Assembly (NCBI RefSeq): GCF_016786355.1
Contig: NZ_JADWYX010000045.1
Location: 1-64,000, forward strand
Direction of reading: 5' to 3'
Length of the DNA stretch: 64,000 bases
DNA from: Frankia sp. AgB1.9
GTDB taxonomy: Bacteria; Actinomycetota; Actinomycetes; Frankiales; Frankiaceae
Part shown: one piece after another, positions 1 to 64,000 of the stretch
Layout: each line of letters opens with the position of its first letter
Position numbering within the stretch: the stretch's first letter is position 1
The notes under the pieces: model-generated
The model's input: only the letters and a program-made list of their open reading frames with translations
The model's database searches: none
Told to the model about the DNA's origin: nothing
Program-made: the position numbers and the translations under genes

Positions 1-60
1 CCGCGGGCCCGCCCCCCCCCCCCCCGCGCGGGCCGCCGGCCGGGCGCGCCCCCCCCCCCG
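1..60. other. Low-complexity G/C-only end of the sequence
   Basis: The first 60 bases contain no A or T and include a run of about 14 C and another of about 11 C. No gene or promoter is visible. It borders the stop codon of the P450 gene at 74. Such sequence is typical of a poorly resolved contig end, so bases here should not be trusted. It could also be genuine G/C-only spacer. Confidence 0.5.
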
Positions 61-73
61 TCGGCAGCGAGGT

Positions 74-1333
74 TCAGGACGTGGTCGCCGCGAGGGCTGG
101 CTCAGGGGTGAAGAGGATCGGCAGCTGGACGACGCCGCGAACCTGGCTGCCGTGCGACACAACCGGTCGGTCAGGGTCGAGGCGGTAGTCCGGAATCCGG
201 CGCAGAAGCTCCTCCAGAGCGACCTGTAGCTCGATGCGAGCCAGGTGCGACCCGAGGCAGCGATGGACCCCGACGCCGAAGGAAAGATGCCGGTTGGGCG
301 ACCGGTCGATGCGCACCTCGGTGGGCTCGTCGAACTCGCGTTCGTCCCGGTTGGCCGCGGCGAGCAGGACGAGCACCTGGTCACCGGCCTTGAGCTCCAC
401 GTCGGCGAGCGAAGTGTCGCGGGTCACCCGTCGGCCCATCGCCACGGCGGCCTCGATCCGGAGCAGCTCCTCGACGGCTCCCTTGAGGAGACTCGGGTCG
501 TCGAGGAGGCGCTGTCGCTGGTCGGGGCGGGCGGCCAGGTGCACGAGGCTCCAGGCCAGCGAGCCCTGGACGGTGTGCAGCCCGGCGACGAGCAGAAGGA
601 AGAACATGTTGCACAGCTCGGCATCGGTGAGCTGCCTGGGCCCGTCCGAGAAGGGCACGGGCGTTTCGATGATCGCGGCCGTGATGTCGCTGTCGGGACT
701 GGTGCCGCCCCGTCGGGCCGCGAGGACGTTGGCGAAGTAGCCGAAGAGCTGCTGCTGCGCCTGCAGTCTGGCGGCGTTCGACTCCTCCTCGGTTCCGCCG
801 GGCACGCCGAGCAGGATGGCGTCGGTGGCCGTGGTGAACATCGGGGCGTCATCGAGCGGCCAGCCCATCAGCGCGAGGAACACGCGGGTGGGCAGCTCGT
901 GGGCGAACTGGGCTACGAACTCGGCTCCGCCACTGGAGGCGAAGCCGTCGATCAGATCAGCGGCGATCGTGCGGATCTCGTCTTCGAGAGCGCGCATCCG
1001 GGTCGGGGCGAACAGCGGCTGGAGCGCGTGCCGAAACGCCGTGTGGTCCGGCGGGTCGATCTCGAGCGGGATCATCGGGACGCCCGCGTCCCTGAGCACC
1101 AGGTTGTTGGGCCAGCTGGAGAAGGTCTCATGGTCGCGAAGCACGCTGTGCGCCTCGGCATAGCCGGTGACGACCCAGTGCCCGCCGTACGCGCTGGACC
1201 AGACCACGGGTCCGCGAGCCGCGAGCCCGGCCATCGTCTTCTGCATGACGTCGACCGGGGCGGCCAACGTCGGGTCGTAGATGTCGAAGTCCACCCGCAG
1301 TCTGTCCGGGACCGCGGCAGGAATTGTCGTCAT
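74..1333 (-). CDS. Cytochrome P450 monooxygenase
   Basis: 419-residue soluble bacterial P450, expected to hydroxylate a hydrophobic substrate using electrons from a ferredoxin. Visible motifs are an I-helix AGLHT segment, a K-helix ExxR (EELLR) and the heme-ligand loop FGVGVHRCLG with Cys359. The open frame continues upstream, but the ATG at 1333 is chosen because AGGAG lies about 10 nt before it and the upstream translation is arginine-rich shadow sequence that overlaps the SDR gene. It follows the SDR at 1402-2268 on the same strand and is probably co-transcribed from the promoter at about 2.37-2.39 kb. The CYP family and substrate cannot be named from sequence alone. Confidence 0.93.
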   Translation of the reverse strand: MTTIPAAVPDRLRVDFDIYDPTLAAPVDVMQKTMAGLAARGPVVWSSAYGGHWVVTGYAEAHSVLRDHETFSSWPNNLVLRDAGVPMIPLEIDPPDHTAFRHALQPLFAPTRMRALEDEIRTIAADLIDGFASSGGAEFVAQFAHELPTRVFLALMGWPLDDAPMFTTATDAILLGVPGGTEEESNAARLQAQQQLFGYFANVLAARRGGTSPDSDITAAIIETPVPFSDGPRQLTDAELCNMFFLLLVAGLHTVQGSLAWSLVHLAARPDQRQRLLDDPSLLKGAVEELLRIEAAVAMGRRVTRDTSLADVELKAGDQVLVLLAAANRDEREFDEPTEVRIDRSPNRHLSFGVGVHRCLGSHLARIELQVALEELLRRIPDYRLDPDRPVVSHGSQVRGVVQLPILFTPEPALAATTS

Positions 1334-1401
1334 GTCAGCGTCGCTCCTGTCCTTGCCTACTACGACGAGGTGAGGGTGAGGTGTGCGCGGAAGGCACCTC
1401 G

Positions 1402-2268
1402 TCAGACCGACGACTCGGGCAGGTCCTCCGGGAACTGCATGGCGACCCGCGAGAGGGTGCCGCCGTCGGTGGCCGGCAGGATCACGCCGGAGACGTAGGC
1501 GGACTCGTCGGAGACCAGGAACAACGCGGCGTGGGCGTTGTCGAGCAGGGACGGTGGCCGGTTGAGCTTCAACGGGATCGGCGAGACCTTCGGGTCCCAC
1601 GGGCCCGCGACCTCCTCGTAGGACTGGCCGACGACGGGCGTGCCCTGCTCCATGAGGAAGTTCGGTGACATGCCGTGGGTGGGAGCGAGGGCGTTGACCC
1701 GGATCCCGAACCTGCCGAGGTCGAGGGAGAGGCCGCGCACGAGACCGTTGACGCCGGCCTTGGTCGCCATGTACGGGGAGATGCTGTGGTAGGCCGCCAG
1801 CGACGCCGCCGAGGACGTCATGAGGATGACGCCGCCGCCGTTCGCGCGCATGGGCCCCACCGCGTGCTTGGCGCACAGGAACGGCCCGACGAGGTTGACG
1901 CCGACGACCTTGTGGAAGTCCTCCAGCGGGAAGTCCTGGAAGGCGAGCTGTTCGCCGCCCAGGACGGACGGGACGCCACCGCGCGAGACGATGCCCGCGT
2001 TCGCCCACATGATGTCGAGCTTGCCGAACTCGCTCAGCGCGGTTTCCACCGTGCGCGCGACGTCGTCCTCCTGGGTGGTGTCCGCCTGTACCGCGACGGC
2101 GACGCCACCGTCACCCGTCACTAACTTGACGGTCTCCTCGGCACGGTCGCCGAGGATGTCCATGACGACGACCTTGGCGCCCTCGGCGGCGAACAGCCGC
2201 GACGCCTGCCGGCCCAGGCCTGATCCCGCCCCGGTGATGACAGCGACCTTGTCCCGCAGCCTAGGCAT
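1402..2268 (-). CDS. Short-chain dehydrogenase/reductase (SDR)
   Basis: 288-residue classical SDR that oxidises an alcohol or reduces a ketone with NAD(P). The Rossmann motif TGAGSGLG is at residues 12-19, NAG at 90-92, and the catalytic set is Ser153, Tyr166 and Lys170 (YMATK). Asp37 after the second strand suggests NAD(H) preference (inference). The open frame starts 42 codons earlier, but the ATG at 2268 is the normal family N-terminus and the upstream stretch lies over the promoter and operator. It is first gene of a two-gene operon with the P450 downstream, a pairing that suggests hydroxylation followed by alcohol oxidation. Confidence 0.93.
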   Translation of the reverse strand: MPRLRDKVAVITGAGSGLGRQASRLFAAEGAKVVVMDILGDRAEETVKLVTGDGGVAVAVQADTTQEDDVARTVETALSEFGKLDIMWANAGIVSRGGVPSVLGGEQLAFQDFPLEDFHKVVGVNLVGPFLCAKHAVGPMRANGGGVILMTSSAASLAAYHSISPYMATKAGVNGLVRGLSLDLGRFGIRVNALAPTHGMSPNFLMEQGTPVVGQSYEEVAGPWDPKVSPIPLKLNRPPSLLDNAHAALFLVSDESAYVSGVILPATDGGTLSRVAMQFPEDLPESSV

Positions 2269-2365
2269 GGCGGAGTCCTTCCAGGAAGAAGAAACGCGGG
2301 GGTAAGTCAGCCCGCGGTGCGATGTTGATGGGCCCGCCCGACACGCCGGCGCGACCGACGCCGAC

Positions 2366-2394
2366 AACCTAAAGGATTTAGTCCACCTGGTCAA
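2366..2394 (-). promoter_or_regulatory. Promoter of SDR-P450 operon with CCTAA-N5-TTAGT operator
   Basis: On the minus strand a TTGACC -35 (2394-2389) and TAGGTT -10 (2371-2366) are separated by 17 nt. The palindrome CCTAA-AGGAT-TTAGT (2368-2382) covers the -10 and half of the spacer, the position expected for a repressor site. It is one of seven copies of the same palindrome in this window. The outermost base of one half-site deviates from the consensus. Confidence 0.7.
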
Positions 2395-2558
2395 CCGGTG
2401 TCGAACGTGCTGTCGACGCGTTGGCCTGGCGTCGTGCGGCGGGCGTACGCAGCCTGCCGGCTCGGGGCCGAGGCCTAGTGAGTGGCCTCGGGCGACGGCC
2501 TATCTCAGGTCGTCGCGGCCGGCGTCTCGATCTTCGCCCTAGGTGGGTGCTCATGGTG

Positions 2559-2607
2559 TTGACAGCGATCGGGAGTCCTGTAGGCTCGCCAGCCTAAATA
2601 CTTTAGG
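2559..2607 (+). promoter_or_regulatory. Promoter of ABC transporter operon with perfect CCTAA-N5-TTAGG operator
   Basis: TTGACA (2559-2564) and TAGGCT (2581-2586) with a 16-nt spacer form a good -35/-10 pair. Starting 6 nt after the -10 is a perfect 15-bp palindrome CCTAA-ATACT-TTAGG (2593-2607), covering the expected transcription start. The binding-protein gene begins at 2722. The 453-bp gap between the divergent genes 2268 and 2722 otherwise holds nothing recognisable. Confidence 0.75.
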
Positions 2608-2721
2608 TTCGATCGCCGGTCAATCTGTTGAGCCATCGTCTCCACGCACCGGCGGCCGTGTCCCCGCCGTGTTCCCTGCAGCCTTTCGGCCGTCCGCCGC
2701 ACCTATACCCGGAGAACGCAG

Positions 2722-3909
2722 ATGAGTGAACCGCGCACCAGGCATGACCGGCTACGACGACCGCGAGCCGGATTACGATCGGCCTTTGCCGTGGGGGCCC
2801 TGGCCGGGCTCATGCTGGCGACAGCCGCGTGCGGGAGCTCCGGCTCCAGCGCGGGTACGCAACCGGCCGCCGGCTCGTCGGCATCGGCGCCGGCCGCCGT
2901 CGCGAGCGCCCAGGCGGTGGTCGACCAGCTGCTGAAGCCACCGACGTCGCTCGGCGTGACCGACCGCCTCACGAAGGCGCCGACCGGCGGCACCTTCGTC
3001 TACCTGTCCTGCGAGCTGGCGCTGTGCCAGATCCTCAACAAGAACATGAGCGAGGCGGCGAGCGCGGCGGGCCTGGGCTTCAAGTCCATACCGATCAAGT
3101 CGGCCGACCCGGCGACTCTGATCGCCGGAATGCAGCAGGCCCTCACGCTGAGCCCGCCACCGGTCGGTGTCTCGTTCGCCGGCCTTCCCGAGGCGGTCTG
3201 GGGCAGCCAGGTCGCCGCCTTCGCCGCCGCGGGCGTGCCGCTCATCCCGGTCGGGGCCGGAGAGACCAGCAAGAGCCCCGCGGTTCCGGCGGGCAGCCTC
3301 AACGGGCCCGCCGACATCACCGCCCAGGCGAAGGCCATCGCGAGCTATTTCGTCGCGAACTCGGCCGGCCGTGGCAAGGCACTGGTCCTCAATGTTCCGG
3401 ACATCGGAGCGTTCAAGCAGTTCACCGGGGACTTCTCGAGCCAGGTCGCGTCCGCCTGCCCGGGCTGCTCGGTCAAGCAGGTGGACATCACCCTCGCCCA
3501 GACGGCAAGCAACGGGGTAGTGCCGGCAGTCGTCTCGGCGCTGCAGCGTGACCCGTCGATCGACTATGTCGTGACCGTCGAAGGTGAATGGACCGCCGGG
3601 CTCGTCCCGGCCGCGAAGGCCGCCGGGCGCTCGGGTATCCACATCGTCGGCATCAATCCCACGAGCGTCGATCAGCAGGCGATTCTCGCCGGCACGGAGA
3701 CGGCGTTCGTCAACATTCCCCTGAAGATCACCTCCTGGAAGGCCGTCGACGTCGCGCTTCGCTACGCGCAGAAGATGCCGATCGCGGACGGCGACGGGGC
3801 GACGCCCTACCAGCTGCTGACCAAGGCGACGATCACGGAGCCCGAGGACTCGGTCGACGCGCCCAGCGACTACGTGGCCCAGTTCAGGAAGCTGTGGGGC
3901 CTCGGTTGA
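2722..3909 (+). CDS. Substrate-binding lipoprotein of a CUT2-type (sugar-like) ABC importer
   Basis: 395 residues. The N-terminus has arginines, a hydrophobic stretch and a lipobox ending TAAC (Cys at about residue 37), so it should be exported and lipid-anchored. The mature part looks like a periplasmic-binding-protein-like domain of the ribose/galactose class (Peripla_BP_4). GGAGAA sits 5 nt before the ATG. The ATPase and permease follow with overlapping codons, so this is the first gene of a three-gene importer operon. The ligand cannot be read from the sequence. Control by the same operator as the beta-oxidation genes suggests that the imported compound feeds this catabolic island (inference). 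Confidence 0.9.
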   Translation: MSEPRTRHDRLRRPRAGLRSAFAVGALAGLMLATAACGSSGSSAGTQPAAGSSASAPAAVASAQAVVDQLLKPPTSLGVTDRLTKAPTGGTFVYLSCELALCQILNKNMSEAASAAGLGFKSIPIKSADPATLIAGMQQALTLSPPPVGVSFAGLPEAVWGSQVAAFAAAGVPLIPVGAGETSKSPAVPAGSLNGPADITAQAKAIASYFVANSAGRGKALVLNVPDIGAFKQFTGDFSSQVASACPGCSVKQVDITLAQTASNGVVPAVVSALQRDPSIDYVVTVEGEWTAGLVPAAKAAGRSGIHIVGINPTSVDQQAILAGTETAFVNIPLKITSWKAVDVALRYAQKMPIADGDGATPYQLLTKATITEPEDSVDAPSDYVAQFRKLWGLG

Positions 3910-5471
3910 GCACCAGTACCTCCGACGCGGCGGCCCGGGAGATCCCGGGCCGCCGTGCTCGGGTGCTGGAGGTGTCGGACCTGCGGATGACCTTCGGGCC
4001 CACCGTGGCGCTCGACGACGTGGCGTTGACCGTCGAACGCGGCCAGGTGCACGCGCTGCTCGGCGAGAACGGCTCGGGGAAGTCGACGCTGATCAAGATA
4101 CTGGCCGGCTATCACCGGCCCGACCCCGGCGGCCGGGTTCTCGTCGCCGGTCGACCGCTGCCGTTCGGCAACCCGACGATCGCCGATTCCCACGGGTGCC
4201 GGTTCGTCCACCAGGACCTCGGCCTGGTGGACAGCCTGTCCGTCGCCGAGAACCTCTTCCTCACGTCTGGCTTCCCCGCGCGGTGGGGGACCATCCGCTG
4301 GCCGCGGCTGCTGCGCGCGGCCAGGGAGGACCTGGCCCGCATCGGGCTCGACCTGGACCCGCGCCAGCCCGTCGCGGGCCTGAGCCCTGCCGTCCGGACC
4401 GGCCTGGCAGTCGCTCGCGCGCTGCGCCCGGGCGCCGCCGAGGTGGAGCTGCTGGTGCTGGACGAGCCGACCGCGACGCTCCCCGACGACGAGGTGCACC
4501 ACCTGCTGGACATCGTCCGCGCGGTGGCCGCCGCGGGCACCGGGGTCCTGTACGTCACCCACCACCTCGACGAGGTGTTCGACGTGGCCGACGTCGCCAC
4601 CGTCCTGCGCGACGGGCAGGTCGTCGCGACGACCCCCGTGCCCGACCTGACCCGAGGCCGTCTGGTGAACCAGTTGCTGGGCAGTGAGCTCGACGAGGCG
4701 CACACCTCGTCCCAGGCGCTGCCAGCACCGCGGGCGGACGCCGTCCTGAAGGTCAGCGACGTCGCGGCCGGGCCGCTTCGATCACTGTCCGTCCAGGTCC
4801 GGGCCGGCGAGTTGGTGGGGATCGCCGGTCTCACCGGGTCCGGCCGGGAGAGCGCCCTCGCCGCGGTCTTCGGGATGCTGCGCACCGAGCGCGGCGACGT
4901 GAGTGTCAACGACGTGTCCCTGCGGCCGGGACATCCCCGTCGCGCCATCGACGCGGGCATCGCCTATCTGCCGGCGAACCGGAAGACGCACGGCGGGATC
5001 ATGAGCCTCACGGCGGCCGCGAACCTGACCCTTCCCGACCTGGGGCCACTGTGGCGCCCGCCGTTCCTGCGGCTGGGCGAGGAGCGGGCGGTGGCCCGAA
5101 CCTGGTTCGCGAAGCTGGATGTCCGGCCGGCGGCCGCGGTTCACCTCCCGCTGGCCGCCCTCAGCGGGGGTAACCAGCAGAAGGTGCTGCTGGCCAAATG
5201 GCTGCGGTGCCGCCCGCGCGTTCTTCTTCTCGACGAGCCGACGCAGGGCGTCGACGTCGGCGCGAAGGCGCAGATTCACCAGCAGATCGTGGCCGCCGCC
5301 GGCGACGGAGCCGCCGTCGTCGTGAGCTCGGCCGACGTCGACGAGCTGGTGGCGTTGTGCCACCGGGTGGTCGTCCTGCGGGGCGGTTACGCGGTGGCGG
5401 AGCTTTCCGGCGAGGCCCTGTCGGTTCCCGCGGTCAACAGGGCGGCGCTCGCCGCCGAAAGGACGACCTGA
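3906..5471 (+). CDS. Double-domain ABC transporter ATPase (RbsA/MglA-like)
   Basis: 521 residues with two nucleotide-binding domains in one chain, as in ribose-type importers. Domain 1 has Walker A GENGSGKST, a degenerate signature (LSPAVRTG) and Walker B LLVLDEPTATL. Domain 2 has the degenerate P-loop GLTGSGRES characteristic of this family, signature LSGGNQQK and Walker B LLLDEPTQGVD. The chosen start is TTG at 3906, whose last two bases lie in the TGA stop of the binding-protein gene. No closer ATG/GTG precedes the first domain, and the longer open frame is out-of-frame translation of the upstream gene. Confidence 0.9.
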   Translation: MSTSTSDAAAREIPGRRARVLEVSDLRMTFGPTVALDDVALTVERGQVHALLGENGSGKSTLIKILAGYHRPDPGGRVLVAGRPLPFGNPTIADSHGCRFVHQDLGLVDSLSVAENLFLTSGFPARWGTIRWPRLLRAAREDLARIGLDLDPRQPVAGLSPAVRTGLAVARALRPGAAEVELLVLDEPTATLPDDEVHHLLDIVRAVAAAGTGVLYVTHHLDEVFDVADVATVLRDGQVVATTPVPDLTRGRLVNQLLGSELDEAHTSSQALPAPRADAVLKVSDVAAGPLRSLSVQVRAGELVGIAGLTGSGRESALAAVFGMLRTERGDVSVNDVSLRPGHPRRAIDAGIAYLPANRKTHGGIMSLTAAANLTLPDLGPLWRPPFLRLGEERAVARTWFAKLDVRPAAAVHLPLAALSGGNQQKVLLAKWLRCRPRVLLLDEPTQGVDVGAKAQIHQQIVAAAGDGAAVVVSSADVDELVALCHRVVVLRGGYAVAELSGEALSVPAVNRAALAAERTT

Positions 5472-6523
5472 TGAGTTCCCGCCGACTCCCCGGCCTCGGC
5501 CTCGACAGGTTCAGCGGGCTGTACCTGTGGGCGCTGTTCATCGCGGTCTTCGCGATCTGGGTCCCACGGCTTTTCCTGACGGCGGGGACGTTGCACGCGG
5601 TGGCGGCCCAGCAGGCCATCGCCGCGATCGTCGCGATCGCCGTCCTCGTGCCGCTCGCCGGCGGCGCCTACGACCTGTCCGTCGGGGCGACCGTCAACTT
5701 CTCGACCATCATGGTCACCGTTCTGCAGAGCAACCATGGCTGGCCGATGTGGCCCGCGATCGGCGCGACCGTCGCGCTCTGTGCGTTGATCGGTGCCGTG
5801 AACGGCTTCCTTGTCGTGGTGTGCCGGGTCAACTCGTTCATCGCGACCCTGGGCAGCGCGTCCGTCATCGGTGCCTTCCAGGCCATCACGGCCGGACAGG
5901 CCCAGCCACTGCCGCCGAGCTCCACGGCTTGGGGCTCCCTGACCCAGCACGAGGTCCTGGGCTTCCAGGTCATCGTCTTCTACATGCTGGCCATCGCCGT
6001 CGTGGCCTGGTGGGGTCTCGCGCGCACCCCCGCCGGCCGCTACCTCTACGCCGTCGGGGGCAACGCGGAGGCCGCCCGGCTCTCCGGCGTCCGCACCGGC
6101 CGGTGGACCTGGCTGGCACTGATCACCTCGGCCACCCTCTGCGGCGTGGCCGGGGTCTTCTACGCCTCCCTGTCGGGACCGTCGCTCACGTTCGGCGGTG
6201 CGCTGCTGCTCCCGGCCTTCGCCGCCGTCTTCCTGGGCTCCACCCAGCTGACTCCGGGCCACGTGAACGTGTGGGGGACGCTGATCGCGCTGTACGCGCT
6301 GGCGACCGGAATCAAGGGGCTTCAGCTCGTCACCGGCGTCCAGTGGCTGCCCGACATGTTCAACGGACTCGCGTTGCTGATCGCCGTCTCCTTCGCGGTC
6401 TGGCGCCAGCAGGGCCGCGGCCGCGACCGGCCGCGCCGGGTCGACAGCGTCACCGCGGGGGAGGCCACGACGACCGAGCATCCCGCGGTGGTGGCGCCGC
6501 AAGAACTGCCGGTGAACCAGTAA
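5471..6523 (+). CDS. ABC transporter permease (RbsC-like, BPD_transp_2 family)
   Basis: 350 residues, strongly hydrophobic with roughly eight to ten membrane segments. Family-typical segments are GGAYDLSVGATVN near the N-terminal third and NAEAARLSGVRT, the ATPase-contacting loop. The ATG at 5471 overlaps the ATPase stop by one base (TGATG), showing translational coupling. It completes the importer with 2722-3909 and 3906-5471. The C-terminal tail is charged and cytoplasmic. The open frame extends far upstream, but that part is shadow of the ATPase gene. Confidence 0.92.
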   Translation: MSSRRLPGLGLDRFSGLYLWALFIAVFAIWVPRLFLTAGTLHAVAAQQAIAAIVAIAVLVPLAGGAYDLSVGATVNFSTIMVTVLQSNHGWPMWPAIGATVALCALIGAVNGFLVVVCRVNSFIATLGSASVIGAFQAITAGQAQPLPPSSTAWGSLTQHEVLGFQVIVFYMLAIAVVAWWGLARTPAGRYLYAVGGNAEAARLSGVRTGRWTWLALITSATLCGVAGVFYASLSGPSLTFGGALLLPAFAAVFLGSTQLTPGHVNVWGTLIALYALATGIKGLQLVTGVQWLPDMFNGLALLIAVSFAVWRQQGRGRDRPRRVDSVTAGEATTTEHPAVVAPQELPVNQ

Positions 6524-6557
6524 CGCTCCGTCGCCCGGAGATTGTCTTCACAACGTA

Positions 6558-6598
6558 GATGCGGGCCGGAGAGACGTCTCGTGTCTTCGGCCCGCATC
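6558..6598. terminator. Bidirectional hairpin terminator
   Basis: GATGCGGGCCG (6558-6568) pairs with CGGCCCGCATC (6588-6598), and the loop itself contains the palindrome GAGACGTCTC. It lies in the 92-bp gap between the convergent permease and CoA ligase genes, where a shared terminator is expected. There is no long T-run, as is usual in high-GC actinobacteria. Confidence 0.75.
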
Positions 6599-6615
6599 AC
6601 CTCCTGTTGCCCGGC

Positions 6616-8136
6616 TCAGCGGACTCTGGCGTACCGCCGCTCGACGTCGGCGTATTCGGCGCGGATGGCGGGTTTCGCGAGTTTCCCATTCGGGAGTCGC
6701 GGTAGCGGCGCTTCCCGGACCACGACGTAGCGCGGAACCTTGTAGGCGGCCATCTGTGACACGCAGGCCGCCACGATCGCCGCCTCGTCCACCTCGGCGC
6801 TGACCCGCACGATGGCCGCCGGAGTCTCGCCGAACTTCTCATCCTGGGCGGCGATGACGGCGACCTCCTCGACGCCGGGGATCTGAGCGATGACCAGCTC
6901 GATCTCGACCGGCGAGATGTTGATGCCGCCGGAGATGATGAGGTCCTTGAGCCGGTCTGCGAACCGGATGCGCCCGGACTCGTCCCGGGTACCCAGATCG
7001 CCGCTGTGCAGCCAGCCGTCGCGCAGCGCGGTCGCCGTCGTCGTCGGGTCGTTCCAGTAGCCGGGGGTGACGCCGGGGCCGCGCACGACGATCTCGCCCG
7101 GCTCGCCCGGCGCGCACTCGGCGCCGTCAGCGCGGATCACCCTGAGGTCGGTGAAGACCGAACCGACCCCGCACGAGTCCGGATGTGTCTGCGCCTCGTC
7201 GGGAAGGTTCGCCGTGGCCACGCCGCCGGCCTCCGTCATGCCATAGATCTGGCGGAGGCTGACGCCCTTCGCCGCCCAGGCCCGCAAAAGCGGCATCGAG
7301 ACCGCCGCGCCGCCGACGATCGCCGAGTTCAGCGCGGAGAGGTCCGCGTCGCCGAACTCCGGTGCCCGGGCCATCGACTCGTAGATCAGGGGAACACCGA
7401 AGACGGCCTGGATCCGGTGCCGTTCCAGCAGGCCCACGGCCTTCGAGGGGTCGAATCCGTTCTCCACCACGAGGGTGCCACCCAGGACGCCCGTCATCAC
7501 CAGCCCGTAGACCAGGCCTGGGGTGAAACAGAGCGGCAGTACCAGCAGGGTTCGTACGCCGGTACCAAGCCCGTCCTCGCGCAGCGACGCCTCGAAGACG
7601 ATGTCGAGCAGCGACCGGTTCGTGCAGATCACGCCCTTGGACACGCCGGTGGACCCGCTGGTGAACAGCACGGCGACCGGGTCGGCCGGATCCACGTCGA
7701 TCCGGACGTGGTCCTGGGCGGGGCCGTCCCGCAGGGCCGCCACCTCGTCCAGGCCGATCGTCCAGAACCGGCCGCCGCGCTCGCCCGCGTCCTTCAGCGC
7801 GACCTCGACGGAGTCGTCGGCGAGGACGCCGACGGCCGCCGAGTCGCCGAGGACCCGGTGGACCTCCGCTCCGACGAGCCGGGGGTTGACGGGAACCAGC
7901 ACGGCCCCGGCGCGCAGCACACCAAGCGAGGCGGCGGCCCAGGGCGCGCGGTTGTCGCCAGCCACGGCCACCCGGTCACCGGCGCGGACGCCGGCCTCCG
8001 CGAGGCGGGCGGCGACCCGGCTCGACCACGCGGCTAATAACCGATAGCTGACGGTGTCCTCGCCGAACACCAGCGCGGTTCGTTCGGGCGCGGTCCGCGC
8101 CCACCAGTCAAAGGCCGACATGATCGACGTAGCCAT
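6616..8136 (-). CDS. Acyl-CoA synthetase (AMP-dependent ligase)
   Basis: 506 residues of the ANL adenylate-forming superfamily. It should activate a carboxylic acid with ATP and join it to CoA. Motifs in order are the P-loop FTSGSTGVSKG, YGMTEAGG, the hinge region SGDLGTRD and the C-terminal catalytic lysine in PNGKLAKP. It is monocistronic, convergent with the importer and divergent from the enoyl-CoA hydratase operon. Its promoter carries the CCTAW operator at 8207, so it is probably the entry ligase of the pathway. Substrate unknown. Confidence 0.93.
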   Translation of the reverse strand: MATSIMSAFDWWARTAPERTALVFGEDTVSYRLLAAWSSRVAARLAEAGVRAGDRVAVAGDNRAPWAAASLGVLRAGAVLVPVNPRLVGAEVHRVLGDSAAVGVLADDSVEVALKDAGERGGRFWTIGLDEVAALRDGPAQDHVRIDVDPADPVAVLFTSGSTGVSKGVICTNRSLLDIVFEASLREDGLGTGVRTLLVLPLCFTPGLVYGLVMTGVLGGTLVVENGFDPSKAVGLLERHRIQAVFGVPLIYESMARAPEFGDADLSALNSAIVGGAAVSMPLLRAWAAKGVSLRQIYGMTEAGGVATANLPDEAQTHPDSCGVGSVFTDLRVIRADGAECAPGEPGEIVVRGPGVTPGYWNDPTTTATALRDGWLHSGDLGTRDESGRIRFADRLKDLIISGGINISPVEIELVIAQIPGVEEVAVIAAQDEKFGETPAAIVRVSAEVDEAAIVAACVSQMAAYKVPRYVVVREAPLPRLPNGKLAKPAIRAEYADVERRYARVR

Positions 8137-8206
8137 GAGTCTCCTCTGCCGGCACGGGAACGTTTTTCAGCACCGGAAGGGCCCGGGCGTATGATGGCGA
8201 AAGTTG

Positions 8207-8246
8207 CCTATAACATTTAGGGTAGCGATCGCCCGCCTCCCGTCAA
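8207..8246 (-). promoter_or_regulatory. Promoter of acyl-CoA synthetase with CCTAW-N5-TTAGG operator
   Basis: On the minus strand TTGACG (8246-8241) and TACCCT (8224-8219) have a 16-nt spacer. The palindrome CCTAT-AACAT-TTAGG (8207-8221, plus-strand reading) overlaps the last three -10 bases and runs over the transcription start. It has the same layout as the promoters at 2.4, 2.6 and 8.5 kb. Confidence 0.7.
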
Positions 8247-8391
8247 CACCCCGTTGGCGGTCGTGGCCGTGGTGGTCTAGGCACACTAGGCGCTGCGCCG
8301 ACCTGGGGCGAGCGGTTCGTGACCCGTAGGGTCCGCGGTGTCCCGGCCGGGCTGGCTGTCGACAGAGATCGACAATAAGGTGCGCCCGTAG

Positions 8392-8406
8392 CCTATTGGG
8401 GTTAGG
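8392..8406. promoter_or_regulatory. CCTAW-N5-TTAGG operator, middle copy of three
   Basis: CCTAT-TGGGG-TTAGG matches the palindrome at nine of the ten half-site positions of the perfect form. It lies midway in the 484-bp gap between the divergent ligase (8136) and hydratase (8621) genes, about 85 bp from the 8479 copy. No convincing -35/-10 pair surrounds it, so it may be an auxiliary site for looping or belong to a second weak promoter. Confidence 0.6.
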
Positions 8407-8451
8407 TTGCTGGTCGACGCCGGCTAGCCGCGCTCCGTTCGGAGGATTCTG

Positions 8452-8493
8452 TTGACGGCCGTGGCGAACCGCTTCTAACCTATAGCCTGTAGG
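8452..8493 (+). promoter_or_regulatory. Promoter of hydratase/aldolase operon with CCTAW-N5-GTAGG operator
   Basis: TTGACG (8452-8457) and TAACCT (8476-8481) are 18 nt apart. CCTAT-AGCCT-GTAGG (8479-8493) overlaps the -10, and the symmetry extends outward by two bases on each side (AACCTA...TAGGTT). The operon starts at 8621. Confidence 0.7.
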
Positions 8494-8620
8494 TTTTCAA
8501 TGGTCGCTCTGACCCGACCGTGGGCGGGGACCTCATCGTCATGTCACGAGGCCCGATCCGGTCCGGAACTCCCGCGCCGACCTCCTACCCAGCTCGCCCC
8601 TCGACGAGGAAGGCGCACCC

Positions 8621-9445
8621 TTGACGACCGACGCGGCCCCCAGCGCCCCCGCGACCGGAGCCGGCGCGGATGCCGCGCTCTTCGAGCGACGCGGACATGT
8701 CGCCGTCGTGACGTTGAACCGTCCCGGCGCCCTCAACGCCGTCAACTCCGCGCTCGCCACGGCCGCCGGTGCCGCCCTGGAACGGGCCGCGAACGACCCG
8801 GACGTGCGGGTCGTCGTCGTCACCGGGGCCGGCCGGGCGTTCTGCGCGGGCGCCGACCTCAAGGAGATCGCCAGCGGCAACCGGGTGGACGCACCAGAAC
8901 ACCCCGACTGGGGCTTCGCCGGCCTCGTCCAACACTGGGTGGCCAAGCCGACGGTCGCCGCCGTCAACGGCTTCGCCCTCGGGGGCGGAACCGAGATCGT
9001 CCTGGCCTGCGACCTGGCCGTGATGGACGAGACCGCCGCGCTCGGTCTCCCAGAGGTCCGCCGTGGCCTGTTCGCCGCGGCGGGCGGAGTGATCCGCCTG
9101 CAGCGCCAGAGTCCGCTCAAGATCGCGCTCGAGATCACGCTGGCCGGTGAATCCGTCCCGGCGGCGCGTGCCCTGGAACTTGGCCTGGTCAACCTGGTCG
9201 CTCCGGCGGGAACGGCGCTCGCGGCGGCGCTGGACCTGGCCGAGCGGATCGCCGCCAACGCCCCCCTGGCGGTACAGGCGAGCAAGCGCGTCGTGCATCG
9301 GACCTACTCGGCCGGCTCCGACTGGGACGACGCGGTCTGGAAGATCAACGCGGAAGCCGTGCGCGAGGTGTTCGGCAGCCGTGACGCGCGCGAGGGTGCC
9401 CGCGCGTTCGCCGAGAAACGCCAGCCGCGCTGGGAGGGACGATGA
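8621..9445 (+). CDS. Enoyl-CoA hydratase/isomerase (crotonase family)
   Basis: 274 residues. It has the crotonase oxyanion segments RAFCAGADLKE and the GGGTEI loop. Glutamates corresponding to the two catalytic residues of rat enoyl-CoA hydratase appear to be present (in GLPEVRRG and IALEITLAG), so it is probably an active hydratase of an enoyl-CoA beta-oxidation intermediate. The TTG at 8621 is used because GAGGAAGG lies 8 nt upstream and the start gives a normal N-terminus. The stop overlaps the following ATG (ATGA). It is the first gene of a four-gene operon running to 13675. Confidence 0.9.
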   Translation: MTTDAAPSAPATGAGADAALFERRGHVAVVTLNRPGALNAVNSALATAAGAALERAANDPDVRVVVVTGAGRAFCAGADLKEIASGNRVDAPEHPDWGFAGLVQHWVAKPTVAAVNGFALGGGTEIVLACDLAVMDETAALGLPEVRRGLFAAAGGVIRLQRQSPLKIALEITLAGESVPAARALELGLVNLVAPAGTALAAALDLAERIAANAPLAVQASKRVVHRTYSAGSDWDDAVWKINAEAVREVFGSRDAREGARAFAEKRQPRWEGR

Positions 9446-10632
9446 CCGGTCAGGAGTCGGCGGCCATCGCCGGGCTGGGGATCACCGAGCTCGGCAAGGT
9501 CTACGGCCGCACGTCGACGAGCCTGGCCGCCGAGGCCGTGCGGCTGGCGCTGGCGGATGCCGGCCTGGCCCTGGCCGACCTCGATGGGCTGCTCGTCAGC
9601 GGCGGCCTCCGCCAGGACGTCGGACTCAGCCTCGCGGGCGTGCTGAGCACCGGGCCGCTCGGTCTGCTCGCGCAGGTCAACGCGTTCGGCGCGAGCGCGG
9701 GGGCGATGGTGGCACAGGCCGCGCAGGCCATCGCCTCGGGCGCCGCGAGCACCGTCGCCTGCGTCTTCGCGGACACCCCCCTGCGACCGAAGCGCCCAGC
9801 GGGAGCGGCCTGGGGTGCGCCAGGAGCCGGCGCGGGCACCCCGGCCGGACTCGCCGGCTGGCAGCTCGCCTCCGGCGCCACGAATCCGAACATCCTCTAC
9901 GCGCTGGCCGCACGCCGGCACATGGAGCGCTATGGCACTCGCGGCGAGCAGCTCGCCGAGGTCGCCGTCGCCCAGCGCGCCTGGGCCGCGGGCAACCCGC
10001 TCGCCGCGATGCGCGAGCCACTGACCGTCGAGCGGCACCAGACGTCCCGCTGGATCGCCGAACCCCTGCGTCTGCTGGACTGTTGCCTGGTCTCCAACGG
10101 CGCGGTGGCCGTCGTCGTGACCTCCGCCGACCGCGCCGCGGACCTCCGCCAGCCTCCGGTGCACCTGTGGGGCTACGGGCAGGCGCACCAGCCCCGTCGC
10201 ATGCTTGCCGGCTCCGACTGGGGCCTGGTGACGCCCGCGGCCCGGTCCGGCCCCCAGGCGATGCGGATGGCCGGCGTCGGCGTCGAGGACATCGACATCT
10301 GCGAGCTCTACGACTGCTACACCTACACCGTCCTCGTCACGCTGGAGGACTACGGATTCTGCGCCAAGGGCGAGGGCGGTCCGTTCGTGACCGACGGCCG
10401 GCTCGCCCCGGGCGGGAAGCTCGCGTGCAACACCGGCGGTGGTCAGCTCTCCGGCTATTACATGTGGGGGATGACCCCGCTGTCCGAGGCGGTCATCCAG
10501 GCCCGTGGCCACGGCGGGCAGCGCCAGGCTCCGCGCAACGACGTCATCCTGGTCAGCGGCAACGGCGGCATCCTGGAGCACCACGCGACCGTCGTGCTCA
10601 GTCCGCACCCCCGGCGCCGGGGCGCGTCGTGA
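9442..10632 (+). CDS. Cysteine-less thiolase, Ltp2-like lipid-transfer/aldolase protein
   Basis: 396 residues with a thiolase fold. At the position of the nucleophilic cysteine the sequence reads FGASAGAM, and the usual C-terminal Cys/GHP motifs are replaced by NTGGGQLSGYYM. It therefore cannot act as a classical thiolase. Family members of this type (Ltp2 in steroid side-chain degradation) are retro-aldolases that need a DUF35 partner, and the next gene, overlapping by GTGA, is exactly such a protein. The aldolase role is inference from family and neighbour. The acyl-CoA substrate is unknown. Confidence 0.85.
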   Translation: MTGQESAAIAGLGITELGKVYGRTSTSLAAEAVRLALADAGLALADLDGLLVSGGLRQDVGLSLAGVLSTGPLGLLAQVNAFGASAGAMVAQAAQAIASGAASTVACVFADTPLRPKRPAGAAWGAPGAGAGTPAGLAGWQLASGATNPNILYALAARRHMERYGTRGEQLAEVAVAQRAWAAGNPLAAMREPLTVERHQTSRWIAEPLRLLDCCLVSNGAVAVVVTSADRAADLRQPPVHLWGYGQAHQPRRMLAGSDWGLVTPAARSGPQAMRMAGVGVEDIDICELYDCYTYTVLVTLEDYGFCAKGEGGPFVTDGRLAPGGKLACNTGGGQLSGYYMWGMTPLSEAVIQARGHGGQRQAPRNDVILVSGNGGILEHHATVVLSPHPRRRGAS

Positions 10633-11162
10633 GCGGGCCGGATTCGGCCGTGGGTCCCGCGGGTCCCGCGTTTCCCGCGGTCCGGCGGGACGACGCGAGC
10701 GCGTCGTTCTTCGACGCCGCCGCCTGCGGCCAGCTGCTCGTCCGCCGGTGCCCTGCCAGTGGTGACGTGCTCGCGCCCGAGGCGAGAACCTGCCCCAGCT
10801 GCGGCTCCGCCGGTCTTGACGACGTCGTGGCGTCGGGCCGAGGCACGCTGGTCAGCTGGGCGGTCGTGCACCAGGCGCCGGTGCCGTCGCTCGCCGCCGC
10901 CGTGCCCTACGTCAGCGTCGTCGTGGAGCTCGCCGAGGGGCCCTGGCTGCTGGCGCGACTGGTCGAGTCCGACGCCTCCGGGCTGCGCGCCGGGACCGAG
11001 GTCGAGGTTCGCTTCGTCCGGTCGGGCGAGCCGCTCGCGGTGCCGGCCGGCGAGGTGCTCCCGGCGTTCGCGGTCGCGTCGCGGCCGGGTGAGCCGGTCT
11101 CGACACGGGCCGGAGTGGCGTCCGAAACCCCGGGAGCCGGCGGCGGAGAGACGAGCACATGA
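10629..11162 (+). CDS. DUF35 OB-fold/zinc-ribbon protein, partner of the upstream thiolase
   Basis: 177 residues. An N-terminal rubredoxin-like ribbon (about residues 30-60) precedes an OB-fold ending in a conserved VPYVSVVVELAEGPWL stretch. The ribbon has CPSC for its second half but only CPAS for its first, so one of the four usual zinc cysteines is missing. The GTG at 10629 overlaps the thiolase stop. The longer open frame upstream is shadow. DUF35 proteins bind acyl-CoA and complete the active site of Ltp2-like enzymes, so an 9442-10632 complex is expected (inference). Confidence 0.85.
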   Translation: MSGPDSAVGPAGPAFPAVRRDDASASFFDAAACGQLLVRRCPASGDVLAPEARTCPSCGSAGLDDVVASGRGTLVSWAVVHQAPVPSLAAAVPYVSVVVELAEGPWLLARLVESDASGLRAGTEVEVRFVRSGEPLAVPAGEVLPAFAVASRPGEPVSTRAGVASETPGAGGGETST

Positions 11163-13675
11163 CCCTTCCACTCACGGGTGTGCGGATCGTCGAGCTGACC
11201 GACGGCCTGGCCGACGGGTGCGGCCGGTATCTCGCGGACCTGGGCGCCGAGGTCGTGAAGGTCGAGCCGCCGGGCGGCGCGGCCTCCCGCCGGGCCGGGC
11301 CGGGGCCCGGCGCCAGCCTTCCGTTTCTGCTGCGCAACGCGAACAAGCTCGGCGTCGCGCTCGACCTCGCGACCCCGGCCGGCCGGGACCGGCTGCGCGA
11401 ACTGGTCTCCCGGGCGGACATCGTCGTCGAGTCGGCGCCGCCCGGGCACCTCGACGCGCTCGGACTCGGGCCGCGGGACCTGCTCGCGGGCAACCCGGGC
11501 CTGGTCGTCGTGTCCGTGACCGGCTTCGGGCAGACCGGTCCCTACCGGAGCTGGTCGGCGACCGAGGCGGTGCTGGCCGGGCTCGGCGGGGTGCTGTCGC
11601 GGTCCGGGCGCCCCGGCGAGGCGCCGCTGCTGCCCCCGGACGGGCTGGTGGCGTCGACGGTGGCGGTGCTCGCGGCCTGGTCCGCGCTCGTCGCCTATGT
11701 CAAACGGCTGCGGACCGGCGTCGGAGAGCTGGTCGACCTGGCCGCGTTCGAGGCCGTCGTGCACGGCTTCGACCCGGCCTTCGGCACGCAGGGCACGGCG
11801 GCCGCCGGCCGGACGGAGGACTTCCCGCGCGACCGCCCGGACGCGGCCGACTTCTATCCGGTGTTCGCCGCGCGCGACGGCCACGTCCGGCTCTGCCTGC
11901 TCGCGAAGCGGCAGTGGCGAGCGATGTTCGGCTGGCTGGGGGAGCCGCCGGAGTTCGCCGACCCCCGCTTCGACACGATCCCCGCCCGGTTCCGGGCCGC
12001 GAACCGGCTGCATCCACGGATCGCGGCGCTGTTTCGCGACCGGCCCTGCTCCGAGCTGGTGGCCGAGGGCGCTCGGCGTGGGATCCCGATCGCCGCGGTG
12101 CTCACCCCGGCGCAGGTGCTCGCCACCGAGCAGTTCGCCGTCACCGGCGCGCTGGTCGACGTCGAGGTCGCGCCGGGCACCCGGGCCAGGATCCCGTCGG
12201 GCTACGTCCGGGTCGACGGCGAGCGTGCCGGCTTCCGTCGGCGCGCACCGCTTCCGGGCGAGCACAACGACCTCGTGTTCGGCGCCGCGGCGGGAGCTGC
12301 GGCGCCCGCCGCGGACGCACCGGCCGTCCGCCGGCAGGGTGCCGCGGCTGGCGCGGGAGTCAGGCCGGTCCGGCCGTTGGCGGGTATCCGCGTGCTCGAT
12401 CTCGGGGTCATCGTGTTCGGCGCCGAGCTGGGCCGGCTGTTCGCCGACCAGGGCGCCGATGTGATCAAGATTGAGAACGCCGCGTTCCCGGACGGGCTGC
12501 GCCAGTCGCGCAGCGGCGCCGCGATGAGCGCCTCCTTCGCCTGGGGCCACCGCAACAGGCGCAGCCTCGGTCTCGACCTGCGGGACCCGCGCGGTGCCGA
12601 GATCTTTCGGGTACTGGTGGCGCGTTCCGACCTCGTGCTCGCGAACTTCAAGCCGGGCACGCTGGAGGCGCTCGGTGCCTCACCCCACGCGCTGGCCGCG
12701 ATCAACCCGGGGGTCATCGTCTCGGACAGCAGCGCCTTCGGTGGCGAGGGGCCGTGGAACGCACGGATGGGGTACGGCCCGCTGGTGCGAGCCTCCGCCG
12801 GTGTCTCGGCGCTGTGGCGGGTACCGGGCTCCGACGACGCCTACTGCGACGGCTCGACGGTGTATCCCGACCATGTCGCGGCGTATGCCTCGGCCATCGC
12901 GCTGCTCGCCGCGCTGATCGGCCGCCTCCGCTCGGCTGCGGCCGGCGGCGTCGCGCACGGCGCGACGGTCACGAGTGCGCAGGCGGACGCCGCTCTGGTA
13001 GCGCTGGGCGCACGGCTCGCGGCACAGTCGCTCGTCGGCGAAGGCGGACCGGAGCCGGGCGCCAGTGCGCACCTGGCCGCGGACGACGCGACAGACGGCG
13101 TGTACCCCTGCGCCGGAGAGGACGAATGGTGCGTCGTGTCCGTCCGTGGTGACGACGACTGGCTGCGGCTCTGCCAGGTCGTCGGTCGCCTGGATCTCGC
13201 GGACGCGCCGGCCTTCCGCACCGCGGCGGCACGTGCCCGTCGGCGGCCCGAGGTGGACGCCGTCGTGGCCGCCTGGACAAGGCGGCATCCACCGCGGGAC
13301 GTGATGACGAAGCTTCAGGCCGCGGGCGTCCCGGCGGGGGTCATGTTGCGTCTGCCCGAAGAGCTCACCGATCCGCAGCTGGTCGAGCGGGAGTCGTTCG
13401 CGACGCTGCGGCACGACGCGCTGCCGGTGCCGATGCCGGCGAACGCGCGCGTCGCGCGGTTCTCCAGCATTCCCGACCCGGACCTGAGCCCAGCCCCTTT
13501 TCAGGGCGAGCACACCCGGGAGATCTGTGCCTCGGTCCTCGGCCTGGCCGACGACCAGATCGACGAGCTCGTGCACGCCGGTGTGCTGCAGCCAGCTCCC
13601 GACGACCGTGCCGTGCGCCCGGCGGCCTCTGGCGGGATCCGGCCGGGCGACGTCGCGATGCGAGCCGGTGCCTGA
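11159..13675 (+). CDS. Fused two-domain CaiB/BaiF (family III) CoA-transferase
   Basis: 838 residues, about twice the usual 400. Two CoA-transferase family III domains lie in tandem: about residues 4-390 and 400-810, each starting with the LxGVRIVEL/LAGIRVLDL strand. Family III enzymes move CoA between acids through an aspartyl-CoA intermediate. By eye alignment that position is Glu198 in domain 1 (VDLAAFEA) and Asp610 in domain 2 (TSAQADAA), so probably only the second half is catalytic. It overlaps the DUF35 gene by ATGA and ends the operon. It would activate the pathway acid or recycle CoA. Confidence 0.9.
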   Translation: MTLPLTGVRIVELTDGLADGCGRYLADLGAEVVKVEPPGGAASRRAGPGPGASLPFLLRNANKLGVALDLATPAGRDRLRELVSRADIVVESAPPGHLDALGLGPRDLLAGNPGLVVVSVTGFGQTGPYRSWSATEAVLAGLGGVLSRSGRPGEAPLLPPDGLVASTVAVLAAWSALVAYVKRLRTGVGELVDLAAFEAVVHGFDPAFGTQGTAAAGRTEDFPRDRPDAADFYPVFAARDGHVRLCLLAKRQWRAMFGWLGEPPEFADPRFDTIPARFRAANRLHPRIAALFRDRPCSELVAEGARRGIPIAAVLTPAQVLATEQFAVTGALVDVEVAPGTRARIPSGYVRVDGERAGFRRRAPLPGEHNDLVFGAAAGAAAPAADAPAVRRQGAAAGAGVRPVRPLAGIRVLDLGVIVFGAELGRLFADQGADVIKIENAAFPDGLRQSRSGAAMSASFAWGHRNRRSLGLDLRDPRGAEIFRVLVARSDLVLANFKPGTLEALGASPHALAAINPGVIVSDSSAFGGEGPWNARMGYGPLVRASAGVSALWRVPGSDDAYCDGSTVYPDHVAAYASAIALLAALIGRLRSAAAGGVAHGATVTSAQADAALVALGARLAAQSLVGEGGPEPGASAHLAADDATDGVYPCAGEDEWCVVSVRGDDDWLRLCQVVGRLDLADAPAFRTAAARARRRPEVDAVVAAWTRRHPPRDVMTKLQAAGVPAGVMLRLPEELTDPQLVERESFATLRHDALPVPMPANARVARFSSIPDPDLSPAPFQGEHTREICASVLGLADDQIDELVHAGVLQPAPDDRAVRPAASGGIRPGDVAMRAGA

Positions 13676-13680
13676 CGGTG

Positions 13681-14313
13681 TCAGCCGCCGCGTGCTTCCT
13701 GGCTCGCGAGCACGCCGGCGAGGAAGGCGCGGATCGACTCGACGAAGAGCTGCTCCGCGTCCAGCGCGTTGTGCCTGAGCGCCGCGGTCAGCGTCGGCTG
13801 GGACTCGGCGGACGCGTTCGGGAACGGTCCGTCGGCCTCGGGGGAGGCCGCCGCCTCGAGCAACGCGGAACCCAGCCCGATCCGGTCCATTCCGTCGAGG
13901 ACGAGGATGCGGCTGGACGGCGCCAGTTCGTCAGCCTGGTCCAGCACCTGCGCGGCCGTTTCGTAGAGCGGCGTGAGGACGTCGCGGGGCAGGAACTGCA
14001 GGAGGATCGGAGCGGCGTTGCGATGGCGCAGGATCGTGCGCCGGAAGTTGACGGCCAGTGTCACGAAGTACTCGGTCCAGTGAGCGGCCGGCGCGATACG
14101 TGGCAGGTCGGTTTCCAGGACGATGGTCCGGGCGATCTCGGTCAGAATGTCCGCGCGGTCGCGGAAGTGATGGTAGAGCGACGCCGTCCGCACCCCAAGC
14201 TCGTCGCCGAGCCGGGGCATCGTGAACGCCGCGTAGCCGTCCCGTTCCACCATCGCCAACGCAGTCCTGACGATCGCCTGGCGGGTCAGAGAGGGCGCGG
14301 ACTGACGGGACAT
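13681..14313 (-). CDS. TetR-family transcriptional regulator (paralogue of 25062-25715)
   Basis: 210 residues from the ATG at 14313. An in-frame start 15 codons upstream (14358) is possible. The N-terminal HTH ends in the recognition-helix segment VRTASLYHHF, followed by a ligand-binding domain with the distinctive stretch FRRTILRHRNAAPILLQ. The same stretch occurs almost unchanged in the TetR at 25062-25715. It is convergent with the CoA-transferase (5-bp gap, no terminator seen) and divergent from the Rieske gene, whose promoter carries the CCTAA palindrome. It is a leading candidate to bind that operator (inference). Confidence 0.88.
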   Translation of the reverse strand: MSRQSAPSLTRQAIVRTALAMVERDGYAAFTMPRLGDELGVRTASLYHHFRDRADILTEIARTIVLETDLPRIAPAAHWTEYFVTLAVNFRRTILRHRNAAPILLQFLPRDVLTPLYETAAQVLDQADELAPSSRILVLDGMDRIGLGSALLEAAASPEADGPFPNASAESQPTLTAALRHNALDAEQLFVESIRAFLAGVLASQEARGG

Positions 14314-14453
14314 GCCCAGATTATGGCAGTACTCCGCCACTACGGGCGCGCGCCGCATCTCGGCTGGCGTGTCCGGGTGTGACCGGCGTCATAGTCCGGC
14401 GGCATTGTTGACGGTCCCTCCCGGCGTGGTTTCGGCTGGGTCTGTCGCTTCAA

Positions 14454-14468
14454 CCTAAAAGTGTTAGG
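14454..14468. promoter_or_regulatory. Perfect CCTAA-N5-TTAGG operator upstream of the Rieske operon
   Basis: CCTAA-AAGTG-TTAGG is a perfect palindrome in the 214-bp gap between the divergent TetR gene (14313) and Rieske oxygenase gene (14528). The latter starts 60 bp downstream. I see no strong -35 at the right distance. The site could serve either gene and would allow autoregulation of the TetR gene. Confidence 0.7.
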
Positions 14469-14527
14469 CTGAGGATCGAACGCCCGGGTGGTGAACATTG
14501 CGGGCCTTCGGGACCAGGGAGGCGGGC

Positions 14528-15691
14528 ATGACCCAGCTGACGGCGCCGCGGGAGACCCGGATCGGGCGGGCGTTGGAGCATCTGCGCAACGGTTCGACCG
14601 ACGAGTTCGACGTTGTGACACCATTCGACGCCGTCGAGTACACGGACCCGCAGCTTGCCGTGCGTGAGCGGAACCTGGTGTTCGGCAGAGTTCCCTCGAT
14701 CGTCGCGCACGGCTCCGAGGTGGCGCGTGCCGGTGACTTTGTCACGCTGCAGATGCCACGCAACAAAGTCATCGTGGTCAGGCAGGCCGACGGCGTGGTG
14801 AAGGCCTTCGTGAATCTGTGTCGGCACCGCGGGGCATTGCTGGAAGAGCAGGAGAAGGGTAGTTGCCGAGTGTTCTCCTGTGGATACCACAGGTGGGCCT
14901 ACGGCACGGACGGCTCCCTGCGGGCGATCACGCGAGACGCGACGTTCGGCGAGGTGGACCGCGCGCACTACGGCCTCGTGGAGCTGCCCTGCGAGGAGCG
15001 CCACGGCTTCGTCTGGCTGGTCGACGACGCTACCCAGCAGATCGACGTCGCGGCCTGGCTCGGCTCTCCCATGGACGAGATTCTTGGCGGCTATGGCCTG
15101 CCGGATCTTGTCTGCTACCGTGCCGAGGGGTTCGACGAGCCGGTCAACTGGAAGATCATGCAGGACGCCTTCCTGGACGGTTATCACATCCAGTACGCCC
15201 ACGCGAATACCGCAGCGAGGCACATCCACACGAACGTGATGGCGGCGGAGGACTTCGGCCGGCACTGTCGGTTCATCGCGCCACGAAAGTCCATCGACCG
15301 CTGGCTCGATGAGGACCCAAATGGGACCAGCCTTGCCCCGCACGTCACCGAGACGCATTTTCTGCTGCCCAACAGCACTTTGCTGCGCCAGCCCGACCAT
15401 TTCGAGCTCCTGACGTTCCGTCCGCACCCGAAGGACCCGGGCCGCAGCCGCATGGAGATGCGACTGCTGGTGCCGCCGGTGGCGGCGAGCGGCATGTCCG
15501 AGGAGACATGGACGAAGCTCTGGGACAAGAACTGGCAGATCCTGCTGGATGTTCTTCACGCCGAGGACTTCCCGCTGCTGCGCAGCTCGCAGGCCGGACT
15601 GGAAAGCGCGGACGCGGGCGGCATGCTGCTCGGACGAAACGAGCTGGCCAATCAGGTCTTCCGTCGTGAGCTGGGCCGGCTCGTCTCCTGA
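14528..15691 (+). CDS. Rieske non-heme iron oxygenase, large subunit
   Basis: 387 residues. The Rieske [2Fe-2S] ligands are Cys98, His100, Cys118 and His121. The mononuclear iron site shows His220 and His225 in DGYHIQYAH, with a nearby aspartate bridge. There is no adjacent beta subunit or reductase, so it is probably a homo-oligomeric oxygenase fed by an unlinked reductase. It could hydroxylate or demethylate a ring or side chain. The ATG at 14528 has GGGAGG about 6 nt upstream and is preferred to the TTG at 14498. It leads a probable operon through 19316. Confidence 0.9.
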   Translation: MTQLTAPRETRIGRALEHLRNGSTDEFDVVTPFDAVEYTDPQLAVRERNLVFGRVPSIVAHGSEVARAGDFVTLQMPRNKVIVVRQADGVVKAFVNLCRHRGALLEEQEKGSCRVFSCGYHRWAYGTDGSLRAITRDATFGEVDRAHYGLVELPCEERHGFVWLVDDATQQIDVAAWLGSPMDEILGGYGLPDLVCYRAEGFDEPVNWKIMQDAFLDGYHIQYAHANTAARHIHTNVMAAEDFGRHCRFIAPRKSIDRWLDEDPNGTSLAPHVTETHFLLPNSTLLRQPDHFELLTFRPHPKDPGRSRMEMRLLVPPVAASGMSEETWTKLWDKNWQILLDVLHAEDFPLLRSSQAGLESADAGGMLLGRNELANQVFRRELGRLVS

Positions 15692-15775
15692 CCGCGGACG
15701 CGCTGGTCGCCCTGATAGCCACGCCGCGCGTCCGGCGGCCGAGCCGTGTGCTCTGACTGGAAAACGGAGGCTGGG

Positions 15776-17197
<1,422 letters not shown>

Positions 17198-17312
17198 CGG
17201 GAGTCATCCGGACGCCGGGCCGGTCGTGACCGGTCCGGCACAGTCATCCCCTCGCCGACCTCGAGGTTGCTCGCGTCATGCGGCGAGATTCACCACCTGC
17301 GCAGGAGCGTTC

Positions 17313-18461
17313 ATGGAGACGGACCTTTACGAGGCGGATCACGAGGCCTACCGGACGACGGCCAGGGAGTTCATGCGACTGGAGGTCGTGCCGCGCCTCG
17401 GTGACTGGGATCTGCGGCGCGAGGTCGACCGCGGCACCTGGACGAAGGCGGGGGCCGCCGGACTGGTCGGCCTCGCGGTTCCGGAGCGGTTCGGCGGGGC
17501 GGGCGTGAACGACTACCGCTTCCGCTTCGTCGTGTCGGAGGAGATCGCGGACGTGGGGGCGGCGGCCCTGCAGTCGGCGTTCGCGGTCAACGACGACATC
17601 GTGCTGGGCTACCTGCTCGCGCAGGCCACCGAGGAACAGAAGGCGCGGTGGCTGCCGGGCTTCGCGTCGGGCGAGACGATCAGCGCGATCGCGATGAGTG
17701 AGGCGGAGGCCGGCAGCGACCTGCGCGGGATCGCCACCCAGGCGGTCCGCAAGGGGGACCGCTGGCTGCTGAACGGGTCGAAGACGTTCATCAGCAACGG
17801 GATCACCGCCGATCTGGTGATCGTGTTCGCCAGGACCGACCCGGCGGAAGGCGCCGGCGGCTACAGCCTCTTCGTCGTCGAACGCGGCATGCCCGGTTTC
17901 GAGCGGGGCCGCAAGCTGGACAAGGTGGGACTGGCCGCGCAGGACACCGCCGAGCTGTTCTTCCACGACGTCGAGGTGCCCGCGGACAACCTGTTGGGCA
18001 GTGCCGGCGCGGGCCTGCGGTCGCTGATGGAGAACCTCCCACGCGAACGGCTAGGAATCGCGGTCGCGGCGCAGTGCTCGGCGGAGGCGTCGCTGCGCTG
18101 GACGGTGGAGTACGTACGGCAGCGGCGGGCGTTCGGCAAGGCCGTCGCCGAGTTCCAGACCGTCGGTTTCACCCTGGCCGAGCTGCGTACGCAGGTCGAG
18201 GTGACGCGGGCCTATCTCGACCGCTGCGTCCGCCAGCTCAACGCCGGGGCGTTGTCCGCGGTGGACGCGGCGAAGGCGAAATGGTGGGCCACCGACGTGC
18301 AGTGGAAGGTCATCGATGCCGGCGTCCAGCTGCACGGTGGCTATGGCTACATGACCGAGTACCCGATCGCCCGCGCGTTCATGGATGCCCGGGTGCAGCG
18401 GATCTACGGCGGCACGAACGAGATCATGAAGGAGATCATCAGCCGGGACCTGCTGCGTTGA
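17313..18461 (+). CDS. Acyl-CoA dehydrogenase
   Basis: 382 residues with the usual N-terminal helical, middle beta and C-terminal helical domains. It forms an enoyl-CoA using FAD. Visible segments are the FAD/substrate-loop region AMSEAEAGSDLRG, the C-terminal helix QRRAFGKAVAEFQ and the terminal motif YGGTNEIMKE. The residue equivalent to Glu376 of medium-chain enzymes is Gly, as in many bacterial FadE proteins that place the base elsewhere. CAGGAG lies 6 nt before the ATG at 17313. The 29-codon upstream extension is not homologous-looking. Confidence 0.93.
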   Translation: METDLYEADHEAYRTTAREFMRLEVVPRLGDWDLRREVDRGTWTKAGAAGLVGLAVPERFGGAGVNDYRFRFVVSEEIADVGAAALQSAFAVNDDIVLGYLLAQATEEQKARWLPGFASGETISAIAMSEAEAGSDLRGIATQAVRKGDRWLLNGSKTFISNGITADLVIVFARTDPAEGAGGYSLFVVERGMPGFERGRKLDKVGLAAQDTAELFFHDVEVPADNLLGSAGAGLRSLMENLPRERLGIAVAAQCSAEASLRWTVEYVRQRRAFGKAVAEFQTVGFTLAELRTQVEVTRAYLDRCVRQLNAGALSAVDAAKAKWWATDVQWKVIDAGVQLHGGYGYMTEYPIARAFMDARVQRIYGGTNEIMKEIISRDLLR

Positions 18462-18500
18462 GGGCTGTCACGGGATCGGCGGGCGGAAGGAACCAGGGCG

Positions 18501-19316
18501 ATGGCTGACACCGTGATCGAGATCGAGGAACCGCGGCCCGGCATCAGGCTGATCCGGCTCAACCGTCCTGAGGTGCTCAACGCCATCACCGCGGAGCTGA
18601 TCCAGCGGCTTCGGGACGTGCTGCGCGGGATTCAGGACGACGCCCGGGTGCGCGCGGTGGTGCTCACGGGCGCCGGCCGGGCCTTCTGCGCGGGCCTGGA
18701 CCTGAACGGCTATGGCGACCTGCCCGGCTCGCCGGAGCACGGTGAAGGCGGGCCCCAGTCCGGGCTGCGGGGACAGCGGCATGTGTCCGAGCTGGTCGAG
18801 GACTTCCGCCGGGTGCGGGCTCCGATCATCGCCGCCGTCAACGGCCCGGCGGCCGGGGCCGGGCTGTCGATCTCGCTGCTGTGTGACCTCAGGCTGGCCG
18901 CGCGGTCGGCGTCCTTCCACGCGTCCTTCATCCGGCGCGGCCTGTCCGGGTGCGACATCGGCGTGAGCTGGCTGCTGCCCCGCGCCATCGGGTTCGCCCG
19001 AGCCGCCGACCTCCTGCTGACCGGCGGATCGCTGGACGCCGCGCAGGCCGAGCGGATCGGGCTGGTCAGCGCTGTCGTCCCGGACGAGGAGCTCCTCGAC
19101 GCGGCGCTGGAGCGGGCCAGCGCGATCGTGGAGCTCAGCCCGTTCGGGGTCTGGCAGACCAAGGAGCTGCTGTGGGCGAACCAGGAGGTCGGTGGTCTGC
19201 GGGCCGCGGTGGCGCTGGAGGACCGGACCCAGGCCCTCGCCGGGATGACCGAGGACCACCGGGAGGCGGTGGGGGCGTTCCTGGAGAAACGGCCCGCGAC
19301 CTACCGCGACCGGTGA
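18501..19316 (+). CDS. Enoyl-CoA hydratase/isomerase-family protein lacking both usual catalytic glutamates
   Basis: 271 residues of crotonase fold (RAFCAGLDLNG oxyanion segment, AAGAGLSISLLCD). The two positions that hold the hydratase glutamates are occupied by FIRRGL and ADLLLTG here, so hydration by the standard mechanism is unlikely. Other crotonase reactions (isomerase, hydrolase, ring cleavage) remain possible. It lies 39 bp after the acyl-CoA dehydrogenase and probably closes the operon that begins with the Rieske gene. Convergent with the binding protein at 19385. Confidence 0.88.
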   Translation: MADTVIEIEEPRPGIRLIRLNRPEVLNAITAELIQRLRDVLRGIQDDARVRAVVLTGAGRAFCAGLDLNGYGDLPGSPEHGEGGPQSGLRGQRHVSELVEDFRRVRAPIIAAVNGPAAGAGLSISLLCDLRLAARSASFHASFIRRGLSGCDIGVSWLLPRAIGFARAADLLLTGGSLDAAQAERIGLVSAVVPDEELLDAALERASAIVELSPFGVWQTKELLWANQEVGGLRAAVALEDRTQALAGMTEDHREAVGAFLEKRPATYRDR

Positions 19317-19384
19317 GAGCCCGCTCCCGGCCGGCGAGCTGGCTCGGCCTGCGGCCGCCGTCGACGCGAGCGCCCGAGACCGCG

Positions 19385-20629
19385 CTAGGTGAGGGGGTTC
19401 CCGCAGCGGGCGACGGGCTGCAGCGGGATGAACCGGCTGCCGTCGTCGCTGACGCGCACGAAGTCCCAGCAGCTGCTGAGCTGGCCACGGTTGACGGCGA
19501 AGTCGACCGAATGCGGAAGAAGTCCGCCTCCGTCGTAGTCACGAACCGCGCGCAGACCACGGATGAAGGACTCGCGGGTGGGGCATGGACCGGCGGCCTG
19601 CAGGCCGCGCAGGAACATGTCCGCGGACAGCCAGCCGAACGCGGCGCTCTCCTGCGCCGGGGGCTGGACCTGGGGCGCGTAGGTCTCCATCGCGGAGACC
19701 AGCTGGCTGTGCGCGGCGGTGTTCAGCTCGAACGGCACGAAGTCGAGGTACATGACCGTGTGCGCGAGGGCCGGGCCGATCAACGTGAGAAGCGTCGGGT
19801 CGTAGCCCAACGGGGCCAGTACGACCTTGAGGTTGACCCCCGCCGCGCGTGCGGCCGGCAGAATCCGCGCGAGCGCGTCCGGGAAGACGGAGCCCGTGAG
19901 CGTGTCGATGTGCGCGGCCTTCATGCGCTGGGCCAGGGAATCGAAGTTCGTCATTCCAGCCGTGACGTCGAAGGTCTGGTCAATGTGAACGCCGGCCGAC
20001 TCGAGGCTTTCCGAGAGCTGGCGGTGGAAGTTCTGGGTGGCGTCCCCCGCGGCCGAGTTGATGAGCACGGCGCGCGTACCGCCCTGGCTGCGGATGAAGT
20101 CCCCCCAGACGCTGTTGGAACCAGTCCTGGTGGTGTAGTAGCTCCACGCGAACATATTGGCGTGCTCGGTCCAGGCGATCTCCCCGCCGACCCCGACGAC
20201 CGGAATATCCTCGCCGTCCAGATACTGCGCGGAGCCGGCGGCCACGGTGGTTCCCTCGATGAGGCCGAGAACTCCGTCCGCCTGAACCAGGTTCTGCGCC
20301 CCGACGAGGTTCTGCGCCGGGTCGGAGGAGTCGTCGCGCCAGCTGTACACGATTGTGCGGCCGTCGATCCCGCCGGCGGCGTTGGCGATTCCAAGGCGGG
20401 CGTCCACCCCGCCGCGGTACGCCCCGAAAGCGGACTGGCCGGCCCCGCTGTCGCTGAACAGAAGCCCGGCCTTTACCTCTGTCCTGGTTACCCCTGGCGC
20501 CGTGCACGACGACGCGGCCGAGCGCGCACCGGCGCCTCCTGGGCCGTCGCAGGCACTCAGCACGGCCAGGCTGCTGGCGGCGGCGACCAACGTGGCCGTT
20601 CGCGCCAACGATCGACTGCGTAAGAACAT
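19385..20629 (-). CDS. Orphan periplasmic substrate-binding lipoprotein (branched-chain amino acid ABC type)
   Basis: 414 residues from the ATG at 20629, which has AAGGAGA 7 nt upstream. The in-frame ATG at 20701 lacks one. Signal sequence with lipobox LSAC. The mature chain is a type I periplasmic-binding protein of the Peripla_BP_6/LivK kind (segments EVKAGLLFSDSG, LGLIEGTTVAAG). No permease or ATPase of this type is in the window, so it must serve an unlinked transporter or act as a sensor. In mycobacteria and relatives such proteins often bind hydrophobic ligands, but the ligand here is unknown. Confidence 0.87.
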   Translation of the reverse strand: MFLRSRSLARTATLVAAASSLAVLSACDGPGGAGARSAASSCTAPGVTRTEVKAGLLFSDSGAGQSAFGAYRGGVDARLGIANAAGGIDGRTIVYSWRDDSSDPAQNLVGAQNLVQADGVLGLIEGTTVAAGSAQYLDGEDIPVVGVGGEIAWTEHANMFAWSYYTTRTGSNSVWGDFIRSQGGTRAVLINSAAGDATQNFHRQLSESLESAGVHIDQTFDVTAGMTNFDSLAQRMKAAHIDTLTGSVFPDALARILPAARAAGVNLKVVLAPLGYDPTLLTLIGPALAHTVMYLDFVPFELNTAAHSQLVSAMETYAPQVQPPAQESAAFGWLSADMFLRGLQAAGPCPTRESFIRGLRAVRDYDGGGLLPHSVDFAVNRGQLSSCWDFVRVSDDGSRFIPLQPVARCGNPLT

Positions 20630-20876
20630 GAAAGGTCTCCTTTTGGCCACGTCAAAACCTGCTCCGGACGGGCTCGAAGCCGGTGCGTCGTCGTGTGTCA
20701 ATTGGCGCTGGCCGTCCTTTGGCCGTCGCCGGTGATCGTGAGGCGGCGGCGACTGTACACCTCATCCCCGGAGGTCGGGCGGGGTGGCCGTCACTCGCGG
20801 CGAGCGGTCCGACGGGCTGGTCTCAGCTCCGCTCCTGACATGTGCGCGCCCTCGACGTGACGCTGGACACGTCAAG

Positions 20877-20891
20877 CCTAATAGTTGTAGG
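20877..20891. promoter_or_regulatory. CCTAA-N5-GTAGG operator upstream of aldehyde dehydrogenase operon
   Basis: CCTAA-TAGTT-GTAGG is the seventh copy of the palindrome. It lies in the 452-bp divergent gap between the orphan binding protein (20629) and the aldehyde dehydrogenase (21082), 190 bp before the latter. TAATAG inside the site could be a -10 for rightward transcription. The rest of the gap shows nothing I recognise. Confidence 0.65.
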
Positions 20892-21081
20892 GTATCGCTC
20901 GTCGACGATAGTCCGGTGGGTGGACGGTGACCGCGAGGTAGGCGTGAAGGCCGCCCGCTACTCGCGTTCCCCGGCGGGTCCCCGGCGGGCTGGACGGTGT
21001 GCCCGTGGAGGGCTCGAAGCGGGCACACAATACGGCGCCGTCAGCACACGCCTCGCACGCTTCTTTGGAGAGGGACGAAAA

Positions 21082-22536
21082 GTGATCACCCGTGATCGGC
21101 TGCTGATCGATGGTGAGTGGCGCACGTCGAAATCGTCGAGTCGTATTCCGGTGACGTCGCCGTCGACGGGCCAGGTGATCGGCGAGGCACCCGACGCCAC
21201 CGTGAATGAGATCAACGCCGCGGCGATGGCGGCCCGGCGCTCGTTCGACGAGGGGACCTGGCGGACGAGGTCGGTCGAGGAACGCGCCGAGGTGCTCGAC
21301 GCGGCGATGACTCTTCTGGAGTCGAATCTCGACGAGATCGGCCGACTGGTGACGTCGGAGATGGGCCTGCCGACCTCGATCGCGCGAGTGCAGATTCCTG
21401 GCGCTCTCGCCACGGGCAGGTACTTCCTCGACGTCGCGAAGAAGGACCCGCGGAGCGAGGTGCGGAATACGGTGTATGGCCCGGCGGCCGTGGTGAAGGA
21501 ACCGGTCGGTGTCGTCGCGTCGATCGCGCCGTGGAACGGCCCGTTCAACATGGCGATCTCGAAGATCGTTCCTGCTCTGCTGGCCGGCTGCAGCGTGGTC
21601 TACAAACCGGCCGAGGAGACGCCGCTGGACGGGTTCTTCATCGCGGAGGCGCTGGTCGAGGCCGGAGTTCCGGCCGGGGTGTTCAACTACCTCACGGGCG
21701 ACCGCGACACGGGCCGGGCCCTCGTCGCGCACCAGGAGGTCGACAAGGTCAGTTTCACCGGCTCCACGATGGCGGGCCGGGAGATCGCGACGGAGTGCGG
21801 CGCGAGCTTCAAGCGGCTGACGCTGGAGCTGGGGGGAAAGTCCGCGGCGATCGTGCTCGACGACGCGGACATTGCGACGACGATGGTCGGGCTGGCGATC
21901 GGGTCCTTCTTCAACACCGGGCAGGTGTGCGCGTCCTACAGCCGGGTGCTCGTCCCTCGCAGCCGCCTCGACGAGATCGTCGGCGCGCTCGTCGCGACGG
22001 CCGAGTCCTTCGTCGTCGGAAACCCGTTCGACCCGTCCACCACGATGGGGCCGCTGGTGTCCCGACGCCACCAGCACCGTGTGCTGTCCTACATCGAGAA
22101 CGGGAGGTCCGCGGGAGCCACCGTGGCGACCGGCGGCGGGGTACCCGCGGGCCTGGAGCACGGCTGCTACGTCCAGCCGACGGTCTTCACGAACGCGGAC
22201 AACGCGATGCGCATCGCCCGCGAGGAGATCTTCGGGCCGGTCGTCGTGGTGCTTCCCTACGACACGGTCGACGAGGCGGTGGCCATCGCCAACGACTCGG
22301 ACTACGGCCTGCACGGGGCGGTGTTCACCACCGACCCCCAGCGGGCCGCGGACGTGGCACGCCGGGTCCGGACCGGGACCTTCAGCGTCAACTCCTTCAC
22401 CTACAACACAGAGGCACCGTTCGGCGGGGTGAAGTGCTCGGGCGTCGGGCGCGATACCGGCCCCGAGGCGTTGCAGGCCTACTACGAGCTCAAGACGATC
22501 AACCTCACGCAGGACATGGAGCACCTCTTCGCGTGA
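21082..22536 (+). CDS. Aldehyde dehydrogenase (NAD(P)-dependent)
   Basis: 484 residues. Catalytic Glu249 (LELGGKSA) and Cys283 (NTGQVCASY), plus the cofactor loop FTGSTMAGR. It belongs to the same broad class as 15776-17197 but is not a close duplicate. The start is GTG 21082, preceded by GGAGAGGGA. The open frame runs 80 codons further upstream over the operator and is non-coding there. It is followed at 51 bp by the NTF2-like/DUF35/thiolase genes and is probably transcribed with them. Confidence 0.92.
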   Translation: MITRDRLLIDGEWRTSKSSSRIPVTSPSTGQVIGEAPDATVNEINAAAMAARRSFDEGTWRTRSVEERAEVLDAAMTLLESNLDEIGRLVTSEMGLPTSIARVQIPGALATGRYFLDVAKKDPRSEVRNTVYGPAAVVKEPVGVVASIAPWNGPFNMAISKIVPALLAGCSVVYKPAEETPLDGFFIAEALVEAGVPAGVFNYLTGDRDTGRALVAHQEVDKVSFTGSTMAGREIATECGASFKRLTLELGGKSAAIVLDDADIATTMVGLAIGSFFNTGQVCASYSRVLVPRSRLDEIVGALVATAESFVVGNPFDPSTTMGPLVSRRHQHRVLSYIENGRSAGATVATGGGVPAGLEHGCYVQPTVFTNADNAMRIAREEIFGPVVVVLPYDTVDEAVAIANDSDYGLHGAVFTTDPQRAADVARRVRTGTFSVNSFTYNTEAPFGGVKCSGVGRDTGPEALQAYYELKTINLTQDMEHLFA

Positions 22537-22586
22537 CCGCGTTACCTAAAGGTCACAGCCGACCCGACGCGAGGAGGTCAGGACCG

Positions 22587-22898
22587 ATGCCGACGCATCC
22601 CACGGAATTCGAGGCGCTCTACCGACGGCATGTCGAGCTCGTCCTCGCGGGTGACCTCGAGGCCGTCCTCGCCGACATGGTCAACCTGCCGCGGATCTTC
22701 GAAGGCGTCACGGTTCCCCGCAAGGTGGACGCGTATACGATCATGGAAATCGGGTCCGAGGGTGAGACGTGCGTGGGGGAAACGGTCTACGACACCCCCA
22801 CGGGGCGGATCGGACTGCGGTCGATCTGGGAGCTGCGTGACGGGGCCTGGAAGGCCGCCGCGCTGGAGAACTTCCCACCGCCGGCCACTGGCCGATGA
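22587..22898 (+). CDS. Small NTF2/SnoaL-like protein
   Basis: 103 residues. It resembles the cystatin-like NTF2 fold: an N-terminal helix (YRRHVELVLAGDLEAVLADM) followed by strands ending in a WELRDGAWK motif, with no signal peptide. GAGGAGGTCAGG precedes the ATG at 22587. Its stop overlaps the start of the next gene (ATGA). That gene's N-terminal part has the same helix-then-strands layout (AADRGAVLADLL; VAYEGSWRV). I infer that the two NTF2-like units associate. Enzymatic function unknown; could be a hydratase-like or scaffold subunit. Confidence 0.75.
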   Translation: MPTHPTEFEALYRRHVELVLAGDLEAVLADMVNLPRIFEGVTVPRKVDAYTIMEIGSEGETCVGETVYDTPTGRIGLRSIWELRDGAWKAAALENFPPPATGR

Positions 22899-23764
22899 CC
22901 TCATCACCCGGCCCGGAAGCCGGTCCCCGATACCTGTCGACGGTAGGTGGGCCGACCCTGCGGGGCGGCGCCGAGGTGACGAGTAGAGCGACGGCAGCCG
23001 ACCTAGACGAGGTGAGACAGCGGGCGCGGCGACACGCACGCGCACTGCTGGCCGCTGACCGTGGCGCCGTGCTGGCCGATCTGTTGCCGGACCGCTGGCA
23101 GCAGATCCTCGGTTCGCTCGACCTGCCCGCCCCGCTGGTCCAGGCGGAGGTCACGGAGGTCCGCGCCGGCGCGGGGGCCTTCGTCGAGACACGGCTGCGC
23201 TGCGTCGGCGGGGGCGCGGACACTCGCGAGGTACGCCTTCGCTGGGTCGCGTACGAGGGCTCCTGGCGGGTCCGCGAGGCCCGCAACGTGCCGGCGCGGC
23301 TGCCGGAGCCGGTCTTCCTCGCCGAGGAGTACCCCCGTGTCGAGGCGGAGCACTGGGAGGCCATGAACCGCGGCGAGCTGCGGGTCCAGCGTTGCGTCAC
23401 CTGCCAGACCTGGATCTGGGGTCCCCGCCACCTGTGCCCGAGCTGCCGTGGCTTCGAGCTGGTGTTCCAGCCCGTCGCCGCCGAGGGCTTCGTGTACTCC
23501 TGGACCCGGACGGTGCAGCCCTTCGAGGCGTCGATGGTCGGTCGGGTGCCGTTCGTGGTCGCCCTCGTCGAACTGCCGCACGCCGGCGACGTCCGCGTGG
23601 CCGCCCTGCTGGAACCGACCCCTGGCGAGGCCGACCCGGCGATCGGACAGGCCGTCGACGGGGTGTTCGTCTCCTACGGCGACCAAGACCGCAGGATCCT
23701 TCGGTGGCGGCTGCGCGACCGGGCCGACGAGGCGCGGACGGAGGGAGACGACCGTGCCCACTGA
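22895..23764 (+). CDS. Fusion of an NTF2-like domain with a DUF35 zinc-ribbon/OB domain
   Basis: 289 residues. The N-terminal part (about 35-130) is NTF2-like. The C-terminal part (about 145-280) is DUF35 with an intact four-cysteine ribbon (CVTC and CPSC), then an OB-fold (VPFVVALVELPHAG). In steroid degradation ChsH2 fuses a MaoC-like hydratase to DUF35. Here the hydratase half is replaced by an NTF2-like domain. It overlaps both neighbours (ATGA with 22587-22898; 11 bp with the thiolase) and is the expected partner of the thiolase-like protein. The exact N-terminal domain family should be checked by structure prediction. Confidence 0.82.
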   Translation: MTSSPGPEAGPRYLSTVGGPTLRGGAEVTSRATAADLDEVRQRARRHARALLAADRGAVLADLLPDRWQQILGSLDLPAPLVQAEVTEVRAGAGAFVETRLRCVGGGADTREVRLRWVAYEGSWRVREARNVPARLPEPVFLAEEYPRVEAEHWEAMNRGELRVQRCVTCQTWIWGPRHLCPSCRGFELVFQPVAAEGFVYSWTRTVQPFEASMVGRVPFVVALVELPHAGDVRVAALLEPTPGEADPAIGQAVDGVFVSYGDQDRRILRWRLRDRADEARTEGDDRAH

Positions 23765-24935
23765 ACGCGAGCGTGGGTTCCGCGGCGCCGCCGCGGTCGT
23801 CGGCGTCGGCGAGACGGAGTTCTACCGGCGCGGCACCAGCCCGTATTCGGGCATGCAGCTGGCCGCGATGGCCGTCATGCGGGCCTGCGAGGACGCCGGC
23901 GTGTCCCCAACGGCGGTGGACGGGTTCTCGTCCTACGCCCATGACTCGAACGAGGGGCTGCGCCTCGGCGCGAACCTCGGCGTCGAGGAGATCCGGTTCT
24001 CGCAGCTGGTGTTCGGCGGGGGAGGCGGCGGGGTCGCGGCCGCCGTCAACGCGGCCGCCGCGGCGGTGGCCAGCGGCCAGGCGGAGTGCGTCGCGGTCTA
24101 CCGCTCGCTCACCCAGGCCGACGACGGCCGGGGCTCCTACGTGCAGCACCACCTCGGCCCGCTGTACACGGCGCACGGGCTGTTCACCGCCGCGCAGATC
24201 TGCGCGCTGCGAACCCAGCGGATGCTCGAGGTCGACGGTGTTCCGGCCGAGGCGATGGCGGCCGTCGCGCTGGCCGGCTACCACCACGCGCAGCGCAACC
24301 CCAGAGCGATCGCGCACGGCCAGCCGCTCACGGCCGGGACGTACTCCGACTCCCGCTGGGTGTCCTCGCCGCTGCGGCTGTTCGACTGCTCGCGGGAGAA
24401 CGATGGCGCCGCCGCGCTGCTCGTCGTCCCGGCCGAGCACGTCGAGCGCTACCGCGGCCGGCCCGCCTACATCCTCGCCGGGGTTCAGGGCAGCGGCCGG
24501 GGCTGGTCGGAGTCGCTGGAGAACGAGACCGCCTACACCAGCGCCGGTTTTCATCCCGCGATGGTCGAGCGGCTCTGGGCCGCCGCGGGCATCGGCCCCG
24601 ACGACGTCGAGGTCGTCCAGCTCTACGAGAACTTCACCGGTCCCGCGGTCGCCTCGATGATCGACTTTGGCCTGTGTGAGCCCGGTCCGGCCGCCGTGAA
24701 GGCGCTCCATCTCGACAACCTGATCGTCGACGGCGGCGGGCTGCCGATCAACACAGCCGGCGGAAACCTCGCTGAGGGGTTCGTCCACGGCATCAACCTC
24801 GCCCTGGAGGCGGTCCGGCAGCTGCGCGGCGGTTCGCCGAACCCGGTCACCGGGGCCGGTGTCTCGCTGCTGGTCGGCGGCCCGGCGGCACCACTGGTCA
24901 GCGCGACCGTCTTCGGTGCCACGCCCGGCACCTGA
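23754..24935 (+). CDS. Cysteine-less thiolase, second Ltp2-like aldolase candidate
   Basis: 393 residues with a thiolase fold. The nucleophile region is a glycine run (FGGGGGGVAAAVNAA) without cysteine, and the C-terminal motif is NTAGGNLAEGF. Like 9442-10632, it should be an acyl-CoA retro-aldolase or ligand-binding thiolase homologue rather than a thiolase. The GTG at 23754 has GGAGGGAG upstream and lies inside the end of the DUF35 fusion gene, showing coupling. The long frame upstream of 23754 is shadow. It ends the operon starting at 21082. Confidence 0.85.
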   Translation: MPTERERGFRGAAAVVGVGETEFYRRGTSPYSGMQLAAMAVMRACEDAGVSPTAVDGFSSYAHDSNEGLRLGANLGVEEIRFSQLVFGGGGGGVAAAVNAAAAAVASGQAECVAVYRSLTQADDGRGSYVQHHLGPLYTAHGLFTAAQICALRTQRMLEVDGVPAEAMAAVALAGYHHAQRNPRAIAHGQPLTAGTYSDSRWVSSPLRLFDCSRENDGAAALLVVPAEHVERYRGRPAYILAGVQGSGRGWSESLENETAYTSAGFHPAMVERLWAAAGIGPDDVEVVQLYENFTGPAVASMIDFGLCEPGPAAVKALHLDNLIVDGGGLPINTAGGNLAEGFVHGINLALEAVRQLRGGSPNPVTGAGVSLLVGGPAAPLVSATVFGATPGT

Positions 24936-25000
24936 CCGGGGAGCGCCGAGGTGGCACCCGGCCCGGAACCGATATCCCGGCCCGGTGACGGGAGGCTGAC

Positions 25001-25052
25001 CGTTCCCTCGGGCCGTTCCCTCGGGCCGTTCCCGCGGGCCAATCCCTCGGGA
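25001..25052. repeat. 13-bp tandem repeat, four units
   Basis: CGTTCCCTCGGGC occurs at 25001-25013 and 25014-25026. It is followed by one-mismatch CGTTCCCGCGGGC (25027-25039) and a diverged unit CAATCCCTCGGGA (25040-25052). It fills the gap between the convergent thiolase-like gene and the TetR gene. It may be slippage-derived, or part of a weak terminator, since CCCGCGGG and CCCTCGGG can pair. Confidence 0.7.
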
Positions 25053-25061
25053 ATGGGTCCG

Positions 25062-25715
25062 TCAGCCCCCGACCGGTCCGCCTGCCGGCAACGGCCGCCG
25101 GTTCTCGTCGACGATCCCACGCAGGAACGCCCGGATAGCCTCGGCCCACAGCTCCTCAGGGCTGTGCTCGTTCGCGATGACCGCTCGGTAGAGGACGGGC
25201 TCCTGGTCTGGATGCACGTGCGGGAACACCTCGCCACGGTCGGACGGAGGCTTGATCGCCTCGGTGAGCGCCGCGCCCAGGGTGAGCTTGTCCATCCCAT
25301 CCATGATCAGTACCTGGAGGTGCAGGGGGATCCCGATCTCGGTCAGGAACGCGGCGTAGGCGTCATAGACCTCGGTGAACACGTCGCGGGGCAGGAACTG
25401 GAGCAGGACAGGAGCCGCATTGGCGTGCCGCAGCACCGTCCGGCGGAAGTTCAGGCTCTGCTCGACGAAGAACTCCATCCAGGTCGCGGCCGAGCGTTCT
25501 CTCGGTCGCGGCGTCTCCAGCACGATCGACCGCGCGACCGCTCGCAGGATCGCCGCCTTGTCCTGGAAGTGGTGGTACAGCGACGGCGCGCGCACGTTCA
25601 TCTCGCGCGCCAGCCGCGGCAGGCTGAAGGCGTCCAGCCCCTCCGCATCGATGATCCTCAGTGCCGTGACCACGACGGAGTCGTAGTCGAGCAGGGGTTG
25701 GGGCGGACGAGGCAT
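25062..25715 (-). CDS. TetR-family transcriptional regulator (paralogue of 13681-14313)
   Basis: 217 residues from the ATG at 25715, chosen because AAGGA lies 8 nt upstream. ATGs 7 and 12 codons earlier have none. HTH recognition segment VRAPSLYHHF. The ligand domain shares FRRTVLRHANAAPVLLQ and FLPRDVF with the TetR at 13681, so the two arose by duplication. Convergent with the aldolase operon. A role in sensing a pathway acyl-CoA or acid is likely. The target operator is unproven. Confidence 0.88.
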   Translation of the reverse strand: MPRPPQPLLDYDSVVVTALRIIDAEGLDAFSLPRLAREMNVRAPSLYHHFQDKAAILRAVARSIVLETPRPRERSAATWMEFFVEQSLNFRRTVLRHANAAPVLLQFLPRDVFTEVYDAYAAFLTEIGIPLHLQVLIMDGMDKLTLGAALTEAIKPPSDRGEVFPHVHPDQEPVLYRAVIANEHSPEELWAEAIRAFLRGIVDENRRPLPAGGPVGG

Positions 25716-25840
25716 GTGCCAATCCTTCACGGCCATCGGCGCGGGCCGCACCGCGGGACTTCCCGGTACGGACGCCGCGGACCGGCAGCCTCCGATCCCC
25801 GAGATGGGTCAGTACGGCTGGAGGAACCTGAGACCGTCGA

Positions 25841-26464
25841 TCACCAGTGGTCGTGGTGCACGACCTCGTCCAGAGGCCTGCGGGTCAGCGGTCCGAAGGG
25901 GCCGGCTGGCCAGCCGATCGGCATCGTGACTCCCAGAAAGCGGCCGTCAGGGATCCCAAGCACTGCGCGCACCTCCGGCTCGACTCGCTCGTGGAGGGTC
26001 GTAAAGGCCGCGCCAAGGCCGACGGCTCGTGCCGCCACGAGGAGGTTCTGCGCGGCGGCGTACACGGCCGAGTACATAGGGTCCATGCGATCGGAGCCCG
26101 CGCGGGCGAGACGGGTTCCGCAGATGAAGACCATGACCGGGACCTCGCCGAAGTGCTCGATGAGGTGCAGGCCTCCCGTGTAGGTCCTGCGGGTGGTCGG
26201 GTCGAGTTCGGGCGAGACAGTACTCGGCCCGCCTGATGTCAGAGTCGCGATGAGACTGCCGAGCCGGGCCCGTATTTCGGCGTCCTGAACGACGATGAAG
26301 TCCCAGGGCTGGAGGTTGTTCGGGTTCGTCGCGCGGGTGGCCGCCCACAGGACCTTCTCCAGCAGGGGCCACGGGACAGGATCGGGCCTGAACCACCGCA
26401 TGGCGCGAGCGCTTCCCATCACGTCGAGCACGCCCGTGTCGGCCGTCGTATCCGCGAATACCAT
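25841..26464 (-). CDS. Nitroreductase-family flavoprotein
   Basis: 207 residues, an FMN-dependent nitroreductase-type oxidoreductase. The N-terminal RAMRWFRPDPVP and ATRATNPNNLQPWDF segments match the FMN phosphate-binding pattern, and AVGLGAAFTTL is in the C-terminal half. GAGGTGAGG precedes the ATG at 26464. It lies downstream of the acyl-CoA dehydrogenase pair on the same strand (71-bp gap) and may be co-transcribed. The family reduces nitro, enone or quinone groups or dehydrogenates. A role on an unsaturated ring intermediate is only a guess. Confidence 0.87.
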   Translation of the reverse strand: MVFADTTADTGVLDVMGSARAMRWFRPDPVPWPLLEKVLWAATRATNPNNLQPWDFIVVQDAEIRARLGSLIATLTSGGPSTVSPELDPTTRRTYTGGLHLIEHFGEVPVMVFICGTRLARAGSDRMDPMYSAVYAAAQNLLVAARAVGLGAAFTTLHERVEPEVRAVLGIPDGRFLGVTMPIGWPAGPFGPLTRRPLDEVVHHDHW

Positions 26465-26535
26465 GCTTGCCTCACCTCGATTGCCGTTGGGAGTGGAGGG
26501 AACGGACAGGTCTGCGCACGTTCCGGCGAGGCCGG

Positions 26536-27714
26536 CTATTGCCGGGGACGGGTGCGGGGCAGGCCGAGGCGCCTCTCGGCGATGATCTCTCGCAGGATCT
26601 CGCTCGATCCGCCGCGGATGGTCTCCACCACCGCCGACCGGAAGCCGGCCTCGAACAGCCCGGCGTCGGGAGCGCCAACCGCGCCGGGGGCGAGTATCCC
26701 GTCGGCGCCGAGGATGTCGAGAGCGTCGCTGTGGTGACGCTGAGCGGCCTCGGTCCGGAACAGTTTCGCCATGGCGCCTTCCACCGCCGGGGCTTCGCCG
26801 CGTTCTGAGGTCGCGCGGACCTGCAGGGCCAGGAGGCGCGCGACCTCCTCGTCGACGGCCATCCGACCGATCCGTTCGGCGACCAGCGGATCGTCCAGCG
26901 GGGTGGTGCCGTCCGTGTCCCGCGGGCCGCGCGCCCAGCGAGCCAGGTCAGAGGACACCCGCGTCTCCACGAACTCGAGGTTGTCGGAGCCGCGTTCGTG
27001 GACGAGGGCGACCTTCATGACGCGCCAGCCGTCGTCGACGCCACCGATGAGGGCCGAGTCGGGAACCTGGACGTCCGAGTAGTAGGTGGCACACGTCTGC
27101 TGGCCGCCGAGCGTGTGAATCGGTCGCAGGTCGAAGCCGGGATCGTCGGTTCGGACCAGGAACAGGGACAGCCCTCGATGTTTCGGAACCGCGGAGTTGG
27201 TCCGGGCCAGCACGAAGACGTGGCTACAGCACTGGGCGGTGCTCGTGAACAGCTTCTGGCCGTTGATCACCCAGCCTGCCTCGTTCCGAACCGCCGTGGT
27301 CTTCGCGGCCGCCACGTCGGACCCGGATTCCGGCTCCGTGTAGCCGAGGGCGATCAGTACCTCGCCGCGTAGCGCGCCGCCGATGTACTCCCGCTTCTGG
27401 GATTCGGTGCCGACCTCGTCGATCGTGTTGATGACCATGAGCGTCGTCGACCAGCCGTCGGCCGCCAGACCGAAGCGGGAGATCTCCGAGTGCAGGGCTC
27501 GGGCGAACTGGGGCACGACCTCCGTGCCGCCGTGGGCCGCGGGCCAGCCCGCGCCGAGGATGCCGTCCCGCGCGAGCAGGCGATGGAGCTCCATGGTCTG
27601 GTGGACGCCCGTCTGGTACTGCTCGTCCACCCACGCGGGACGGACGTTCTCGACGACCCACTGCCGGGCGGCATCGCGGTGCGCGGCGAGTTCGTCGGTC
27701 ACGGAGAAGTCCAC
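26536..27714 (-). CDS. Acyl-CoA dehydrogenase, alpha-type subunit of a heteromeric pair
   Basis: 392 residues. FAD-binding segments GYTEPESGSDVAA and the C-terminal GGSSEILREI are present. It starts at GTG 27714, one nucleotide after the stop of the preceding acyl-CoA dehydrogenase gene (TGACGTG). The frame extends upstream, but only as shadow of that gene. Adjacent unequal acyl-CoA dehydrogenases like these form alpha2-beta2 enzymes acting on steroid or other bulky side-chain CoA esters (ChsE1-ChsE2 type). I infer this assembly here. Confidence 0.88.
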   Translation of the reverse strand: MDFSVTDELAAHRDAARQWVVENVRPAWVDEQYQTGVHQTMELHRLLARDGILGAGWPAAHGGTEVVPQFARALHSEISRFGLAADGWSTTLMVINTIDEVGTESQKREYIGGALRGEVLIALGYTEPESGSDVAAAKTTAVRNEAGWVINGQKLFTSTAQCCSHVFVLARTNSAVPKHRGLSLFLVRTDDPGFDLRPIHTLGGQQTCATYYSDVQVPDSALIGGVDDGWRVMKVALVHERGSDNLEFVETRVSSDLARWARGPRDTDGTTPLDDPLVAERIGRMAVDEEVARLLALQVRATSERGEAPAVEGAMAKLFRTEAAQRHHSDALDILGADGILAPGAVGAPDAGLFEAGFRSAVVETIRGGSSEILREIIAERRLGLPRTRPRQ

Positions 27715-27715
27715 G

Positions 27716-28762
27716 TCAGAAACCGTCCAGTTCGGTGAGCTGGCGAGCGAGGTCGGCGTACTGCGCGCGGGGATCGCCGGCCTGCGCGGGCCAGGCCTTG
27801 GCCCGGCGGAAGTACAGCTGGATGTCGTACTCGAGGGTGTAGCCGTAGCCTCCGTGGAAATGGAGACTCTCCGAAGCCGTCCTGAAGGCGGTTTCCGAGG
27901 CGAACAGGAACGCCATCGTCGCCAGCCGCTCGGCGTCGGGGCGGTTCGAGTCCGCTGCCCAGGACGCTTCGAAGGCCAGCAGCCGTGCCCCGTCAAGCGC
28001 GGTCGCGTTGTCGGCCAGCCGGTGCTGGATCGTCTGGAAACTGGCGATTGTGATCCCGAACGCGCGGCGCTGCTGGACGTAGTCGATCCCGATCTCCAGG
28101 GCCCTGCGCCCCAGCCCGACGAGGGCCGCGGCGGTCAGTGCCTTCCAGCGACTCACCGCCCGCCGGTGCAGCGCCACCGCCAGATCGCCGTCAGCGAGCA
28201 CGGTGACCTCGCCGCCGCGCAGGTCGCAGTGGCCCAACGGTAGAGACCCGAGGTTCGGGATCGGCTGCCCAGGCCGGTCAGGTCCAAGATCCGACCGTCG
28301 TCTGGCGACGAGACGGTCCCCATCCAGCGCGATCACCAGGTTGGCGATCGCTCCGGCCGGTACGAGCCGGGCGAGGCCACCGGCTGCCGGGTGCAGCGCC
28401 ACTGTTCCGAGCAGGTCGCCGGCCACGACCTCAGCGGCCAGCGCCGCGGCGGACGGATCGGTCGCGTCCAAGGTCATCAGCAGGTCGTTCACGACGGCTG
28501 CCTCGACGAGGGGAACGGCCGCCAGGTGCGCTCCGAAGCACTCGGCCGCGATGGCGACGTCGAGCTGGCCACCTCCGCCGCCGCCCCGGGCTTCCGGAAC
28601 TCCGATCGTGGAGATGCCTAACTGGGTCACCTTCCGCCACAGGTTCGCGTCGAAGCCGAGCGGTTCCGACGCCCGCACGGACGTTGTCGTCGACTCCTTC
28701 TCCAGGAGTTGAACAAGGCTGTCGCGCAGTGCTGACTGATCGGCGGATGGGCTGAGGTCCAC
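27716..28762 (-). CDS. Acyl-CoA dehydrogenase, beta-type subunit of a heteromeric pair
   Basis: 348 residues, shorter than the usual 380. N-terminal and C-terminal helical domains are recognisable (QQRRAFGITIASFQ, HFHGGYGYTLEYDI), but the middle domain is reduced and lacks the usual FAD-loop motif. That is typical of the partner subunit in heteromeric acyl-CoA dehydrogenases. The start is GTG at 28762. It is first of the pair, and translation of 26536-27714 is coupled to its stop. Confidence 0.86.
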   Translation of the reverse strand: MDLSPSADQSALRDSLVQLLEKESTTTSVRASEPLGFDANLWRKVTQLGISTIGVPEARGGGGGGQLDVAIAAECFGAHLAAVPLVEAAVVNDLLMTLDATDPSAAALAAEVVAGDLLGTVALHPAAGGLARLVPAGAIANLVIALDGDRLVARRRSDLGPDRPGQPIPNLGSLPLGHCDLRGGEVTVLADGDLAVALHRRAVSRWKALTAAALVGLGRRALEIGIDYVQQRRAFGITIASFQTIQHRLADNATALDGARLLAFEASWAADSNRPDAERLATMAFLFASETAFRTASESLHFHGGYGYTLEYDIQLYFRRAKAWPAQAGDPRAQYADLARQLTELDGF

Positions 28763-28773
28763 GGTTGCGACCG

Positions 28774-28786
28774 CCTAGCTAGTAGG
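28774..28786. promoter_or_regulatory. Shortened CCTA-N5-TAGG palindrome upstream of acyl-CoA dehydrogenase pair
   Basis: CCTA-GCTAG-TAGG lies 12 bp upstream of the GTG at 28762. The outer halves match the CCTAW-N5-WTAGG operator but are 2 bp closer together, so one face of the helix would be off. It may be a degenerate site or chance. The 120-bp gap to the P450 gene holds nothing else visible. Confidence 0.3.
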
Positions 28787-28882
28787 GCTTCGTCAGGTGA
28801 TTCCCAGGGAGAGCCGGCGCCTCCTGGAGGCTCGGCAAGCGCCGGCACAATGCCCACGCCTGCCCGCGGGGGCGCGGGGGCA

Positions 28883-30079
28883 TCAGACGAGGAAGGCAGG
28901 TAGACGTTTCCAGCCACGGGTCGTCGACGTGCGGTCCATCGTGGCGTTCTCCGAATCAATCTCCCATTCACTCCAGCGCTTCAGGATCTCGTCGAGGGCA
29001 ACGCGGCCCTCCAGCCGGGCGAGGGCGGCGCCGAGGCAGAAGTGGATGCCGTAGCCGAAGCTGAGGTGGCGGTCGATCCTGCGGTGGATGTCGAACTGGT
29101 CGGCGTTGGGGAAGTGCCGGTCGTCGCGGTTCGCGGAGGCGTTGAGCAGGGTCATGATGCTGCCGGCGGGGACGGTCTGGCCGTGGTGTTCGACGTCGCG
29201 GGCCACGTAGCGGGCCTGGATGGGTGAGGGTGCCTCGTAGCGGAGGATCTCCTCGATCGCGTTCGGGACCAGTGACCGGTCGGCGGCGAGTTCTCGGCGC
29301 TGGTCGGGGTGTTCGGCGAGCAGTTTGCCGGTCCAGCCGATCAGGCGGGTGGTCGTCTCGTTCCCGGCGCCGGAGAGCAGGGTGACGTAGGTGAGGACCT
29401 CCTCGCGGGTCAGCTTTCGGACGGTTCCGGTCTCGTCGGTGAACTCGGCGGCGAGCAGCTCGGTCATCAGGTCGTCGGACGGGTTGTTCGCGCGCCAGTC
29501 GATGTAGTCGACGAACATCGAACTGTCCACCGTCACGGCCTGGTAGAGGTCCGCGGACTCCTGCCCCCCGGTCAGGCTCCGGGCCTGCCGATCGCGGATC
29601 GCCTCCTGGTCGCTCTCCGGGATGCCGAGCAGGTATCCGATGGTGCGCATCGGCATCTGGGCGCCCAGGTCGGCGACGAAGTCGAACGTGCCAGACCCGA
29701 CGAACGGGTCGAGGCAACGGGCGGTGAACTCCCGGACCTTGGGCTCGAGGGCGAGCATCTTCTTCGGCGTGAAGACGCGGGCGAGCAGTGCGCGGTGCAG
29801 GTCGTGCCGCGGCGGGTCCTCGAAGAGGATCATGCCGGACGGTATGTCGATGTTGGCCCGGATGACCTCGAGGATGGACCCTCGCCCGGAGCGGTAGGTC
29901 TGCCAGTCGGTGAGCGCGGCGGAGGCGTCCTCGTACCGGCTCAGCGCGTAGAACTTGTACAACTCGTTGTAGTAGAGCGGTTGTTCATCGCGCATCCGTC
30001 GCCAGACCGGGTACGGATCGGTGTCGATCTCGAAGTCGAACGGGTCGTAGTAGAGCTCGCTGCCACCGCTGACCGTCAC
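28883..30079 (-). CDS. Cytochrome P450 monooxygenase
   Basis: 398 residues. I-helix AGNETT (acid-alcohol pair intact), K-helix EEILR and heme loop FGYGIHFCLG with Cys348. The start is GTG 30079, preceded by GAGAGGG. The upstream 57 codons of open frame are arginine/glycine-rich and cross the promoter region. It is a different P450 subfamily from 74-1333 (canonical oxygen-activation motif here). Same strand as the acyl-CoA dehydrogenases and divergent from the SDR at 30491. Electrons must come from an unlinked ferredoxin. Confidence 0.92.
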   Translation of the reverse strand: MTVSGGSELYYDPFDFEIDTDPYPVWRRMRDEQPLYYNELYKFYALSRYEDASAALTDWQTYRSGRGSILEVIRANIDIPSGMILFEDPPRHDLHRALLARVFTPKKMLALEPKVREFTARCLDPFVGSGTFDFVADLGAQMPMRTIGYLLGIPESDQEAIRDRQARSLTGGQESADLYQAVTVDSSMFVDYIDWRANNPSDDLMTELLAAEFTDETGTVRKLTREEVLTYVTLLSGAGNETTTRLIGWTGKLLAEHPDQRRELAADRSLVPNAIEEILRYEAPSPIQARYVARDVEHHGQTVPAGSIMTLLNASANRDDRHFPNADQFDIHRRIDRHLSFGYGIHFCLGAALARLEGRVALDEILKRWSEWEIDSENATMDRTSTTRGWKRLPAFLV

Positions 30080-30250
30080 GCTTGATGCCCTCTCAGTCGC
30101 GCCCTCGCCCGGGCGGTGGCCGCCGACCTGACGCCGTCGGAGGCTCGGCGTCGAACGCGGCGGGAACAGGCGTTCGCCGACGCCCAGTGGTTCCGCCACC
30201 CGTCCTGACCCCTCGCCGCCGTGACGGGCATCCGGACCATACCGCACCAA

Positions 30251-30265
30251 CTTAACGATGTTAAA
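30251..30265. promoter_or_regulatory. Inverted repeat CTTAAC-N3-GTTAAA in the P450/SDR divergent gap
   Basis: CTTAAC-GAT-GTTAAA is a near-perfect 15-bp palindrome in the 411-bp gap between P450 (30079) and SDR (30491). Its AT-rich character stands out in a region of >70% GC. A matching site CTTAAC-AGT-GTTCAG is at 59706. TetR proteins commonly bind such sites, and the TetR at 31589 is the nearest candidate. Confidence 0.5.
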
Positions 30266-30490
30266 TTATCCGCGTCGGGCGTGGACCGAACCCTGATCCC
30301 GTGTCGCAGGCTCGACCGCCGTGATCAGAGGAGGCCGGGGTGCGAGCGTCGGATCCAGCCCTCGTGCCGCTGGTGCGACGGCTGCGACCGGCCACCTGCC
30401 GGCGGGTGGCTCCCGCCTCCTGACAGCCACCCACGGCGTTCGGCCAGTCATTGCCCTGTTCGACTTTTTCAAGACAGTAAGGAGTATGAG

Positions 30491-31330
30491 ATGAATGGAA
30501 GTACCGGCGCGACCCCTGGCACCGTCGTGATCACCGGAGGAGGTACGGGAATCGGCCAGGCGGCCGCTCAGAAGTTCGCCGCTCTCGGGTGGAGAGTCGT
30601 CGTGGGCGGGCGGCGGGAGGCCAAGCTGGCGGAGACTGCGGCAATCGTCGAAAAGGAGGGCGGCTCCTGTCTGACGCACCGGCTTGATGTGACGGATGGC
30701 GAGTCCGTTGAGCAGTTCTTCGACGCTGCCGAGGCCACGTTCGGTACAGTGGCCGCGGTTGTCAGTAATGCCGCCACGGCACGGTACGGCCCCCTTGAGG
30801 ATTTCTCGCCGGACGAGATACACCGCGAGGTCGCGACAAAGCTGATCGGTGGGCTGTACGTGGCCGGCCGGGCGATCCGGGGGCTACGCGCGGCCGGCGT
30901 CGGCGGTGACATCCTCTTCATGACGTCGCTCGCCGGCGCGCAACCATGGCCGCTTCACCTTCCGTACGCCGCGGCGAGTGCTGGCCTGGAGCATGCCGCC
31001 AGGACGTTACGCATGGAGCTGGAAGGAACCGGCATCCGCGTCACCACCTTGCGCTGCGGCGAGACTATGGGCACAGATTTCAGCACCACCGAGCGCGAGA
31101 GCGGCCGTATCCAGTCGGCTAACGAGCTGTGGTTCCGACGAGGCCTGTTGCGCCACACCGGCCTGATGACGCCGGCAAGAGTGGCGGACGCGATCGTCGC
31201 CGCGATCACGCTGCCTGCCGACTACCAGTACGACAACCTGACGGTGATTCCGACCGCTCCGGTCGGCGACCTGCCCCACAGCCACGCGGAATGGGGTGCG
31301 GCGATGATGGAACGCTACCTCCCCTCATAA
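30491..31330 (+). CDS. SDR-family protein with the active-site lysine replaced by serine
   Basis: 279 residues with a Rossmann motif TGGGTGIG (15-22) and NAA at 93-95. The catalytic serine (Ser146) and tyrosine (Tyr159) are 13 residues apart as usual, but the YxxxK lysine is Ser163 (YAAAS). Ordinary SDR proton relay would be impaired, so it may be a non-catalytic or altered enzyme. AAGGAG lies 8 nt before the ATG at 30491. The longer frame upstream is non-coding. Codon use is slightly less GC-rich than its neighbours. Confidence 0.87.
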   Translation: MNGSTGATPGTVVITGGGTGIGQAAAQKFAALGWRVVVGGRREAKLAETAAIVEKEGGSCLTHRLDVTDGESVEQFFDAAEATFGTVAAVVSNAATARYGPLEDFSPDEIHREVATKLIGGLYVAGRAIRGLRAAGVGGDILFMTSLAGAQPWPLHLPYAAASAGLEHAARTLRMELEGTGIRVTTLRCGETMGTDFSTTERESGRIQSANELWFRRGLLRHTGLMTPARVADAIVAAITLPADYQYDNLTVIPTAPVGDLPHSHAEWGAAMMERYLPS

Positions 31331-31588
31331 CAGTTTCGACCAGGAACCGGCGCCGCTCGCGCGGGAGAGCGCCGACGCGATCGAGGTTCGGCCCGGAACG
31401 ATGCCGTCGCGCGGGTTGCCCGGTCGTGCCGTGTGTCGCAGGTGAAGGTCACGTGTCGCGGCGAGTGCGTACAACATGCCCGATACTGTCCTCGTGCGGA
31501 GTGTGGCGGCCTTCGGTCCCGGGGTGCGACGGGCGCCAGCGTCGCGCCAAATGACGGCGCAGGGTCCGGAGCCGGAGGACATTGACGT

Positions 31589-32212
31589 ATGGGACGCCCC
31601 ACCGCGCCGCTGGTCGATCGCGATGACGCGATCGCCAAGGCCCTCGACATCATCGATCGTGATGGGCTCAAGGCGCTGAGCCTGCGCAGACTCGGCAGCG
31701 ACCTTGGTGTCAGCGCGGCCGCGCTCTACCATCATTTCGCGGACAAGCAGGAAATTCTGCGCGGAGTAGTCGATCTCGTCTTCGCGACCGAGATAGTCAC
31801 ACCAGTCGAAAGTGAATCCTGGGAGGAGCACGTACTGCATTCGATTGCCCGCTACCGTGCCGCCCTGGTTGCCCACCCCAACGCGGCGCCATTGATGACG
31901 CTCGGTGGGCCGGCCGCACCGCCGCTCGACAACTTGCCCCGTGAGTTCATCGTGAGAAAGATGCTGAAGGAGGGTGTGCCGGAACGCTACTGTTACCCGA
32001 TCATCGAGAGTGCCGCGATGCTGGCGTTCGGCTCCGCGATGATGAATCCAAAGCAACTGTCTCCCGCCGAGAGGTTCCAGTTGGACGAGACGACAAAGGT
32101 GGCCGGTTTGCGACGGGTCATCGACGGAACGTATGCAACCGCGACCGAGCTTTTCTCGCTTGAACTGAGAGCACTGATCCGAGGCTGGCGGGCGATTATC
32201 GAGGAGGACTGA
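31589..32212 (+). CDS. TetR-family transcriptional regulator
   Basis: 207 residues. HTH with recognition segment VSAAALYHHF, and a TetR_C-type ligand domain (ARYRAALVAHPNAAPLM). It is more distant from the two paralogous TetRs at 13.7 and 25.1 kb, which carry FRRT.LRH.NAAP at the same place. GGAGGA precedes the ATG. The 258-bp gap before it shows no clear promoter. The cupin gene follows 61 bp downstream on the same strand. It may control the SDR/P450 pair or the cupin. Confidence 0.87.
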   Translation: MGRPTAPLVDRDDAIAKALDIIDRDGLKALSLRRLGSDLGVSAAALYHHFADKQEILRGVVDLVFATEIVTPVESESWEEHVLHSIARYRAALVAHPNAAPLMTLGGPAAPPLDNLPREFIVRKMLKEGVPERYCYPIIESAAMLAFGSAMMNPKQLSPAERFQLDETTKVAGLRRVIDGTYATATELFSLELRALIRGWRAIIEED

Positions 32213-32273
32213 GTGCGCGTCCACTGGTCGGCGACCGGAAGGTTCCCGTCGGGTTTATCGGAGGTCTTCGGCA

Positions 32274-32708
32274 ATGCGTAGGTTTGTCACCGGCGTCGAT
32301 GTCGAAGGCCGGTCGTGTCTGGTTGAGGAAGCGGCGCTCGATCTCGTCGCGGACCCTGGTTTCCCTGGCTTCCTGTCGGCGGTCGTCGCGGCCACCAGCG
32401 CGGCTCCGCCGCCGGCCCGCCCAGCCGGTCAGGCGTTCAACGCCTCGGTCCTCGGCGTCGCGCCCGGCCTTGTGTCCTGGCTGATCGTCGACTATGAGGC
32501 GAACATCGCCTTCCCGATGCACCACACCGACACGCTGGATTACGACCTGCTGCTCGACGGTTCCATGGTGCTCGGCCTCGAGGATGGCGACCACGCACTC
32601 GAGGCGGGTGACATCGTCATCGTGAACGGCGTCGATCACTCCTGGAGGGCCGGTCCGGAGGGCGCGCGACTCAGCGTCCTGTCGATCGGGACCCCGCCCC
32701 CAGGGTAA
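32274..32708 (+). CDS. Cupin-domain protein
   Basis: 144 residues. One cupin barrel in the C-terminal two thirds: the first motif contains HHTDTLDYDLLLDG and the second GDIVIVNGVDHSW, which keeps the metal-ligand histidines. The N-terminal 60 residues are proline/alanine-rich. Such small cupins act as metal-dependent isomerases, dioxygenases or ligand sensors. No specific function can be assigned. Convergent with mhpE. Confidence 0.8.
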   Translation: MRRFVTGVDVEGRSCLVEEAALDLVADPGFPGFLSAVVAATSAAPPPARPAGQAFNASVLGVAPGLVSWLIVDYEANIAFPMHHTDTLDYDLLLDGSMVLGLEDGDHALEAGDIVIVNGVDHSWRAGPEGARLSVLSIGTPPPG

Positions 32709-32759
32709 GCCACCTTAGGACGCTCGGTCGAAAGCCAGACCCGGCGGGCCTCGCTGCCC

Positions 32760-33887
32760 TCAGGCCTCGGCGGTCGCGAGGAGGTCGAGCGCGATGTCTG
32801 TGATCATGTCCTCCTGGCCGCCGACCATGCCGCGTCGGCCGACCTCGACGAGGATCGAGCGGGTGTCCAGGCCGTAGCGGTGGGCGGCGGCCTCGGCGTG
32901 CCGCAGGAACGACGAGTAGACACCGGCGTATCCGAGGGTCAGAGTCTCCCGGTCGACGCGGACCGTTCGGTCCTGTAGCGGGCGGACGACGTCATCGGCG
33001 CCGTCCATCAGGCCGAACAGCTCGCAGCCGTGCTTCCAGCCCATGACGTCCGCGACAGCGATGAACGCTTCGAGCGGGCAGTTGCCAGCCCCGGCGCCCT
33101 GGCCGGCGAGGGAGGCGTCGATGCGGATCGCGCCGCATTCGGCGGCGACGACGGAGTTGGCGACACCGAGGCCGAGGTTGTGGTGGGCGTGGATGCCCAG
33201 CTCCGTCGCCGGGTCGAGCAGATTGCGGTAGGCGCGGAACCGGGCACGGACGTCGTCCATGGACAGGCGGCCGCCCGAGTCGGTGACGTAGACGCAGTGG
33301 GCGCCGTAGGACTCCATGAGCTTTGCCTGGCGAGCGAGCTCGGCCGGCGGTGCCATATGGGACATCATCAGGAAGCCGGCGACGTCCATGCTGAGTTCGC
33401 GGGCGGCCGAGATGTGTTGGGCGGAGATGTCGGCCTCAGTGCAGTGGGTGGCGATCCGGACCGAGCGGATGCCCAGCTCATGGGCGCGCCGCAGGTCGTG
33501 CAGGGTGCCGATACCGGGAAGCAGCAGGGTGGTGGGGATGGCGCGTGAGATCGAGGAGACAACCGCCTCGATCCATTCCCAGTCGGTGTGCGCGCCGACG
33601 CCGTAGCTGACCGACGAGCCGGCAAGGCCGTCGCCGTGGGCGACTTCGATCGCAGTGACGCCGGACTCGTCGAGGAGCCGGGCGATGGTGGCGGCCTGCG
33701 TGACGGTGTAGCGGTGGCGTACGGCGTGCATGCCGTCGCGCAACGTAACGTCCTGGATGTACAGCGGCGCGGTGACGGGGAGGTCGGCGACACTGGCGCC
33801 GGTCTCGGGTCCGCAGGGCACGACCGGCGCGGTCGTCGGCTTGGTGCTCTTGGTGATGCCGGCCCCACCCACGTTCTTGGTGCTCAT
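32760..33887 (-). CDS. mhpE: 4-hydroxy-2-oxovalerate aldolase
   Basis: 375 residues. It splits 4-hydroxy-2-oxovalerate into pyruvate and acetaldehyde, the last step of meta-cleavage of catechols. The (IQ)[13 protein letters not shown] metal/substrate motif begins at about residue 44, so there is an N-terminal extension of about 40 residues compared with DmpG/BphI. No internal start codon would remove it. The C-terminal communication domain is complete. The ATG overlaps the stop of mhpF (ATGA), fitting the known aldolase-dehydrogenase complex that channels acetaldehyde. Confidence 0.95.
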
Positions 33888-34828
33888 CGGTCGCGTGCCC
33901 CCGTCGTGGCCAGCTCGGCGATCCGCTCCGCGGTGCGCAGCGCGGCCGAGGTCATGATGTCGAGGTTGCCGGCATAGGCCGGCAGGTAGTGGGCGGCGCC
34001 CTCGACCTCGAGGAACACCGACACCTTGGTCACCGCGCCGGCACCGGCCGGGGCGAGAGCCCGGACGGGATCGTCGCCAGCCACCCGGTCGAACTGGACC
34101 TTCTGCTTGAGCCGGTAGCCGGGAACGTAGGCCCGCACCCGGGCGACCATGTCCTCGATGGACGCGGTGACTGCGGCGTCGTCACAGTCACCGACGACGC
34201 AGTAGACGGTGTCGCGCATGATCAGCGGCGGCTCGGCCGGGTTCAGGACGATGATGGCCTTGCCGCGGGCGGCGCCGCCGACCTTCTCGATCGCCGCCGA
34301 CGTGGTCTCGGTGAACTCGTCGATGTTGGCCCTGGTGCCGGGGCCGGCGGACTTCGACGCGATCGAGGCGACGATCTCGCCGTAGTGCACGGGGGTGACG
34401 GCGCCCACCGCGGCGACGATCGGGATCGTCGCCTGGCCGCCGCAGGTCACCATGTTGACGTTCGGCGCGTCCAGGTGCTCTTCCAGGTTCACCGAAGGTA
34501 CGACGTAGGGCCCGAGTGCGGCCGGGGTCAGGTCGATGACTCGCTTGCCGTGTGCCTGCAGCAGCTCGTTGTTACGCCGATGTGCCCCGGCCGAGGTCGC
34601 GTCGAGGACGATGTCGATGTCGGCGAACTCGTCCATCCGTACGAGGCCGTCGACGCCCTCGGCCGTGGTCGCGACCTTCAGCCGCCGGGCGCGCGCGAGC
34701 CCGTCGGAGGCCGGGTCGATGCCGACCATCGCGCCCATCTCGAGGCGCCGCGAGACACGCAGAATTTTGATCATCAGGTCGGTGCCGATGTTGCCCGAGC
34801 CGATGACACCGACCTTGGCCTTGCTCAC
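33884..34828 (-). CDS. mhpF: Acetaldehyde dehydrogenase (acylating)
   Basis: 314 residues. It converts acetaldehyde, NAD and CoA to acetyl-CoA. N-terminal GSGNIGTD nucleotide-binding motif at 10-17 and catalytic Cys129 in NMVTCGGQA, as in DmpF/BphJ. It forms a channelling complex with the aldolase encoded next. Start and stop overlap both neighbours by 4 bp, so mhpD-mhpF-mhpE is a tightly coupled operon. Confidence 0.95.
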
Positions 34829-35652
34829 TGCTGATCCCCTTCCACCGGCGCGGAGGCGAACCGGGTCCGCGCCGAGCCAAGCCCGGTGATCTCGGTTTCG
34901 AAGACGTCGCCGGGCACGGCCGCGACCATCGGGCCGAGCGCCCCGGTCAGCACCACGTCGCCCGCCCGGAGCGGGTCTCCGGCCGCGGCGAGGGTGGCGG
35001 CGAGCCAGACCGTCGCGTTGAGCGGACCGCCGAGGCAGTCGGCTCCGGTGCCGCGGGAGACGACGTCCTCGCCCCTCGACAGCCGCATCTCAACCGTCCG
35101 CAGGTCCACCCGGTCGAGCGGCACCGGCGTCGCGCCGAGCACGAACAGGCCGCAGGAGGCGTTGTCGGCGACCGTGTCGACGATCGTGATGTCCCAGCCC
35201 GCGACCCGGCTGTCGACGATCTCCAGCGCCGGCAGCGCGAACTCGACCACGCGCAGCACGTCGACGACGGTGGTGCGCGGGTCGGGCAGGTCGGCACCGA
35301 GCACCAGCGCGACCTCGGCCTCGACCTTCGGCTGGAGCAGGCGGCGGGCCGGGATCTCGTCGCCGTCGGCGACACACATGTCGGCGAACAGCGCTCCGAA
35401 GTCCGGCTGGTCGACGCCGAGCTGGCGTTGCACCGCCTTCGACGTCAGACCGGTCTTGCGCCCGACGATCCGGCGCCCGGCGGCCACGCCACGCTCGACG
35501 TTCACCCGTTGCACCGCGTAGGCGGCGGCGAGGTCGGCGGGCGCGAAGAGGTCCCGGACCGGAGCGCAGGGCACGCCGGCGCGCTCGGCGGCGGCGAGCC
35601 GTTCGGCGGCCACGCCGACCGTGGATTCGGCGACGGTGGGGGAGAGGGTCAT
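34825..35652 (-). CDS. mhpD: 2-keto-4-pentenoate hydratase
   Basis: 275 residues of the fumarylacetoacetate-hydrolase-like hydratase family. It adds water to 2-hydroxypenta-2,4-dienoate to give 4-hydroxy-2-oxovalerate using a divalent metal. Recognisable segments are [12 protein letters not shown] and the acidic metal-binding stretch [11 protein letters not shown]. First gene of the mhpDFE operon. The promoter and palindromic operator at 35736-35789 lie about 85-135 bp upstream. Confidence 0.94.
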
Positions 35653-35735
35653 CGCGCGCCTCCCTGAGAGGGTGCTGCGGGCACGGGAACCTCCGAGCCG
35701 GTGGGCCTGGGTGCTTCGGAAAGGTCGATGTCACC

Positions 35736-35789
35736 GGTATAGGCGCGGGCCGCGGTGACTACCAAGATGTGTTCCACCTGCTGGAACAG
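35736..35789 (-). promoter_or_regulatory. Promoter of mhpDFE with GTGTTCC-N7-GGAACAC-type operator
   Basis: Minus strand: -35 TTGGTA (35765-35760), 18-nt spacer, -10 TATACC (35741-35736). The palindrome TGTTCC-ACCTGCT-GGAACA occupies 35770-35788, and a seventh base pairs on one side. It ends 3 nt upstream of the -35, the place of a class II-like activator site. The same operator-N3-promoter layout occurs twice at 57 kb. The site is in the 165-bp gap after the GNAT-like gene. Confidence 0.75.
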
Positions 35790-35817
35790 CGGGCGTCGCC
35801 TGCGCGGTGGAAGGCGA

Positions 35818-36171
35818 TCAGGTGCCGGGGACCCGGTCGAGGCCGTTGTCGAACGAGGTGACCCAGGCCGGCTCGAGCGCCAGCAGGCTCAGCCCGACGC
35901 CGGGGATCTCGACGTCCACGACATGGCGGAAGCCCGCGCGCTCGGCCGCCGCCACGGCCGCGAGGTCCGTCGCGGCCGGGGCGAAGACCACCCGGCGGCA
36001 GCGTGGGTCCGCGTCGAGGGCGTCCCGTCCGGCCGCGGCGAGCACGGCGGCCAGTTCGCCCTCGGGCAGCACGCCGATGAGCCGTACCTCGACGTCGTGG
36101 GAGTGCGCGGGGTAGGCGGCGCGAAGTCGTCCCACGGCGCAGCGCTCCAGGCGCGTCGACGGCGCGGGCAC
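35818..36171 (-). CDS. Small GNAT-like protein (C-terminal acetyltransferase half)
   Basis: 117 residues. The pattern DPRCRRVVFAPAATD, then a helix, then ERAGFRHVVDVEIPG resembles the last strands of a GNAT acetyltransferase. The N-terminal acceptor and acetyl-CoA P-loop (Q/RxxGxG/A) half is absent, so it is truncated or a divergent single-domain relative. It begins at GTG 36171, 3 nt after the CoA-ligase stop, and ends the dioxygenase operon. Activity is doubtful. It could be a remnant or an accessory subunit. Confidence 0.55.
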   Translation of the reverse strand: MPAPSTRLERCAVGRLRAAYPAHSHDVEVRLIGVLPEGELAAVLAAAGRDALDADPRCRRVVFAPAATDLAAVAAAERAGFRHVVDVEIPGVGLSLLALEPAWVTSFDNGLDRVPGT

Positions 36172-36174
36172 CGG

Positions 36175-37764
36175 TCAGGTGCCTTCGGCGAGGATGCGGC
36201 GCACGGCGACCTTGTCGAGCTTGCCGGTGGCGTTGCGGGGAACGGTCTCGACCACCATCAACTGGCGCGGCAGCTTGTAGCGGGCCAGCCTGGCGGCGGC
36301 GTGCTCGCGCACCGCATCGAGGCTGACCGCCGCGTTCGCGCTGACGGCGACCACCGCGACCACGGTCTCGCCCCACTGGGCGTCCACGGCACCGACGATG
36401 GCGACATCGGCCAGTCCCGGCATATCCGCCAGGGCGCGTTCGACCTCGGCCGGGTACACGTTCTCGCCACCACTGATGATCATGTCTTTGAGCCGGTCGA
36501 CGATGAACAGATAGCCGTCGTCGTCCAGATAGCCGATGTCCCCGGAATGGAACCAGCCCTCGTCGTCGAAGGCGGCGGCGGTGGCCTCGGGATTCTCCCA
36601 GTAGCCGGGGGTGACGTTCGGCCCGCGCACCACGATCTCGCCCGCCGTCCCCGGCGCGATCGGCGTGTTCGTCGCCGGTTCCACGACCCGGACCTCGGTG
36701 TGCGGCATGGCGATGCCGGCCGAGCCGAGCTTGTCCAGCGTGCGTTCGACGGGGAGATGGGTGGCGAACGGCGCGGTCTCGGTCAGTCCCCAGGCCTGCT
36801 GCAGCCAGATGCCGTGGTCGGCGTACTGCTCGACCAGTGATGGCGGGACGGGAGCGCCGGCGACGACGATCGCACGCAGCGCAGACAGGTCGGCGTCGAA
36901 GACGCCGGGGAGCCGGGCGAGGGCGGCCAGCATGGTGGGTACCGCGAAGAACGAGTTGACCCTGAAGGTGACGAGGTCGCGGAGGAAACCGCCCGGGTCG
37001 AAGGCGCGTCGCAGCACGACGGTGCCGCCGCGCACGAGCGTCCGGATGACGAAACTGTTGAGCGCGCCGACGTGGAAGATCGGCGCGGCCGCGTGGGTGA
37101 CGTCGCCGCGGCGGGTGTCGAGCTGGGTGTCGACGTTGATGGCGTTCCACCAGATGTTGCCGTGGGTGAGGACGACCCCTTTCGGCAGGCCAGTGGTGCC
37201 GGAGGTGAACATGATGACGGCCGGGTCGTCGAAGCGGCGGGCGGCGAGCTGCGCCGTGGGTAAGGCCCGCGCGAGCAGAACGCTCCAGGGCTCCCAGCCC
37301 TCGCTCTGCCCGGGCGTGGCCGGGACCTCGGGGTCGTCGTCGACGAGCAGGAACCGTTTCAGCGCCGTCCCGTCCCGCACGGCTTCCAGCACCGTCCGGT
37401 GGCCTTCCTCGCACACGATGGTCGCGGCGCCGCTGGAGCGCAGGACGCCATGCAGCTCCGGCTCGGCGAGCCGGAAGTTGATCGGAACGAAGATCGCTCC
37501 GAGGCGGTGCGCGGCGAGCATCGTGACGAGGAACGACGGGCTGTTCAGGCCGAGGTAGGCGACCCGGTCGCCGGTGCCGACCCCGCCGTCGGCGAGCACC
37601 GTGGCGAGCCGGGCGCACCGGTCGTCGAGGCCGGCGAAGGTGAGATCGCCGCCGGCGTACCGGATGGCGACCGAGTCCGGTTGGACCCGCGCGTTGCGGT
37701 GGACGGCCGCGGCCGGGCTGACGTCGACGTTCGCCCCGGAGTTAGCGGGGTGTCCGGCGCTCAT
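36175..37764 (-). CDS. Acyl/aryl-CoA synthetase (AMP-dependent ligase)
   Basis: 529 residues. Motifs FTSGTTGLPKG, WGLTETAP, SGDIGYLDDD and the terminal catalytic lysine in NATGKLDK define an ANL CoA ligase. It is embedded in the dioxygenase operon 15 bp after the dihydrodiol dehydrogenase gene. It probably activates an aromatic acid (for example a phenylpropanoid) or the side-chain acid released by the C-C hydrolase. The sequence does not decide which. Confidence 0.92.
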   Translation of the reverse strand: MSAGHPANSGANVDVSPAAAVHRNARVQPDSVAIRYAGGDLTFAGLDDRCARLATVLADGGVGTGDRVAYLGLNSPSFLVTMLAAHRLGAIFVPINFRLAEPELHGVLRSSGAATIVCEEGHRTVLEAVRDGTALKRFLLVDDDPEVPATPGQSEGWEPWSVLLARALPTAQLAARRFDDPAVIMFTSGTTGLPKGVVLTHGNIWWNAINVDTQLDTRRGDVTHAAAPIFHVGALNSFVIRTLVRGGTVVLRRAFDPGGFLRDLVTFRVNSFFAVPTMLAALARLPGVFDADLSALRAIVVAGAPVPPSLVEQYADHGIWLQQAWGLTETAPFATHLPVERTLDKLGSAGIAMPHTEVRVVEPATNTPIAPGTAGEIVVRGPNVTPGYWENPEATAAAFDDEGWFHSGDIGYLDDDGYLFIVDRLKDMIISGGENVYPAEVERALADMPGLADVAIVGAVDAQWGETVVAVVAVSANAAVSLDAVREHAAARLARYKLPRQLMVVETVPRNATGKLDKVAVRRILAEGT

Positions 37765-37779
37765 GGCGAAGGGTGCTCC

Positions 37780-38643
37780 TTAGAGGTGGTCGCCGCCGGC
37801 CGGCGTGGCAAAGCCGCGCACGCCGATGCCGCCATCGACGGAGATTGCCTGACCTGTCACGGGCCCGCTCTGTTCCCGCGACGCGAGAAGCACGTAGGCG
37901 CCGGTGAAATCGCGAGGGTCTGTGCTGGAATCGTGCAGCGGAAGCAGCGGAGGGGGATCGTCCGGGCGCTTCTTGGCGAACGAGGCCGCGATCGATCGTT
38001 CCCGCATGGACAACGACTCGGGTCCGCGCAGGTCGGTGTTCATACCACCGCAGGCGACGCCGTTGACCCGGACCTTGGGCGCGAGCTCGTAGGCGAGCTC
38101 GCGCATCAGCCCGAGACAGGCGTGTTTGCTGGCGGTGTAGATGGGTCCGCCGCCGTTGACGTAGAAGGAGGCGTTCGACAAGGTCATGATGATGCTGCCG
38201 CGGGTCTTGACCAGCTCTCGCCAGGCCGCCTCGGCGGCGAGGAGATAGCCCTTGACGTTGACCGCGAAGACCTCGTCGAACGTCGCGTCGAGTTCTTTGC
38301 CGGACAGCCGGGTGAGCTGGCGTTGGTAGTCCCAGATGCCGGCGTTGGGGACGAGCGTGTCGAGCTTGCCGAACTTCTCAACGGTCTCGCTGACTGCCTG
38401 GTGCAGCTGCTCGCTGTCGCGGGTGTCCGCTTGGACGGCGTGCGTCCGGGACGGGTCGGGTGAAGATGCGACGGCCGTGGCGAGCTGGTCCGCGTCGAGG
38501 CCGAGAATGGCGACCGACGCGCCTTCGGAGACGAAGCGGTGCGCGACGGCGCGGCCGATGCCGGAGCCGCCCCCGGTCACGAGCGCGACGTAGCCCTCCA
38601 ACCAGCCGGTCGACCGACCGCCGCCCGGGTCCAAAACGGTCAT
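37780..38643 (-). CDS. cis-Dihydrodiol dehydrogenase (BphB/HcaB-type SDR)
   Basis: 287 residues. It oxidises the cis-dihydrodiol made by the ring dioxygenase to a catechol with NAD. TGGGSGIG at 23-30, catalytic Ser156, Tyr169 and Lys173 (YTASK). Hallmarks of this subfamily are KFGKLDTLVPNAGIWDY, FYVNGGGPIYTA and the end GGIGVRGF. The ATG overlaps the stop of mhpC (ATGA). Matches 3-phenylpropionate or biphenyl dihydrodiol dehydrogenases. The neighbouring MhpB favours a phenylpropionate-type substrate. Confidence 0.93.
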   Translation of the reverse strand: MTVLDPGGGRSTGWLEGYVALVTGGGSGIGRAVAHRFVSEGASVAILGLDADQLATAVASSPDPSRTHAVQADTRDSEQLHQAVSETVEKFGKLDTLVPNAGIWDYQRQLTRLSGKELDATFDEVFAVNVKGYLLAAEAAWRELVKTRGSIIMTLSNASFYVNGGGPIYTASKHACLGLMRELAYELAPKVRVNGVACGGMNTDLRGPESLSMRERSIAASFAKKRPDDPPPLLPLHDSSTDPRDFTGAYVLLASREQSGPVTGQAISVDGGIGVRGFATPAGGDHL

Positions 38644-39497
38644 GTGAGCGCCCCCAGAAAGTCGGCCACGAGACGCTCGAACTCCTGTTGCCGTTCGAGC
38701 TGGACCCAGTGGCCGCAGTTTCCGAAGACGTGCAGCTGGACGTCGCTGATCTGCCTGAGCATGAGCTGGGCGCCGTCCAGGGTGATGGTGCGGTCGTCAC
38801 GGCCCCACAGCAGCAGGGTGGGCGCCTTGATCCGGTCGAGATCGCGCCACAGCGGGTCCATGCCGTGCCGTCTGGCGAACGAGGCGTTATAGCGGTGATA
38901 GAACGCGACGTGACTTTCGTCGAGCGACGCTTCGTACCGTGCCTGCACCACGTCGTCGCCGAACTGTCTGTGGTCGAAGACCATGGTTCGGATGAACGCC
39001 GCCATTTTCCGGGGTGACGGCCCACCGCCGTTGTAGTAGCGGAACATCTCCTTCTGCCCCTCGGTGGGCGTCGGTCCGAAGGGGAGCCAGCCACCGCCCG
39101 GGGCCATGAGGACGAGGCCGGCGACGCTGTCCGGCCGGGTCTGGGCCATCGCGATCGCCGCGGCGCCGCCGAGGCTGTTACCGAGCAGGTGGAACCGTTC
39201 CACACCGAGGGCGTCGAGCGCCTGGAACAGCGCGTCGACGGCGATCGTGGTGACGGAGCGGTCCTCCAGATCGGCCTCGGTCGGCCGGTAACTGCCGCCG
39301 AAACCCGGCTGGTCGGGCAGCAGGACCCGGAAACGCCGGGACAGCGCTGGGAGGTTCTGGTGGTAGTTGGCGACCCCGGAGGCGCCTGGCCCGCCGCCAT
39401 GCAACATCACCAGAACCGGGCCCTCGCCGGTTTCGGCGATGGAGATCTCCCCGAGGGACGTGGTCACCTGGTGCTGCTTCAACGAAACGTCAGTCAC
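38640..39497 (-). CDS. mhpC: Meta-cleavage product C-C bond hydrolase
   Basis: 285-residue alpha/beta hydrolase that cleaves the ring-fission product to 2-hydroxypenta-2,4-dienoate and a carboxylic acid. HGGGPGASG oxyanion segment (33-41), nucleophile Ser108 in GNSLGG, acid in WGRDD and histidine in GNCGHW near the C-terminus, all as in MhpC/BphD. It lies between the dioxygenase beta subunit (11-bp gap) and the diol dehydrogenase. Closest named role is MhpC, but BphD/HsaD-like specificity cannot be excluded. Confidence 0.92.
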   Translation of the reverse strand: MTDVSLKQHQVTTSLGEISIAETGEGPVLVMLHGGGPGASGVANYHQNLPALSRRFRVLLPDQPGFGGSYRPTEADLEDRSVTTIAVDALFQALDALGVERFHLLGNSLGGAAAIAMAQTRPDSVAGLVLMAPGGGWLPFGPTPTEGQKEMFRYYNGGGPSPRKMAAFIRTMVFDHRQFGDDVVQARYEASLDESHVAFYHRYNASFARRHGMDPLWRDLDRIKAPTLLLWGRDDRTITLDGAQLMLRQISDVQLHVFGNCGHWVQLERQQEFERLVADFLGALT

Positions 39498-39508
39498 GCC
39501 CAGATCCT

Positions 39509-40084
39509 CTAGAAGAAGGTCGAGATGTTCTTCGCCTGCAGAACGTTCTGGTCCAGCAGGATGGCGCGCCGGGCGACCCGCAGAGTTCCGTCGCGGCGGC
39601 GCAGAATGTCGGTGCGGCGACCGGCGAACACGTTCTCCTCGCGTTCCAGACGATTGCGGTAGACCAGGAACGCCGCGCGCACGACCAGGTCATCCGCGCA
39701 GAACTCGGGACGCTCGGCCGGGTTGACGTGGTGCGCGACGATGTTGGTCACGAGGTGCCGGGTGCGCGACGGCGGGTCTTCGGCCCAGGCCATCCCGGAG
39801 TCGAACCGGCGGATGCGCCAGGCGAGGCTCTCCTTGGTCTCGTCGTAGAACGCGGCCTCGCCGCGAGCCGCCACCGAGAGCGCCTGCTGGCGGCGCAACC
39901 GGTTCGTGCGGGTCGGCATCCAGTAATCCAGGTCGTCGTCGAGCAGATCCAGCCAGTCGGTGTAACGGCCCTCGTCGAGAAGCTCGGCTTCCTCGTAGTA
40001 GAACTGCGCTACCTCGAAATGAACGTCGCGGTCCGCGCGCCCTCCGGCGAGGATCACCGAGCTGCCTTCCGTGCTGGTGCTCAC
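39509..40084 (-). CDS. Aromatic-ring-hydroxylating dioxygenase, beta subunit
   Basis: 191 residues. A small structural subunit of NTF2-like fold that packs with the Rieske alpha subunit as alpha3-beta3. Characteristic segments are EAELLDEGRYTDWLDLL near the N-terminus and the C-terminal VARRAILLDQNVL. It lies between the ferredoxin gene (51-bp gap) and mhpC. HcaF-like by context. Confidence 0.93.
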   Translation of the reverse strand: MSTSTEGSSVILAGGRADRDVHFEVAQFYYEEAELLDEGRYTDWLDLLDDDLDYWMPTRTNRLRRQQALSVAARGEAAFYDETKESLAWRIRRFDSGMAWAEDPPSRTRHLVTNIVAHHVNPAERPEFCADDLVVRAAFLVYRNRLEREENVFAGRRTDILRRRDGTLRVARRAILLDQNVLQAKNISTFF

Positions 40085-40135
40085 GGTGTCCTTCCTCTCT
40101 CTCGCGCGGTGACGCGCGAGGCAGCGTGCGGAGAT

Positions 40136-40471
40136 CTAGGGCGCCTCGTTCGGGAACAGGTAGACTTCGCCGTCTCGGACCTCGACCCGGTGCGGACAGA
40201 CGCTCCTTGTCGCGGGTAGATCCTGGACCTCGCCATCCTTGAGGCAGAACCTGCTCGAATGCAAAGGGCATTCGACGAAACCGCCTTCGACCCAGCCGTC
40301 GGCGAGCGCCGCGTCCTCATGCGTGCAAGTGTTGTCGAGGGCCCATACCGTGCCGTCCTCGTCGCGCAGCAAGGCGATGTCGTCCGCCGTGCCGGTGATC
40401 TCCCTGTCGATGGCGATGCCTTCGCCTGTGGGAATGTCGTCGAGTGCGGCTACGCGGATGCCGTCGGTCAT
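40136..40471 (-). CDS. Rieske-type [2Fe-2S] ferredoxin of the ring dioxygenase
   Basis: 111 residues. Cluster ligands are Cys49, His51, Cys68 and His71. It passes electrons from a reductase to the alpha subunit. Small single-domain protein like HcaC/BphF. The ATG overlaps the alpha-subunit stop by 4 bp, so it is made together with it. No ferredoxin reductase gene is found in the operon or anywhere in this window. Confidence 0.94.
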   Translation of the reverse strand: MTDGIRVAALDDIPTGEGIAIDREITGTADDIALLRDEDGTVWALDNTCTHEDAALADGWVEGGFVECPLHSSRFCLKDGEVQDLPATRSVCPHRVEVRDGEVYLFPNEAP

Positions 40472-41826
40472 AGTGCCGATTCCTGTTCATGCCAGGCGGG
40501 AGTGTTCATCAGCTCGCGCCATTGTGTGTAGAAGCCTCGACCGGCCGCGTCGCTGTACAGCTCACTGGTTCGGCCCGGGTGTCTGCCGTCGTGGCGTTCC
40601 GACCCCAGACCCATCTGGTAGTTGATCGGGACCTGGTTCGTGATGAACCCGTGCGAGATTGCCTGCACCTCGCTCCAGTTCTCGCCGTCGTCCTGCTCGA
40701 AGATTCCACTGGGCCCGAACGTCCGAAGGTTGTACAAACGCTGCGCCTCACGAACGTCCGGTGGCATCGACCGGTCCACCAGCGTCCACGCCCAGACCTC
40801 CATCCGGTCCGGTCCCTTCGGATGCCAGACCCGAATGGAGCCGTTGACCGGAAGGTAGGAGAAGTTCGGGAAGACGGTGGCGTGACCGTTGGTCAGCGGT
40901 CCCTCGACCCGGGCGTCACCCAGCCGCTCGCGCAGCGCGGCGTAGTCCGTCCACTCGTGCACCGTCCGCGCGTCGAACCGGTTCTTCGGGTGTACGGGGA
41001 AACCGGCTCCGTGGCCGTTGTCGCCGACGTACTGCCGCCCGGTCCGGTGCACGATCTCGTCGCGGGGCCTGCGGCCCTCGGGTGACAAGAGCATGAGAGC
41101 CGAAGCGTGGCTCATGTTCACGTGGTACCAGTCGGTGGCGAACTGCTCGGCGGCGAGCTTCCAGTTGCCGTCGAGCACCCACTTGTGCACGCCGCCGACC
41201 ACGACGGTGCCGTCCGGGTCGTGGTCCAGCATCGCGTCCAGGTACCAGGCCATGTCACCCAGGTACTCCGCGAGCGGCGTCGGCTCCGGGTTCCAGGTTC
41301 CGAAGATCAGGCCGCGGTAGGTGGCGACGTGCGGGACCTCGACCAGGCCCCAGTCCTTGGTCCGGAAGGAGTCCGGGTAGCCGTCCCGATTCGGGACGCT
41401 GACCAGCGCGCCCTCGAGGTCATAGGCCCAGCCGTGGTAGGTGCAGGTGAAGTTCCGGGTGGCGCCGGCGTCGGCCCGGCACACGCGGGCGCCGCGGTGC
41501 CGGCACGAGTTGAGATACGCCCGGACGGTGCGGCCGCGGTCGAGCGTGACGATGACCGGGTCCTCGCCCATGTAGGTGGTGAAGAAGTCGCCCGGTTTGT
41601 GGAACTGGTCGGTGTGGGCCAGGAAGATCCAGCTCGGGGCGAACACTCGGCGCAGCTCCTGGCGGTAGAGCTGCTCGTCGGTGAAGATCGCCCGGTCCAG
41701 CAGACCGCCCTCGGCGTCGACGAGCCCCGAGACGTCGATGTTCCGGGTCAGCGCGGCGGGCCGGCGCAGAACCCCGCGGGGTGTGTCCGTGGCCCGTCCC
41801 ACGGCGGGTTCGACGGTGGAGGTCAT
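40468..41826 (-). CDS. Aromatic-ring-hydroxylating dioxygenase, alpha subunit
   Basis: 452 residues from the ATG at 41826. A GTG 12 codons upstream (41862) would sit almost on the operator and is less likely. Rieske ligands are Cys108, His110, Cys128 and His131. Mononuclear iron histidines are His235 and His240 in DWYHVNMSH. It adds dioxygen across a ring bond to give a cis-dihydrodiol. It leads the minus-strand operon alpha-ferredoxin-beta-mhpC-dehydrogenase-CoA ligase. HcaE/BphA1-like. Substrate inferred as phenylpropionate/cinnamate type from the pathway. Confidence 0.92.
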   Translation of the reverse strand: MTSTVEPAVGRATDTPRGVLRRPAALTRNIDVSGLVDAEGGLLDRAIFTDEQLYRQELRRVFAPSWIFLAHTDQFHKPGDFFTTYMGEDPVIVTLDRGRTVRAYLNSCRHRGARVCRADAGATRNFTCTYHGWAYDLEGALVSVPNRDGYPDSFRTKDWGLVEVPHVATYRGLIFGTWNPEPTPLAEYLGDMAWYLDAMLDHDPDGTVVVGGVHKWVLDGNWKLAAEQFATDWYHVNMSHASALMLLSPEGRRPRDEIVHRTGRQYVGDNGHGAGFPVHPKNRFDARTVHEWTDYAALRERLGDARVEGPLTNGHATVFPNFSYLPVNGSIRVWHPKGPDRMEVWAWTLVDRSMPPDVREAQRLYNLRTFGPSGIFEQDDGENWSEVQAISHGFITNQVPINYQMGLGSERHDGRHPGRTSELYSDAAGRGFYTQWRELMNTPAWHEQESAL

Positions 41827-41865
41827 GCCATGAGGGAAGCCGGCGGCGCCGCCGCGTGCCACCCG

Positions 41866-41886
41866 GTGTTCCGCACAACGGCACGT
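41866..41886. promoter_or_regulatory. GTGTTCC-N7-GGCACGT operator between divergent aromatic operons
   Basis: GTGTTCC (41866-41872), GCACAAC, GGCACGT (41880-41886) matches the palindrome found at 35.8 and 57.1 kb. It lies in the 79-bp gap between the dioxygenase alpha gene (41826) and the oxidoreductase gene (41906). I see no good -35/-10 next to it, unlike the other sites. Confidence 0.65.
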
Positions 41887-41905
41887 GGGTTAGGGCGCGA
41901 CCGGG

Positions 41906-42913
41906 ATGGCGCGCGACGGTGAGCGCATGCTCGCCGCAATCGCCGAATCCCAGAGCGGCACCGACCCGTTGTCGGGCCTGGTCGTCCGCGATGTTCCTAA
42001 GCCGAGGCCCCGAGCGGGGTGGTCGACGGTACGCGTCGTGGCGTCGTCGCTGAACATGCACGACCTGTGGACGCTGCGCGGCGTTGGTCACCCGCCGGAA
42101 CGCCTTCCGATCATCCTCGGCTGCGACGCGGCGGGCTACGACGAGGCCGGCAACGAGGTGATCATCCATCCGGTGATCGCGGACCCTGACGCCGGCCGCG
42201 GCGACGAGACGCTCGACCCGAACCGGGCGCTGCTGTCTGAACAGCACAACGGAGCGTTCGCCGAGTATCTCAGCGTCCCGGACCGCAACCTCGTGCCGAA
42301 GCCGCCGTGGCTGTCGTTCGAGCAGGCTGCCTGCCTGCCGGTCGCCTGGACCACCGCCTACCGGATGCTGTTCACCCAGGCCGGCATCACCGCCGGTGAC
42401 CGGGTGTTGGTCCAGGGCGCCGGCGGCGGTGTGGCCTCCGCGGCCATCAGCCTCGCGGCGGCCGCCGGCGCCGTTGTCTATGCCACCAGCCGCAGCGAGC
42501 AGAAGCAGGCCGAGGCCCTCACCTGGGGTGCCCGCGCGGCGCTGCCCACCGGGACGCGGCTGCCCGAGCGGGTCGACGTGGTGATCGAGACGGTCGGCGA
42601 GGCGACCTGGTCGCACTCGCTGCGGTCGCTGCGCCCCGGCGGCACGCTGGTGATCGCCGGAGCCACCAGCGGCACGAACCCGCCCGCCGACCTCGGCCGG
42701 ATCTTCTACCTGCAGCACCGCGTTCTGGGCTCCACCGGGGGCACCCGCGGCGAGCTCGTGGCGCTGCTGCGGATGATCGAGGCGACCGGCGTCCGTCCAG
42801 TCATCGACCGGGCGCTGCCGCTCGAGGAGATCCACAAGGGATTCCAGCTCATGATCGACGGTGGTCTGACCGGGAAGCTGGTCATCACCCTGCCCGACCA
42901 GAAGGAGGCGTGA
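41906..42913 (+). CDS. Medium-chain dehydrogenase/quinone-oxidoreductase-like protein
   Basis: 335 residues. GroES-like N-terminal domain and Rossmann domain with VQGAGGGVASAA. No structural-zinc cysteine cluster is visible, so it is nearer the quinone/enoyl reductase branch of the MDR family. An alternative ATG at 41927 gives a more usual N-terminus. It is coupled to mhpB (TGATG overlap). Role in side-chain reduction of a cinnamate-like substrate is a guess. Confidence 0.85.
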   Translation: MARDGERMLAAIAESQSGTDPLSGLVVRDVPKPRPRAGWSTVRVVASSLNMHDLWTLRGVGHPPERLPIILGCDAAGYDEAGNEVIIHPVIADPDAGRGDETLDPNRALLSEQHNGAFAEYLSVPDRNLVPKPPWLSFEQAACLPVAWTTAYRMLFTQAGITAGDRVLVQGAGGGVASAAISLAAAAGAVVYATSRSEQKQAEALTWGARAALPTGTRLPERVDVVIETVGEATWSHSLRSLRPGGTLVIAGATSGTNPPADLGRIFYLQHRVLGSTGGTRGELVALLRMIEATGVRPVIDRALPLEEIHKGFQLMIDGGLTGKLVITLPDQKEA

Positions 42914-43851
42914 TGTCCGCCGCGGCCGTTGGGCTGTCCCACTCGCCGCTCATCGGGAAGGTCGACCCCGGGCCGGACGTCCTGGCCCGCGTCGACGAAG
43001 CCGTGGACCGCGCCCGCGCCTTCGTGCGCCGATTCGACCCCGAGCTGGTCGTCCTGTACGCGCCGGATCACTACAACGGTTTCTTCTACAAGGAGATGCC
43101 ACCGTTCTGCCTCGCGACCGCCGCCCGCGCGATCGGCGACTTCGGCTCCGGCGAGGGCCAGCTGTCGGTCGACGCCAAGGCCGCCAGGTCGCTCGCCGAG
43201 GGTGTGCTCGACCGCGGGATCGACCTGACGATCTCGGCGCGGATGACCGTCGACCATGGTTTCGCTCAGCCGCTGGACGTCCTTTTCGGGGGCATCGACC
43301 GTGTCCCCGTGGTTCCGGTCTTCGTCAACGGGGTGGCCACCCCCCTCGGCCCCGTCCGCCGCATCCGCGCGTTGGGCACGGCGATCGGGGCGGCTGCCGG
43401 CGAGCTCGGCAAGCGGGTGCTGTTCGTCGGTTCGGGAGGCCTCTCGCACGACCCGCCGGTGCCGGTGCTCGACGGCGCCCCGCCGCGCGTGGCCGACGCG
43501 CTCATCGACGGGCTCCCGCCGACGCCGGAGCAGCGGGCCAGAGGCGAGCTGCGGGTCGTCCAGGCCGGACGGGACTATGCGGCGGGAACGTCCACGCGCG
43601 TCCCGATCAACCCGGTCTGGGACAACCACCTGCTCGACCTCGTCGAGCGCGGCGATCTCGCCGCCGTCGACTCCTGGACCGTCGGCTGGATGGCCGCCGA
43701 GGGCGGCGGCTCCGCCCACGAGGTCCGGACCTGGATCGCGGCGTTCGCCTCGCTCGCGGCGACCGGCACCTACGCGCTGGAGTCCCGGTTCTACGAGCCG
43801 ATTCCCGCCTGGATCGCCGGTTTCGCCGTCGCCACGGCGCAGCACTGCTGA
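42913..43851 (+). CDS. mhpB: 2,3-dihydroxyphenylpropionate 1,2-dioxygenase (class III extradiol)
   Basis: 312 residues of the LigB/class III extradiol family. It opens the catechol ring next to the diol with non-heme Fe(II). Conserved histidine segments GLSHSPL, APDHYNGFF, MTVDHGFAQP and GSGGLSHDPP match MhpB. It is unrelated to the class I extradiol enzymes of biphenyl pathways. AGGAGG lies 5 nt before the ATG at 42913, which overlaps the upstream stop. An immediately preceding GTG at 42910 is too close to the ribosome site. Confidence 0.93.
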   Translation: MSAAAVGLSHSPLIGKVDPGPDVLARVDEAVDRARAFVRRFDPELVVLYAPDHYNGFFYKEMPPFCLATAARAIGDFGSGEGQLSVDAKAARSLAEGVLDRGIDLTISARMTVDHGFAQPLDVLFGGIDRVPVVPVFVNGVATPLGPVRRIRALGTAIGAAAGELGKRVLFVGSGGLSHDPPVPVLDGAPPRVADALIDGLPPTPEQRARGELRVVQAGRDYAAGTSTRVPINPVWDNHLLDLVERGDLAAVDSWTVGWMAAEGGGSAHEVRTWIAAFASLAATGTYALESRFYEPIPAWIAGFAVATAQHC

Positions 43852-43902
43852 CGGCCCGGGCTCCTGGTACCGACCGCGCGCGCGGGCCGGACCGGCATCG
43901 AC

Positions 43903-44715
43903 TCAGCTGGCCGCACGAGCCGGTGCGCTCGCGGCCCGGTATGGGCCCTGCGCGGTGACGAGGGCGCGACCGGCCGCGTAGCAGACCCGGCGCAGGGCCG
44001 CGGCGTGCTGCTGCGGCTGGAAACGGCCGGTCGCTCCTGCTACCGACAGCGCGGCTACGGGCCGACCGGTGGGGCCGAACACAGGAGAGGCGACGCAGGT
44101 CAGCCCCGCGAGCGCCTCTTCGTGGTCGAAGGCGATGCCCTCCCGTTGCACGTCGCAAAGGTGGCGTTCGAGCAGGTCCCGGTCGGTGATGGTGTGGTCC
44201 GTCAAGCCGGTGAGCCCGTGGCGCGCCACGGCGTCGATCGCGGTGGCGTCGTAGGCGAGCAACGACTTGCCGACCGCCGTGCAGTGGGCCGGTACCCGGC
44301 CACCGATCCGCGACGGCGAGCGGACCGGGCGATGGCCGTACAGCTTGTTGATGTAGAGGACCTCGGTGCCGTGGAGCACCGCGAGGTGCACGGTCTCGTG
44401 GGTCAGCTCGTAGAGATCGGCGAGGAACGGCGTCAGGACGGTGCTCAGCCGCTCGTGTCGTGGATCGTCGGCCCGGCCGCCGAGCTCGAGCAGCGAGGGA
44501 CTCAGGCGGTAGTCGCTGCCGACGCGTTCGATGACGCCGTTGCGCCCTAAGACGGCGAGGAGGCGGAACGCGGTCGACTTGGTCAGGCCGGTGCGCCGCG
44601 CGAGCTCCGTGACTCCCACGCCAGCGGGAGACTCGCCTCCGAGCGCTGCCAGCAGGCTCATGGCCTTGTCCACGGCGGTACGGTCCGCGCCCTTCTGGGC
44701 GCTCGTTCCGGCCAT
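43903..44715 (-). CDS. IclR-family transcriptional regulator
   Basis: 270 residues from the ATG at 44715 (AGGAGG 6 nt upstream; the ATG at 44763 lacks one). N-terminal winged HTH (VTELARRTGLTKSTAFRLL) and C-terminal effector-binding domain (HLAVLHGTEVLYINKLYG, HCTAVGKSLLAY). IclR proteins such as MhpR activate phenylpropionate genes. This gene is convergent with mhpB and is the natural candidate for the GTGTTCC-N7-GGMACAC operators. Binding itself is inferred. Confidence 0.9.
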   Translation of the reverse strand: MAGTSAQKGADRTAVDKAMSLLAALGGESPAGVGVTELARRTGLTKSTAFRLLAVLGRNGVIERVGSDYRLSPSLLELGGRADDPRHERLSTVLTPFLADLYELTHETVHLAVLHGTEVLYINKLYGHRPVRSPSRIGGRVPAHCTAVGKSLLAYDATAIDAVARHGLTGLTDHTITDRDLLERHLCDVQREGIAFDHEEALAGLTCVASPVFGPTGRPVAALSVAGATGRFQPQQHAAALRRVCYAAGRALVTAQGPYRAASAPARAAS

Positions 44716-44796
44716 GACTGCCTCCTGCCTCGATCCGGGTACACCCGATTTCCGGTTGGCCACAATCGTTGACGACCGACCGGACGTCTGTCAAGG

Positions 44797-44811
44797 TTGA
44801 CGAACCGTCAA
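44797..44811. promoter_or_regulatory. Inverted repeat TTGACG-AAC-CGTCAA between IclR and XRE regulators
   Basis: Perfect 15-bp palindrome in the 122-bp divergent gap. Further half-sites TTGACG (44769) and GTCAA (44790) lie upstream, suggesting a multi-site operator. It could bind either divergent regulator. It differs from the operators of the catabolic operons. Confidence 0.5.
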
Positions 44812-44837
44812 TCAAAAATGACACCTGGAGGGTCCCC

Positions 44838-45431
44838 GTGAGCGACGCGAACAAGCTGGTCGCCCGCAACGTGCGCCGTTTCCGGGAGGAGCGCAAGCTG
44901 TCGCTCGGCGAGCTCGCGCGCAGGTCAGGGCTGTCGAAACAGACACTGTCCAAGATCGAGCAAGGCACCGGGAACCCGACGATCGACTCCATCGAGGCGA
45001 TCGCTGACGCCCTGCACCTGACGATGCGGCGGCTGGTCACCGAATGGGGCTCGCCGCTGTTCGTCCAGCGCGCCGACAGCGCGGCCTGGGACAGCCAGCA
45101 CGAGGACTGGTCGGTCCGGATGATGGATCAGGTGTACGGCTCGGGCTACGTGCGCACGCTGATCGTGCGGCTGAGCCGGTCCGCGGCGGACACGCAGCAC
45201 AAAGGGACCTTTGGCGCCGGGACACCGGGCACGCTGCACCACGTCTATGTGATCGGTGGTGAGGTTCGCGCCGGCCCGCGCGGCGACGCGGTGACGCTTG
45301 GCACCGGAGACTTCGTGCGCTTCCCCGGTGACCCAGGGCATGAGGTCGAATGCCTCAGCTCTGAGGCGACCCTGCACGTCGTGACCACCGTTCCGCAGGT
45401 CCCGCAGTTTCCCGCTGCCACTGAGGTGTAG
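44838..45431 (+). CDS. XRE-family regulator with C-terminal cupin domain
   Basis: 197 residues. HTH at about 5-60 (SLGELARRSGLSKQTLSKIE) and a cupin sensor at about 100-190 (HHVYVIGGEVRAG, GTGDFVRFPG). The start is GTG 44838, with GGAGGG 5 nt upstream. The 23-codon upstream extension runs through the palindrome. Such regulators usually respond to a small molecule bound in the cupin. It may control itself, the IclR gene or the dehalogenase-like gene convergent to it. Confidence 0.87.
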   Translation: MSDANKLVARNVRRFREERKLSLGELARRSGLSKQTLSKIEQGTGNPTIDSIEAIADALHLTMRRLVTEWGSPLFVQRADSAAWDSQHEDWSVRMMDQVYGSGYVRTLIVRLSRSAADTQHKGTFGAGTPGTLHHVYVIGGEVRAGPRGDAVTLGTGDFVRFPGDPGHEVECLSSEATLHVVTTVPQVPQFPAATEV

Positions 45432-45456
45432 TGGGGCCACCGTCGGCTTGGACGTG

Positions 45457-46305
45457 TCAACGGGCCGCGAGAAAGTCCGTGATCTCGCTCGCGACCTCCG
45501 CCGGTACCTCCTCGGGCAGGAAGTGCCCCGCCTCCAGCCGCCGCCCGCGAACATCCGGGAAGATCTCTCGCCAGACCGCGACCGGGTCACGGCCGCGCCC
45601 GACCAGGCCGCGCGCGCCCCACAGGACGAGCGCGGGCTGGTGCGAACCGCGTCTGCCGCTCGCGTCGTGCTCGAGGTCGATGCCCGCCGCGGCGCGGTAG
45701 TCACCGCAGAACGCCCGCTGCACCGACGGCCGCAGCGCGGCCTGCTCGTACACGGCGAGTGCCTCCGGCGCGAGCACCCCGGCCGACGAACCGATGCCGA
45801 GAAACCCGTGCAGGAATCCGATCGGGTCCGCGGCCAGCGCCCGCTCCGCAAGACCGCCGTCCTGAGCCAGGAAGCTCCAGTGCCAGTAGCCGCGAGCGAG
45901 CACGGCATCCATCTCGGACCACACCACCGCCGTGGGCAGGATGTCCAGGAGCGCCACCGCGTCGACGGCGGCGGGGTGGTCGAGCGCCATCCGATGCGCC
46001 ACTCGGGCCCCGCGGTCGTGGCCGACGACGGCGAACGAGTCGTACCCGAGTGAGCGCATCACCTTCACCTGGTCGTCGGCCATCCCGCGGAAGCTGTAGT
46101 CGGCGTCGAGCGCCACCGAGTCGCCGTAGCCGCGCAGGTCGCAGGCGACCACCGTGTGCGTCCGTGCCAGGATCGGCCAGACCAGGTGCCACGCGTAGTG
46201 CGTCTGCGGGAAGCCGTGCAGCAGGAGCAGCGGCGGCCCGGATCCGAGACGGATGCCTCGGATCCGGGCCGCACCCGTGTGCACGTCGATCCTCTTGTCG
46301 ATCAC
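45457..46305 (-). CDS. Alpha/beta hydrolase resembling haloacetate (fluoroacetate) dehalogenases
   Basis: 282 residues. Nucleophile Asp97 in GHDRGARVAHRMALDHP, with Arg98 and Arg101 in the DRGxR carboxylate-binding pattern of fluoroacetate dehalogenase. A YWHW segment matches its halide-binding His-Trp, and the terminal histidine is in AGHFLPEE. Epoxide hydrolases share the Asp nucleophile but not the DRGxR/WHW combination. I therefore favour hydrolytic removal of halide from a short haloacid, unproven. It stands 21 bp upstream of the GMC gene's stop on the same strand. Confidence 0.8.
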   Translation of the reverse strand: MIDKRIDVHTGAARIRGIRLGSGPPLLLLHGFPQTHYAWHLVWPILARTHTVVACDLRGYGDSVALDADYSFRGMADDQVKVMRSLGYDSFAVVGHDRGARVAHRMALDHPAAVDAVALLDILPTAVVWSEMDAVLARGYWHWSFLAQDGGLAERALAADPIGFLHGFLGIGSSAGVLAPEALAVYEQAALRPSVQRAFCGDYRAAAGIDLEHDASGRRGSHQPALVLWGARGLVGRGRDPVAVWREIFPDVRGRRLEAGHFLPEEVPAEVASEITDFLAAR

Positions 46306-46326
46306 GTGATCCTGTCCGTGCCGTCG

Positions 46327-47886
46327 TCAGACCTGGCCCGGCGACGCGACGCCGACCCGCGCCGGGACGCCGGTGTCGCCGCGCGCGTCGGAGAGGAACG
46401 CGGCGACCCGTTCGCCGATCATGATCGAGGCGGCGTTCGTGTTCGCGTCCGGGACATCCGGCATGACCGAGGCGTCCGCGACCCGAAGGCCCTCGACCCC
46501 GCGGACACGCAGGAGCGGGTCGACGACGGCCAGGTCGTCCAGGCCGATCCTGCAGGTGCCGACCGGATGGTAATAGGTCGACGCCGCCTGGGGGAGGTAC
46601 GCGCGCAGGTCGCCACGGGCCGGGTCGGCGCCGGGGTGCGCCTCGCGGCGCCGCCAGCGGGCGAGCGCGGCCGACCCGCCGAGATCCCGGGCCCGTTCCA
46701 GCCCATGCACCAGGATGTCGGCGTCGGACCGCTCCGAGAGATAGCGCGGGTCGATGAGCGGAGCGTCGCCGGGGTCGGCGCTGCGCAACCGGATGGTTCC
46801 TCTGCTCCGCGGTGCCATCAGCGCGACGCCGACGGTGTATCCCTGCTGGACCGGGGCGAGCGTCGGCGGATGGAACGGCACCAGGATGAACAGGAACTGC
46901 ACGTCCGCGACGTCCGGGCCACGCAGCCCGCTGGAGAAGGCCGCGGACGCCTCACCATGGTTGTGGACGCTGGGCGGCAGCGGCTCGGCGGCCTCGTAGG
47001 TGACACCCGCCAGCAGATGGTCCTGCAGGTTCTCACCGACGCCGGGAAGGTCCGCCACGACGGGGATGGACAGCGAGGTCAGGTGCTCGGCCGGGCCGAC
47101 GCCGGAGAGCATCAACAGCTGCGGTGAGCCGATGGCCCCCGCGCTGAGCACGACCTCCTCGGCCCGGGCGCCCCCGAGCACCCCGTCCTTCTCGTACTCG
47201 ACCCCCGCACACCGGGCGCCGTCGAAGGTGAGCCGGCGGACGAGCGCGCCGCTGAGCACCGTGAGGTTCGCCCGCCCCGCGGCCAGGCCGAGGTAGGCGG
47301 CCGCGCTGCTCTGGCGCCGCCCTTCGACGATCGTGAGCTCGTGCAGGTTCGCACCGAAGTGCTGGTCGGCGTTGAAGTCCGGCGCCGTCTTGTGGCCGGT
47401 CGCACCCGCCGCCTCGAGGTAGGCGAGGGTCAGCGGGTTCGGCTCGGCGACGACCGCCGGACGAAGCGGACCGCTCTTCCCGCGCCACCGAGGATCACCC
47501 GCGGCGGTCTCCATCTTCTTGAAGAAGGGCAGGACGCTCTCGTAGCCCCAGCCGGTGGCGCCGCCGCGCTCCCAGCGGTCGTAGTTGGAACCGTGGCCGC
47601 GCAGGTAGATCATCCCGTTGATGCTGCTGGAGCCACCGATCACCCGGCCGCGCGCCCAGGGCACCTCGGCGCCGGCCAGGCCTTCCTGCGCGGTGGTGTG
47701 GAGGTTCCAGTCCGTCTCGGAACCCCAGTTGGCCGGCCAGGCGGGTGGCACCTGGACGGTGTCCACCTGGTCGGTGCCGCCGGCCTCGACCAGTAAGACC
47801 GTGGCGCCGGGGTCCTCGGACAGGCGGCTCGCGGCCGCGCATCCCGCCGACCCCGCGCCCACGACGATGTAGGTGAATGTGCTCAT
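46327..47886 (-). CDS. GMC-family FAD oxidoreductase (choline dehydrogenase-like)
   Basis: 519 residues. N-terminal FAD motif VVGAGSAGCAAASRL, GMC signature around GRVIGGSSSINGMIY, catalytic histidine in YHPVGTCRIG and terminal NTNAASIMIGERVA. It oxidises an alcohol to an aldehyde. The ATG at 47886 has GAGGG 8 nt upstream. The open frame continues 480 codons upstream as shadow of the aldehyde dehydrogenase gene. With the aldehyde dehydrogenase 38 bp upstream it forms an alcohol-to-acid module. Confidence 0.92.
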   Translation of the reverse strand: MSTFTYIVVGAGSAGCAAASRLSEDPGATVLLVEAGGTDQVDTVQVPPAWPANWGSETDWNLHTTAQEGLAGAEVPWARGRVIGGSSSINGMIYLRGHGSNYDRWERGGATGWGYESVLPFFKKMETAAGDPRWRGKSGPLRPAVVAEPNPLTLAYLEAAGATGHKTAPDFNADQHFGANLHELTIVEGRRQSSAAAYLGLAAGRANLTVLSGALVRRLTFDGARCAGVEYEKDGVLGGARAEEVVLSAGAIGSPQLLMLSGVGPAEHLTSLSIPVVADLPGVGENLQDHLLAGVTYEAAEPLPPSVHNHGEASAAFSSGLRGPDVADVQFLFILVPFHPPTLAPVQQGYTVGVALMAPRSRGTIRLRSADPGDAPLIDPRYLSERSDADILVHGLERARDLGGSAALARWRRREAHPGADPARGDLRAYLPQAASTYYHPVGTCRIGLDDLAVVDPLLRVRGVEGLRVADASVMPDVPDANTNAASIMIGERVAAFLSDARGDTGVPARVGVASPGQV

Positions 47887-47924
47887 GTGGGCCCTCGCGG
47901 TCGTCACAGGTAGCGTCGTCTTGA

Positions 47925-49379
47925 TCACAGGTAGATGGACTGGGCAGCCTGGTAGGAGGAGAGGCCCTCCGGGCCGAGCTCCCGGCCGAGGCCGCTGGCC
48001 TTGATACCGCCGAACGGCGCCGTGGGGTCGGGCAGGTAGCCGTTCACGCCGATCGTCCCGGTGCGGATGCGGCGTGCCACCGCCACACCCCGGTCGTGGT
48101 CCGCCGTCCACACGCTGCCGCCGAGGCCGTAGTCCGATTCGTTGGCGAGGCGCACCGCCTCGTCCACGTCGTCGTAGGGGATCGCCACGAGGACCGGCCC
48201 GAAGATCTCCTCCCGTGCCACCGCCGCCGAGTTGTCGACGTCGGTCAGCAGCGTCGGCTCGACGAACCAGCCACGGGCGAGCGCCTGCGGGCGTCCGCCT
48301 CCGGTCGCGACCCGGGCGCCGTCCTCGCGCCCCCGCGCGATGTAGGACTCGACCCGGCCGCGTTGGGTGGCGGTCGCCATCGGACCGACGAGGGTGCTCT
48401 CGTCGAGCGAGTCGCCCACCGGGAGGCCCTCCATCATCGACACGAACGCGTCGACGACCTCGCTGTAGCGGGACCGCGGCGCCAGGACCCTGGTTCCGGC
48501 GAAGCACGTCTGGCCGTTGTTGAGCAGGGTCGCGCCGTACAGGTTCTGCATCGACCCCGCCAGGTCGACATCGTCGAGGAGCACCGCGGCGGACTTGCCG
48601 CCGAGCTCGAGGGTGACCGGCCGCAGGAGCCGGCCGCAGGTGGCGGCGATCTCGCGTCCCGCGGCGGTCGAGCCGGTGAAGGCGATCTTGTCGATCTCCG
48701 GGTGCTCCACGAGCACCCGTCCGGTGTCGCGGCCGCCCGGAACGATGTTGACGACCCCGGGCGGAAGCTGGGCGGCCTCGATGGCCTGCGCGAGGACGTA
48801 CGCGTCCAGCACCGTCTCCGGTGACGGCTTGACCACGATCGTGCAGCCCGCGGCGAGCGCGGGGGCGATCTTGAACGAGGCGAGCGTCTGAGGATAGTTC
48901 CAGGGCACGATCGCCCCGACCGTGCCGACCGGGACCCGGCGCACGAGCGTCGTCCCGCCCAGCAGACCCGGGCGTTCCTCCTCGACGGGCAGGGTGCGGG
49001 CGAGACCGGCGTAGTACCGGAACACGGCGGCGGGAAAGACCGCCTCGAGCCCGAGAGCCGTGCTGATCGGCATGCCATTCTGGCTGCTGACCAGGCGCGC
49101 GATCTCGTCCTTCCGGGCGTCGATCTCGTCCGCGAGGCGCTCGATCGCCTCGGCGCGCCGCTCTGGCGTCCACTGCGACCAGCCCCGCGGGTCGTCGAAC
49201 GCCTGCCGGGCGGCTGTGACCGCGGCGTCGACATCCGCGGGGCCGGCCTCGGGAACGTCGCCGATGACCTCGCCGGTGTTCGGCGAGACCACCGTGATCC
49301 GGGTGGTGCCGACGGGGGGGACCCATCGGCCGTTGATGAAGAAGTGATCGTGGCGTAAGACCGTGTCCACGGCGCCCAT
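47925..49379 (-). CDS. Aldehyde dehydrogenase (NAD(P)-dependent)
   Basis: 484 residues. Catalytic Cys292 in NNGQTCFAG, glutamate in LELGGKSA, and cofactor loop FTGSTAAGR. It is paired with the GMC oxidoreductase to turn an alcohol into an acid via the aldehyde. The AcoR-like activator lies downstream in coordinate on the same strand, transcribed towards this gene, a usual arrangement for alcohol/aldehyde oxidation loci. Confidence 0.93.
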   Translation of the reverse strand: MGAVDTVLRHDHFFINGRWVPPVGTTRITVVSPNTGEVIGDVPEAGPADVDAAVTAARQAFDDPRGWSQWTPERRAEAIERLADEIDARKDEIARLVSSQNGMPISTALGLEAVFPAAVFRYYAGLARTLPVEEERPGLLGGTTLVRRVPVGTVGAIVPWNYPQTLASFKIAPALAAGCTIVVKPSPETVLDAYVLAQAIEAAQLPPGVVNIVPGGRDTGRVLVEHPEIDKIAFTGSTAAGREIAATCGRLLRPVTLELGGKSAAVLLDDVDLAGSMQNLYGATLLNNGQTCFAGTRVLAPRSRYSEVVDAFVSMMEGLPVGDSLDESTLVGPMATATQRGRVESYIARGREDGARVATGGGRPQALARGWFVEPTLLTDVDNSAAVAREEIFGPVLVAIPYDDVDEAVRLANESDYGLGGSVWTADHDRGVAVARRIRTGTIGVNGYLPDPTAPFGGIKASGLGRELGPEGLSSYQAAQSIYL

Positions 49380-49453
49380 GTGTGCTCCTCGCCAGGTCGG
49401 GATGGGGAGAACCTAGGCGGGTGCGAGGGTCCGCGACTGTTCAGCTTCTTTAC

Positions 49454-49472
49454 GCCCGCGGGCCGAGCGGGC
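49454..49472. terminator. Possible short hairpin after the AcoR-like gene
   Basis: GCCCGC (49454-49459) pairs with GCGGGC (49467-49472) over a 7-nt loop, 14 bp after the activator stop. There is no T-run, so it may only attenuate transcription into the aldehyde dehydrogenase gene. Weak call. Confidence 0.3.
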
Positions 49473-49485
49473 TCGACGGACGGGG

Positions 49486-51099
49486 CTAACGGGCGATGCC
49501 CAGCGCGCGGATCCGGCTGTACAGGGTGGGCCTGCTGACGCCGAGCAGCCGGGCCGTCTGCGCGATGTTCCGGTGCGATTCGGCGAGCGCGGCGACGATC
49601 ACGTCGCGCTCCGCGGATTCGAGCCGACCGAGCTGCCGGGCTCGGGCGGTTCGGCGGTAGGCGAGTGGCAGGTCGCGCACGGTGATCTCACTGTGGCGCG
49701 CGGTCAGCGCGGCCGCGGCGACGACGGCGCGTAGCTCGTGCAGGTTTCCGGGCCAGTCGTGGGCGCGGAGCGCTTCGACGGCACTCGGCGCGAGCCCGAA
49801 CGGTGCCCCGTCCACCGCCAGCCCACGGACCAGCGCGGGCAGGTCGTCGAGCCGGCCCCGCAGCGCGGGCAGGGTCCGGCGCGCGACGCACTGACCCGAC
49901 AGGGCGGCGTGCTCGGGGCTCGGTGGTGGCTCGGTGCCACAGGTCAGCACCACCGTCGCCGAGGTGCCGGCCAGCATCCGGGCGAGGGCCCCGGCGACGG
50001 TGGGCGCGAGCCCGTCGACGTCGTCGAGTACGCACGGGCCCTGATCGAGGTCGGTGGCGACCTGGCGCAGCCAGACCTGGGTGCCCTCGCGCAGGGCCGA
50101 CTCGGCGGTGTGCCGGATCGCTGTTGGCCCGGCGGCGCCCAGGGCCTCGGTGGTGCGCCCCGTGCCCGGCTCGCCGACGATCAGCAGGCGCACCCCGGCC
50201 GGGTGTCGCGGGTCGTCTTGGGCCTCGCCCCCTGACTCACTCGGGTGGGCGTGGGGCCTCGGCTCGTCGACCGGGTCGATCTCGACCAGGAGGCAGTCGC
50301 CGCGTTTCCCGATCTGCTCCAGGCGCACCCACGCGCACCCGCCCCCGGTCAGGCGCACCACATCGCGACGGCAGAGGCCGGTGCCGGCCTCGCCCAGCGA
50401 GCGCAACAGCGCGTAGTCGACCGTGGCGACGGCGTCGGTGGCGGCGGCATTCGCGAGCACGAAGTCGGGACCCAGGCCGAGCACGGGCTTCCTTCTGCGC
50501 GCGGTGCGCTCCTGGTAACGACGGAACAGCTCCAGCTCCGCGGCGCGCGACAGGTCGAGCAGCCGCGCCTCGACATCCCTGGCCGCGCGCACCAACAGCG
50601 GTCCGAGAATCGGGGCCGCTCCGTGCGCGAAGCCGGTCACGTCGATGAGCCCGACGACCCGCCGGGTGACCGAGTGGAGGATCGGCGCGCCGTAACAGCT
50701 GAAGTCCTTGAGAGCCTCCAGGTAGTGCTCGTCGCCGTGGACCGCGAGCGGTTTGCGCAGCTCGAGGACGGTGCCGATCGAACTGGTCCCGGTCAGCTCC
50801 TCGCTGAAGACCCGTCCGGGCACCCCGCCGCGATGCTCGATCTGCCGGGCGATGCCACGTTCGCCGAATCGCGCGTCGACGATGCAGCCATGCTCGTCGG
50901 CCAGCATCACCGAGAAGGGGTAGTCGGCCATCGACTCGGCGAGCTCGTCGATGACGGGGCCAGCCGCGACGCTGAGCCTGCTCGCCTTCTCGAAGTCGGC
51001 GATGCGCACCCGGGGACGGCTCGGGTCGAGACCGCTGTGCGCTGATCTGCGCCAGGAGAACACGATCTCCGATCGCCGCGCCGACGGCGTCGCTGCCAC
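49486..51099 (-). CDS. AcoR-like GAF/Fis-type transcriptional regulator with degenerate AAA domain
   Basis: 537 residues from GTG 51099 (GGAGGG 6 nt upstream). Layout: N-terminal sensory region with GAF-like fold (about 40-300), AAA-like region (about 315-450) and C-terminal Fis-type HTH (HRNIAQTARLLGVSRPTLYSRI). The P-loop reads GEPGTGRTT with Arg for Lys, and no GAFTGA sigma-54 loop is present. It should regulate without sigma-54, as in other actinobacterial AcoR homologues. It probably controls the adjacent GMC/aldehyde dehydrogenase genes. Confidence 0.85.
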   Translation of the reverse strand: MAATPSARRSEIVFSWRRSAHSGLDPSRPRVRIADFEKASRLSVAAGPVIDELAESMADYPFSVMLADEHGCIVDARFGERGIARQIEHRGGVPGRVFSEELTGTSSIGTVLELRKPLAVHGDEHYLEALKDFSCYGAPILHSVTRRVVGLIDVTGFAHGAAPILGPLLVRAARDVEARLLDLSRAAELELFRRYQERTARRRKPVLGLGPDFVLANAAATDAVATVDYALLRSLGEAGTGLCRRDVVRLTGGGCAWVRLEQIGKRGDCLLVEIDPVDEPRPHAHPSESGGEAQDDPRHPAGVRLLIVGEPGTGRTTEALGAAGPTAIRHTAESALREGTQVWLRQVATDLDQGPCVLDDVDGLAPTVAGALARMLAGTSATVVLTCGTEPPPSPEHAALSGQCVARRTLPALRGRLDDLPALVRGLAVDGAPFGLAPSAVEALRAHDWPGNLHELRAVVAAAALTARHSEITVRDLPLAYRRTARARQLGRLESAERDVIVAALAESHRNIAQTARLLGVSRPTLYSRIRALGIAR

Positions 51100-51222
51100 G
51101 ATGCGCCCTCCGATCGGCGGACGCCCTCCGCGCCGCAACCCTGATCCTCGACCGTAGGCGCCGCCGCTGCCGCCCGGTAGGCGTGTGCTGACATGCGGCA
51201 CCGCCGTTCCCTCGGCCGGTCG

Positions 51223-52875
51223 TCATGGCCCGCGCGACATGTGTCCTCGTCTTGGGCGTCCCGCCTGCCGGAGGCGGCGTCCGCGCGTCGGCGGACCTTC
51301 CTCCGCCGCGGGAGGACGGGACGAGGCCGCCTTCCGGCTGCGTTTCGTCGCGTACATCGCCGCGTCGGCACGGCGTAGGAGAGTTGCCGGTACGGCGGCC
51401 TCGCCCTGTGTCAGGCGGGCGACGCCGACGCTGACGTGGACGACGCGGTCCTCGCCGTTGAGGGCGACCGGGTCGGTCATCCGGGCGCCGATGCGGGCGC
51501 CGATGACATCCGGATCGTCGGACGGGTCCTCGACCAGCACGGCGAACTCGTCGCCGCCCAGCCGGGCGACGAGGTTCGGTGGGCCGACACACTCCAGGAG
51601 CCGTCCAGCCGTGGCCCGAAGCAGCTCGTCGCCGGCATCATGCCCCAGCGTGTCGTTGACGGCCTTGAAATCGTCGAGGTCGCACATGAGCAGTGCCAGG
51701 CCGCCGGTGCGTCGCGTCAGGGCGGCGGCGAGGTGCTCGTTCAGCCGTGCGCGGTTCGGCAGCCCGGTCAGGGCGTCGTGGTACGCGAGATGTCGCAGCT
51801 GCCGCTGCCCGGCCCGGACCCGGGAGAGCAGCCGCACGTTGTCGAGCGCGGTGATCAGCTGTCGGACGATCACCAGACAGACGAGCACCAGGGTGAATCC
51901 GATCTCGTTGCGAATCAGGGCGGCTCCGGTGACGATCCGCGCGGCGGACAGACCGAGCAGCATGACGAGGGGGAGGTACGGCAGCAGCAGCCGCGGCCAC
52001 AGGTTGGCGAGCTCCGGACGGGCGGCCGCTGGGCCGGCCCGCGAGGGATGCCGCCCGACGGCGAGACCGAGAATCACGCAACCGATGATGTACGCGGTGG
52101 TGACGCCGAAGCCGAAGAACTGGTCGGGGGTCGCCACCTTCGTCAGCGCGAGCCACTGGGCCACCCCGAACGCCACGAAGCTGACCGTCAGCAGGGCCTG
52201 TGTCTGAGGATCGCGGGCCCGGCGGAAACAGGCGACCAGGAGCAGCAGCACGACGATCAGCACGTTGATCGAGAAGCGGACGACGAGATACGGCGACAGC
52301 CCGGACGACCGCGCCTCCACGATGGGGCGCAGCGCGGCAGACCAGCAGAGCAGAGTCGCCGAGCCGGTTATCAGCAGTCCGTCCAGCACGATGACGAGGC
52401 GCCAGCGGTGGTGGCGATGCCGGTCCGTCGGTTCCGGACCGCGGCCGGCCGCGTCTGTCGGCAGCACGATGATCGCGCACAGCGACAGCAGCGGTGTCAG
52501 GAAGTAGCCGAGGTCGACGAGGCTGATGTTCGCTGGTGGCGCGCCGCGGGCCACGACGTACGCGAGCGCGATGGCCGAACCCAGGGTCGCCGTCCCGCCT
52601 GCCGCGGCGAGCAGGAGTCGCCAGACGCGCTCCTCATGTCGTGTCCGCAGCCCGCACCAGGCGCAGTACCCGCCTATCAGGAGAGAGGCCCCGGTGGCGC
52701 TCGCGATGCGGACGATGCGGTCGGCCTGCCCCGACGCGACCAGGACGGCCGACAGATAGCTCGCCACGTAGAGGACGCCGAGGACGACCACCCAGCGCGG
52801 CTCGGCGGGCAGCCGGCCGGCACCGGCCTCCGCCGGTTCGGACCGCCGCGGCGACGGTGCCTCCTCACGGCTCAC
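51223..52875 (-). CDS. Membrane-bound diguanylate cyclase (GGDEF)
   Basis: 550 residues. About nine hydrophobic membrane segments in residues 28-350, then a GGDEF domain with CDLDDFKAVND, LGHDAGDELL and ARLGGDEFAVL. It makes cyclic di-GMP. The inhibitory RxxD site that normally lies five residues before GGDEF reads GPPN, so product feedback at this site is lost. No EAL domain. Single gene by spacing. Probable role in developmental or surface-growth signalling. Confidence 0.93.
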   Translation of the reverse strand: MSREEAPSPRRSEPAEAGAGRLPAEPRWVVVLGVLYVASYLSAVLVASGQADRIVRIASATGASLLIGGYCAWCGLRTRHEERVWRLLLAAAGGTATLGSAIALAYVVARGAPPANISLVDLGYFLTPLLSLCAIIVLPTDAAGRGPEPTDRHRHHRWRLVIVLDGLLITGSATLLCWSAALRPIVEARSSGLSPYLVVRFSINVLIVVLLLLVACFRRARDPQTQALLTVSFVAFGVAQWLALTKVATPDQFFGFGVTTAYIIGCVILGLAVGRHPSRAGPAAARPELANLWPRLLLPYLPLVMLLGLSAARIVTGAALIRNEIGFTLVLVCLVIVRQLITALDNVRLLSRVRAGQRQLRHLAYHDALTGLPNRARLNEHLAAALTRRTGGLALLMCDLDDFKAVNDTLGHDAGDELLRATAGRLLECVGPPNLVARLGGDEFAVLVEDPSDDPDVIGARIGARMTDPVALNGEDRVVHVSVGVARLTQGEAAVPATLLRRADAAMYATKRSRKAASSRPPAAEEGPPTRGRRLRQAGRPRRGHMSRGP

Positions 52876-52930
52876 GAGGCTGCACTTCCCCGTCGATCAG
52901 GACCGCATCCCTCACTGAGGCGGCACGCTG

Positions 52931-53725
52931 TTACTCAGGGTCACGCTGAGAGGGTTTGTCCCCGGGTGGACCGGCGAAGGCCTGGGCGACATCCAGCCAG
53001 CCGTTGGCGATCGGACCCTGGGCCGACAGTGCCGTCTGCCGACGATGGCGACGCTGGGTAACCAGGAGGCAGAAGTCCTCCGCCGACCCGGTGACCCGGT
53101 CGGTGGCGTCGCGCGGCCCCCAGGTCCAGGTCCCGGATTCGGGCGCGGCGAGCTCGACACGGACCGGCACGTCGGGCTCTGGTCGCCCGTGGACCCGGAA
53201 GCTCCAGCCGATGGTGCGCACGCCGAGATGCGCGACGTGCCTCAGCCGGGCCGTGGGCCACCGGGTCAGGCCGAGGGCATCGTGGATGTCCTGACCGTGC
53301 GCCCAGGTCTCCATCAGCCGCGCGGTCACCGACGAGGCGACGCTCATCGGTGGCCCGTACCAGGGGAGCGACGCTGCCGGGTCCAGGTCGGCGAAGACCT
53401 CCAGATAGCGGCCGCGGGCCGCGCGGAACCAGGTCAGCGCGTCGTTCGGCGGCAACATCCGGTATCGCTCCGCCACCCGGTCGCCGAGGCTGTCCACCTG
53501 GGCGTCCGAAACCGGGGCCTCGTCCCTGAAACGTGCCGGGTCGCTCGCCGCGGTCACCGCGGCGTCGTCGAAGAAGGCCAGGTGGGTGACCTGGCCACGG
53601 ATCGTCCAGCCCGCCGCCGGAGTGGGCCGGTCGAAGTCGCTGGCGCGCAGTCCGCCGAGCACCCCGTCGAGCTCGGCGGACTCGGCGCCGAGGTCGGCGA
53701 TCAGCGCCGCGAGGTCGACGGCCAT
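52931..53725 (-). CDS. TIGR03084-family protein (mycothiol maleylpyruvate isomerase-like fold)
   Basis: 264 residues. DinB/MDMPI N-terminal helical bundle with metal-type histidines in VTHLAFFDD and HGQDIHDALG, and a C-terminal wHTH-like domain. The family TIGR03084 is widespread in actinobacteria and its reaction is unknown. Mycothiol-dependent chemistry has been proposed from the fold. It begins inside the stop of the CoA ligase gene (TGATG). The long upstream frame is shadow. Confidence 0.85.
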   Translation of the reverse strand: MAVDLAALIADLGAESAELDGVLGGLRASDFDRPTPAAGWTIRGQVTHLAFFDDAAVTAASDPARFRDEAPVSDAQVDSLGDRVAERYRMLPPNDALTWFRAARGRYLEVFADLDPAASLPWYGPPMSVASSVTARLMETWAHGQDIHDALGLTRWPTARLRHVAHLGVRTIGWSFRVHGRPEPDVPVRVELAAPESGTWTWGPRDATDRVTGSAEDFCLLVTQRRHRRQTALSAQGPIANGWLDVAQAFAGPPGDKPSQRDPE

Positions 53726-55263
53726 CAGCCCTGCCCTCGGGCCGACTCGCGCAGCGGGCCCTTCAGTATCTTGCCGGTCGCGTTGCGCGGCAGGTCTTCG
53801 ACGACAAGCACGCGCACCGGCACCTTGTAGGCGGCCAGGCGCTCGCGGCACCAGGCACGCAGCTGGTCGGGCTCGGCCGTGGCCCCCCGGGCCAGGACGA
53901 CGAAGGCGACACCGGCCTCGCCCCACCGCGGGTGCGCGGCGCCGACCACGGCGGCCTGGCTGACCGCCGGGTGGGCGTGCAGGGCGTTCTCCACCTCGGC
54001 GGGGTAGACGTTCTCGCCGCCGGAGATGTACATGTCCTTCCACCGGTCGACCAGGACGAGGTGGCCGTCGCCCGTCACGGACGCCACGTCTCCGGTGCGG
54101 AGCCAACCGTCGGCGGTGAACGCCTCGGCGGTGGCGGTCGGGTTTCTCCAGTAGCCCGGCGTGACCAGCGCCCCGGACACCTGCAGCTCGCCGGGCTGTC
54201 CCGGCGCGGCCGGCCGGCCCTCGGCGGTGTGCACTCGGCACCGGGCGTAGAGCAGAGGCAGCCCGATCGTGCCGTTGTGGCTCAGTTCCTGGCCGGGCGG
54301 CATCGCCGTCACGCAGGCGCCGGCCTCGGTGATGCCGAAGACGGTGGTGAGGGCGACGCCTCGGCGTCCCCAGGCCTCCACCAGCGCCGACGGCACCGGT
54401 GCGCCGCCGACGACAGCGACGAACGGCCGCAGTGGCGCGTCGGCGAAACCGGGTAGCTGCTCCATGAACTGGTAACTGGCCGGCACCCCGCAGAAGTGGG
54501 TGACCGGCGTGCTCGTGTCGGTGAGGAGGTCGAGCGTCTGCGCCGGATCGAAGGCGCGCGCGACCAGGACGGTTCCCCCCGCGTAGAGGACGGGGTTGGC
54601 GAAGAGGTTCAGACCGGCGACGTGGAAGGTGGGCAGCACCGTCAGGCAGCGGGACTCCGCACCGACCCGGTGGGCGACCAGAATGCCGTGCATGCTGGCG
54701 AGCACGCCGCGGTGGGTGGCCTGCACCCCCTTCGGCAGGCCGGTCGTGCCCGAGGTGTAGATGATCATCCAGACCGAGTCCTCGTCGACCGGTGCCGGTG
54801 ACCACCAGGGTGGCACGGCGGCGCTGGCCAGCACCTCGTAGCCGTCCGGCTCTCCGTGCTCGCTGGCCCAGCCCACGGCCGCCGGGACACCACCCGCCCC
54901 GGCCACGTCGGCGGCCACCGCCCCCGAGGCGCTCTCGTGCACCAGCATCGCGGGTTCGGCGTCACGGGCGACGTCGATCAGCTCCGCCGCCGTGAGCCGC
55001 CAGTTGAGCGGGACCACGATCGCCCCGAGCAGGGCGCAGGCGTAGACGACCTCGAACACCCGGGCGTCGTTGCGGGACAGCACCGCGACCCGGTCGCCGG
55101 CGCGGATCGCGTGGCGCTCGGCCAGTGACCACGCCACCGAGCGGACGCGGCGGGCGAACTCGCCGTAGGTCAGCGCCCGGCCACGGTGGAGGTCGACCAG
55201 CGCCGGCCGGTCGGGGCCGCGCCGGGCGTGGTGCTCGAGCCAGGAGACGACAGGCTGCCCCAC
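53725..55263 (-). CDS. Acyl-CoA synthetase (AMP-dependent ligase)
   Basis: 512 residues. Motifs YTSGTTGLPKG, FGITEAG, TGDVASVT and catalytic lysine in NATGKILK. It activates a carboxylic acid to a CoA thioester. It is in the middle of a three-gene operon: a CocE-type hydrolase ends 2 bp before it, and it overlaps the TIGR03084 gene. This suggests that the acid released by the hydrolase is the one activated (inference). Confidence 0.93.
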   Translation of the reverse strand: MGQPVVSWLEHHARRGPDRPALVDLHRGRALTYGEFARRVRSVAWSLAERHAIRAGDRVAVLSRNDARVFEVVYACALLGAIVVPLNWRLTAAELIDVARDAEPAMLVHESASGAVAADVAGAGGVPAAVGWASEHGEPDGYEVLASAAVPPWWSPAPVDEDSVWMIIYTSGTTGLPKGVQATHRGVLASMHGILVAHRVGAESRCLTVLPTFHVAGLNLFANPVLYAGGTVLVARAFDPAQTLDLLTDTSTPVTHFCGVPASYQFMEQLPGFADAPLRPFVAVVGGAPVPSALVEAWGRRGVALTTVFGITEAGACVTAMPPGQELSHNGTIGLPLLYARCRVHTAEGRPAAPGQPGELQVSGALVTPGYWRNPTATAEAFTADGWLRTGDVASVTGDGHLVLVDRWKDMYISGGENVYPAEVENALHAHPAVSQAAVVGAAHPRWGEAGVAFVVLARGATAEPDQLRAWCRERLAAYKVPVRVLVVEDLPRNATGKILKGPLRESARGQG

Positions 55264-55265
55264 GG

Positions 55266-56933
55266 TCAGCCCCGGACGGGGAGGGTGACCCGCGACCTCG
55301 TGAGGTCGATCGTGCGATGTGAGGCCCTCATCGCGGTACTGGTCGCCGGATCCTCGTCGGTGCCGAGGTTGCGTTCCCAGCGCGGGAAGGAGCCGCCCGC
55401 GATCAGCAGCCGCAACCGGTGGCCGGCGGCGAACCGGTGCGCGACCGCGTCCAGGTCGAGCCGGACGACACCGTCACCACCGGCCGGATCGAGCCGCAGG
55501 AACCCGTCACTGACGTTGCGCGACCTGCCGTGCGCGGTCACCTCGCTGAGGCGGACGAACAGGTCGACGTGGGGGTTATCGCTGGCATGTGCCAGTTCGA
55601 CGACCGGGACACCGATGACCTCGAGGGGCTCGTCCAGGGGCTCGCTGGTGAACGAGACGGTGTCGGCCCGGGTGGCGAGCACGCTGTCGTCCTTGTAGCC
55701 GCCGAAGGAGGGGGCCAGCAGCCGGCCGCCGACCGTCGGTGTCGGGTCGGCCGGGTCGTAGGTGAACGCGACCGGCGCCGAGTCGGCGGGCGCGGGCTGG
55801 TCGCCCAGGACCGCGTCCGGCTGGAGGTGAAGGACGCGCTCGGTGGTGGCCGGCGGCCACGACGCGAGGTCGCGCCACTCCTTGGCCCCGGTCACGAAGA
55901 CTCGGACCGGTGCCGGCCGGCGACGTGGCCCAGCGCCGGCCAGGTGCTCGGACAGCCAGTCCAGCGCCTCCGAGACCAACCTGGAACCACCGGCGGTGAG
56001 CGAGCCGAGGTGGGTCCACGGTCCGACGGTCAGCGCCACGTCCAGGCCCCGGCGGTGGAGATGTTCGTACTGGGCGAGAGTCTGCGGAAAGAAGAGGTCC
56101 TGCCAGCCGGTCTGCAACAGCACCGGCACCGTCACCCTGTCCAGCGCTGCCTGGAGCCGCATGGCGGACCAGAGGGGATCGCCGAGGTCGCGCTGACTGG
56201 CCCAGCCGCGGTACCAGGTGGCGCGTCCGTCACACAGGCCGTCTGAGCCAGCCGCCACCGGAAGCGTGGACATGGCGCCGGCCTGGCGGCGAGCCGATCT
56301 GGCCATCCGCAGCTGCGAGCGCAGGAACGAGTCCTGCTCCTGGTGGGTGACGACGTCACTCCAGCCGAGGAAGTCGTTCAGGTTGAAGGCGCCCCCGGAA
56401 TACGCCGCCTGGCTGAAGTCGTGTGGGCCCACCTGTATGACGGCGGCGGCCAGTTCGGGCGGCGGGTCCATGAGCAGTGCCCACTGGGTAAAGCCCATAT
56501 AGGAAGCACCGAAGGTCGCGAAGCGGCCCCCGAACCACGGCTGGTCGCGTAACCACGCGACGGTGTCCGCGGCGTCCTCGCTCTCGCGCACCATTGGCTC
56601 GAAGTCACCGCCGGAACCGAACGTGCCGCGACAGCGGGCCAGCACGACGTGATAGCCGTAGGAGGCGAACAGGCCGCCGTACAGCGGCGCGTTGAGGCTG
56701 TTGAAGCCGTAGGGGCCGCGGACCAGGACGGTTCCCACGGCCTCGCCGACGGGCGCGAAGTGGTCGGCCAACAGCACCGCGCCGTCCCGGGTCGGGATCG
56801 GCACGTCGTGGCTCACCGCGACGTGGCTCGTCGCCGACGGCAACTTCAGGAAACGGCGGACGGCCGCGTCGAGGGCACGCTGACCTCGCTTGCGCGGCTT
56901 GGGGGCAGACGTCGGCAGCACCGTGGTGGACAC
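55266..56933 (-). CDS. CocE/NonD-family hydrolase (S15 peptidase-like esterase)
   Basis: 555 residues. Alpha/beta hydrolase with nucleophile serine in GASYMGFTQ and C-terminal jelly-roll domain, as in cocaine esterase and X-Pro dipeptidyl peptidases. No signal peptide. It cleaves an ester or amide of a bulky acid. First gene of the operon to 52931. Its promoter carries the operator of the aromatic regulon. Confidence 0.92.
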   Translation of the reverse strand: MSTTVLPTSAPKPRKRGQRALDAAVRRFLKLPSATSHVAVSHDVPIPTRDGAVLLADHFAPVGEAVGTVLVRGPYGFNSLNAPLYGGLFASYGYHVVLARCRGTFGSGGDFEPMVRESEDAADTVAWLRDQPWFGGRFATFGASYMGFTQWALLMDPPPELAAAVIQVGPHDFSQAAYSGGAFNLNDFLGWSDVVTHQEQDSFLRSQLRMARSARRQAGAMSTLPVAAGSDGLCDGRATWYRGWASQRDLGDPLWSAMRLQAALDRVTVPVLLQTGWQDLFFPQTLAQYEHLHRRGLDVALTVGPWTHLGSLTAGGSRLVSEALDWLSEHLAGAGPRRRPAPVRVFVTGAKEWRDLASWPPATTERVLHLQPDAVLGDQPAPADSAPVAFTYDPADPTPTVGGRLLAPSFGGYKDDSVLATRADTVSFTSEPLDEPLEVIGVPVVELAHASDNPHVDLFVRLSEVTAHGRSRNVSDGFLRLDPAGGDGVVRLDLDAVAHRFAAGHRLRLLIAGGSFPRWERNLGTDEDPATSTAMRASHRTIDLTRSRVTLPVRG

Positions 56934-57058
56934 GGACGACCTCCTGGGCTCGGACGAGCGTCGATGGCGAATCAGCCGTCCAGGGCGAGCCGCGGCCTAA
57001 ACAGGTCAGCGGGTGAGCGGGTTACCAGCGCCGGCGCGGCGAAAGCCCGGCGTCACCG

Positions 57059-57111
57059 GTTATAGGCGCGGCCCCGCCAACGACCAAGGCGTGTGCCGCA
57101 GGACGGAACAC
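57059..57111 (-). promoter_or_regulatory. Promoter of CocE operon with GTGTGCC-N7-GGAACAC operator
   Basis: Minus strand: -35 TTGGTC (57087-57082), 17-nt spacer, -10 TATAAC (57064-57059). The operator GTGTGCC-GCAGGAC-GGAACAC is at 57091-57111, ending 3 nt before the -35. The -10 flank CGCGCCTATA and downstream CCGGTGAC match the mhpDFE promoter almost base for base. Leader of about 120 nt to the start at 56933. Confidence 0.75.
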
Positions 57112-57173
57112 GGGAATGCCGCCGGACGCGTCGGGATCAGGTAAAGGCTGGTCCCCAGCCGGCGGCGTGCGCG

Positions 57174-57226
57174 GTGTTCCGCCCTGCGGCACACCGCTGG
57201 TTTCGCGGTAGACCCGGGCATATCAC
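57174..57226 (+). promoter_or_regulatory. Promoter of secreted hydrolase with GTGTTCC-N7-GGCACAC operator
   Basis: Operator at 57174-57194, 3-nt gap, -35 TGGTTT (57198-57203), 17-nt spacer, -10 TATCAC (57221-57226). The operator is the inverted copy of the one at 57091 (20 of 21 positions), so the two divergent promoters are mirror images. Transcription would start near 57233, favouring the GTG at 57272 as start codon. Confidence 0.72.
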
Positions 57227-57271
57227 CGATGTCAGCTGGGGGTGCCGATCAGATCGAAGAGAGGCCGAACT

Positions 57272-58657
57272 GTGCCGAGTAGGAAACCTCGCGCCGGGAT
57301 CGTGTCGGCGGTGGTGCTGACCGCCGTCGCGGTCGCGCTGGGCCCGGGCTCGCCGGCCGGCGCCACACCGCCGACGGGCCACGTCACCGGCACGCTCCCG
57401 GACGGCGCCCAGTACGTGATGGATGTACCGGCCAACTGGAACGGGACCGTCCTGCTCTTCAGCCATGGCATCGTCCCGGCCGGTCTGGGCCTGCCGAACC
57501 CGCCGACGAACTCCCTCGGCAACGGCGACGGGCCTGTGCTGCTTGCCAAGGGGTACGCGCTCGTCGGCTCGTCCTACGCGACGGAGGGCTGGGCCGTGGA
57601 GCAGGCGATCCCCGACCAGCTCGACACCCTGGCCCTGTTCCAGGAGAAGTTCGGGCCGGCCAGGCACACGATCGCCTGGGGCGCGTCGATGGGCGGGATG
57701 ATCACTACCGCGATCGCGGAGCAGCACCCGGAGGTGATCGACGGCTCGCTGGCCATGTGCGGACTGGAGATGGGTGGCGTCGCCGAATGGAACGCGCTGC
57801 TCGACAGCAGCTTCGCCTTCAAGGCACTGCTGGCCCCGCAGTCCGGCGTCGCGCTGACCCACCTGGGCGACCTGAGCGCGGCCGAGGCGTCGGCGGCAGC
57901 CTTCTCGAAGGTAGCCGCCACCGCGCAGACCACACCGGCGGGGCGTGCTCGCATCGCGCTCGCCGCCGCCCTGTATGACGCGCCCGCCTACAACACCCCA
58001 GGGCAGACGGTGCCCGCCCCAGGAGACTGGGCGACGGCCGAGGTGAATCAGGAATCCGACCTGGTCAGCCAGGTCTTCACCGCCCAGTTCATTCTGCGCG
58101 CCGAAGCCGAGGAACGCGCTGGCGGCAACATGTCCTGGAACACCGGGGTCGACTATGGCGCGCTTCTGGCCAGGTCGGCCTACGGCCAGGAGGTCGTGGC
58201 GCTTTACCAGAAGGCTGGACTTTCACTGTCCGCCGATCTCGCCACCGTCAACCGCGCCAGCCGGATCAACGTCGAGCCGGCCATGGCCTACATGGAGCGC
58301 TACGTCTCCTTCGACGGCGAGCTGAGAAAACCGCAGCTGGACATCCACACCATTGGGGACGGCCTGGTGCCCGTGACGGGGGAGAGCGCCTATCGGGACG
58401 CGACGATCGTCGCGGGTCGCGCCGACCTTCTTCGCCAGGCGTACGTCAACTCTCCCGGGCACTGCAACTTCACCGCCGGCGAGGTGACGGCGGCGGTCGA
58501 CACGATCGACCACCGGGTCCAGACCGGCGTCTGGGGTGGCAGCGCGAGCCCAGCCGCGTTGAACAGCCTGGCCCACCGGGACGTCCCGTCGGGCACGGCG
58601 AACTACGTCGCCTATCAGCCCAGCCCGTACCTCCGCCCGTTCAACCTGCTCCCGTAG
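57272..58657 (+). CDS. Secreted alpha/beta hydrolase
   Basis: 461 residues from GTG 57272. The GTG at 57242 would leave almost no leader from the predicted promoter. Signal peptide of about 32 residues (basic start, hydrophobic core, end AGA). Nucleophile serine in WGASMGGM, and late GDGLVP and SPGHCNF segments probably carry the acid and histidine. It would hydrolyse an extracellular ester or polymer. Shared operator with the CocE operon and the aromatic genes suggests release of an aromatic or phenylpropanoid acid outside the cell (inference). Confidence 0.87.
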   Translation: MPSRKPRAGIVSAVVLTAVAVALGPGSPAGATPPTGHVTGTLPDGAQYVMDVPANWNGTVLLFSHGIVPAGLGLPNPPTNSLGNGDGPVLLAKGYALVGSSYATEGWAVEQAIPDQLDTLALFQEKFGPARHTIAWGASMGGMITTAIAEQHPEVIDGSLAMCGLEMGGVAEWNALLDSSFAFKALLAPQSGVALTHLGDLSAAEASAAAFSKVAATAQTTPAGRARIALAAALYDAPAYNTPGQTVPAPGDWATAEVNQESDLVSQVFTAQFILRAEAEERAGGNMSWNTGVDYGALLARSAYGQEVVALYQKAGLSLSADLATVNRASRINVEPAMAYMERYVSFDGELRKPQLDIHTIGDGLVPVTGESAYRDATIVAGRADLLRQAYVNSPGHCNFTAGEVTAAVDTIDHRVQTGVWGGSASPAALNSLAHRDVPSGTANYVAYQPSPYLRPFNLLP

Positions 58658-58678
58658 CGGAACCGCGCCACAGAATGG

Positions 58679-59659
58679 TCAGCGGGCCGGCGGAACCTCG
58701 CCCCGGGCCGACGTCAGGGAGAACTCGAAGAGTCCCGGGACCGAGCTGTCCCCGGTGTCGACCCTCAGCGTCGCGCCGTGGCGTGGATCGGGGTGGGTCG
58801 TGAATGCGGTCCCACGCCGCCCAAGGTCCTCCGCTTTGGCGGCCACGTCGTTCACGCCGATCCGGATCGCCCACGAGCCCGGGCCCCAGCTGTCGAGCGA
58901 GTCCTTCACCTCGCCGGCCACGACCGGCTCGAGCAGCTCCAGCTCGGCGCTTCGTGGATGGGCAAAGGCGAACACCGCCCGAAGGCAGCCGGTGGTCGCG
59001 TCGCGCTCGGGGCCCAGAACCGGGCGCCAGCCAAGACTGCGGTCGAGCGCCGACAGCGTGTAGCGGAGATCCTCGACGATCCAGCTGCGGCGCAGTACCC
59101 GGATCATGGTTCCCGGCGGCAGAGCCGTGTCGGCCGGCGGATCCCAGAATGTCGGTCGGGGTGCGATCGCGGCGGTTTCACAGATCTCCAGGAAGAGGCC
59201 GCCGTCGACGTCCGGCTGGTAGGCCCCCGGATCTTTTTCTGTCCAGCCGAGCCAGAGGCGGTCGTGGGGCGTGGGCGGTACGCCGGGCATCTTGTAGAAG
59301 CGACAACCGAGCTCGTCGAGACGTCGCGCGACGCGCCGAATATCCGAGGTGGCGACCTCATTCGCGTGAACCTTCCACGGCCGGTCGCCCTGGGCCGCGA
59401 GTAACTGTGGAAGGAAGCTGATAGTGAGCGCCGGGTCGATGGCGGGGTCGACCGGTGCCATCGCCATCGCCTCGATGCGGGTTGGAGACATCGCCATGGA
59501 GGGGTGCACCCGGGCGAAAAGCCAGGTAAATCCGTATCCCGGGGCTTTGCCGCTCCAGGAGGCTCGTTGTTCGGGAAAACCGAGCCGGTCCACGAAGACG
59601 CGTTCGGCCACGGCGACGTCGTCGACGAAGACCTCGGCATTGATCAGAAAGTCGAACAT
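58679..59659 (-). CDS. VOC-superfamily (glyoxalase/extradiol-like) protein
   Basis: 326 residues with two VOC modules: about 1-140 and 170-315. The first holds HANEVATSDI and the second AIRIGVNDVAAKAED, both typical edge strands. Metal ligands cannot be assigned with confidence. Members include class I extradiol dioxygenases and isomerases, so a ring-cleavage or epimerase role is possible. Convergent with the secreted hydrolase. The AT-rich palindrome at 59706 lies 47 bp upstream. Confidence 0.82.
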   Translation of the reverse strand: MFDFLINAEVFVDDVAVAERVFVDRLGFPEQRASWSGKAPGYGFTWLFARVHPSMAMSPTRIEAMAMAPVDPAIDPALTISFLPQLLAAQGDRPWKVHANEVATSDIRRVARRLDELGCRFYKMPGVPPTPHDRLWLGWTEKDPGAYQPDVDGGLFLEICETAAIAPRPTFWDPPADTALPPGTMIRVLRRSWIVEDLRYTLSALDRSLGWRPVLGPERDATTGCLRAVFAFAHPRSAELELLEPVVAGEVKDSLDSWGPGSWAIRIGVNDVAAKAEDLGRRGTAFTTHPDPRHGATLRVDTGDSSVPGLFEFSLTSARGEVPPAR

Positions 59660-59705
59660 CTGAGACCTCGCGCATCCGGCATGGGCGGCGGGAGCCTGCC
59701 GAGTA

Positions 59706-59720
59706 CTTAACAGTGTTCAG
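59706..59720. promoter_or_regulatory. Inverted repeat CTTAAC-N3-GTTCAG upstream of VOC gene
   Basis: CTTAAC-AGT-GTTCAG is a 15-bp palindrome with one mismatch, 47 bp upstream of the VOC gene. It shares its left half and spacing with 30251-30265. The rest of the 160-bp gap to the SCO5389-like gene holds nothing visible. Confidence 0.45.
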
Positions 59721-59819
59721 TAACCTACCAGCCTGCGGGTCGACGGGACGGTCGTCGCGCCCTCGGCGACGGCCAGGAGGCCGTGGGTGTCGGGTCCGGG
59801 GCACCCACGGCCTCGCCGG

Positions 59820-60212
59820 TCAGCAGTTGCGCAGCGTCGGGGACTGGTTGAGCAGCTGGCCGCGGGGTGAGGTGAAGGCCCGGTAGCGGTCGCCGCCGAC
59901 GGCGGCGAGCTGGAACGCGGCGACGCGGTGGCAGTTCTGGAAGGCGAGCTTCACGCCGAAGTGCCGTTCCAGGCCGGCGCGGATCGCGTCGCTGGCCAGC
60001 GCCCGCAGCAGCTGCCCGCGCTCCGCCTCGCTCGGCGGCGCGACCGCGTGGTCGGCGAACTCGCCGTCACTCGTGCGCAGGTCGGCGGTGACCTGGCTGA
60101 CGACGCTCCAGGCGTAGGGCAGGGACTGCCGTACGCAGTCGACGAACTCGGCGTCGGCGACGGCGCCGGACTCGGCCTTCTCCAGCAATGCGGTGGGGAC
60201 GTCGAGGGACAT
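59820..60212 (-). CDS. SCO5389-family conserved hypothetical protein
   Basis: 130 residues, no signal or membrane segment. Opening MSLDVPTALLEKAE, central FGVKLAFQNCHRVA and end GQLLNQSPTLRNC match the conserved actinobacterial SCO5389 family from memory. Function unknown. Length is normal for the family. A possible Zur-like box lies about 110 bp upstream. Confidence 0.8.
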   Translation of the reverse strand: MSLDVPTALLEKAESGAVADAEFVDCVRQSLPYAWSVVSQVTADLRTSDGEFADHAVAPPSEAERGQLLRALASDAIRAGLERHFGVKLAFQNCHRVAAFQLAAVGGDRYRAFTSPRGQLLNQSPTLRNC

Positions 60213-60320
60213 GGCATTCCTCCTGAGGGTGCGGAAGATCGTGGTCAGGCGACACGGGCAGTCGTGCTGGTCACTCCAGGTCGCGATCTCGTTGCCGAGG
60301 CGAGCTATCCGAGATGGTAA

Positions 60321-60335
60321 CGAAAACCATTGCCA
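60321..60335. promoter_or_regulatory. Possible Zur-like box upstream of SCO5389-family gene
   Basis: On the minus strand TGGCAATGGTTTTCG matches 11 of 15 positions of the actinobacterial zinc-uptake-regulator palindrome TGAAAATGATTTTCA. It is AT-rich and the only notable element in the 299-bp gap to the phosphatase gene. Weak call. Confidence 0.3.
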
Positions 60336-60511
60336 ATAACGATGCGAATCGCCGGTCGGACGCCCACCTCGTCCCTGCCGACGGGAGGAGCGCCTCAGGT
60401 GTGGGTGGGTGTCTGCGGTGGCCAGGCGGGGGTAGCCCTCGGTGGTAGGCCCGCCTCGCTGCGCGTTCGGCCCGTCCGCCCGAGGGGCCGCCTCGTTCGG
60501 GGGGAGACGGT

Positions 60512-61636
60512 GTGAGCAGGCAGTCCACAGGCCCCGAGCCCCCGCGCGACCCGGCCGCCGCGCGACAGCGGCCAGGACTCAGCTGGTGGGCCGCGCGGGT
60601 CGCCCCCCTGGCCGTGCTCGCGGTGGTCATCGCCGTCGATCTGACGGCACGGCGCAACTGGACGCTCCTTGAGCTGCTGGTCCTCTGTCCCCTGGTCGCG
60701 GCGACCCTCGTCCAGCCGCGGCTCACCATCGTGTACGCGGCCCTAGCGGTCGTCAGCGCGGTACTGCTCGGCCTCGACGAAGATCTTTACAGCCCGCAGA
60801 GCCGGGGACTGCTGGCCCAGTTCCTGCGCGTCGGCGGCGTCGCGATCGGCGGCGTCATCGCGATCCTCGTCAGCGTGTACCACGCCCGCCGCGAGCGAAA
60901 ACTGCGGACAGTCACCCACGTGGCGCAGGTGGCGCAGCTCGCCATCCTCGCGCCCGTCGCCCCGGTCATCGACGGCGTCCGGCTCGCCGGGCACTACGAG
61001 AGCGCCGCGCGGGAGGCGACCGTCGGCGGTGACCTCTACGAGGCCACCGAGAGCCCCTGGGGCCTGCGCCTGATCATCGGCGACGTGCGCGGCAAGGGGC
61101 TCGACGCGGTCCATCTCGCGAGCCGCGTGCTCGGCGGCTTCCGGATGGCCGCCGCCCGAGCCGAGCGCCTCAGCGACATCGTCGCCGACCTCGACACCGA
61201 GGTCGCGAAGGCCAGCGGCCTCGATGACTTCGTCACCGCGGCCGTCATACAGATCAAGGGCCGCCGGCTGACGTTGGTGAACGCCGGCCATCCGGACCCG
61301 ATCCTGCTGGAGGACGACACCGCGCGCCCGCTCGCACCAGCAGGACGACAGCCACCCCTGGGCCTCGGCGCAGACGGCACCAACACGATCGCGGTGTCGG
61401 TACGGCCCGGCAGCCGCCTCCTGCTCTACACCGACGGCCTCGCCGAGGCACGCAACCCGGGCACCGGCGGGTTCATCCCCCTCCTGCCCTGCGTGCGCGG
61501 CGCGTTCGCCCACCGGCCGCTGGACGACGGCCTCGGCGAGCTCGTCCGCCAGCTCCGTGACTGGACCGAGAACACCCTCAACGACGACGTCGCGCTCATC
61601 GCCGTCGAGATCCCAGGACCAGACCCACCTGCCTAG
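60512..61636 (+). CDS. Membrane PP2C/SpoIIE-type serine phosphatase (RsbU-like)
   Basis: 374 residues. Three or four membrane segments in residues 28-125, then a PP2C-like phosphatase domain. Metal-binding motifs: GGDLYE, IGDVRGKGLDA, NAGHPDPIL, YTDGLAEAR and NDDVALIAVE. It probably dephosphorylates an anti-anti-sigma factor in a stress or development switch. The start is GTG 60512, with GGGGGAG 6 nt upstream. No partner kinase or STAS gene is adjacent. Convergent with jetD. Confidence 0.92.
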   Translation: MSRQSTGPEPPRDPAAARQRPGLSWWAARVAPLAVLAVVIAVDLTARRNWTLLELLVLCPLVAATLVQPRLTIVYAALAVVSAVLLGLDEDLYSPQSRGLLAQFLRVGGVAIGGVIAILVSVYHARRERKLRTVTHVAQVAQLAILAPVAPVIDGVRLAGHYESAAREATVGGDLYEATESPWGLRLIIGDVRGKGLDAVHLASRVLGGFRMAAARAERLSDIVADLDTEVAKASGLDDFVTAAVIQIKGRRLTLVNAGHPDPILLEDDTARPLAPAGRQPPLGLGADGTNTIAVSVRPGSRLLLYTDGLAEARNPGTGGFIPLLPCVRGAFAHRPLDDGLGELVRQLRDWTENTLNDDVALIAVEIPGPDPPA

Positions 61637-61660
61637 CCGCGGGACCAGCGTTCTGAGGCC

Positions 61661-62950
61661 TCAGCCGGCCGAGCCAGCGGCCGCGAGGTCGGCCAGAAGG
61701 TCGGGGAGGACCAGTTCCTCGTCGATGCGGACGGCGTGCCGCTCCAGGGCTCGCCGCAGCTCTGGGTCCCAGGGCGCGTCGACGGGCCGGCCGGTCAGCT
61801 CACCACCGCCGACGGCGAGTGCGGCCAGGTAGGCCGTGGAATCGAACCGCCAGGGCCGCCAGGCGATCCGATCCAGCAGGCCGCCGGCGATCCGCAGGCC
61901 GCCCCAGTCGAAGTCGCCGTGGTAGACGAACCGAGCGCCGTCGCCGGCCAGAGCGTCGAGCAGGCTGAGGACCGCGGTCGACGGTTGGCCCGACACGCAG
62001 ACAAGGGGTGGAGCGGCGGCGCCCAGCTCGTCGGCCGCGCTGGCCAGCACGATCGGGTTCTCGCAGAGGAAGACGGTGCGCGCGCCGGCGCCCAGTTCTG
62101 CCTGGTGCTGGCCGTGGCTGAGCTGGCGCAGTGTCAACACGCAGGGTTCGCCGGCCTGGCTCGCGGCGGCGAGGATCCGCCCGGTCGAGGTCACGGAGCC
62201 GCCTGGTACGCCCAGGCACAGCACGGTGGACGACAGGTCGTCGCGGTGTACGCCGACGGCGGCCCAGGCGGCGCGGCGGCCCGCGGCGGAGCCGTCGCCG
62301 GTCGGGCTGGAGCCGCCCAGCACCCGGACCGCGGGCAGCACGAGCGTCGTCAGTGGCCGACCGTCGTCCAGGGCGTGGGCGTCGCCGGCGCAGGCAGCGG
62401 CCAGTCGGCCGAGCGCGACGCCAGGCGACGGCAGCTCGTCGAGCACCGCTCTGAGCCCGCGCACCAGCGGCCCGGCCGCCTGCGGGGTCCCCGCCAGCCG
62501 GCGCAGCGTGCCGGTGCCGTCCAGCCAGCTCAGCCAGGCCGCGAGACTCGGGCGCGCGGCGACGAGGGCATCCAGCGGCGCCCGCGCGGCCGACCAGGCC
62601 GATGCCTCGGCGGCCGCGGCTGCGGCCAGATCCTGGACCGGGCCGGTCAACAGCCGGACGGCCTCGGCGAGCCCGCCGGGCGCCGCGCCGCTGGTGCGCA
62701 ACAGGGCGTCAACGTCGTCCAGGGACACCGACAGCGACGTGCCGGCACCTGCCCGACGGCCGAGGAGCAGCTCGGCGGCCCGCCGCTGCTCCTGACTGGC
62801 ATTGCCGAGGGTGACGATGCCGGTGAGCGGTCGGCCCTGTTCGAGGCGGCGCCGGGCGCGGCTCACCAGCCAGCCCGTGTGCTCACCGCCCAGCAGCCGG
62901 CCGAGTCGCTCGCTCCCGCCGCCCGGCTCGGTCGCGGTGTCTGGTTCCAT
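61661..62950 (-). CDS. jetD: Wadjet type II nuclease subunit JetD (TIGR02679/DUF2399)
   Basis: 429 residues. The C-terminal DUF2399 Toprim-like domain shows the glutamate in FLCENPIVL and the DxD in YHGDFDWGGLRIAG, as in topoisomerase-VI-A-like nucleases. The N-terminal half is the TIGR02679 region. JetD cuts small circular DNA that the SMC-like JetABC complex has looped. Its start overlaps the stop of jetC (TGATG). Catalytic residues are intact. Confidence 0.9.
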   Translation of the reverse strand: MEPDTATEPGGGSERLGRLLGGEHTGWLVSRARRRLEQGRPLTGIVTLGNASQEQRRAAELLLGRRAGAGTSLSVSLDDVDALLRTSGAAPGGLAEAVRLLTGPVQDLAAAAAAEASAWSAARAPLDALVAARPSLAAWLSWLDGTGTLRRLAGTPQAAGPLVRGLRAVLDELPSPGVALGRLAAACAGDAHALDDGRPLTTLVLPAVRVLGGSSPTGDGSAAGRRAAWAAVGVHRDDLSSTVLCLGVPGGSVTSTGRILAAASQAGEPCVLTLRQLSHGQHQAELGAGARTVFLCENPIVLASAADELGAAAPPLVCVSGQPSTAVLSLLDALAGDGARFVYHGDFDWGGLRIAGGLLDRIAWRPWRFDSTAYLAALAVGGGELTGRPVDAPWDPELRRALERHAVRIDEELVLPDLLADLAAAGSAG

Positions 62951-64000
62951 CAGTCGAACGGAAGCAGGGCGTCGGCGTCGGGCGCGTCCTGCGCGGCCCG
63001 CGGTGGCTCGGGCAGCCGCGGCGCCGGCCGGCTGAGCCGGGACCTGGCGCTACCGTCCCAGCGCCAGGGAGTGACCAGGACAGCGTCGACGCCGTCGCGG
63101 CGGGAGAGCTGGGCGATCGCCAGGCCGGGTACCTCCGGGTAGCAGCCCCACTCGCGTTCGCTCGTCATCACGACGTCCAGGTCGAACGCGGCGAGCAGGC
63201 CGAGGCACTTCGCGCGAGAGTCGTCGTCGACGCCTGCGAAGGCCTCGTCCAGGGCGATGAGGCGCGGCGCCCGCTGGCTGCCGGCCGAGTCGTAGAACGA
63301 GGAGGCGGCGGCGAACAGCGGCACCGACGCGGCGAGTACCCGCTCGCCGCCCGACGCCGGACCGGTCGCCGTGCGCCACACCCCGTCCTGGAACCGCTGG
63401 ACGGCGAACTCGTGCCAACGCCGGTAGTCGAGCGCGCGGGTCAGCTGCTCGGCCCAGCCTCCGCTGGTGTCCGCGCTGTGCTCCTTGCCGATCTCGTCCT
63501 GGAGGAAGGCTCCGACCGCGGCCCGGTCGGCCGCGCTCCACGCGTCGGTGGTCTGCCGCAGCAGCCGGTCGCGGACCGGGGTGAGACCGTCGGGCGCGGT
63601 GCGGGCGGTCCGCCACTGCAGCCGCAGCCGCATCCCGGTCGAGGTCGGCCGGGTCTCCAGCGCGGCGTTGATCTGGCGGACCTGCTCCTCGGCGGAGCTG
63701 ATCAGCTCCTGGAGCGCGCCGGCGACCTCGTTGACCAGGTGGTTCTCCAGGATCTCCCGTTCCTTCGCCGAGAGCAGCAGGGCTCGCTGCTCGGTCTCGG
63801 CGACGAGTGCCTCGACCAGGGCGGGGACGTCCTGCCGGCGGCCCTGGAACAGCACGTCGACGACGATCACCCCGTCGGCGACCACCATCCCGACCGTGTG
63901 ACCATGCCGGGACAGCGCGTCGGTGAGGACCTTATGCTCGGCGGACACCCGCTGTTGGACCAGCTCCCACCGGCGGTCGGCCTCGTCGACGGCGTCGAGC
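62950..64000 (-). CDS. jetC: Wadjet type II SMC-like ATPase JetC (TIGR02680), 3' part
   Basis: At least 350 C-terminal residues. The frame stays open to the window edge, so the gene begins beyond 64000. The GTG at 63948 is internal. Coiled-coil-like charged helices (to about 63600) lead to an ABC head with signature TGPASGGERVLA, Walker B LIALDEAFAGVDDD and H-loop-region DVVMTSE. It is the loop-extruding motor of the anti-plasmid system. jetA (TIGR02677) and jetB (TIGR02678) should lie just right of the window. Confidence 0.9.
   Translation of the reverse strand, partial: LDAVDEADRRWELVQQRVSAEHKVLTDALSRHGHTVGMVVADGVIVVDVLFQGRRQDVPALVEALVAETEQRALLLSAKEREILENHLVNEVAGALQELISSAEEQVRQINAALETRPTSTGMRLRLQWRTARTAPDGLTPVRDRLLRQTTDAWSAADRAAVGAFLQDEIGKEHSADTSGGWAEQLTRALDYRRWHEFAVQRFQDGVWRTATGPASGGERVLAASVPLFAAASSFYDSAGSQRAPRLIALDEAFAGVDDDSRAKCLGLLAAFDLDVVMTSEREWGCYPEVPGLAIAQLSRRDGVDAVLVTPWRWDGSARSRLSRPAPRLPEPPRAAQDAPDADALLPFD

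Follow-up and report, generated by a model that had tools for sequence, protein, structure and literature searches.

A candidate TetR-type operator shared by catabolic and transport genes in Frankia and other actinobacteria

Seven short palindromes lie before catabolic and transport genes in a 64,000-nucleotide stretch of Frankia sp. AgB1.9 DNA (hereafter the window). Do they mark genes that are controlled together and, if so, which regulator is likely to read them? The original prediction held that the palindromes are copies of one operator and that this operator delimits a catabolic regulon. Three lines of evidence bear this out, namely clustering of the sites in one stretch, conservation at orthologous promoters, and co-occurrence with one clade of TetR proteins elsewhere. 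On these grounds the seven sites very probably mark genes that are genuinely under joint control.

Seven palindromes and the genes behind them

All seven predicted 15-bp palindromes are present, beginning at 2368, 2593, 8207, 8392, 8479, 14454 and 20877. The proposed consensus CCTAWN5KTAGG is matched exactly by six of them, while the site at 2368 (CCTAAAGGATTTAGT) carries one mismatch. Those at 2593 and 14454, described earlier as perfect, fully match the degenerate consensus on both strands, although their exactly complementary outer arms are short (6 bp and 5 bp, respectively). Every site is intergenic, as claimed, when gene starts judged best by eye are used (SDR ATG 2268, ligase ATG 8136, Rieske ATG 14528, SBP6 ATG 20629 and ALDH2 GTG 21082); some mechanically called open reading frames run over sites.

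Operator 1 (2366-2384, core 2368-2382, minus strand) is traversed by the promoter-like sequence TTGACC-17-TAGGTT of the SDR and P450 genes (74-2268, minus strand, assigned by Pfam), where the P450 reading frame spans 74-2008 and its real start is probably later. Operator 2 (2591-2609, core 2593-2607, plus strand) lies just 3′ of TTGACA-16-TAGGCT, at the expected start of genes for a sugar-importer-type binding protein, ATPase and permease (2722-6523, plus strand; Pfam and NCBIfam), with the binding protein and the NCBIfam permease matches falling under curated cut-offs. Operator 3 (8205-8223, core 8207-8221, minus strand) is 5′ of an acyl-CoA ligase gene (6616-8136, minus strand; Pfam) and is overlapped by TTGACG-16-TACCCT. 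Operator 4 (8390-8408, core 8392-8406, no strand assigned) occupies the middle of the divergent region between the ligase gene and ECH1. Operator 5 (8477-8495, core 8479-8493, plus strand), overlapped by TTGACG-18-TAACCT, precedes genes (8621-13675, plus strand; Pfam) for the enoyl-CoA hydratase ECH1, the thiolase-type protein thiol1 and an 838-amino-acid protein with two CoA-transferase III stretches.

Operator 6 (14452-14470, core 14454-14468, no strand assigned) separates the gene for TetR_A from genes for a Rieske oxygenase, ALDH1, an acyl-CoA dehydrogenase and the enoyl-CoA hydratase ECH2 (14528-19316, plus strand; Pfam). Operator 7 (20875-20893, core 20877-20891, plus strand) lies between the divergent gene for the periplasmic binding protein SBP6 (19385-20629, minus strand; Pfam) and those for ALDH2, a ChsH2-like protein and the thiolase-type protein thiol2 (21082-24935, plus strand; Pfam); its right half would form the -10 element of TGGACA-18-TAGGGT.

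With a 19-bp matrix the seven sites score 20.4 to 29.6, operator 4 being the lowest, whereas across 100 dinucleotide-shuffled versions of the window the best score averages 6.0 and never exceeds 17.6, a comparison that is not independent since the matrix draws in part on the seven sites themselves. Counts in the 9.79-Mb genome speak against chance. CCTA-N7-TAGG occurs at 11 places, six of them within these 18 kb (reversed control, 153), CCTAW-N5-WTAGG at four places, all in this stretch (control, 3), and the exact form WVCCTA-N7-TAGGBW at six, again all in this stretch. Allowing one mismatch in the last form adds 18 genomic places, none on this contig (control for this search, 132), and several of the 18 recur in the close relative G001; the core with one mismatch is too loose for whole genomes, with 821 places in this one. 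A de novo palindrome count placed AACCT-N9-AGGTT, AAACCT-N9-AGGTTT and AATCT-N9-AGATT within the top 15 of its lists (reversed control, 0), although GC-rich arms (GACGA, CGACGA) outrank them, and thus this count alone would not single the motif out.

Recurrence in Frankiaceae and beyond

In two close relatives, G001 and F. nepalensis (G003), orthologous promoters carry matching sites, and such sites also occur in rearranged clusters of two further Frankiaceae, G008 and Parafrankia EUN1f (G023). Operator 6 is identical in both close relatives (19/19 bases). Operator 1 retains 19/19 bases in G001 and 17/19 in F. nepalensis, and operator 7 retains 19/19 in the latter, where surrounding identity is 64% over 215 bp. 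Operator 4 has a 16/19 core in G001 and no counterpart in the F. nepalensis stretch. Together the Frankiaceae operators take the form ARCCTA-N7-TAGGYT, with matrix positions 4 to 7 fixed by the way sites were chosen.

In many other actinobacteria a similar site accompanies a repressor gene of this type and a large part of the pathway, and the gene set is found in Frankia, Pseudonocardia, Nocardia, Rhodococcus, Gordonia, Mycolicibacterium, Streptomyces and others. When the Frankiaceae matrix was applied to 77 non-Frankiaceae loci picked solely for their TetR gene, 150 matches scoring at least 16 were found in 65 loci, compared with a mean of 0.33 over 12 shuffles, and 149 of the 150 fall outside labelled genes. 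The other 12 loci, some of them short contigs, lack a match at that score. These wider sites are looser than those of the window, as CTA-N7-TAG is intact in 92 of 150 and CCTA-N7-TAGG in only 17; hence the predicted consensus fits the window but is too narrow elsewhere. In both halves of the matches C is present at -6 in 100%, T at -5 in 97% and A at -8 in 90%, values raised by matrix selection, and in the wider set -4 is mostly A (83%), with T in 15%.

The palindrome also tracks the TetR gene at the level of genomes. AAYCTA-N7-TAGRTT is found in 6 of 10 TetR-bearing genomes versus 29 of 383 TetR-less ones (Fisher test, 5.3e-5, ignoring kinship among loci that are related by descent); setting aside 13 TetR-less genomes with a CTAG-type palindrome leaves 16 of 383. 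A site scoring at least 13 within 450 bp 5′ of the TetR match is seen in only 21 of 80 loci, and therefore regulators with a site in front of their own gene are not the rule.

Candidate regulators and known TetR systems

Among the three TetR proteins encoded in the window, between which the original prediction did not choose, TetR_A (13681-14313, minus strand) is most likely the regulator of the sites, judging from gene arrangement and relatives. Its reading frame extends to 14358, and the start ATG 14313 was picked by alignment. Both TetR_A and its paralogue TetR_B (25062-25751, minus strand; 45-46% identity) exceed the cut-off of 24 for the Pfam TetR helix-turn-helix domain (PF00440), with 40.7 and 41.2 bits. 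The TetR_A gene diverges from the Rieske operon across operator 6, an arrangement kept in G001 and F. nepalensis and the one predicted for an autoregulated catabolic TetR regulon. The nearest relatives of TetR_A outside Frankiaceae are two Pseudonocardia proteins (58% identity; group support 100/99), and in these genomes a site lies 126 and 145 bp 5′ of the TetR match. TetR_C (31589-32212) is a less likely regulator. Its recognition helix, SAAALYHH, differs from those of TetR_A (RTASLYHH) and TetR_B (RAPSLYHH), and no site scoring at least 13 occurs at its own locus or around its G001 orthologue.

Because the recognition helices of TetR_A and TetR_B are alike, sequence cannot by itself choose between them, and TetR_B, alone or with TetR_A, is a possible though doubtful regulator of the seven sites. 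The TetR match is labelled TetR_B in 73 of 80 loci and TetR_A in 6, and in a genome with two TetR matches (G046) the site AACCTACAGTGATAAGGTT adjoins the TetR_B-like gene. However, TetR_B sits 4.2 kb from the nearest site in the window, at the end of a gene row whose upstream region has a different palindrome (TTAACGATGTTAA, at 30252), and stretches of 2.9-3.6 kb around four Frankiaceae TetR_B-like genes (L017-L020) hold no site scoring at least 13. Moreover, F. nepalensis retains the sites with a single TetR match at the cut-offs used, the orthologue of TetR_A.

Both proteins resemble the tetracycline repressor TetR(B/D) over their full length, with E values against class D chains of 2.7e-11 for TetR_A and 1.2e-15 for TetR_B. 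Neither is a tetracycline repressor, as their scores against the NCBIfam equivalog (71.2 and 82.9 bits) are far under its cut-off of 265. The window sites share the 15-bp register CCTA-N7-TAG with tetO, which appears as TCCCTATCAGTGATAGAGA within a primer in an excerpt of PMC4575469, but at -2 the Frankiaceae matrix has A instead of C in 68%. Of the 80 loci, the 76 that can be aligned all retain Tyr42 and His44 of the tetracycline repressor. In contrast, Arg28 and Gln38, given in an excerpt of PMC7102968 as the sole side chains that hydrogen-bond to bases (G+2 and A+3), are replaced by Pro and Thr in TetR_A and by Pro and Ala in TetR_B. Across the 76 loci position 28 is P in 69, E in 4, Q in 2 and G in 1, position 38 is A in 71 and T in 5, and the Arg28-Gln38 pair occurs in none. 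This TetR-type helix and its operator offer a natural comparison with the tetO arrangement.

KstR and KstR2 are likewise repressors of the TetR type, and each governs a catabolic regulon of several operons through short palindromes. As the original prediction maintained, the seven sites, read directly, fit neither of the 14-bp operators TnnAACnnGTTnnA and AnCAAGnnCTTGnT given for these proteins in excerpts of PMC1995591 and PMC3068626. An excerpt of PMC10398937 describes KstR3 of Mycolicibacterium neoaurum as a negative regulator of the TetR type, acting on an operon that includes an aldolase gene and a DUF35 gene, a likeness to the present TetR proteins by description only; the word "motif" occurs 0 times in that text. 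The Lcin1 motif of Nocardioides simplex, TCCCGGTSACCGGGA in an excerpt of PMC7593942, is a different palindrome. The claim that the motif was unrecognised holds only among the open-access literature matches listed.

Promoter overlap and proposed mechanism

Overlap with the -10 element had been predicted at 2368, 8207 and 8479, and with the transcription start at 2593. A relaxed TTGACA/TAnnnT search agrees, but when four stretches at window sites were scanned strictly for sigma-70 promoters, none was found. Among 356 oriented sites, 26 have TTGAC exactly 20 bases ahead of the operator centre, against a mean of 0.68 per offset, a count that ignores kinship. These 26 sites come from 23 loci in nine genera (Mycobacterium and Mycolicibacterium counted as one) and stand 5′ of SDR, Rieske, ChsH2, ALDH2 and P450 genes. 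After a 17-base spacer the right half-site offers a candidate -10 element, TAAGGT in 24 and TAAGAT in one of the 26, and half-sites of the TAAGG type carry A at +4. Within the window the -19/-20 TTGAC spacing is seen only at 2368. The fixed spacing in several genera suggests a protein that represses by sitting over the promoter, and supports the earlier expectation of a repressor.

Activation at these promoters is improbable. A few TetR-family proteins do act as activators, the site at 14454 lacks a -35/-10 pair even in the relaxed search, and that at 8392 has a weak pair only, on the minus strand; yet sites over the spacer and -10 element, at a fixed distance from TTGAC, are placed where a bound protein would block. 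Least credible of all is that the sites are chance palindromes, an idea ruled out by the genome counts together with the shuffled and reversed controls, or promoter or transcript elements conserved with no bound regulator, since a -10-like half-site might explain part of the conservation but the second half-site and flank are conserved as well (150 matches, raised by selection).

We put at roughly 80% the probability that the sites serve as operators for a repressor of the TetR type, with TetR_A the likeliest candidate, which blocks catabolic promoters until a ligand releases it. We infer that a dimer would occupy each operator and bar RNA polymerase, given that operator and promoter overlap and that the -10 hexamer often comes from one of the half-sites. 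Release by a pathway compound, perhaps an acyl-CoA produced by the ligase, would turn on import, CoA activation, oxygenation (P450/SDR and Rieske), beta-oxidation and the two thiolase modules together, along with TetR_A itself.

We give even odds to a broader proposal, that this is an undescribed regulon, distributed over numerous families of actinobacteria and with distant kin in Alphaproteobacteria, which controls the breakdown of a natural compound (a cyclic acid resembling a terpenoid, perhaps). Its repressor would stand near the tetracycline repressor and have kept the tetO register, with a change in the inner bases that it reads. For a recurring, unassigned catabolic gene set this supplies a specific operator sequence and, in TetR_A, a candidate for its repressor. 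As the operator marks genes that belong together, the substrate could be found through the compound that releases the repressor. Abscisic acid is a speculative candidate in this respect. Steroid catabolism, an early suspicion raised by the thiolase and ChsH2-like genes, is neither favoured nor excluded by the tests made here. Plasmids searched with the Rieske protein gave no match at E 1e-60; among solved structures the closest relatives of this protein match at E 2.7e-27. The cluster at 32.7-44 kb of the window, where no site exceeds a score of 10.7 with the 19-bp matrix, is of the 3-phenylpropionate/cinnamate type.

Predicted operators and their gene setting

All seven palindromes of the original prediction, with cores starting at 2368, 2593, 8207, 8392, 8479, 14454 and 20877, were found in the window sequence. 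Six fit the proposed consensus CCTAWN5KTAGG, while site 2368 carries one mismatch. The predicted genes from 74 to 24935 comprise, in order and by Pfam match, a P450 and an SDR; a three-gene importer; a CoA ligase; an enoyl-CoA hydratase (ECH), a thiolase and a protein that carries two CoA-transferase III stretches; the proposed repressor TetR_A (13681-14313); a Rieske oxygenase, an aldehyde dehydrogenase (ALDH), an acyl-CoA dehydrogenase and an ECH; a binding protein; and finally an ALDH, a ChsH2-like protein and a second thiolase. An operator lies near the start of each presumed gene row. Two more TetR genes, the TetR_A paralogue TetR_B (25062-25751) and TetR_C (31589-32212), are also present.

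The CoA-transferase III protein (11159-13675) has 838 aa, with both stretches in a single chain. Long relatives (794-863 aa aligned) occur in several other loci, for example L062, L063, L069, L081, L085 and L112.

A scan of the assembly from which the window comes (9,788,632 bases, 278 contigs) located the core CCTA-N7-TAGG at 11 places, compared with 153 for the same pattern read backwards as a control. Six of the 11 are in the window; at the five places elsewhere, both positions adjoining CCTA and TAGG are C or G. The stricter CCTAW-N5-WTAGG occurs at four places, all inside the window. A 19-bp matrix was derived from 17 distinct Frankiaceae sites, whose core positions are fixed by selection because 16 of the 17 were picked by the core itself; at the free positions these sites show A/T flanks (ARCCTA-N7-TAGGYT). 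The seven sites score 20.4 to 29.6, and the next-best window site scores 10.7.

Conservation of the sites

The source genome groups with Frankiaceae. In its relative G001, presumably Pseudofrankia inefficax EuI1c, each of the seven sites is found at its corresponding position, and five of them match at 19 of 19 bases, but the flanking 215 bp are themselves 80-95% identical. Six sites are kept in F. nepalensis. Two of these match at 19 of 19 bases, against 80% and 64% identity over the surrounding 215 bp; the remaining four retain 15-17 of 19 bases amid surroundings that are 58-73% identical. The cluster is rearranged in G008 and Parafrankia EUN1f, yet sites still lie upstream of the ALDH1/thiol1 and ALDH2/ChsH2 genes; EUN1f also has them upstream of the P450/SDR genes. 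A TetR_A match (E 1e-40) is present in three of eight genomes of the genus.

For a wider comparison, an alignment of eight TetR_A/B sequences served as query, and the best 80 of 106 confirmed loci were used; setting aside the three from Frankiaceae leaves 77 (1.50 Mb). The Frankiaceae-only matrix gave 150 matches scoring 16 or more in 65 of these 77 loci, against a mean of 0.33 and a maximum of 1 in 12 dinucleotide shuffles. Across all 80 loci there were 156 matches versus 2 in reversed sequence. Only one of the 150 falls inside a labelled gene (30 bp margin at each end); these labels, given to genes that resemble window proteins, are the only gene calls in the loci and extend over 41% of the sequence. 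The wider-set site is looser than that of the window: CCTA-N7-TAGG is whole in 17 of the 150 and CTA-N7-TAG in 92. When the two halves are pooled, positions -9 to -1 most often read A A C C T A A A G; at -7, C accounts for 60% and T for 23%.

A labelled gene starts within 500 bp downstream of 118 matches and of none of the other 32. Among the 77 loci, a site precedes Rieske in 27 of the 47 loci holding that gene, ALDH2 in 18/46, SDR in 17/38, ligase in 10/46, ChsH2 in 9/27, CoA-transferase in 8/29, TetR_B in 8/71 and P450 in 7/37; the SDR and ALDH labels take in paralogues at 30-40% identity because they go by best similarity. ALDH1 (1/31) and ECH1 (2/19) seldom follow a site, as would be expected for genes inside a row.

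The candidate regulator

The sterol catabolism repressors KstR and KstR2 have other operator motifs in the portions of their reports available (PMC1995591, PMC3068626), which upholds the original prediction on this point, and the Nocardioides simplex motif Lcin1 also differs in the available part of its source (PMC7593942). No description of the window motif was found among the papers listed from the open-access literature searched, a body outside which most subscription journals fall.

In a survey of 393 genomes from the class, 6 of the 10 with the TetR (E 1e-35) contain AAYCTA-N7-TAGRTT, versus 29 of the 383 without it (Fisher 5.3e-5, descent ignored). A CTAG type, AAYCTAG-N5-CTAGRTT, accounts for 13 of those 29; with these set aside, the TetR-less count is 16 of 383 (Fisher 2.8e-6, descent ignored). 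TetR_A groups with proteins of F. nepalensis and two Pseudonocardia (100/99), and in each of these three the TetR match has a site 113-145 bp upstream. TetR_B, whose recognition helix is similar to that of TetR_A, may regulate the operators instead of or together with TetR_A; no site lies within 4 kb of it in the window.

Nine genomes of one genus (L157-L165, family f18, 7.6-9.9 Mb) carry AAYCTAG-N5-CTAGGTT palindromes, with the TetR absent at the survey cut-off; this looks like the site of another regulator. A separate palindrome, TTAACGATGTTAA, at 30252-30264 between a P450 (28883-30250, minus strand) and an SDR (30221-31330, plus strand), is identical in G001 and might serve TetR_B or TetR_C as an operator. 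Similar palindromes of the form AACTTAA-N5-TTAAGTT are present in L014 and L125, close to other TetR genes.

TetR_A and TetR_B align with class D tetracycline repressors over most of their length. The tetracycline operator tetO, given as CCTATCAGTGATAGA from a primer in the accessible part of PMC4575469, has the same register as the CCTA-N7-TAGG of the predicted operators. According to the available portion of PMC7102968, in the tetO complex only Arg28 and Gln38 make side-chain hydrogen bonds to bases (G+2, A+3), and Tyr42 touches T+4. Among 76 alignable loci (4 of the best 80 of 106 were dropped), Tyr42 and His44 are present in all 76, whereas Arg28 and Gln38 are each present in none. Position -2, C in tetO, is A in 68% of the Frankiaceae matrix and A 44%, T 31% and C 24% in the wider set. 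Loss of Arg28/Gln38 alongside the changed -2 base is a correlation that agrees with a predicted tetO-like geometry lacking the inner contacts. The TAAGG-type half-sites, where +4 is A rather than T, speak against a simple carry-over from tetO.

Promoter spacing and neighbouring features

Every site was read both ways and identical surroundings were removed, giving 356 oriented sites, half of them the wrong way round by construction. In 26 of these, TTGAC begins 20 bases ahead of the operator centre, against an average of 0.68 per offset. In 25 cases a 17-base spacer is followed by TAAGGT (24) or TAAGAT (1) made by the right half-site; the remaining case has TAGGTT at 18. The 26 come from 23 loci in nine genera (Mycobacterium and Mycolicibacterium counted as one) and precede SDR, Rieske, ChsH2, ALDH2 and P450 genes. 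At site 2368, where TTGAC lies at -19 and is followed by TAGGTT, the spacer is likewise 17 bases. In a second type, with 13 cases among the matches listed, including 8207 and 8479, TTGAC lies at -31 to -34 and the left half is the expected -10. Most of the 356 have neither spacing. The spacings fit a repressor that would cover the promoter at the predicted operators.

A gene cluster of the 3-phenylpropionate/cinnamate type spans 32760-44763. It includes a 3-carboxyethylcatechol 2,3-dioxygenase (488 bits, cut-off 291), a 4-hydroxy-2-oxovalerate aldolase and a 2-keto-4-pentenoate hydratase (both above cut-off), dioxygenase alpha (best match HcaE, below cut-off) and beta subunits, a hydrolase, an acetaldehyde dehydrogenase and an IclR regulator; the matrix scan found no operator-like site scoring above 10.7 within it. 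An ORF at 59820-60212 matches the Pfam 'NucS shadow ORF' family (216.5 bits) and probably runs antisense to a nucS gene.
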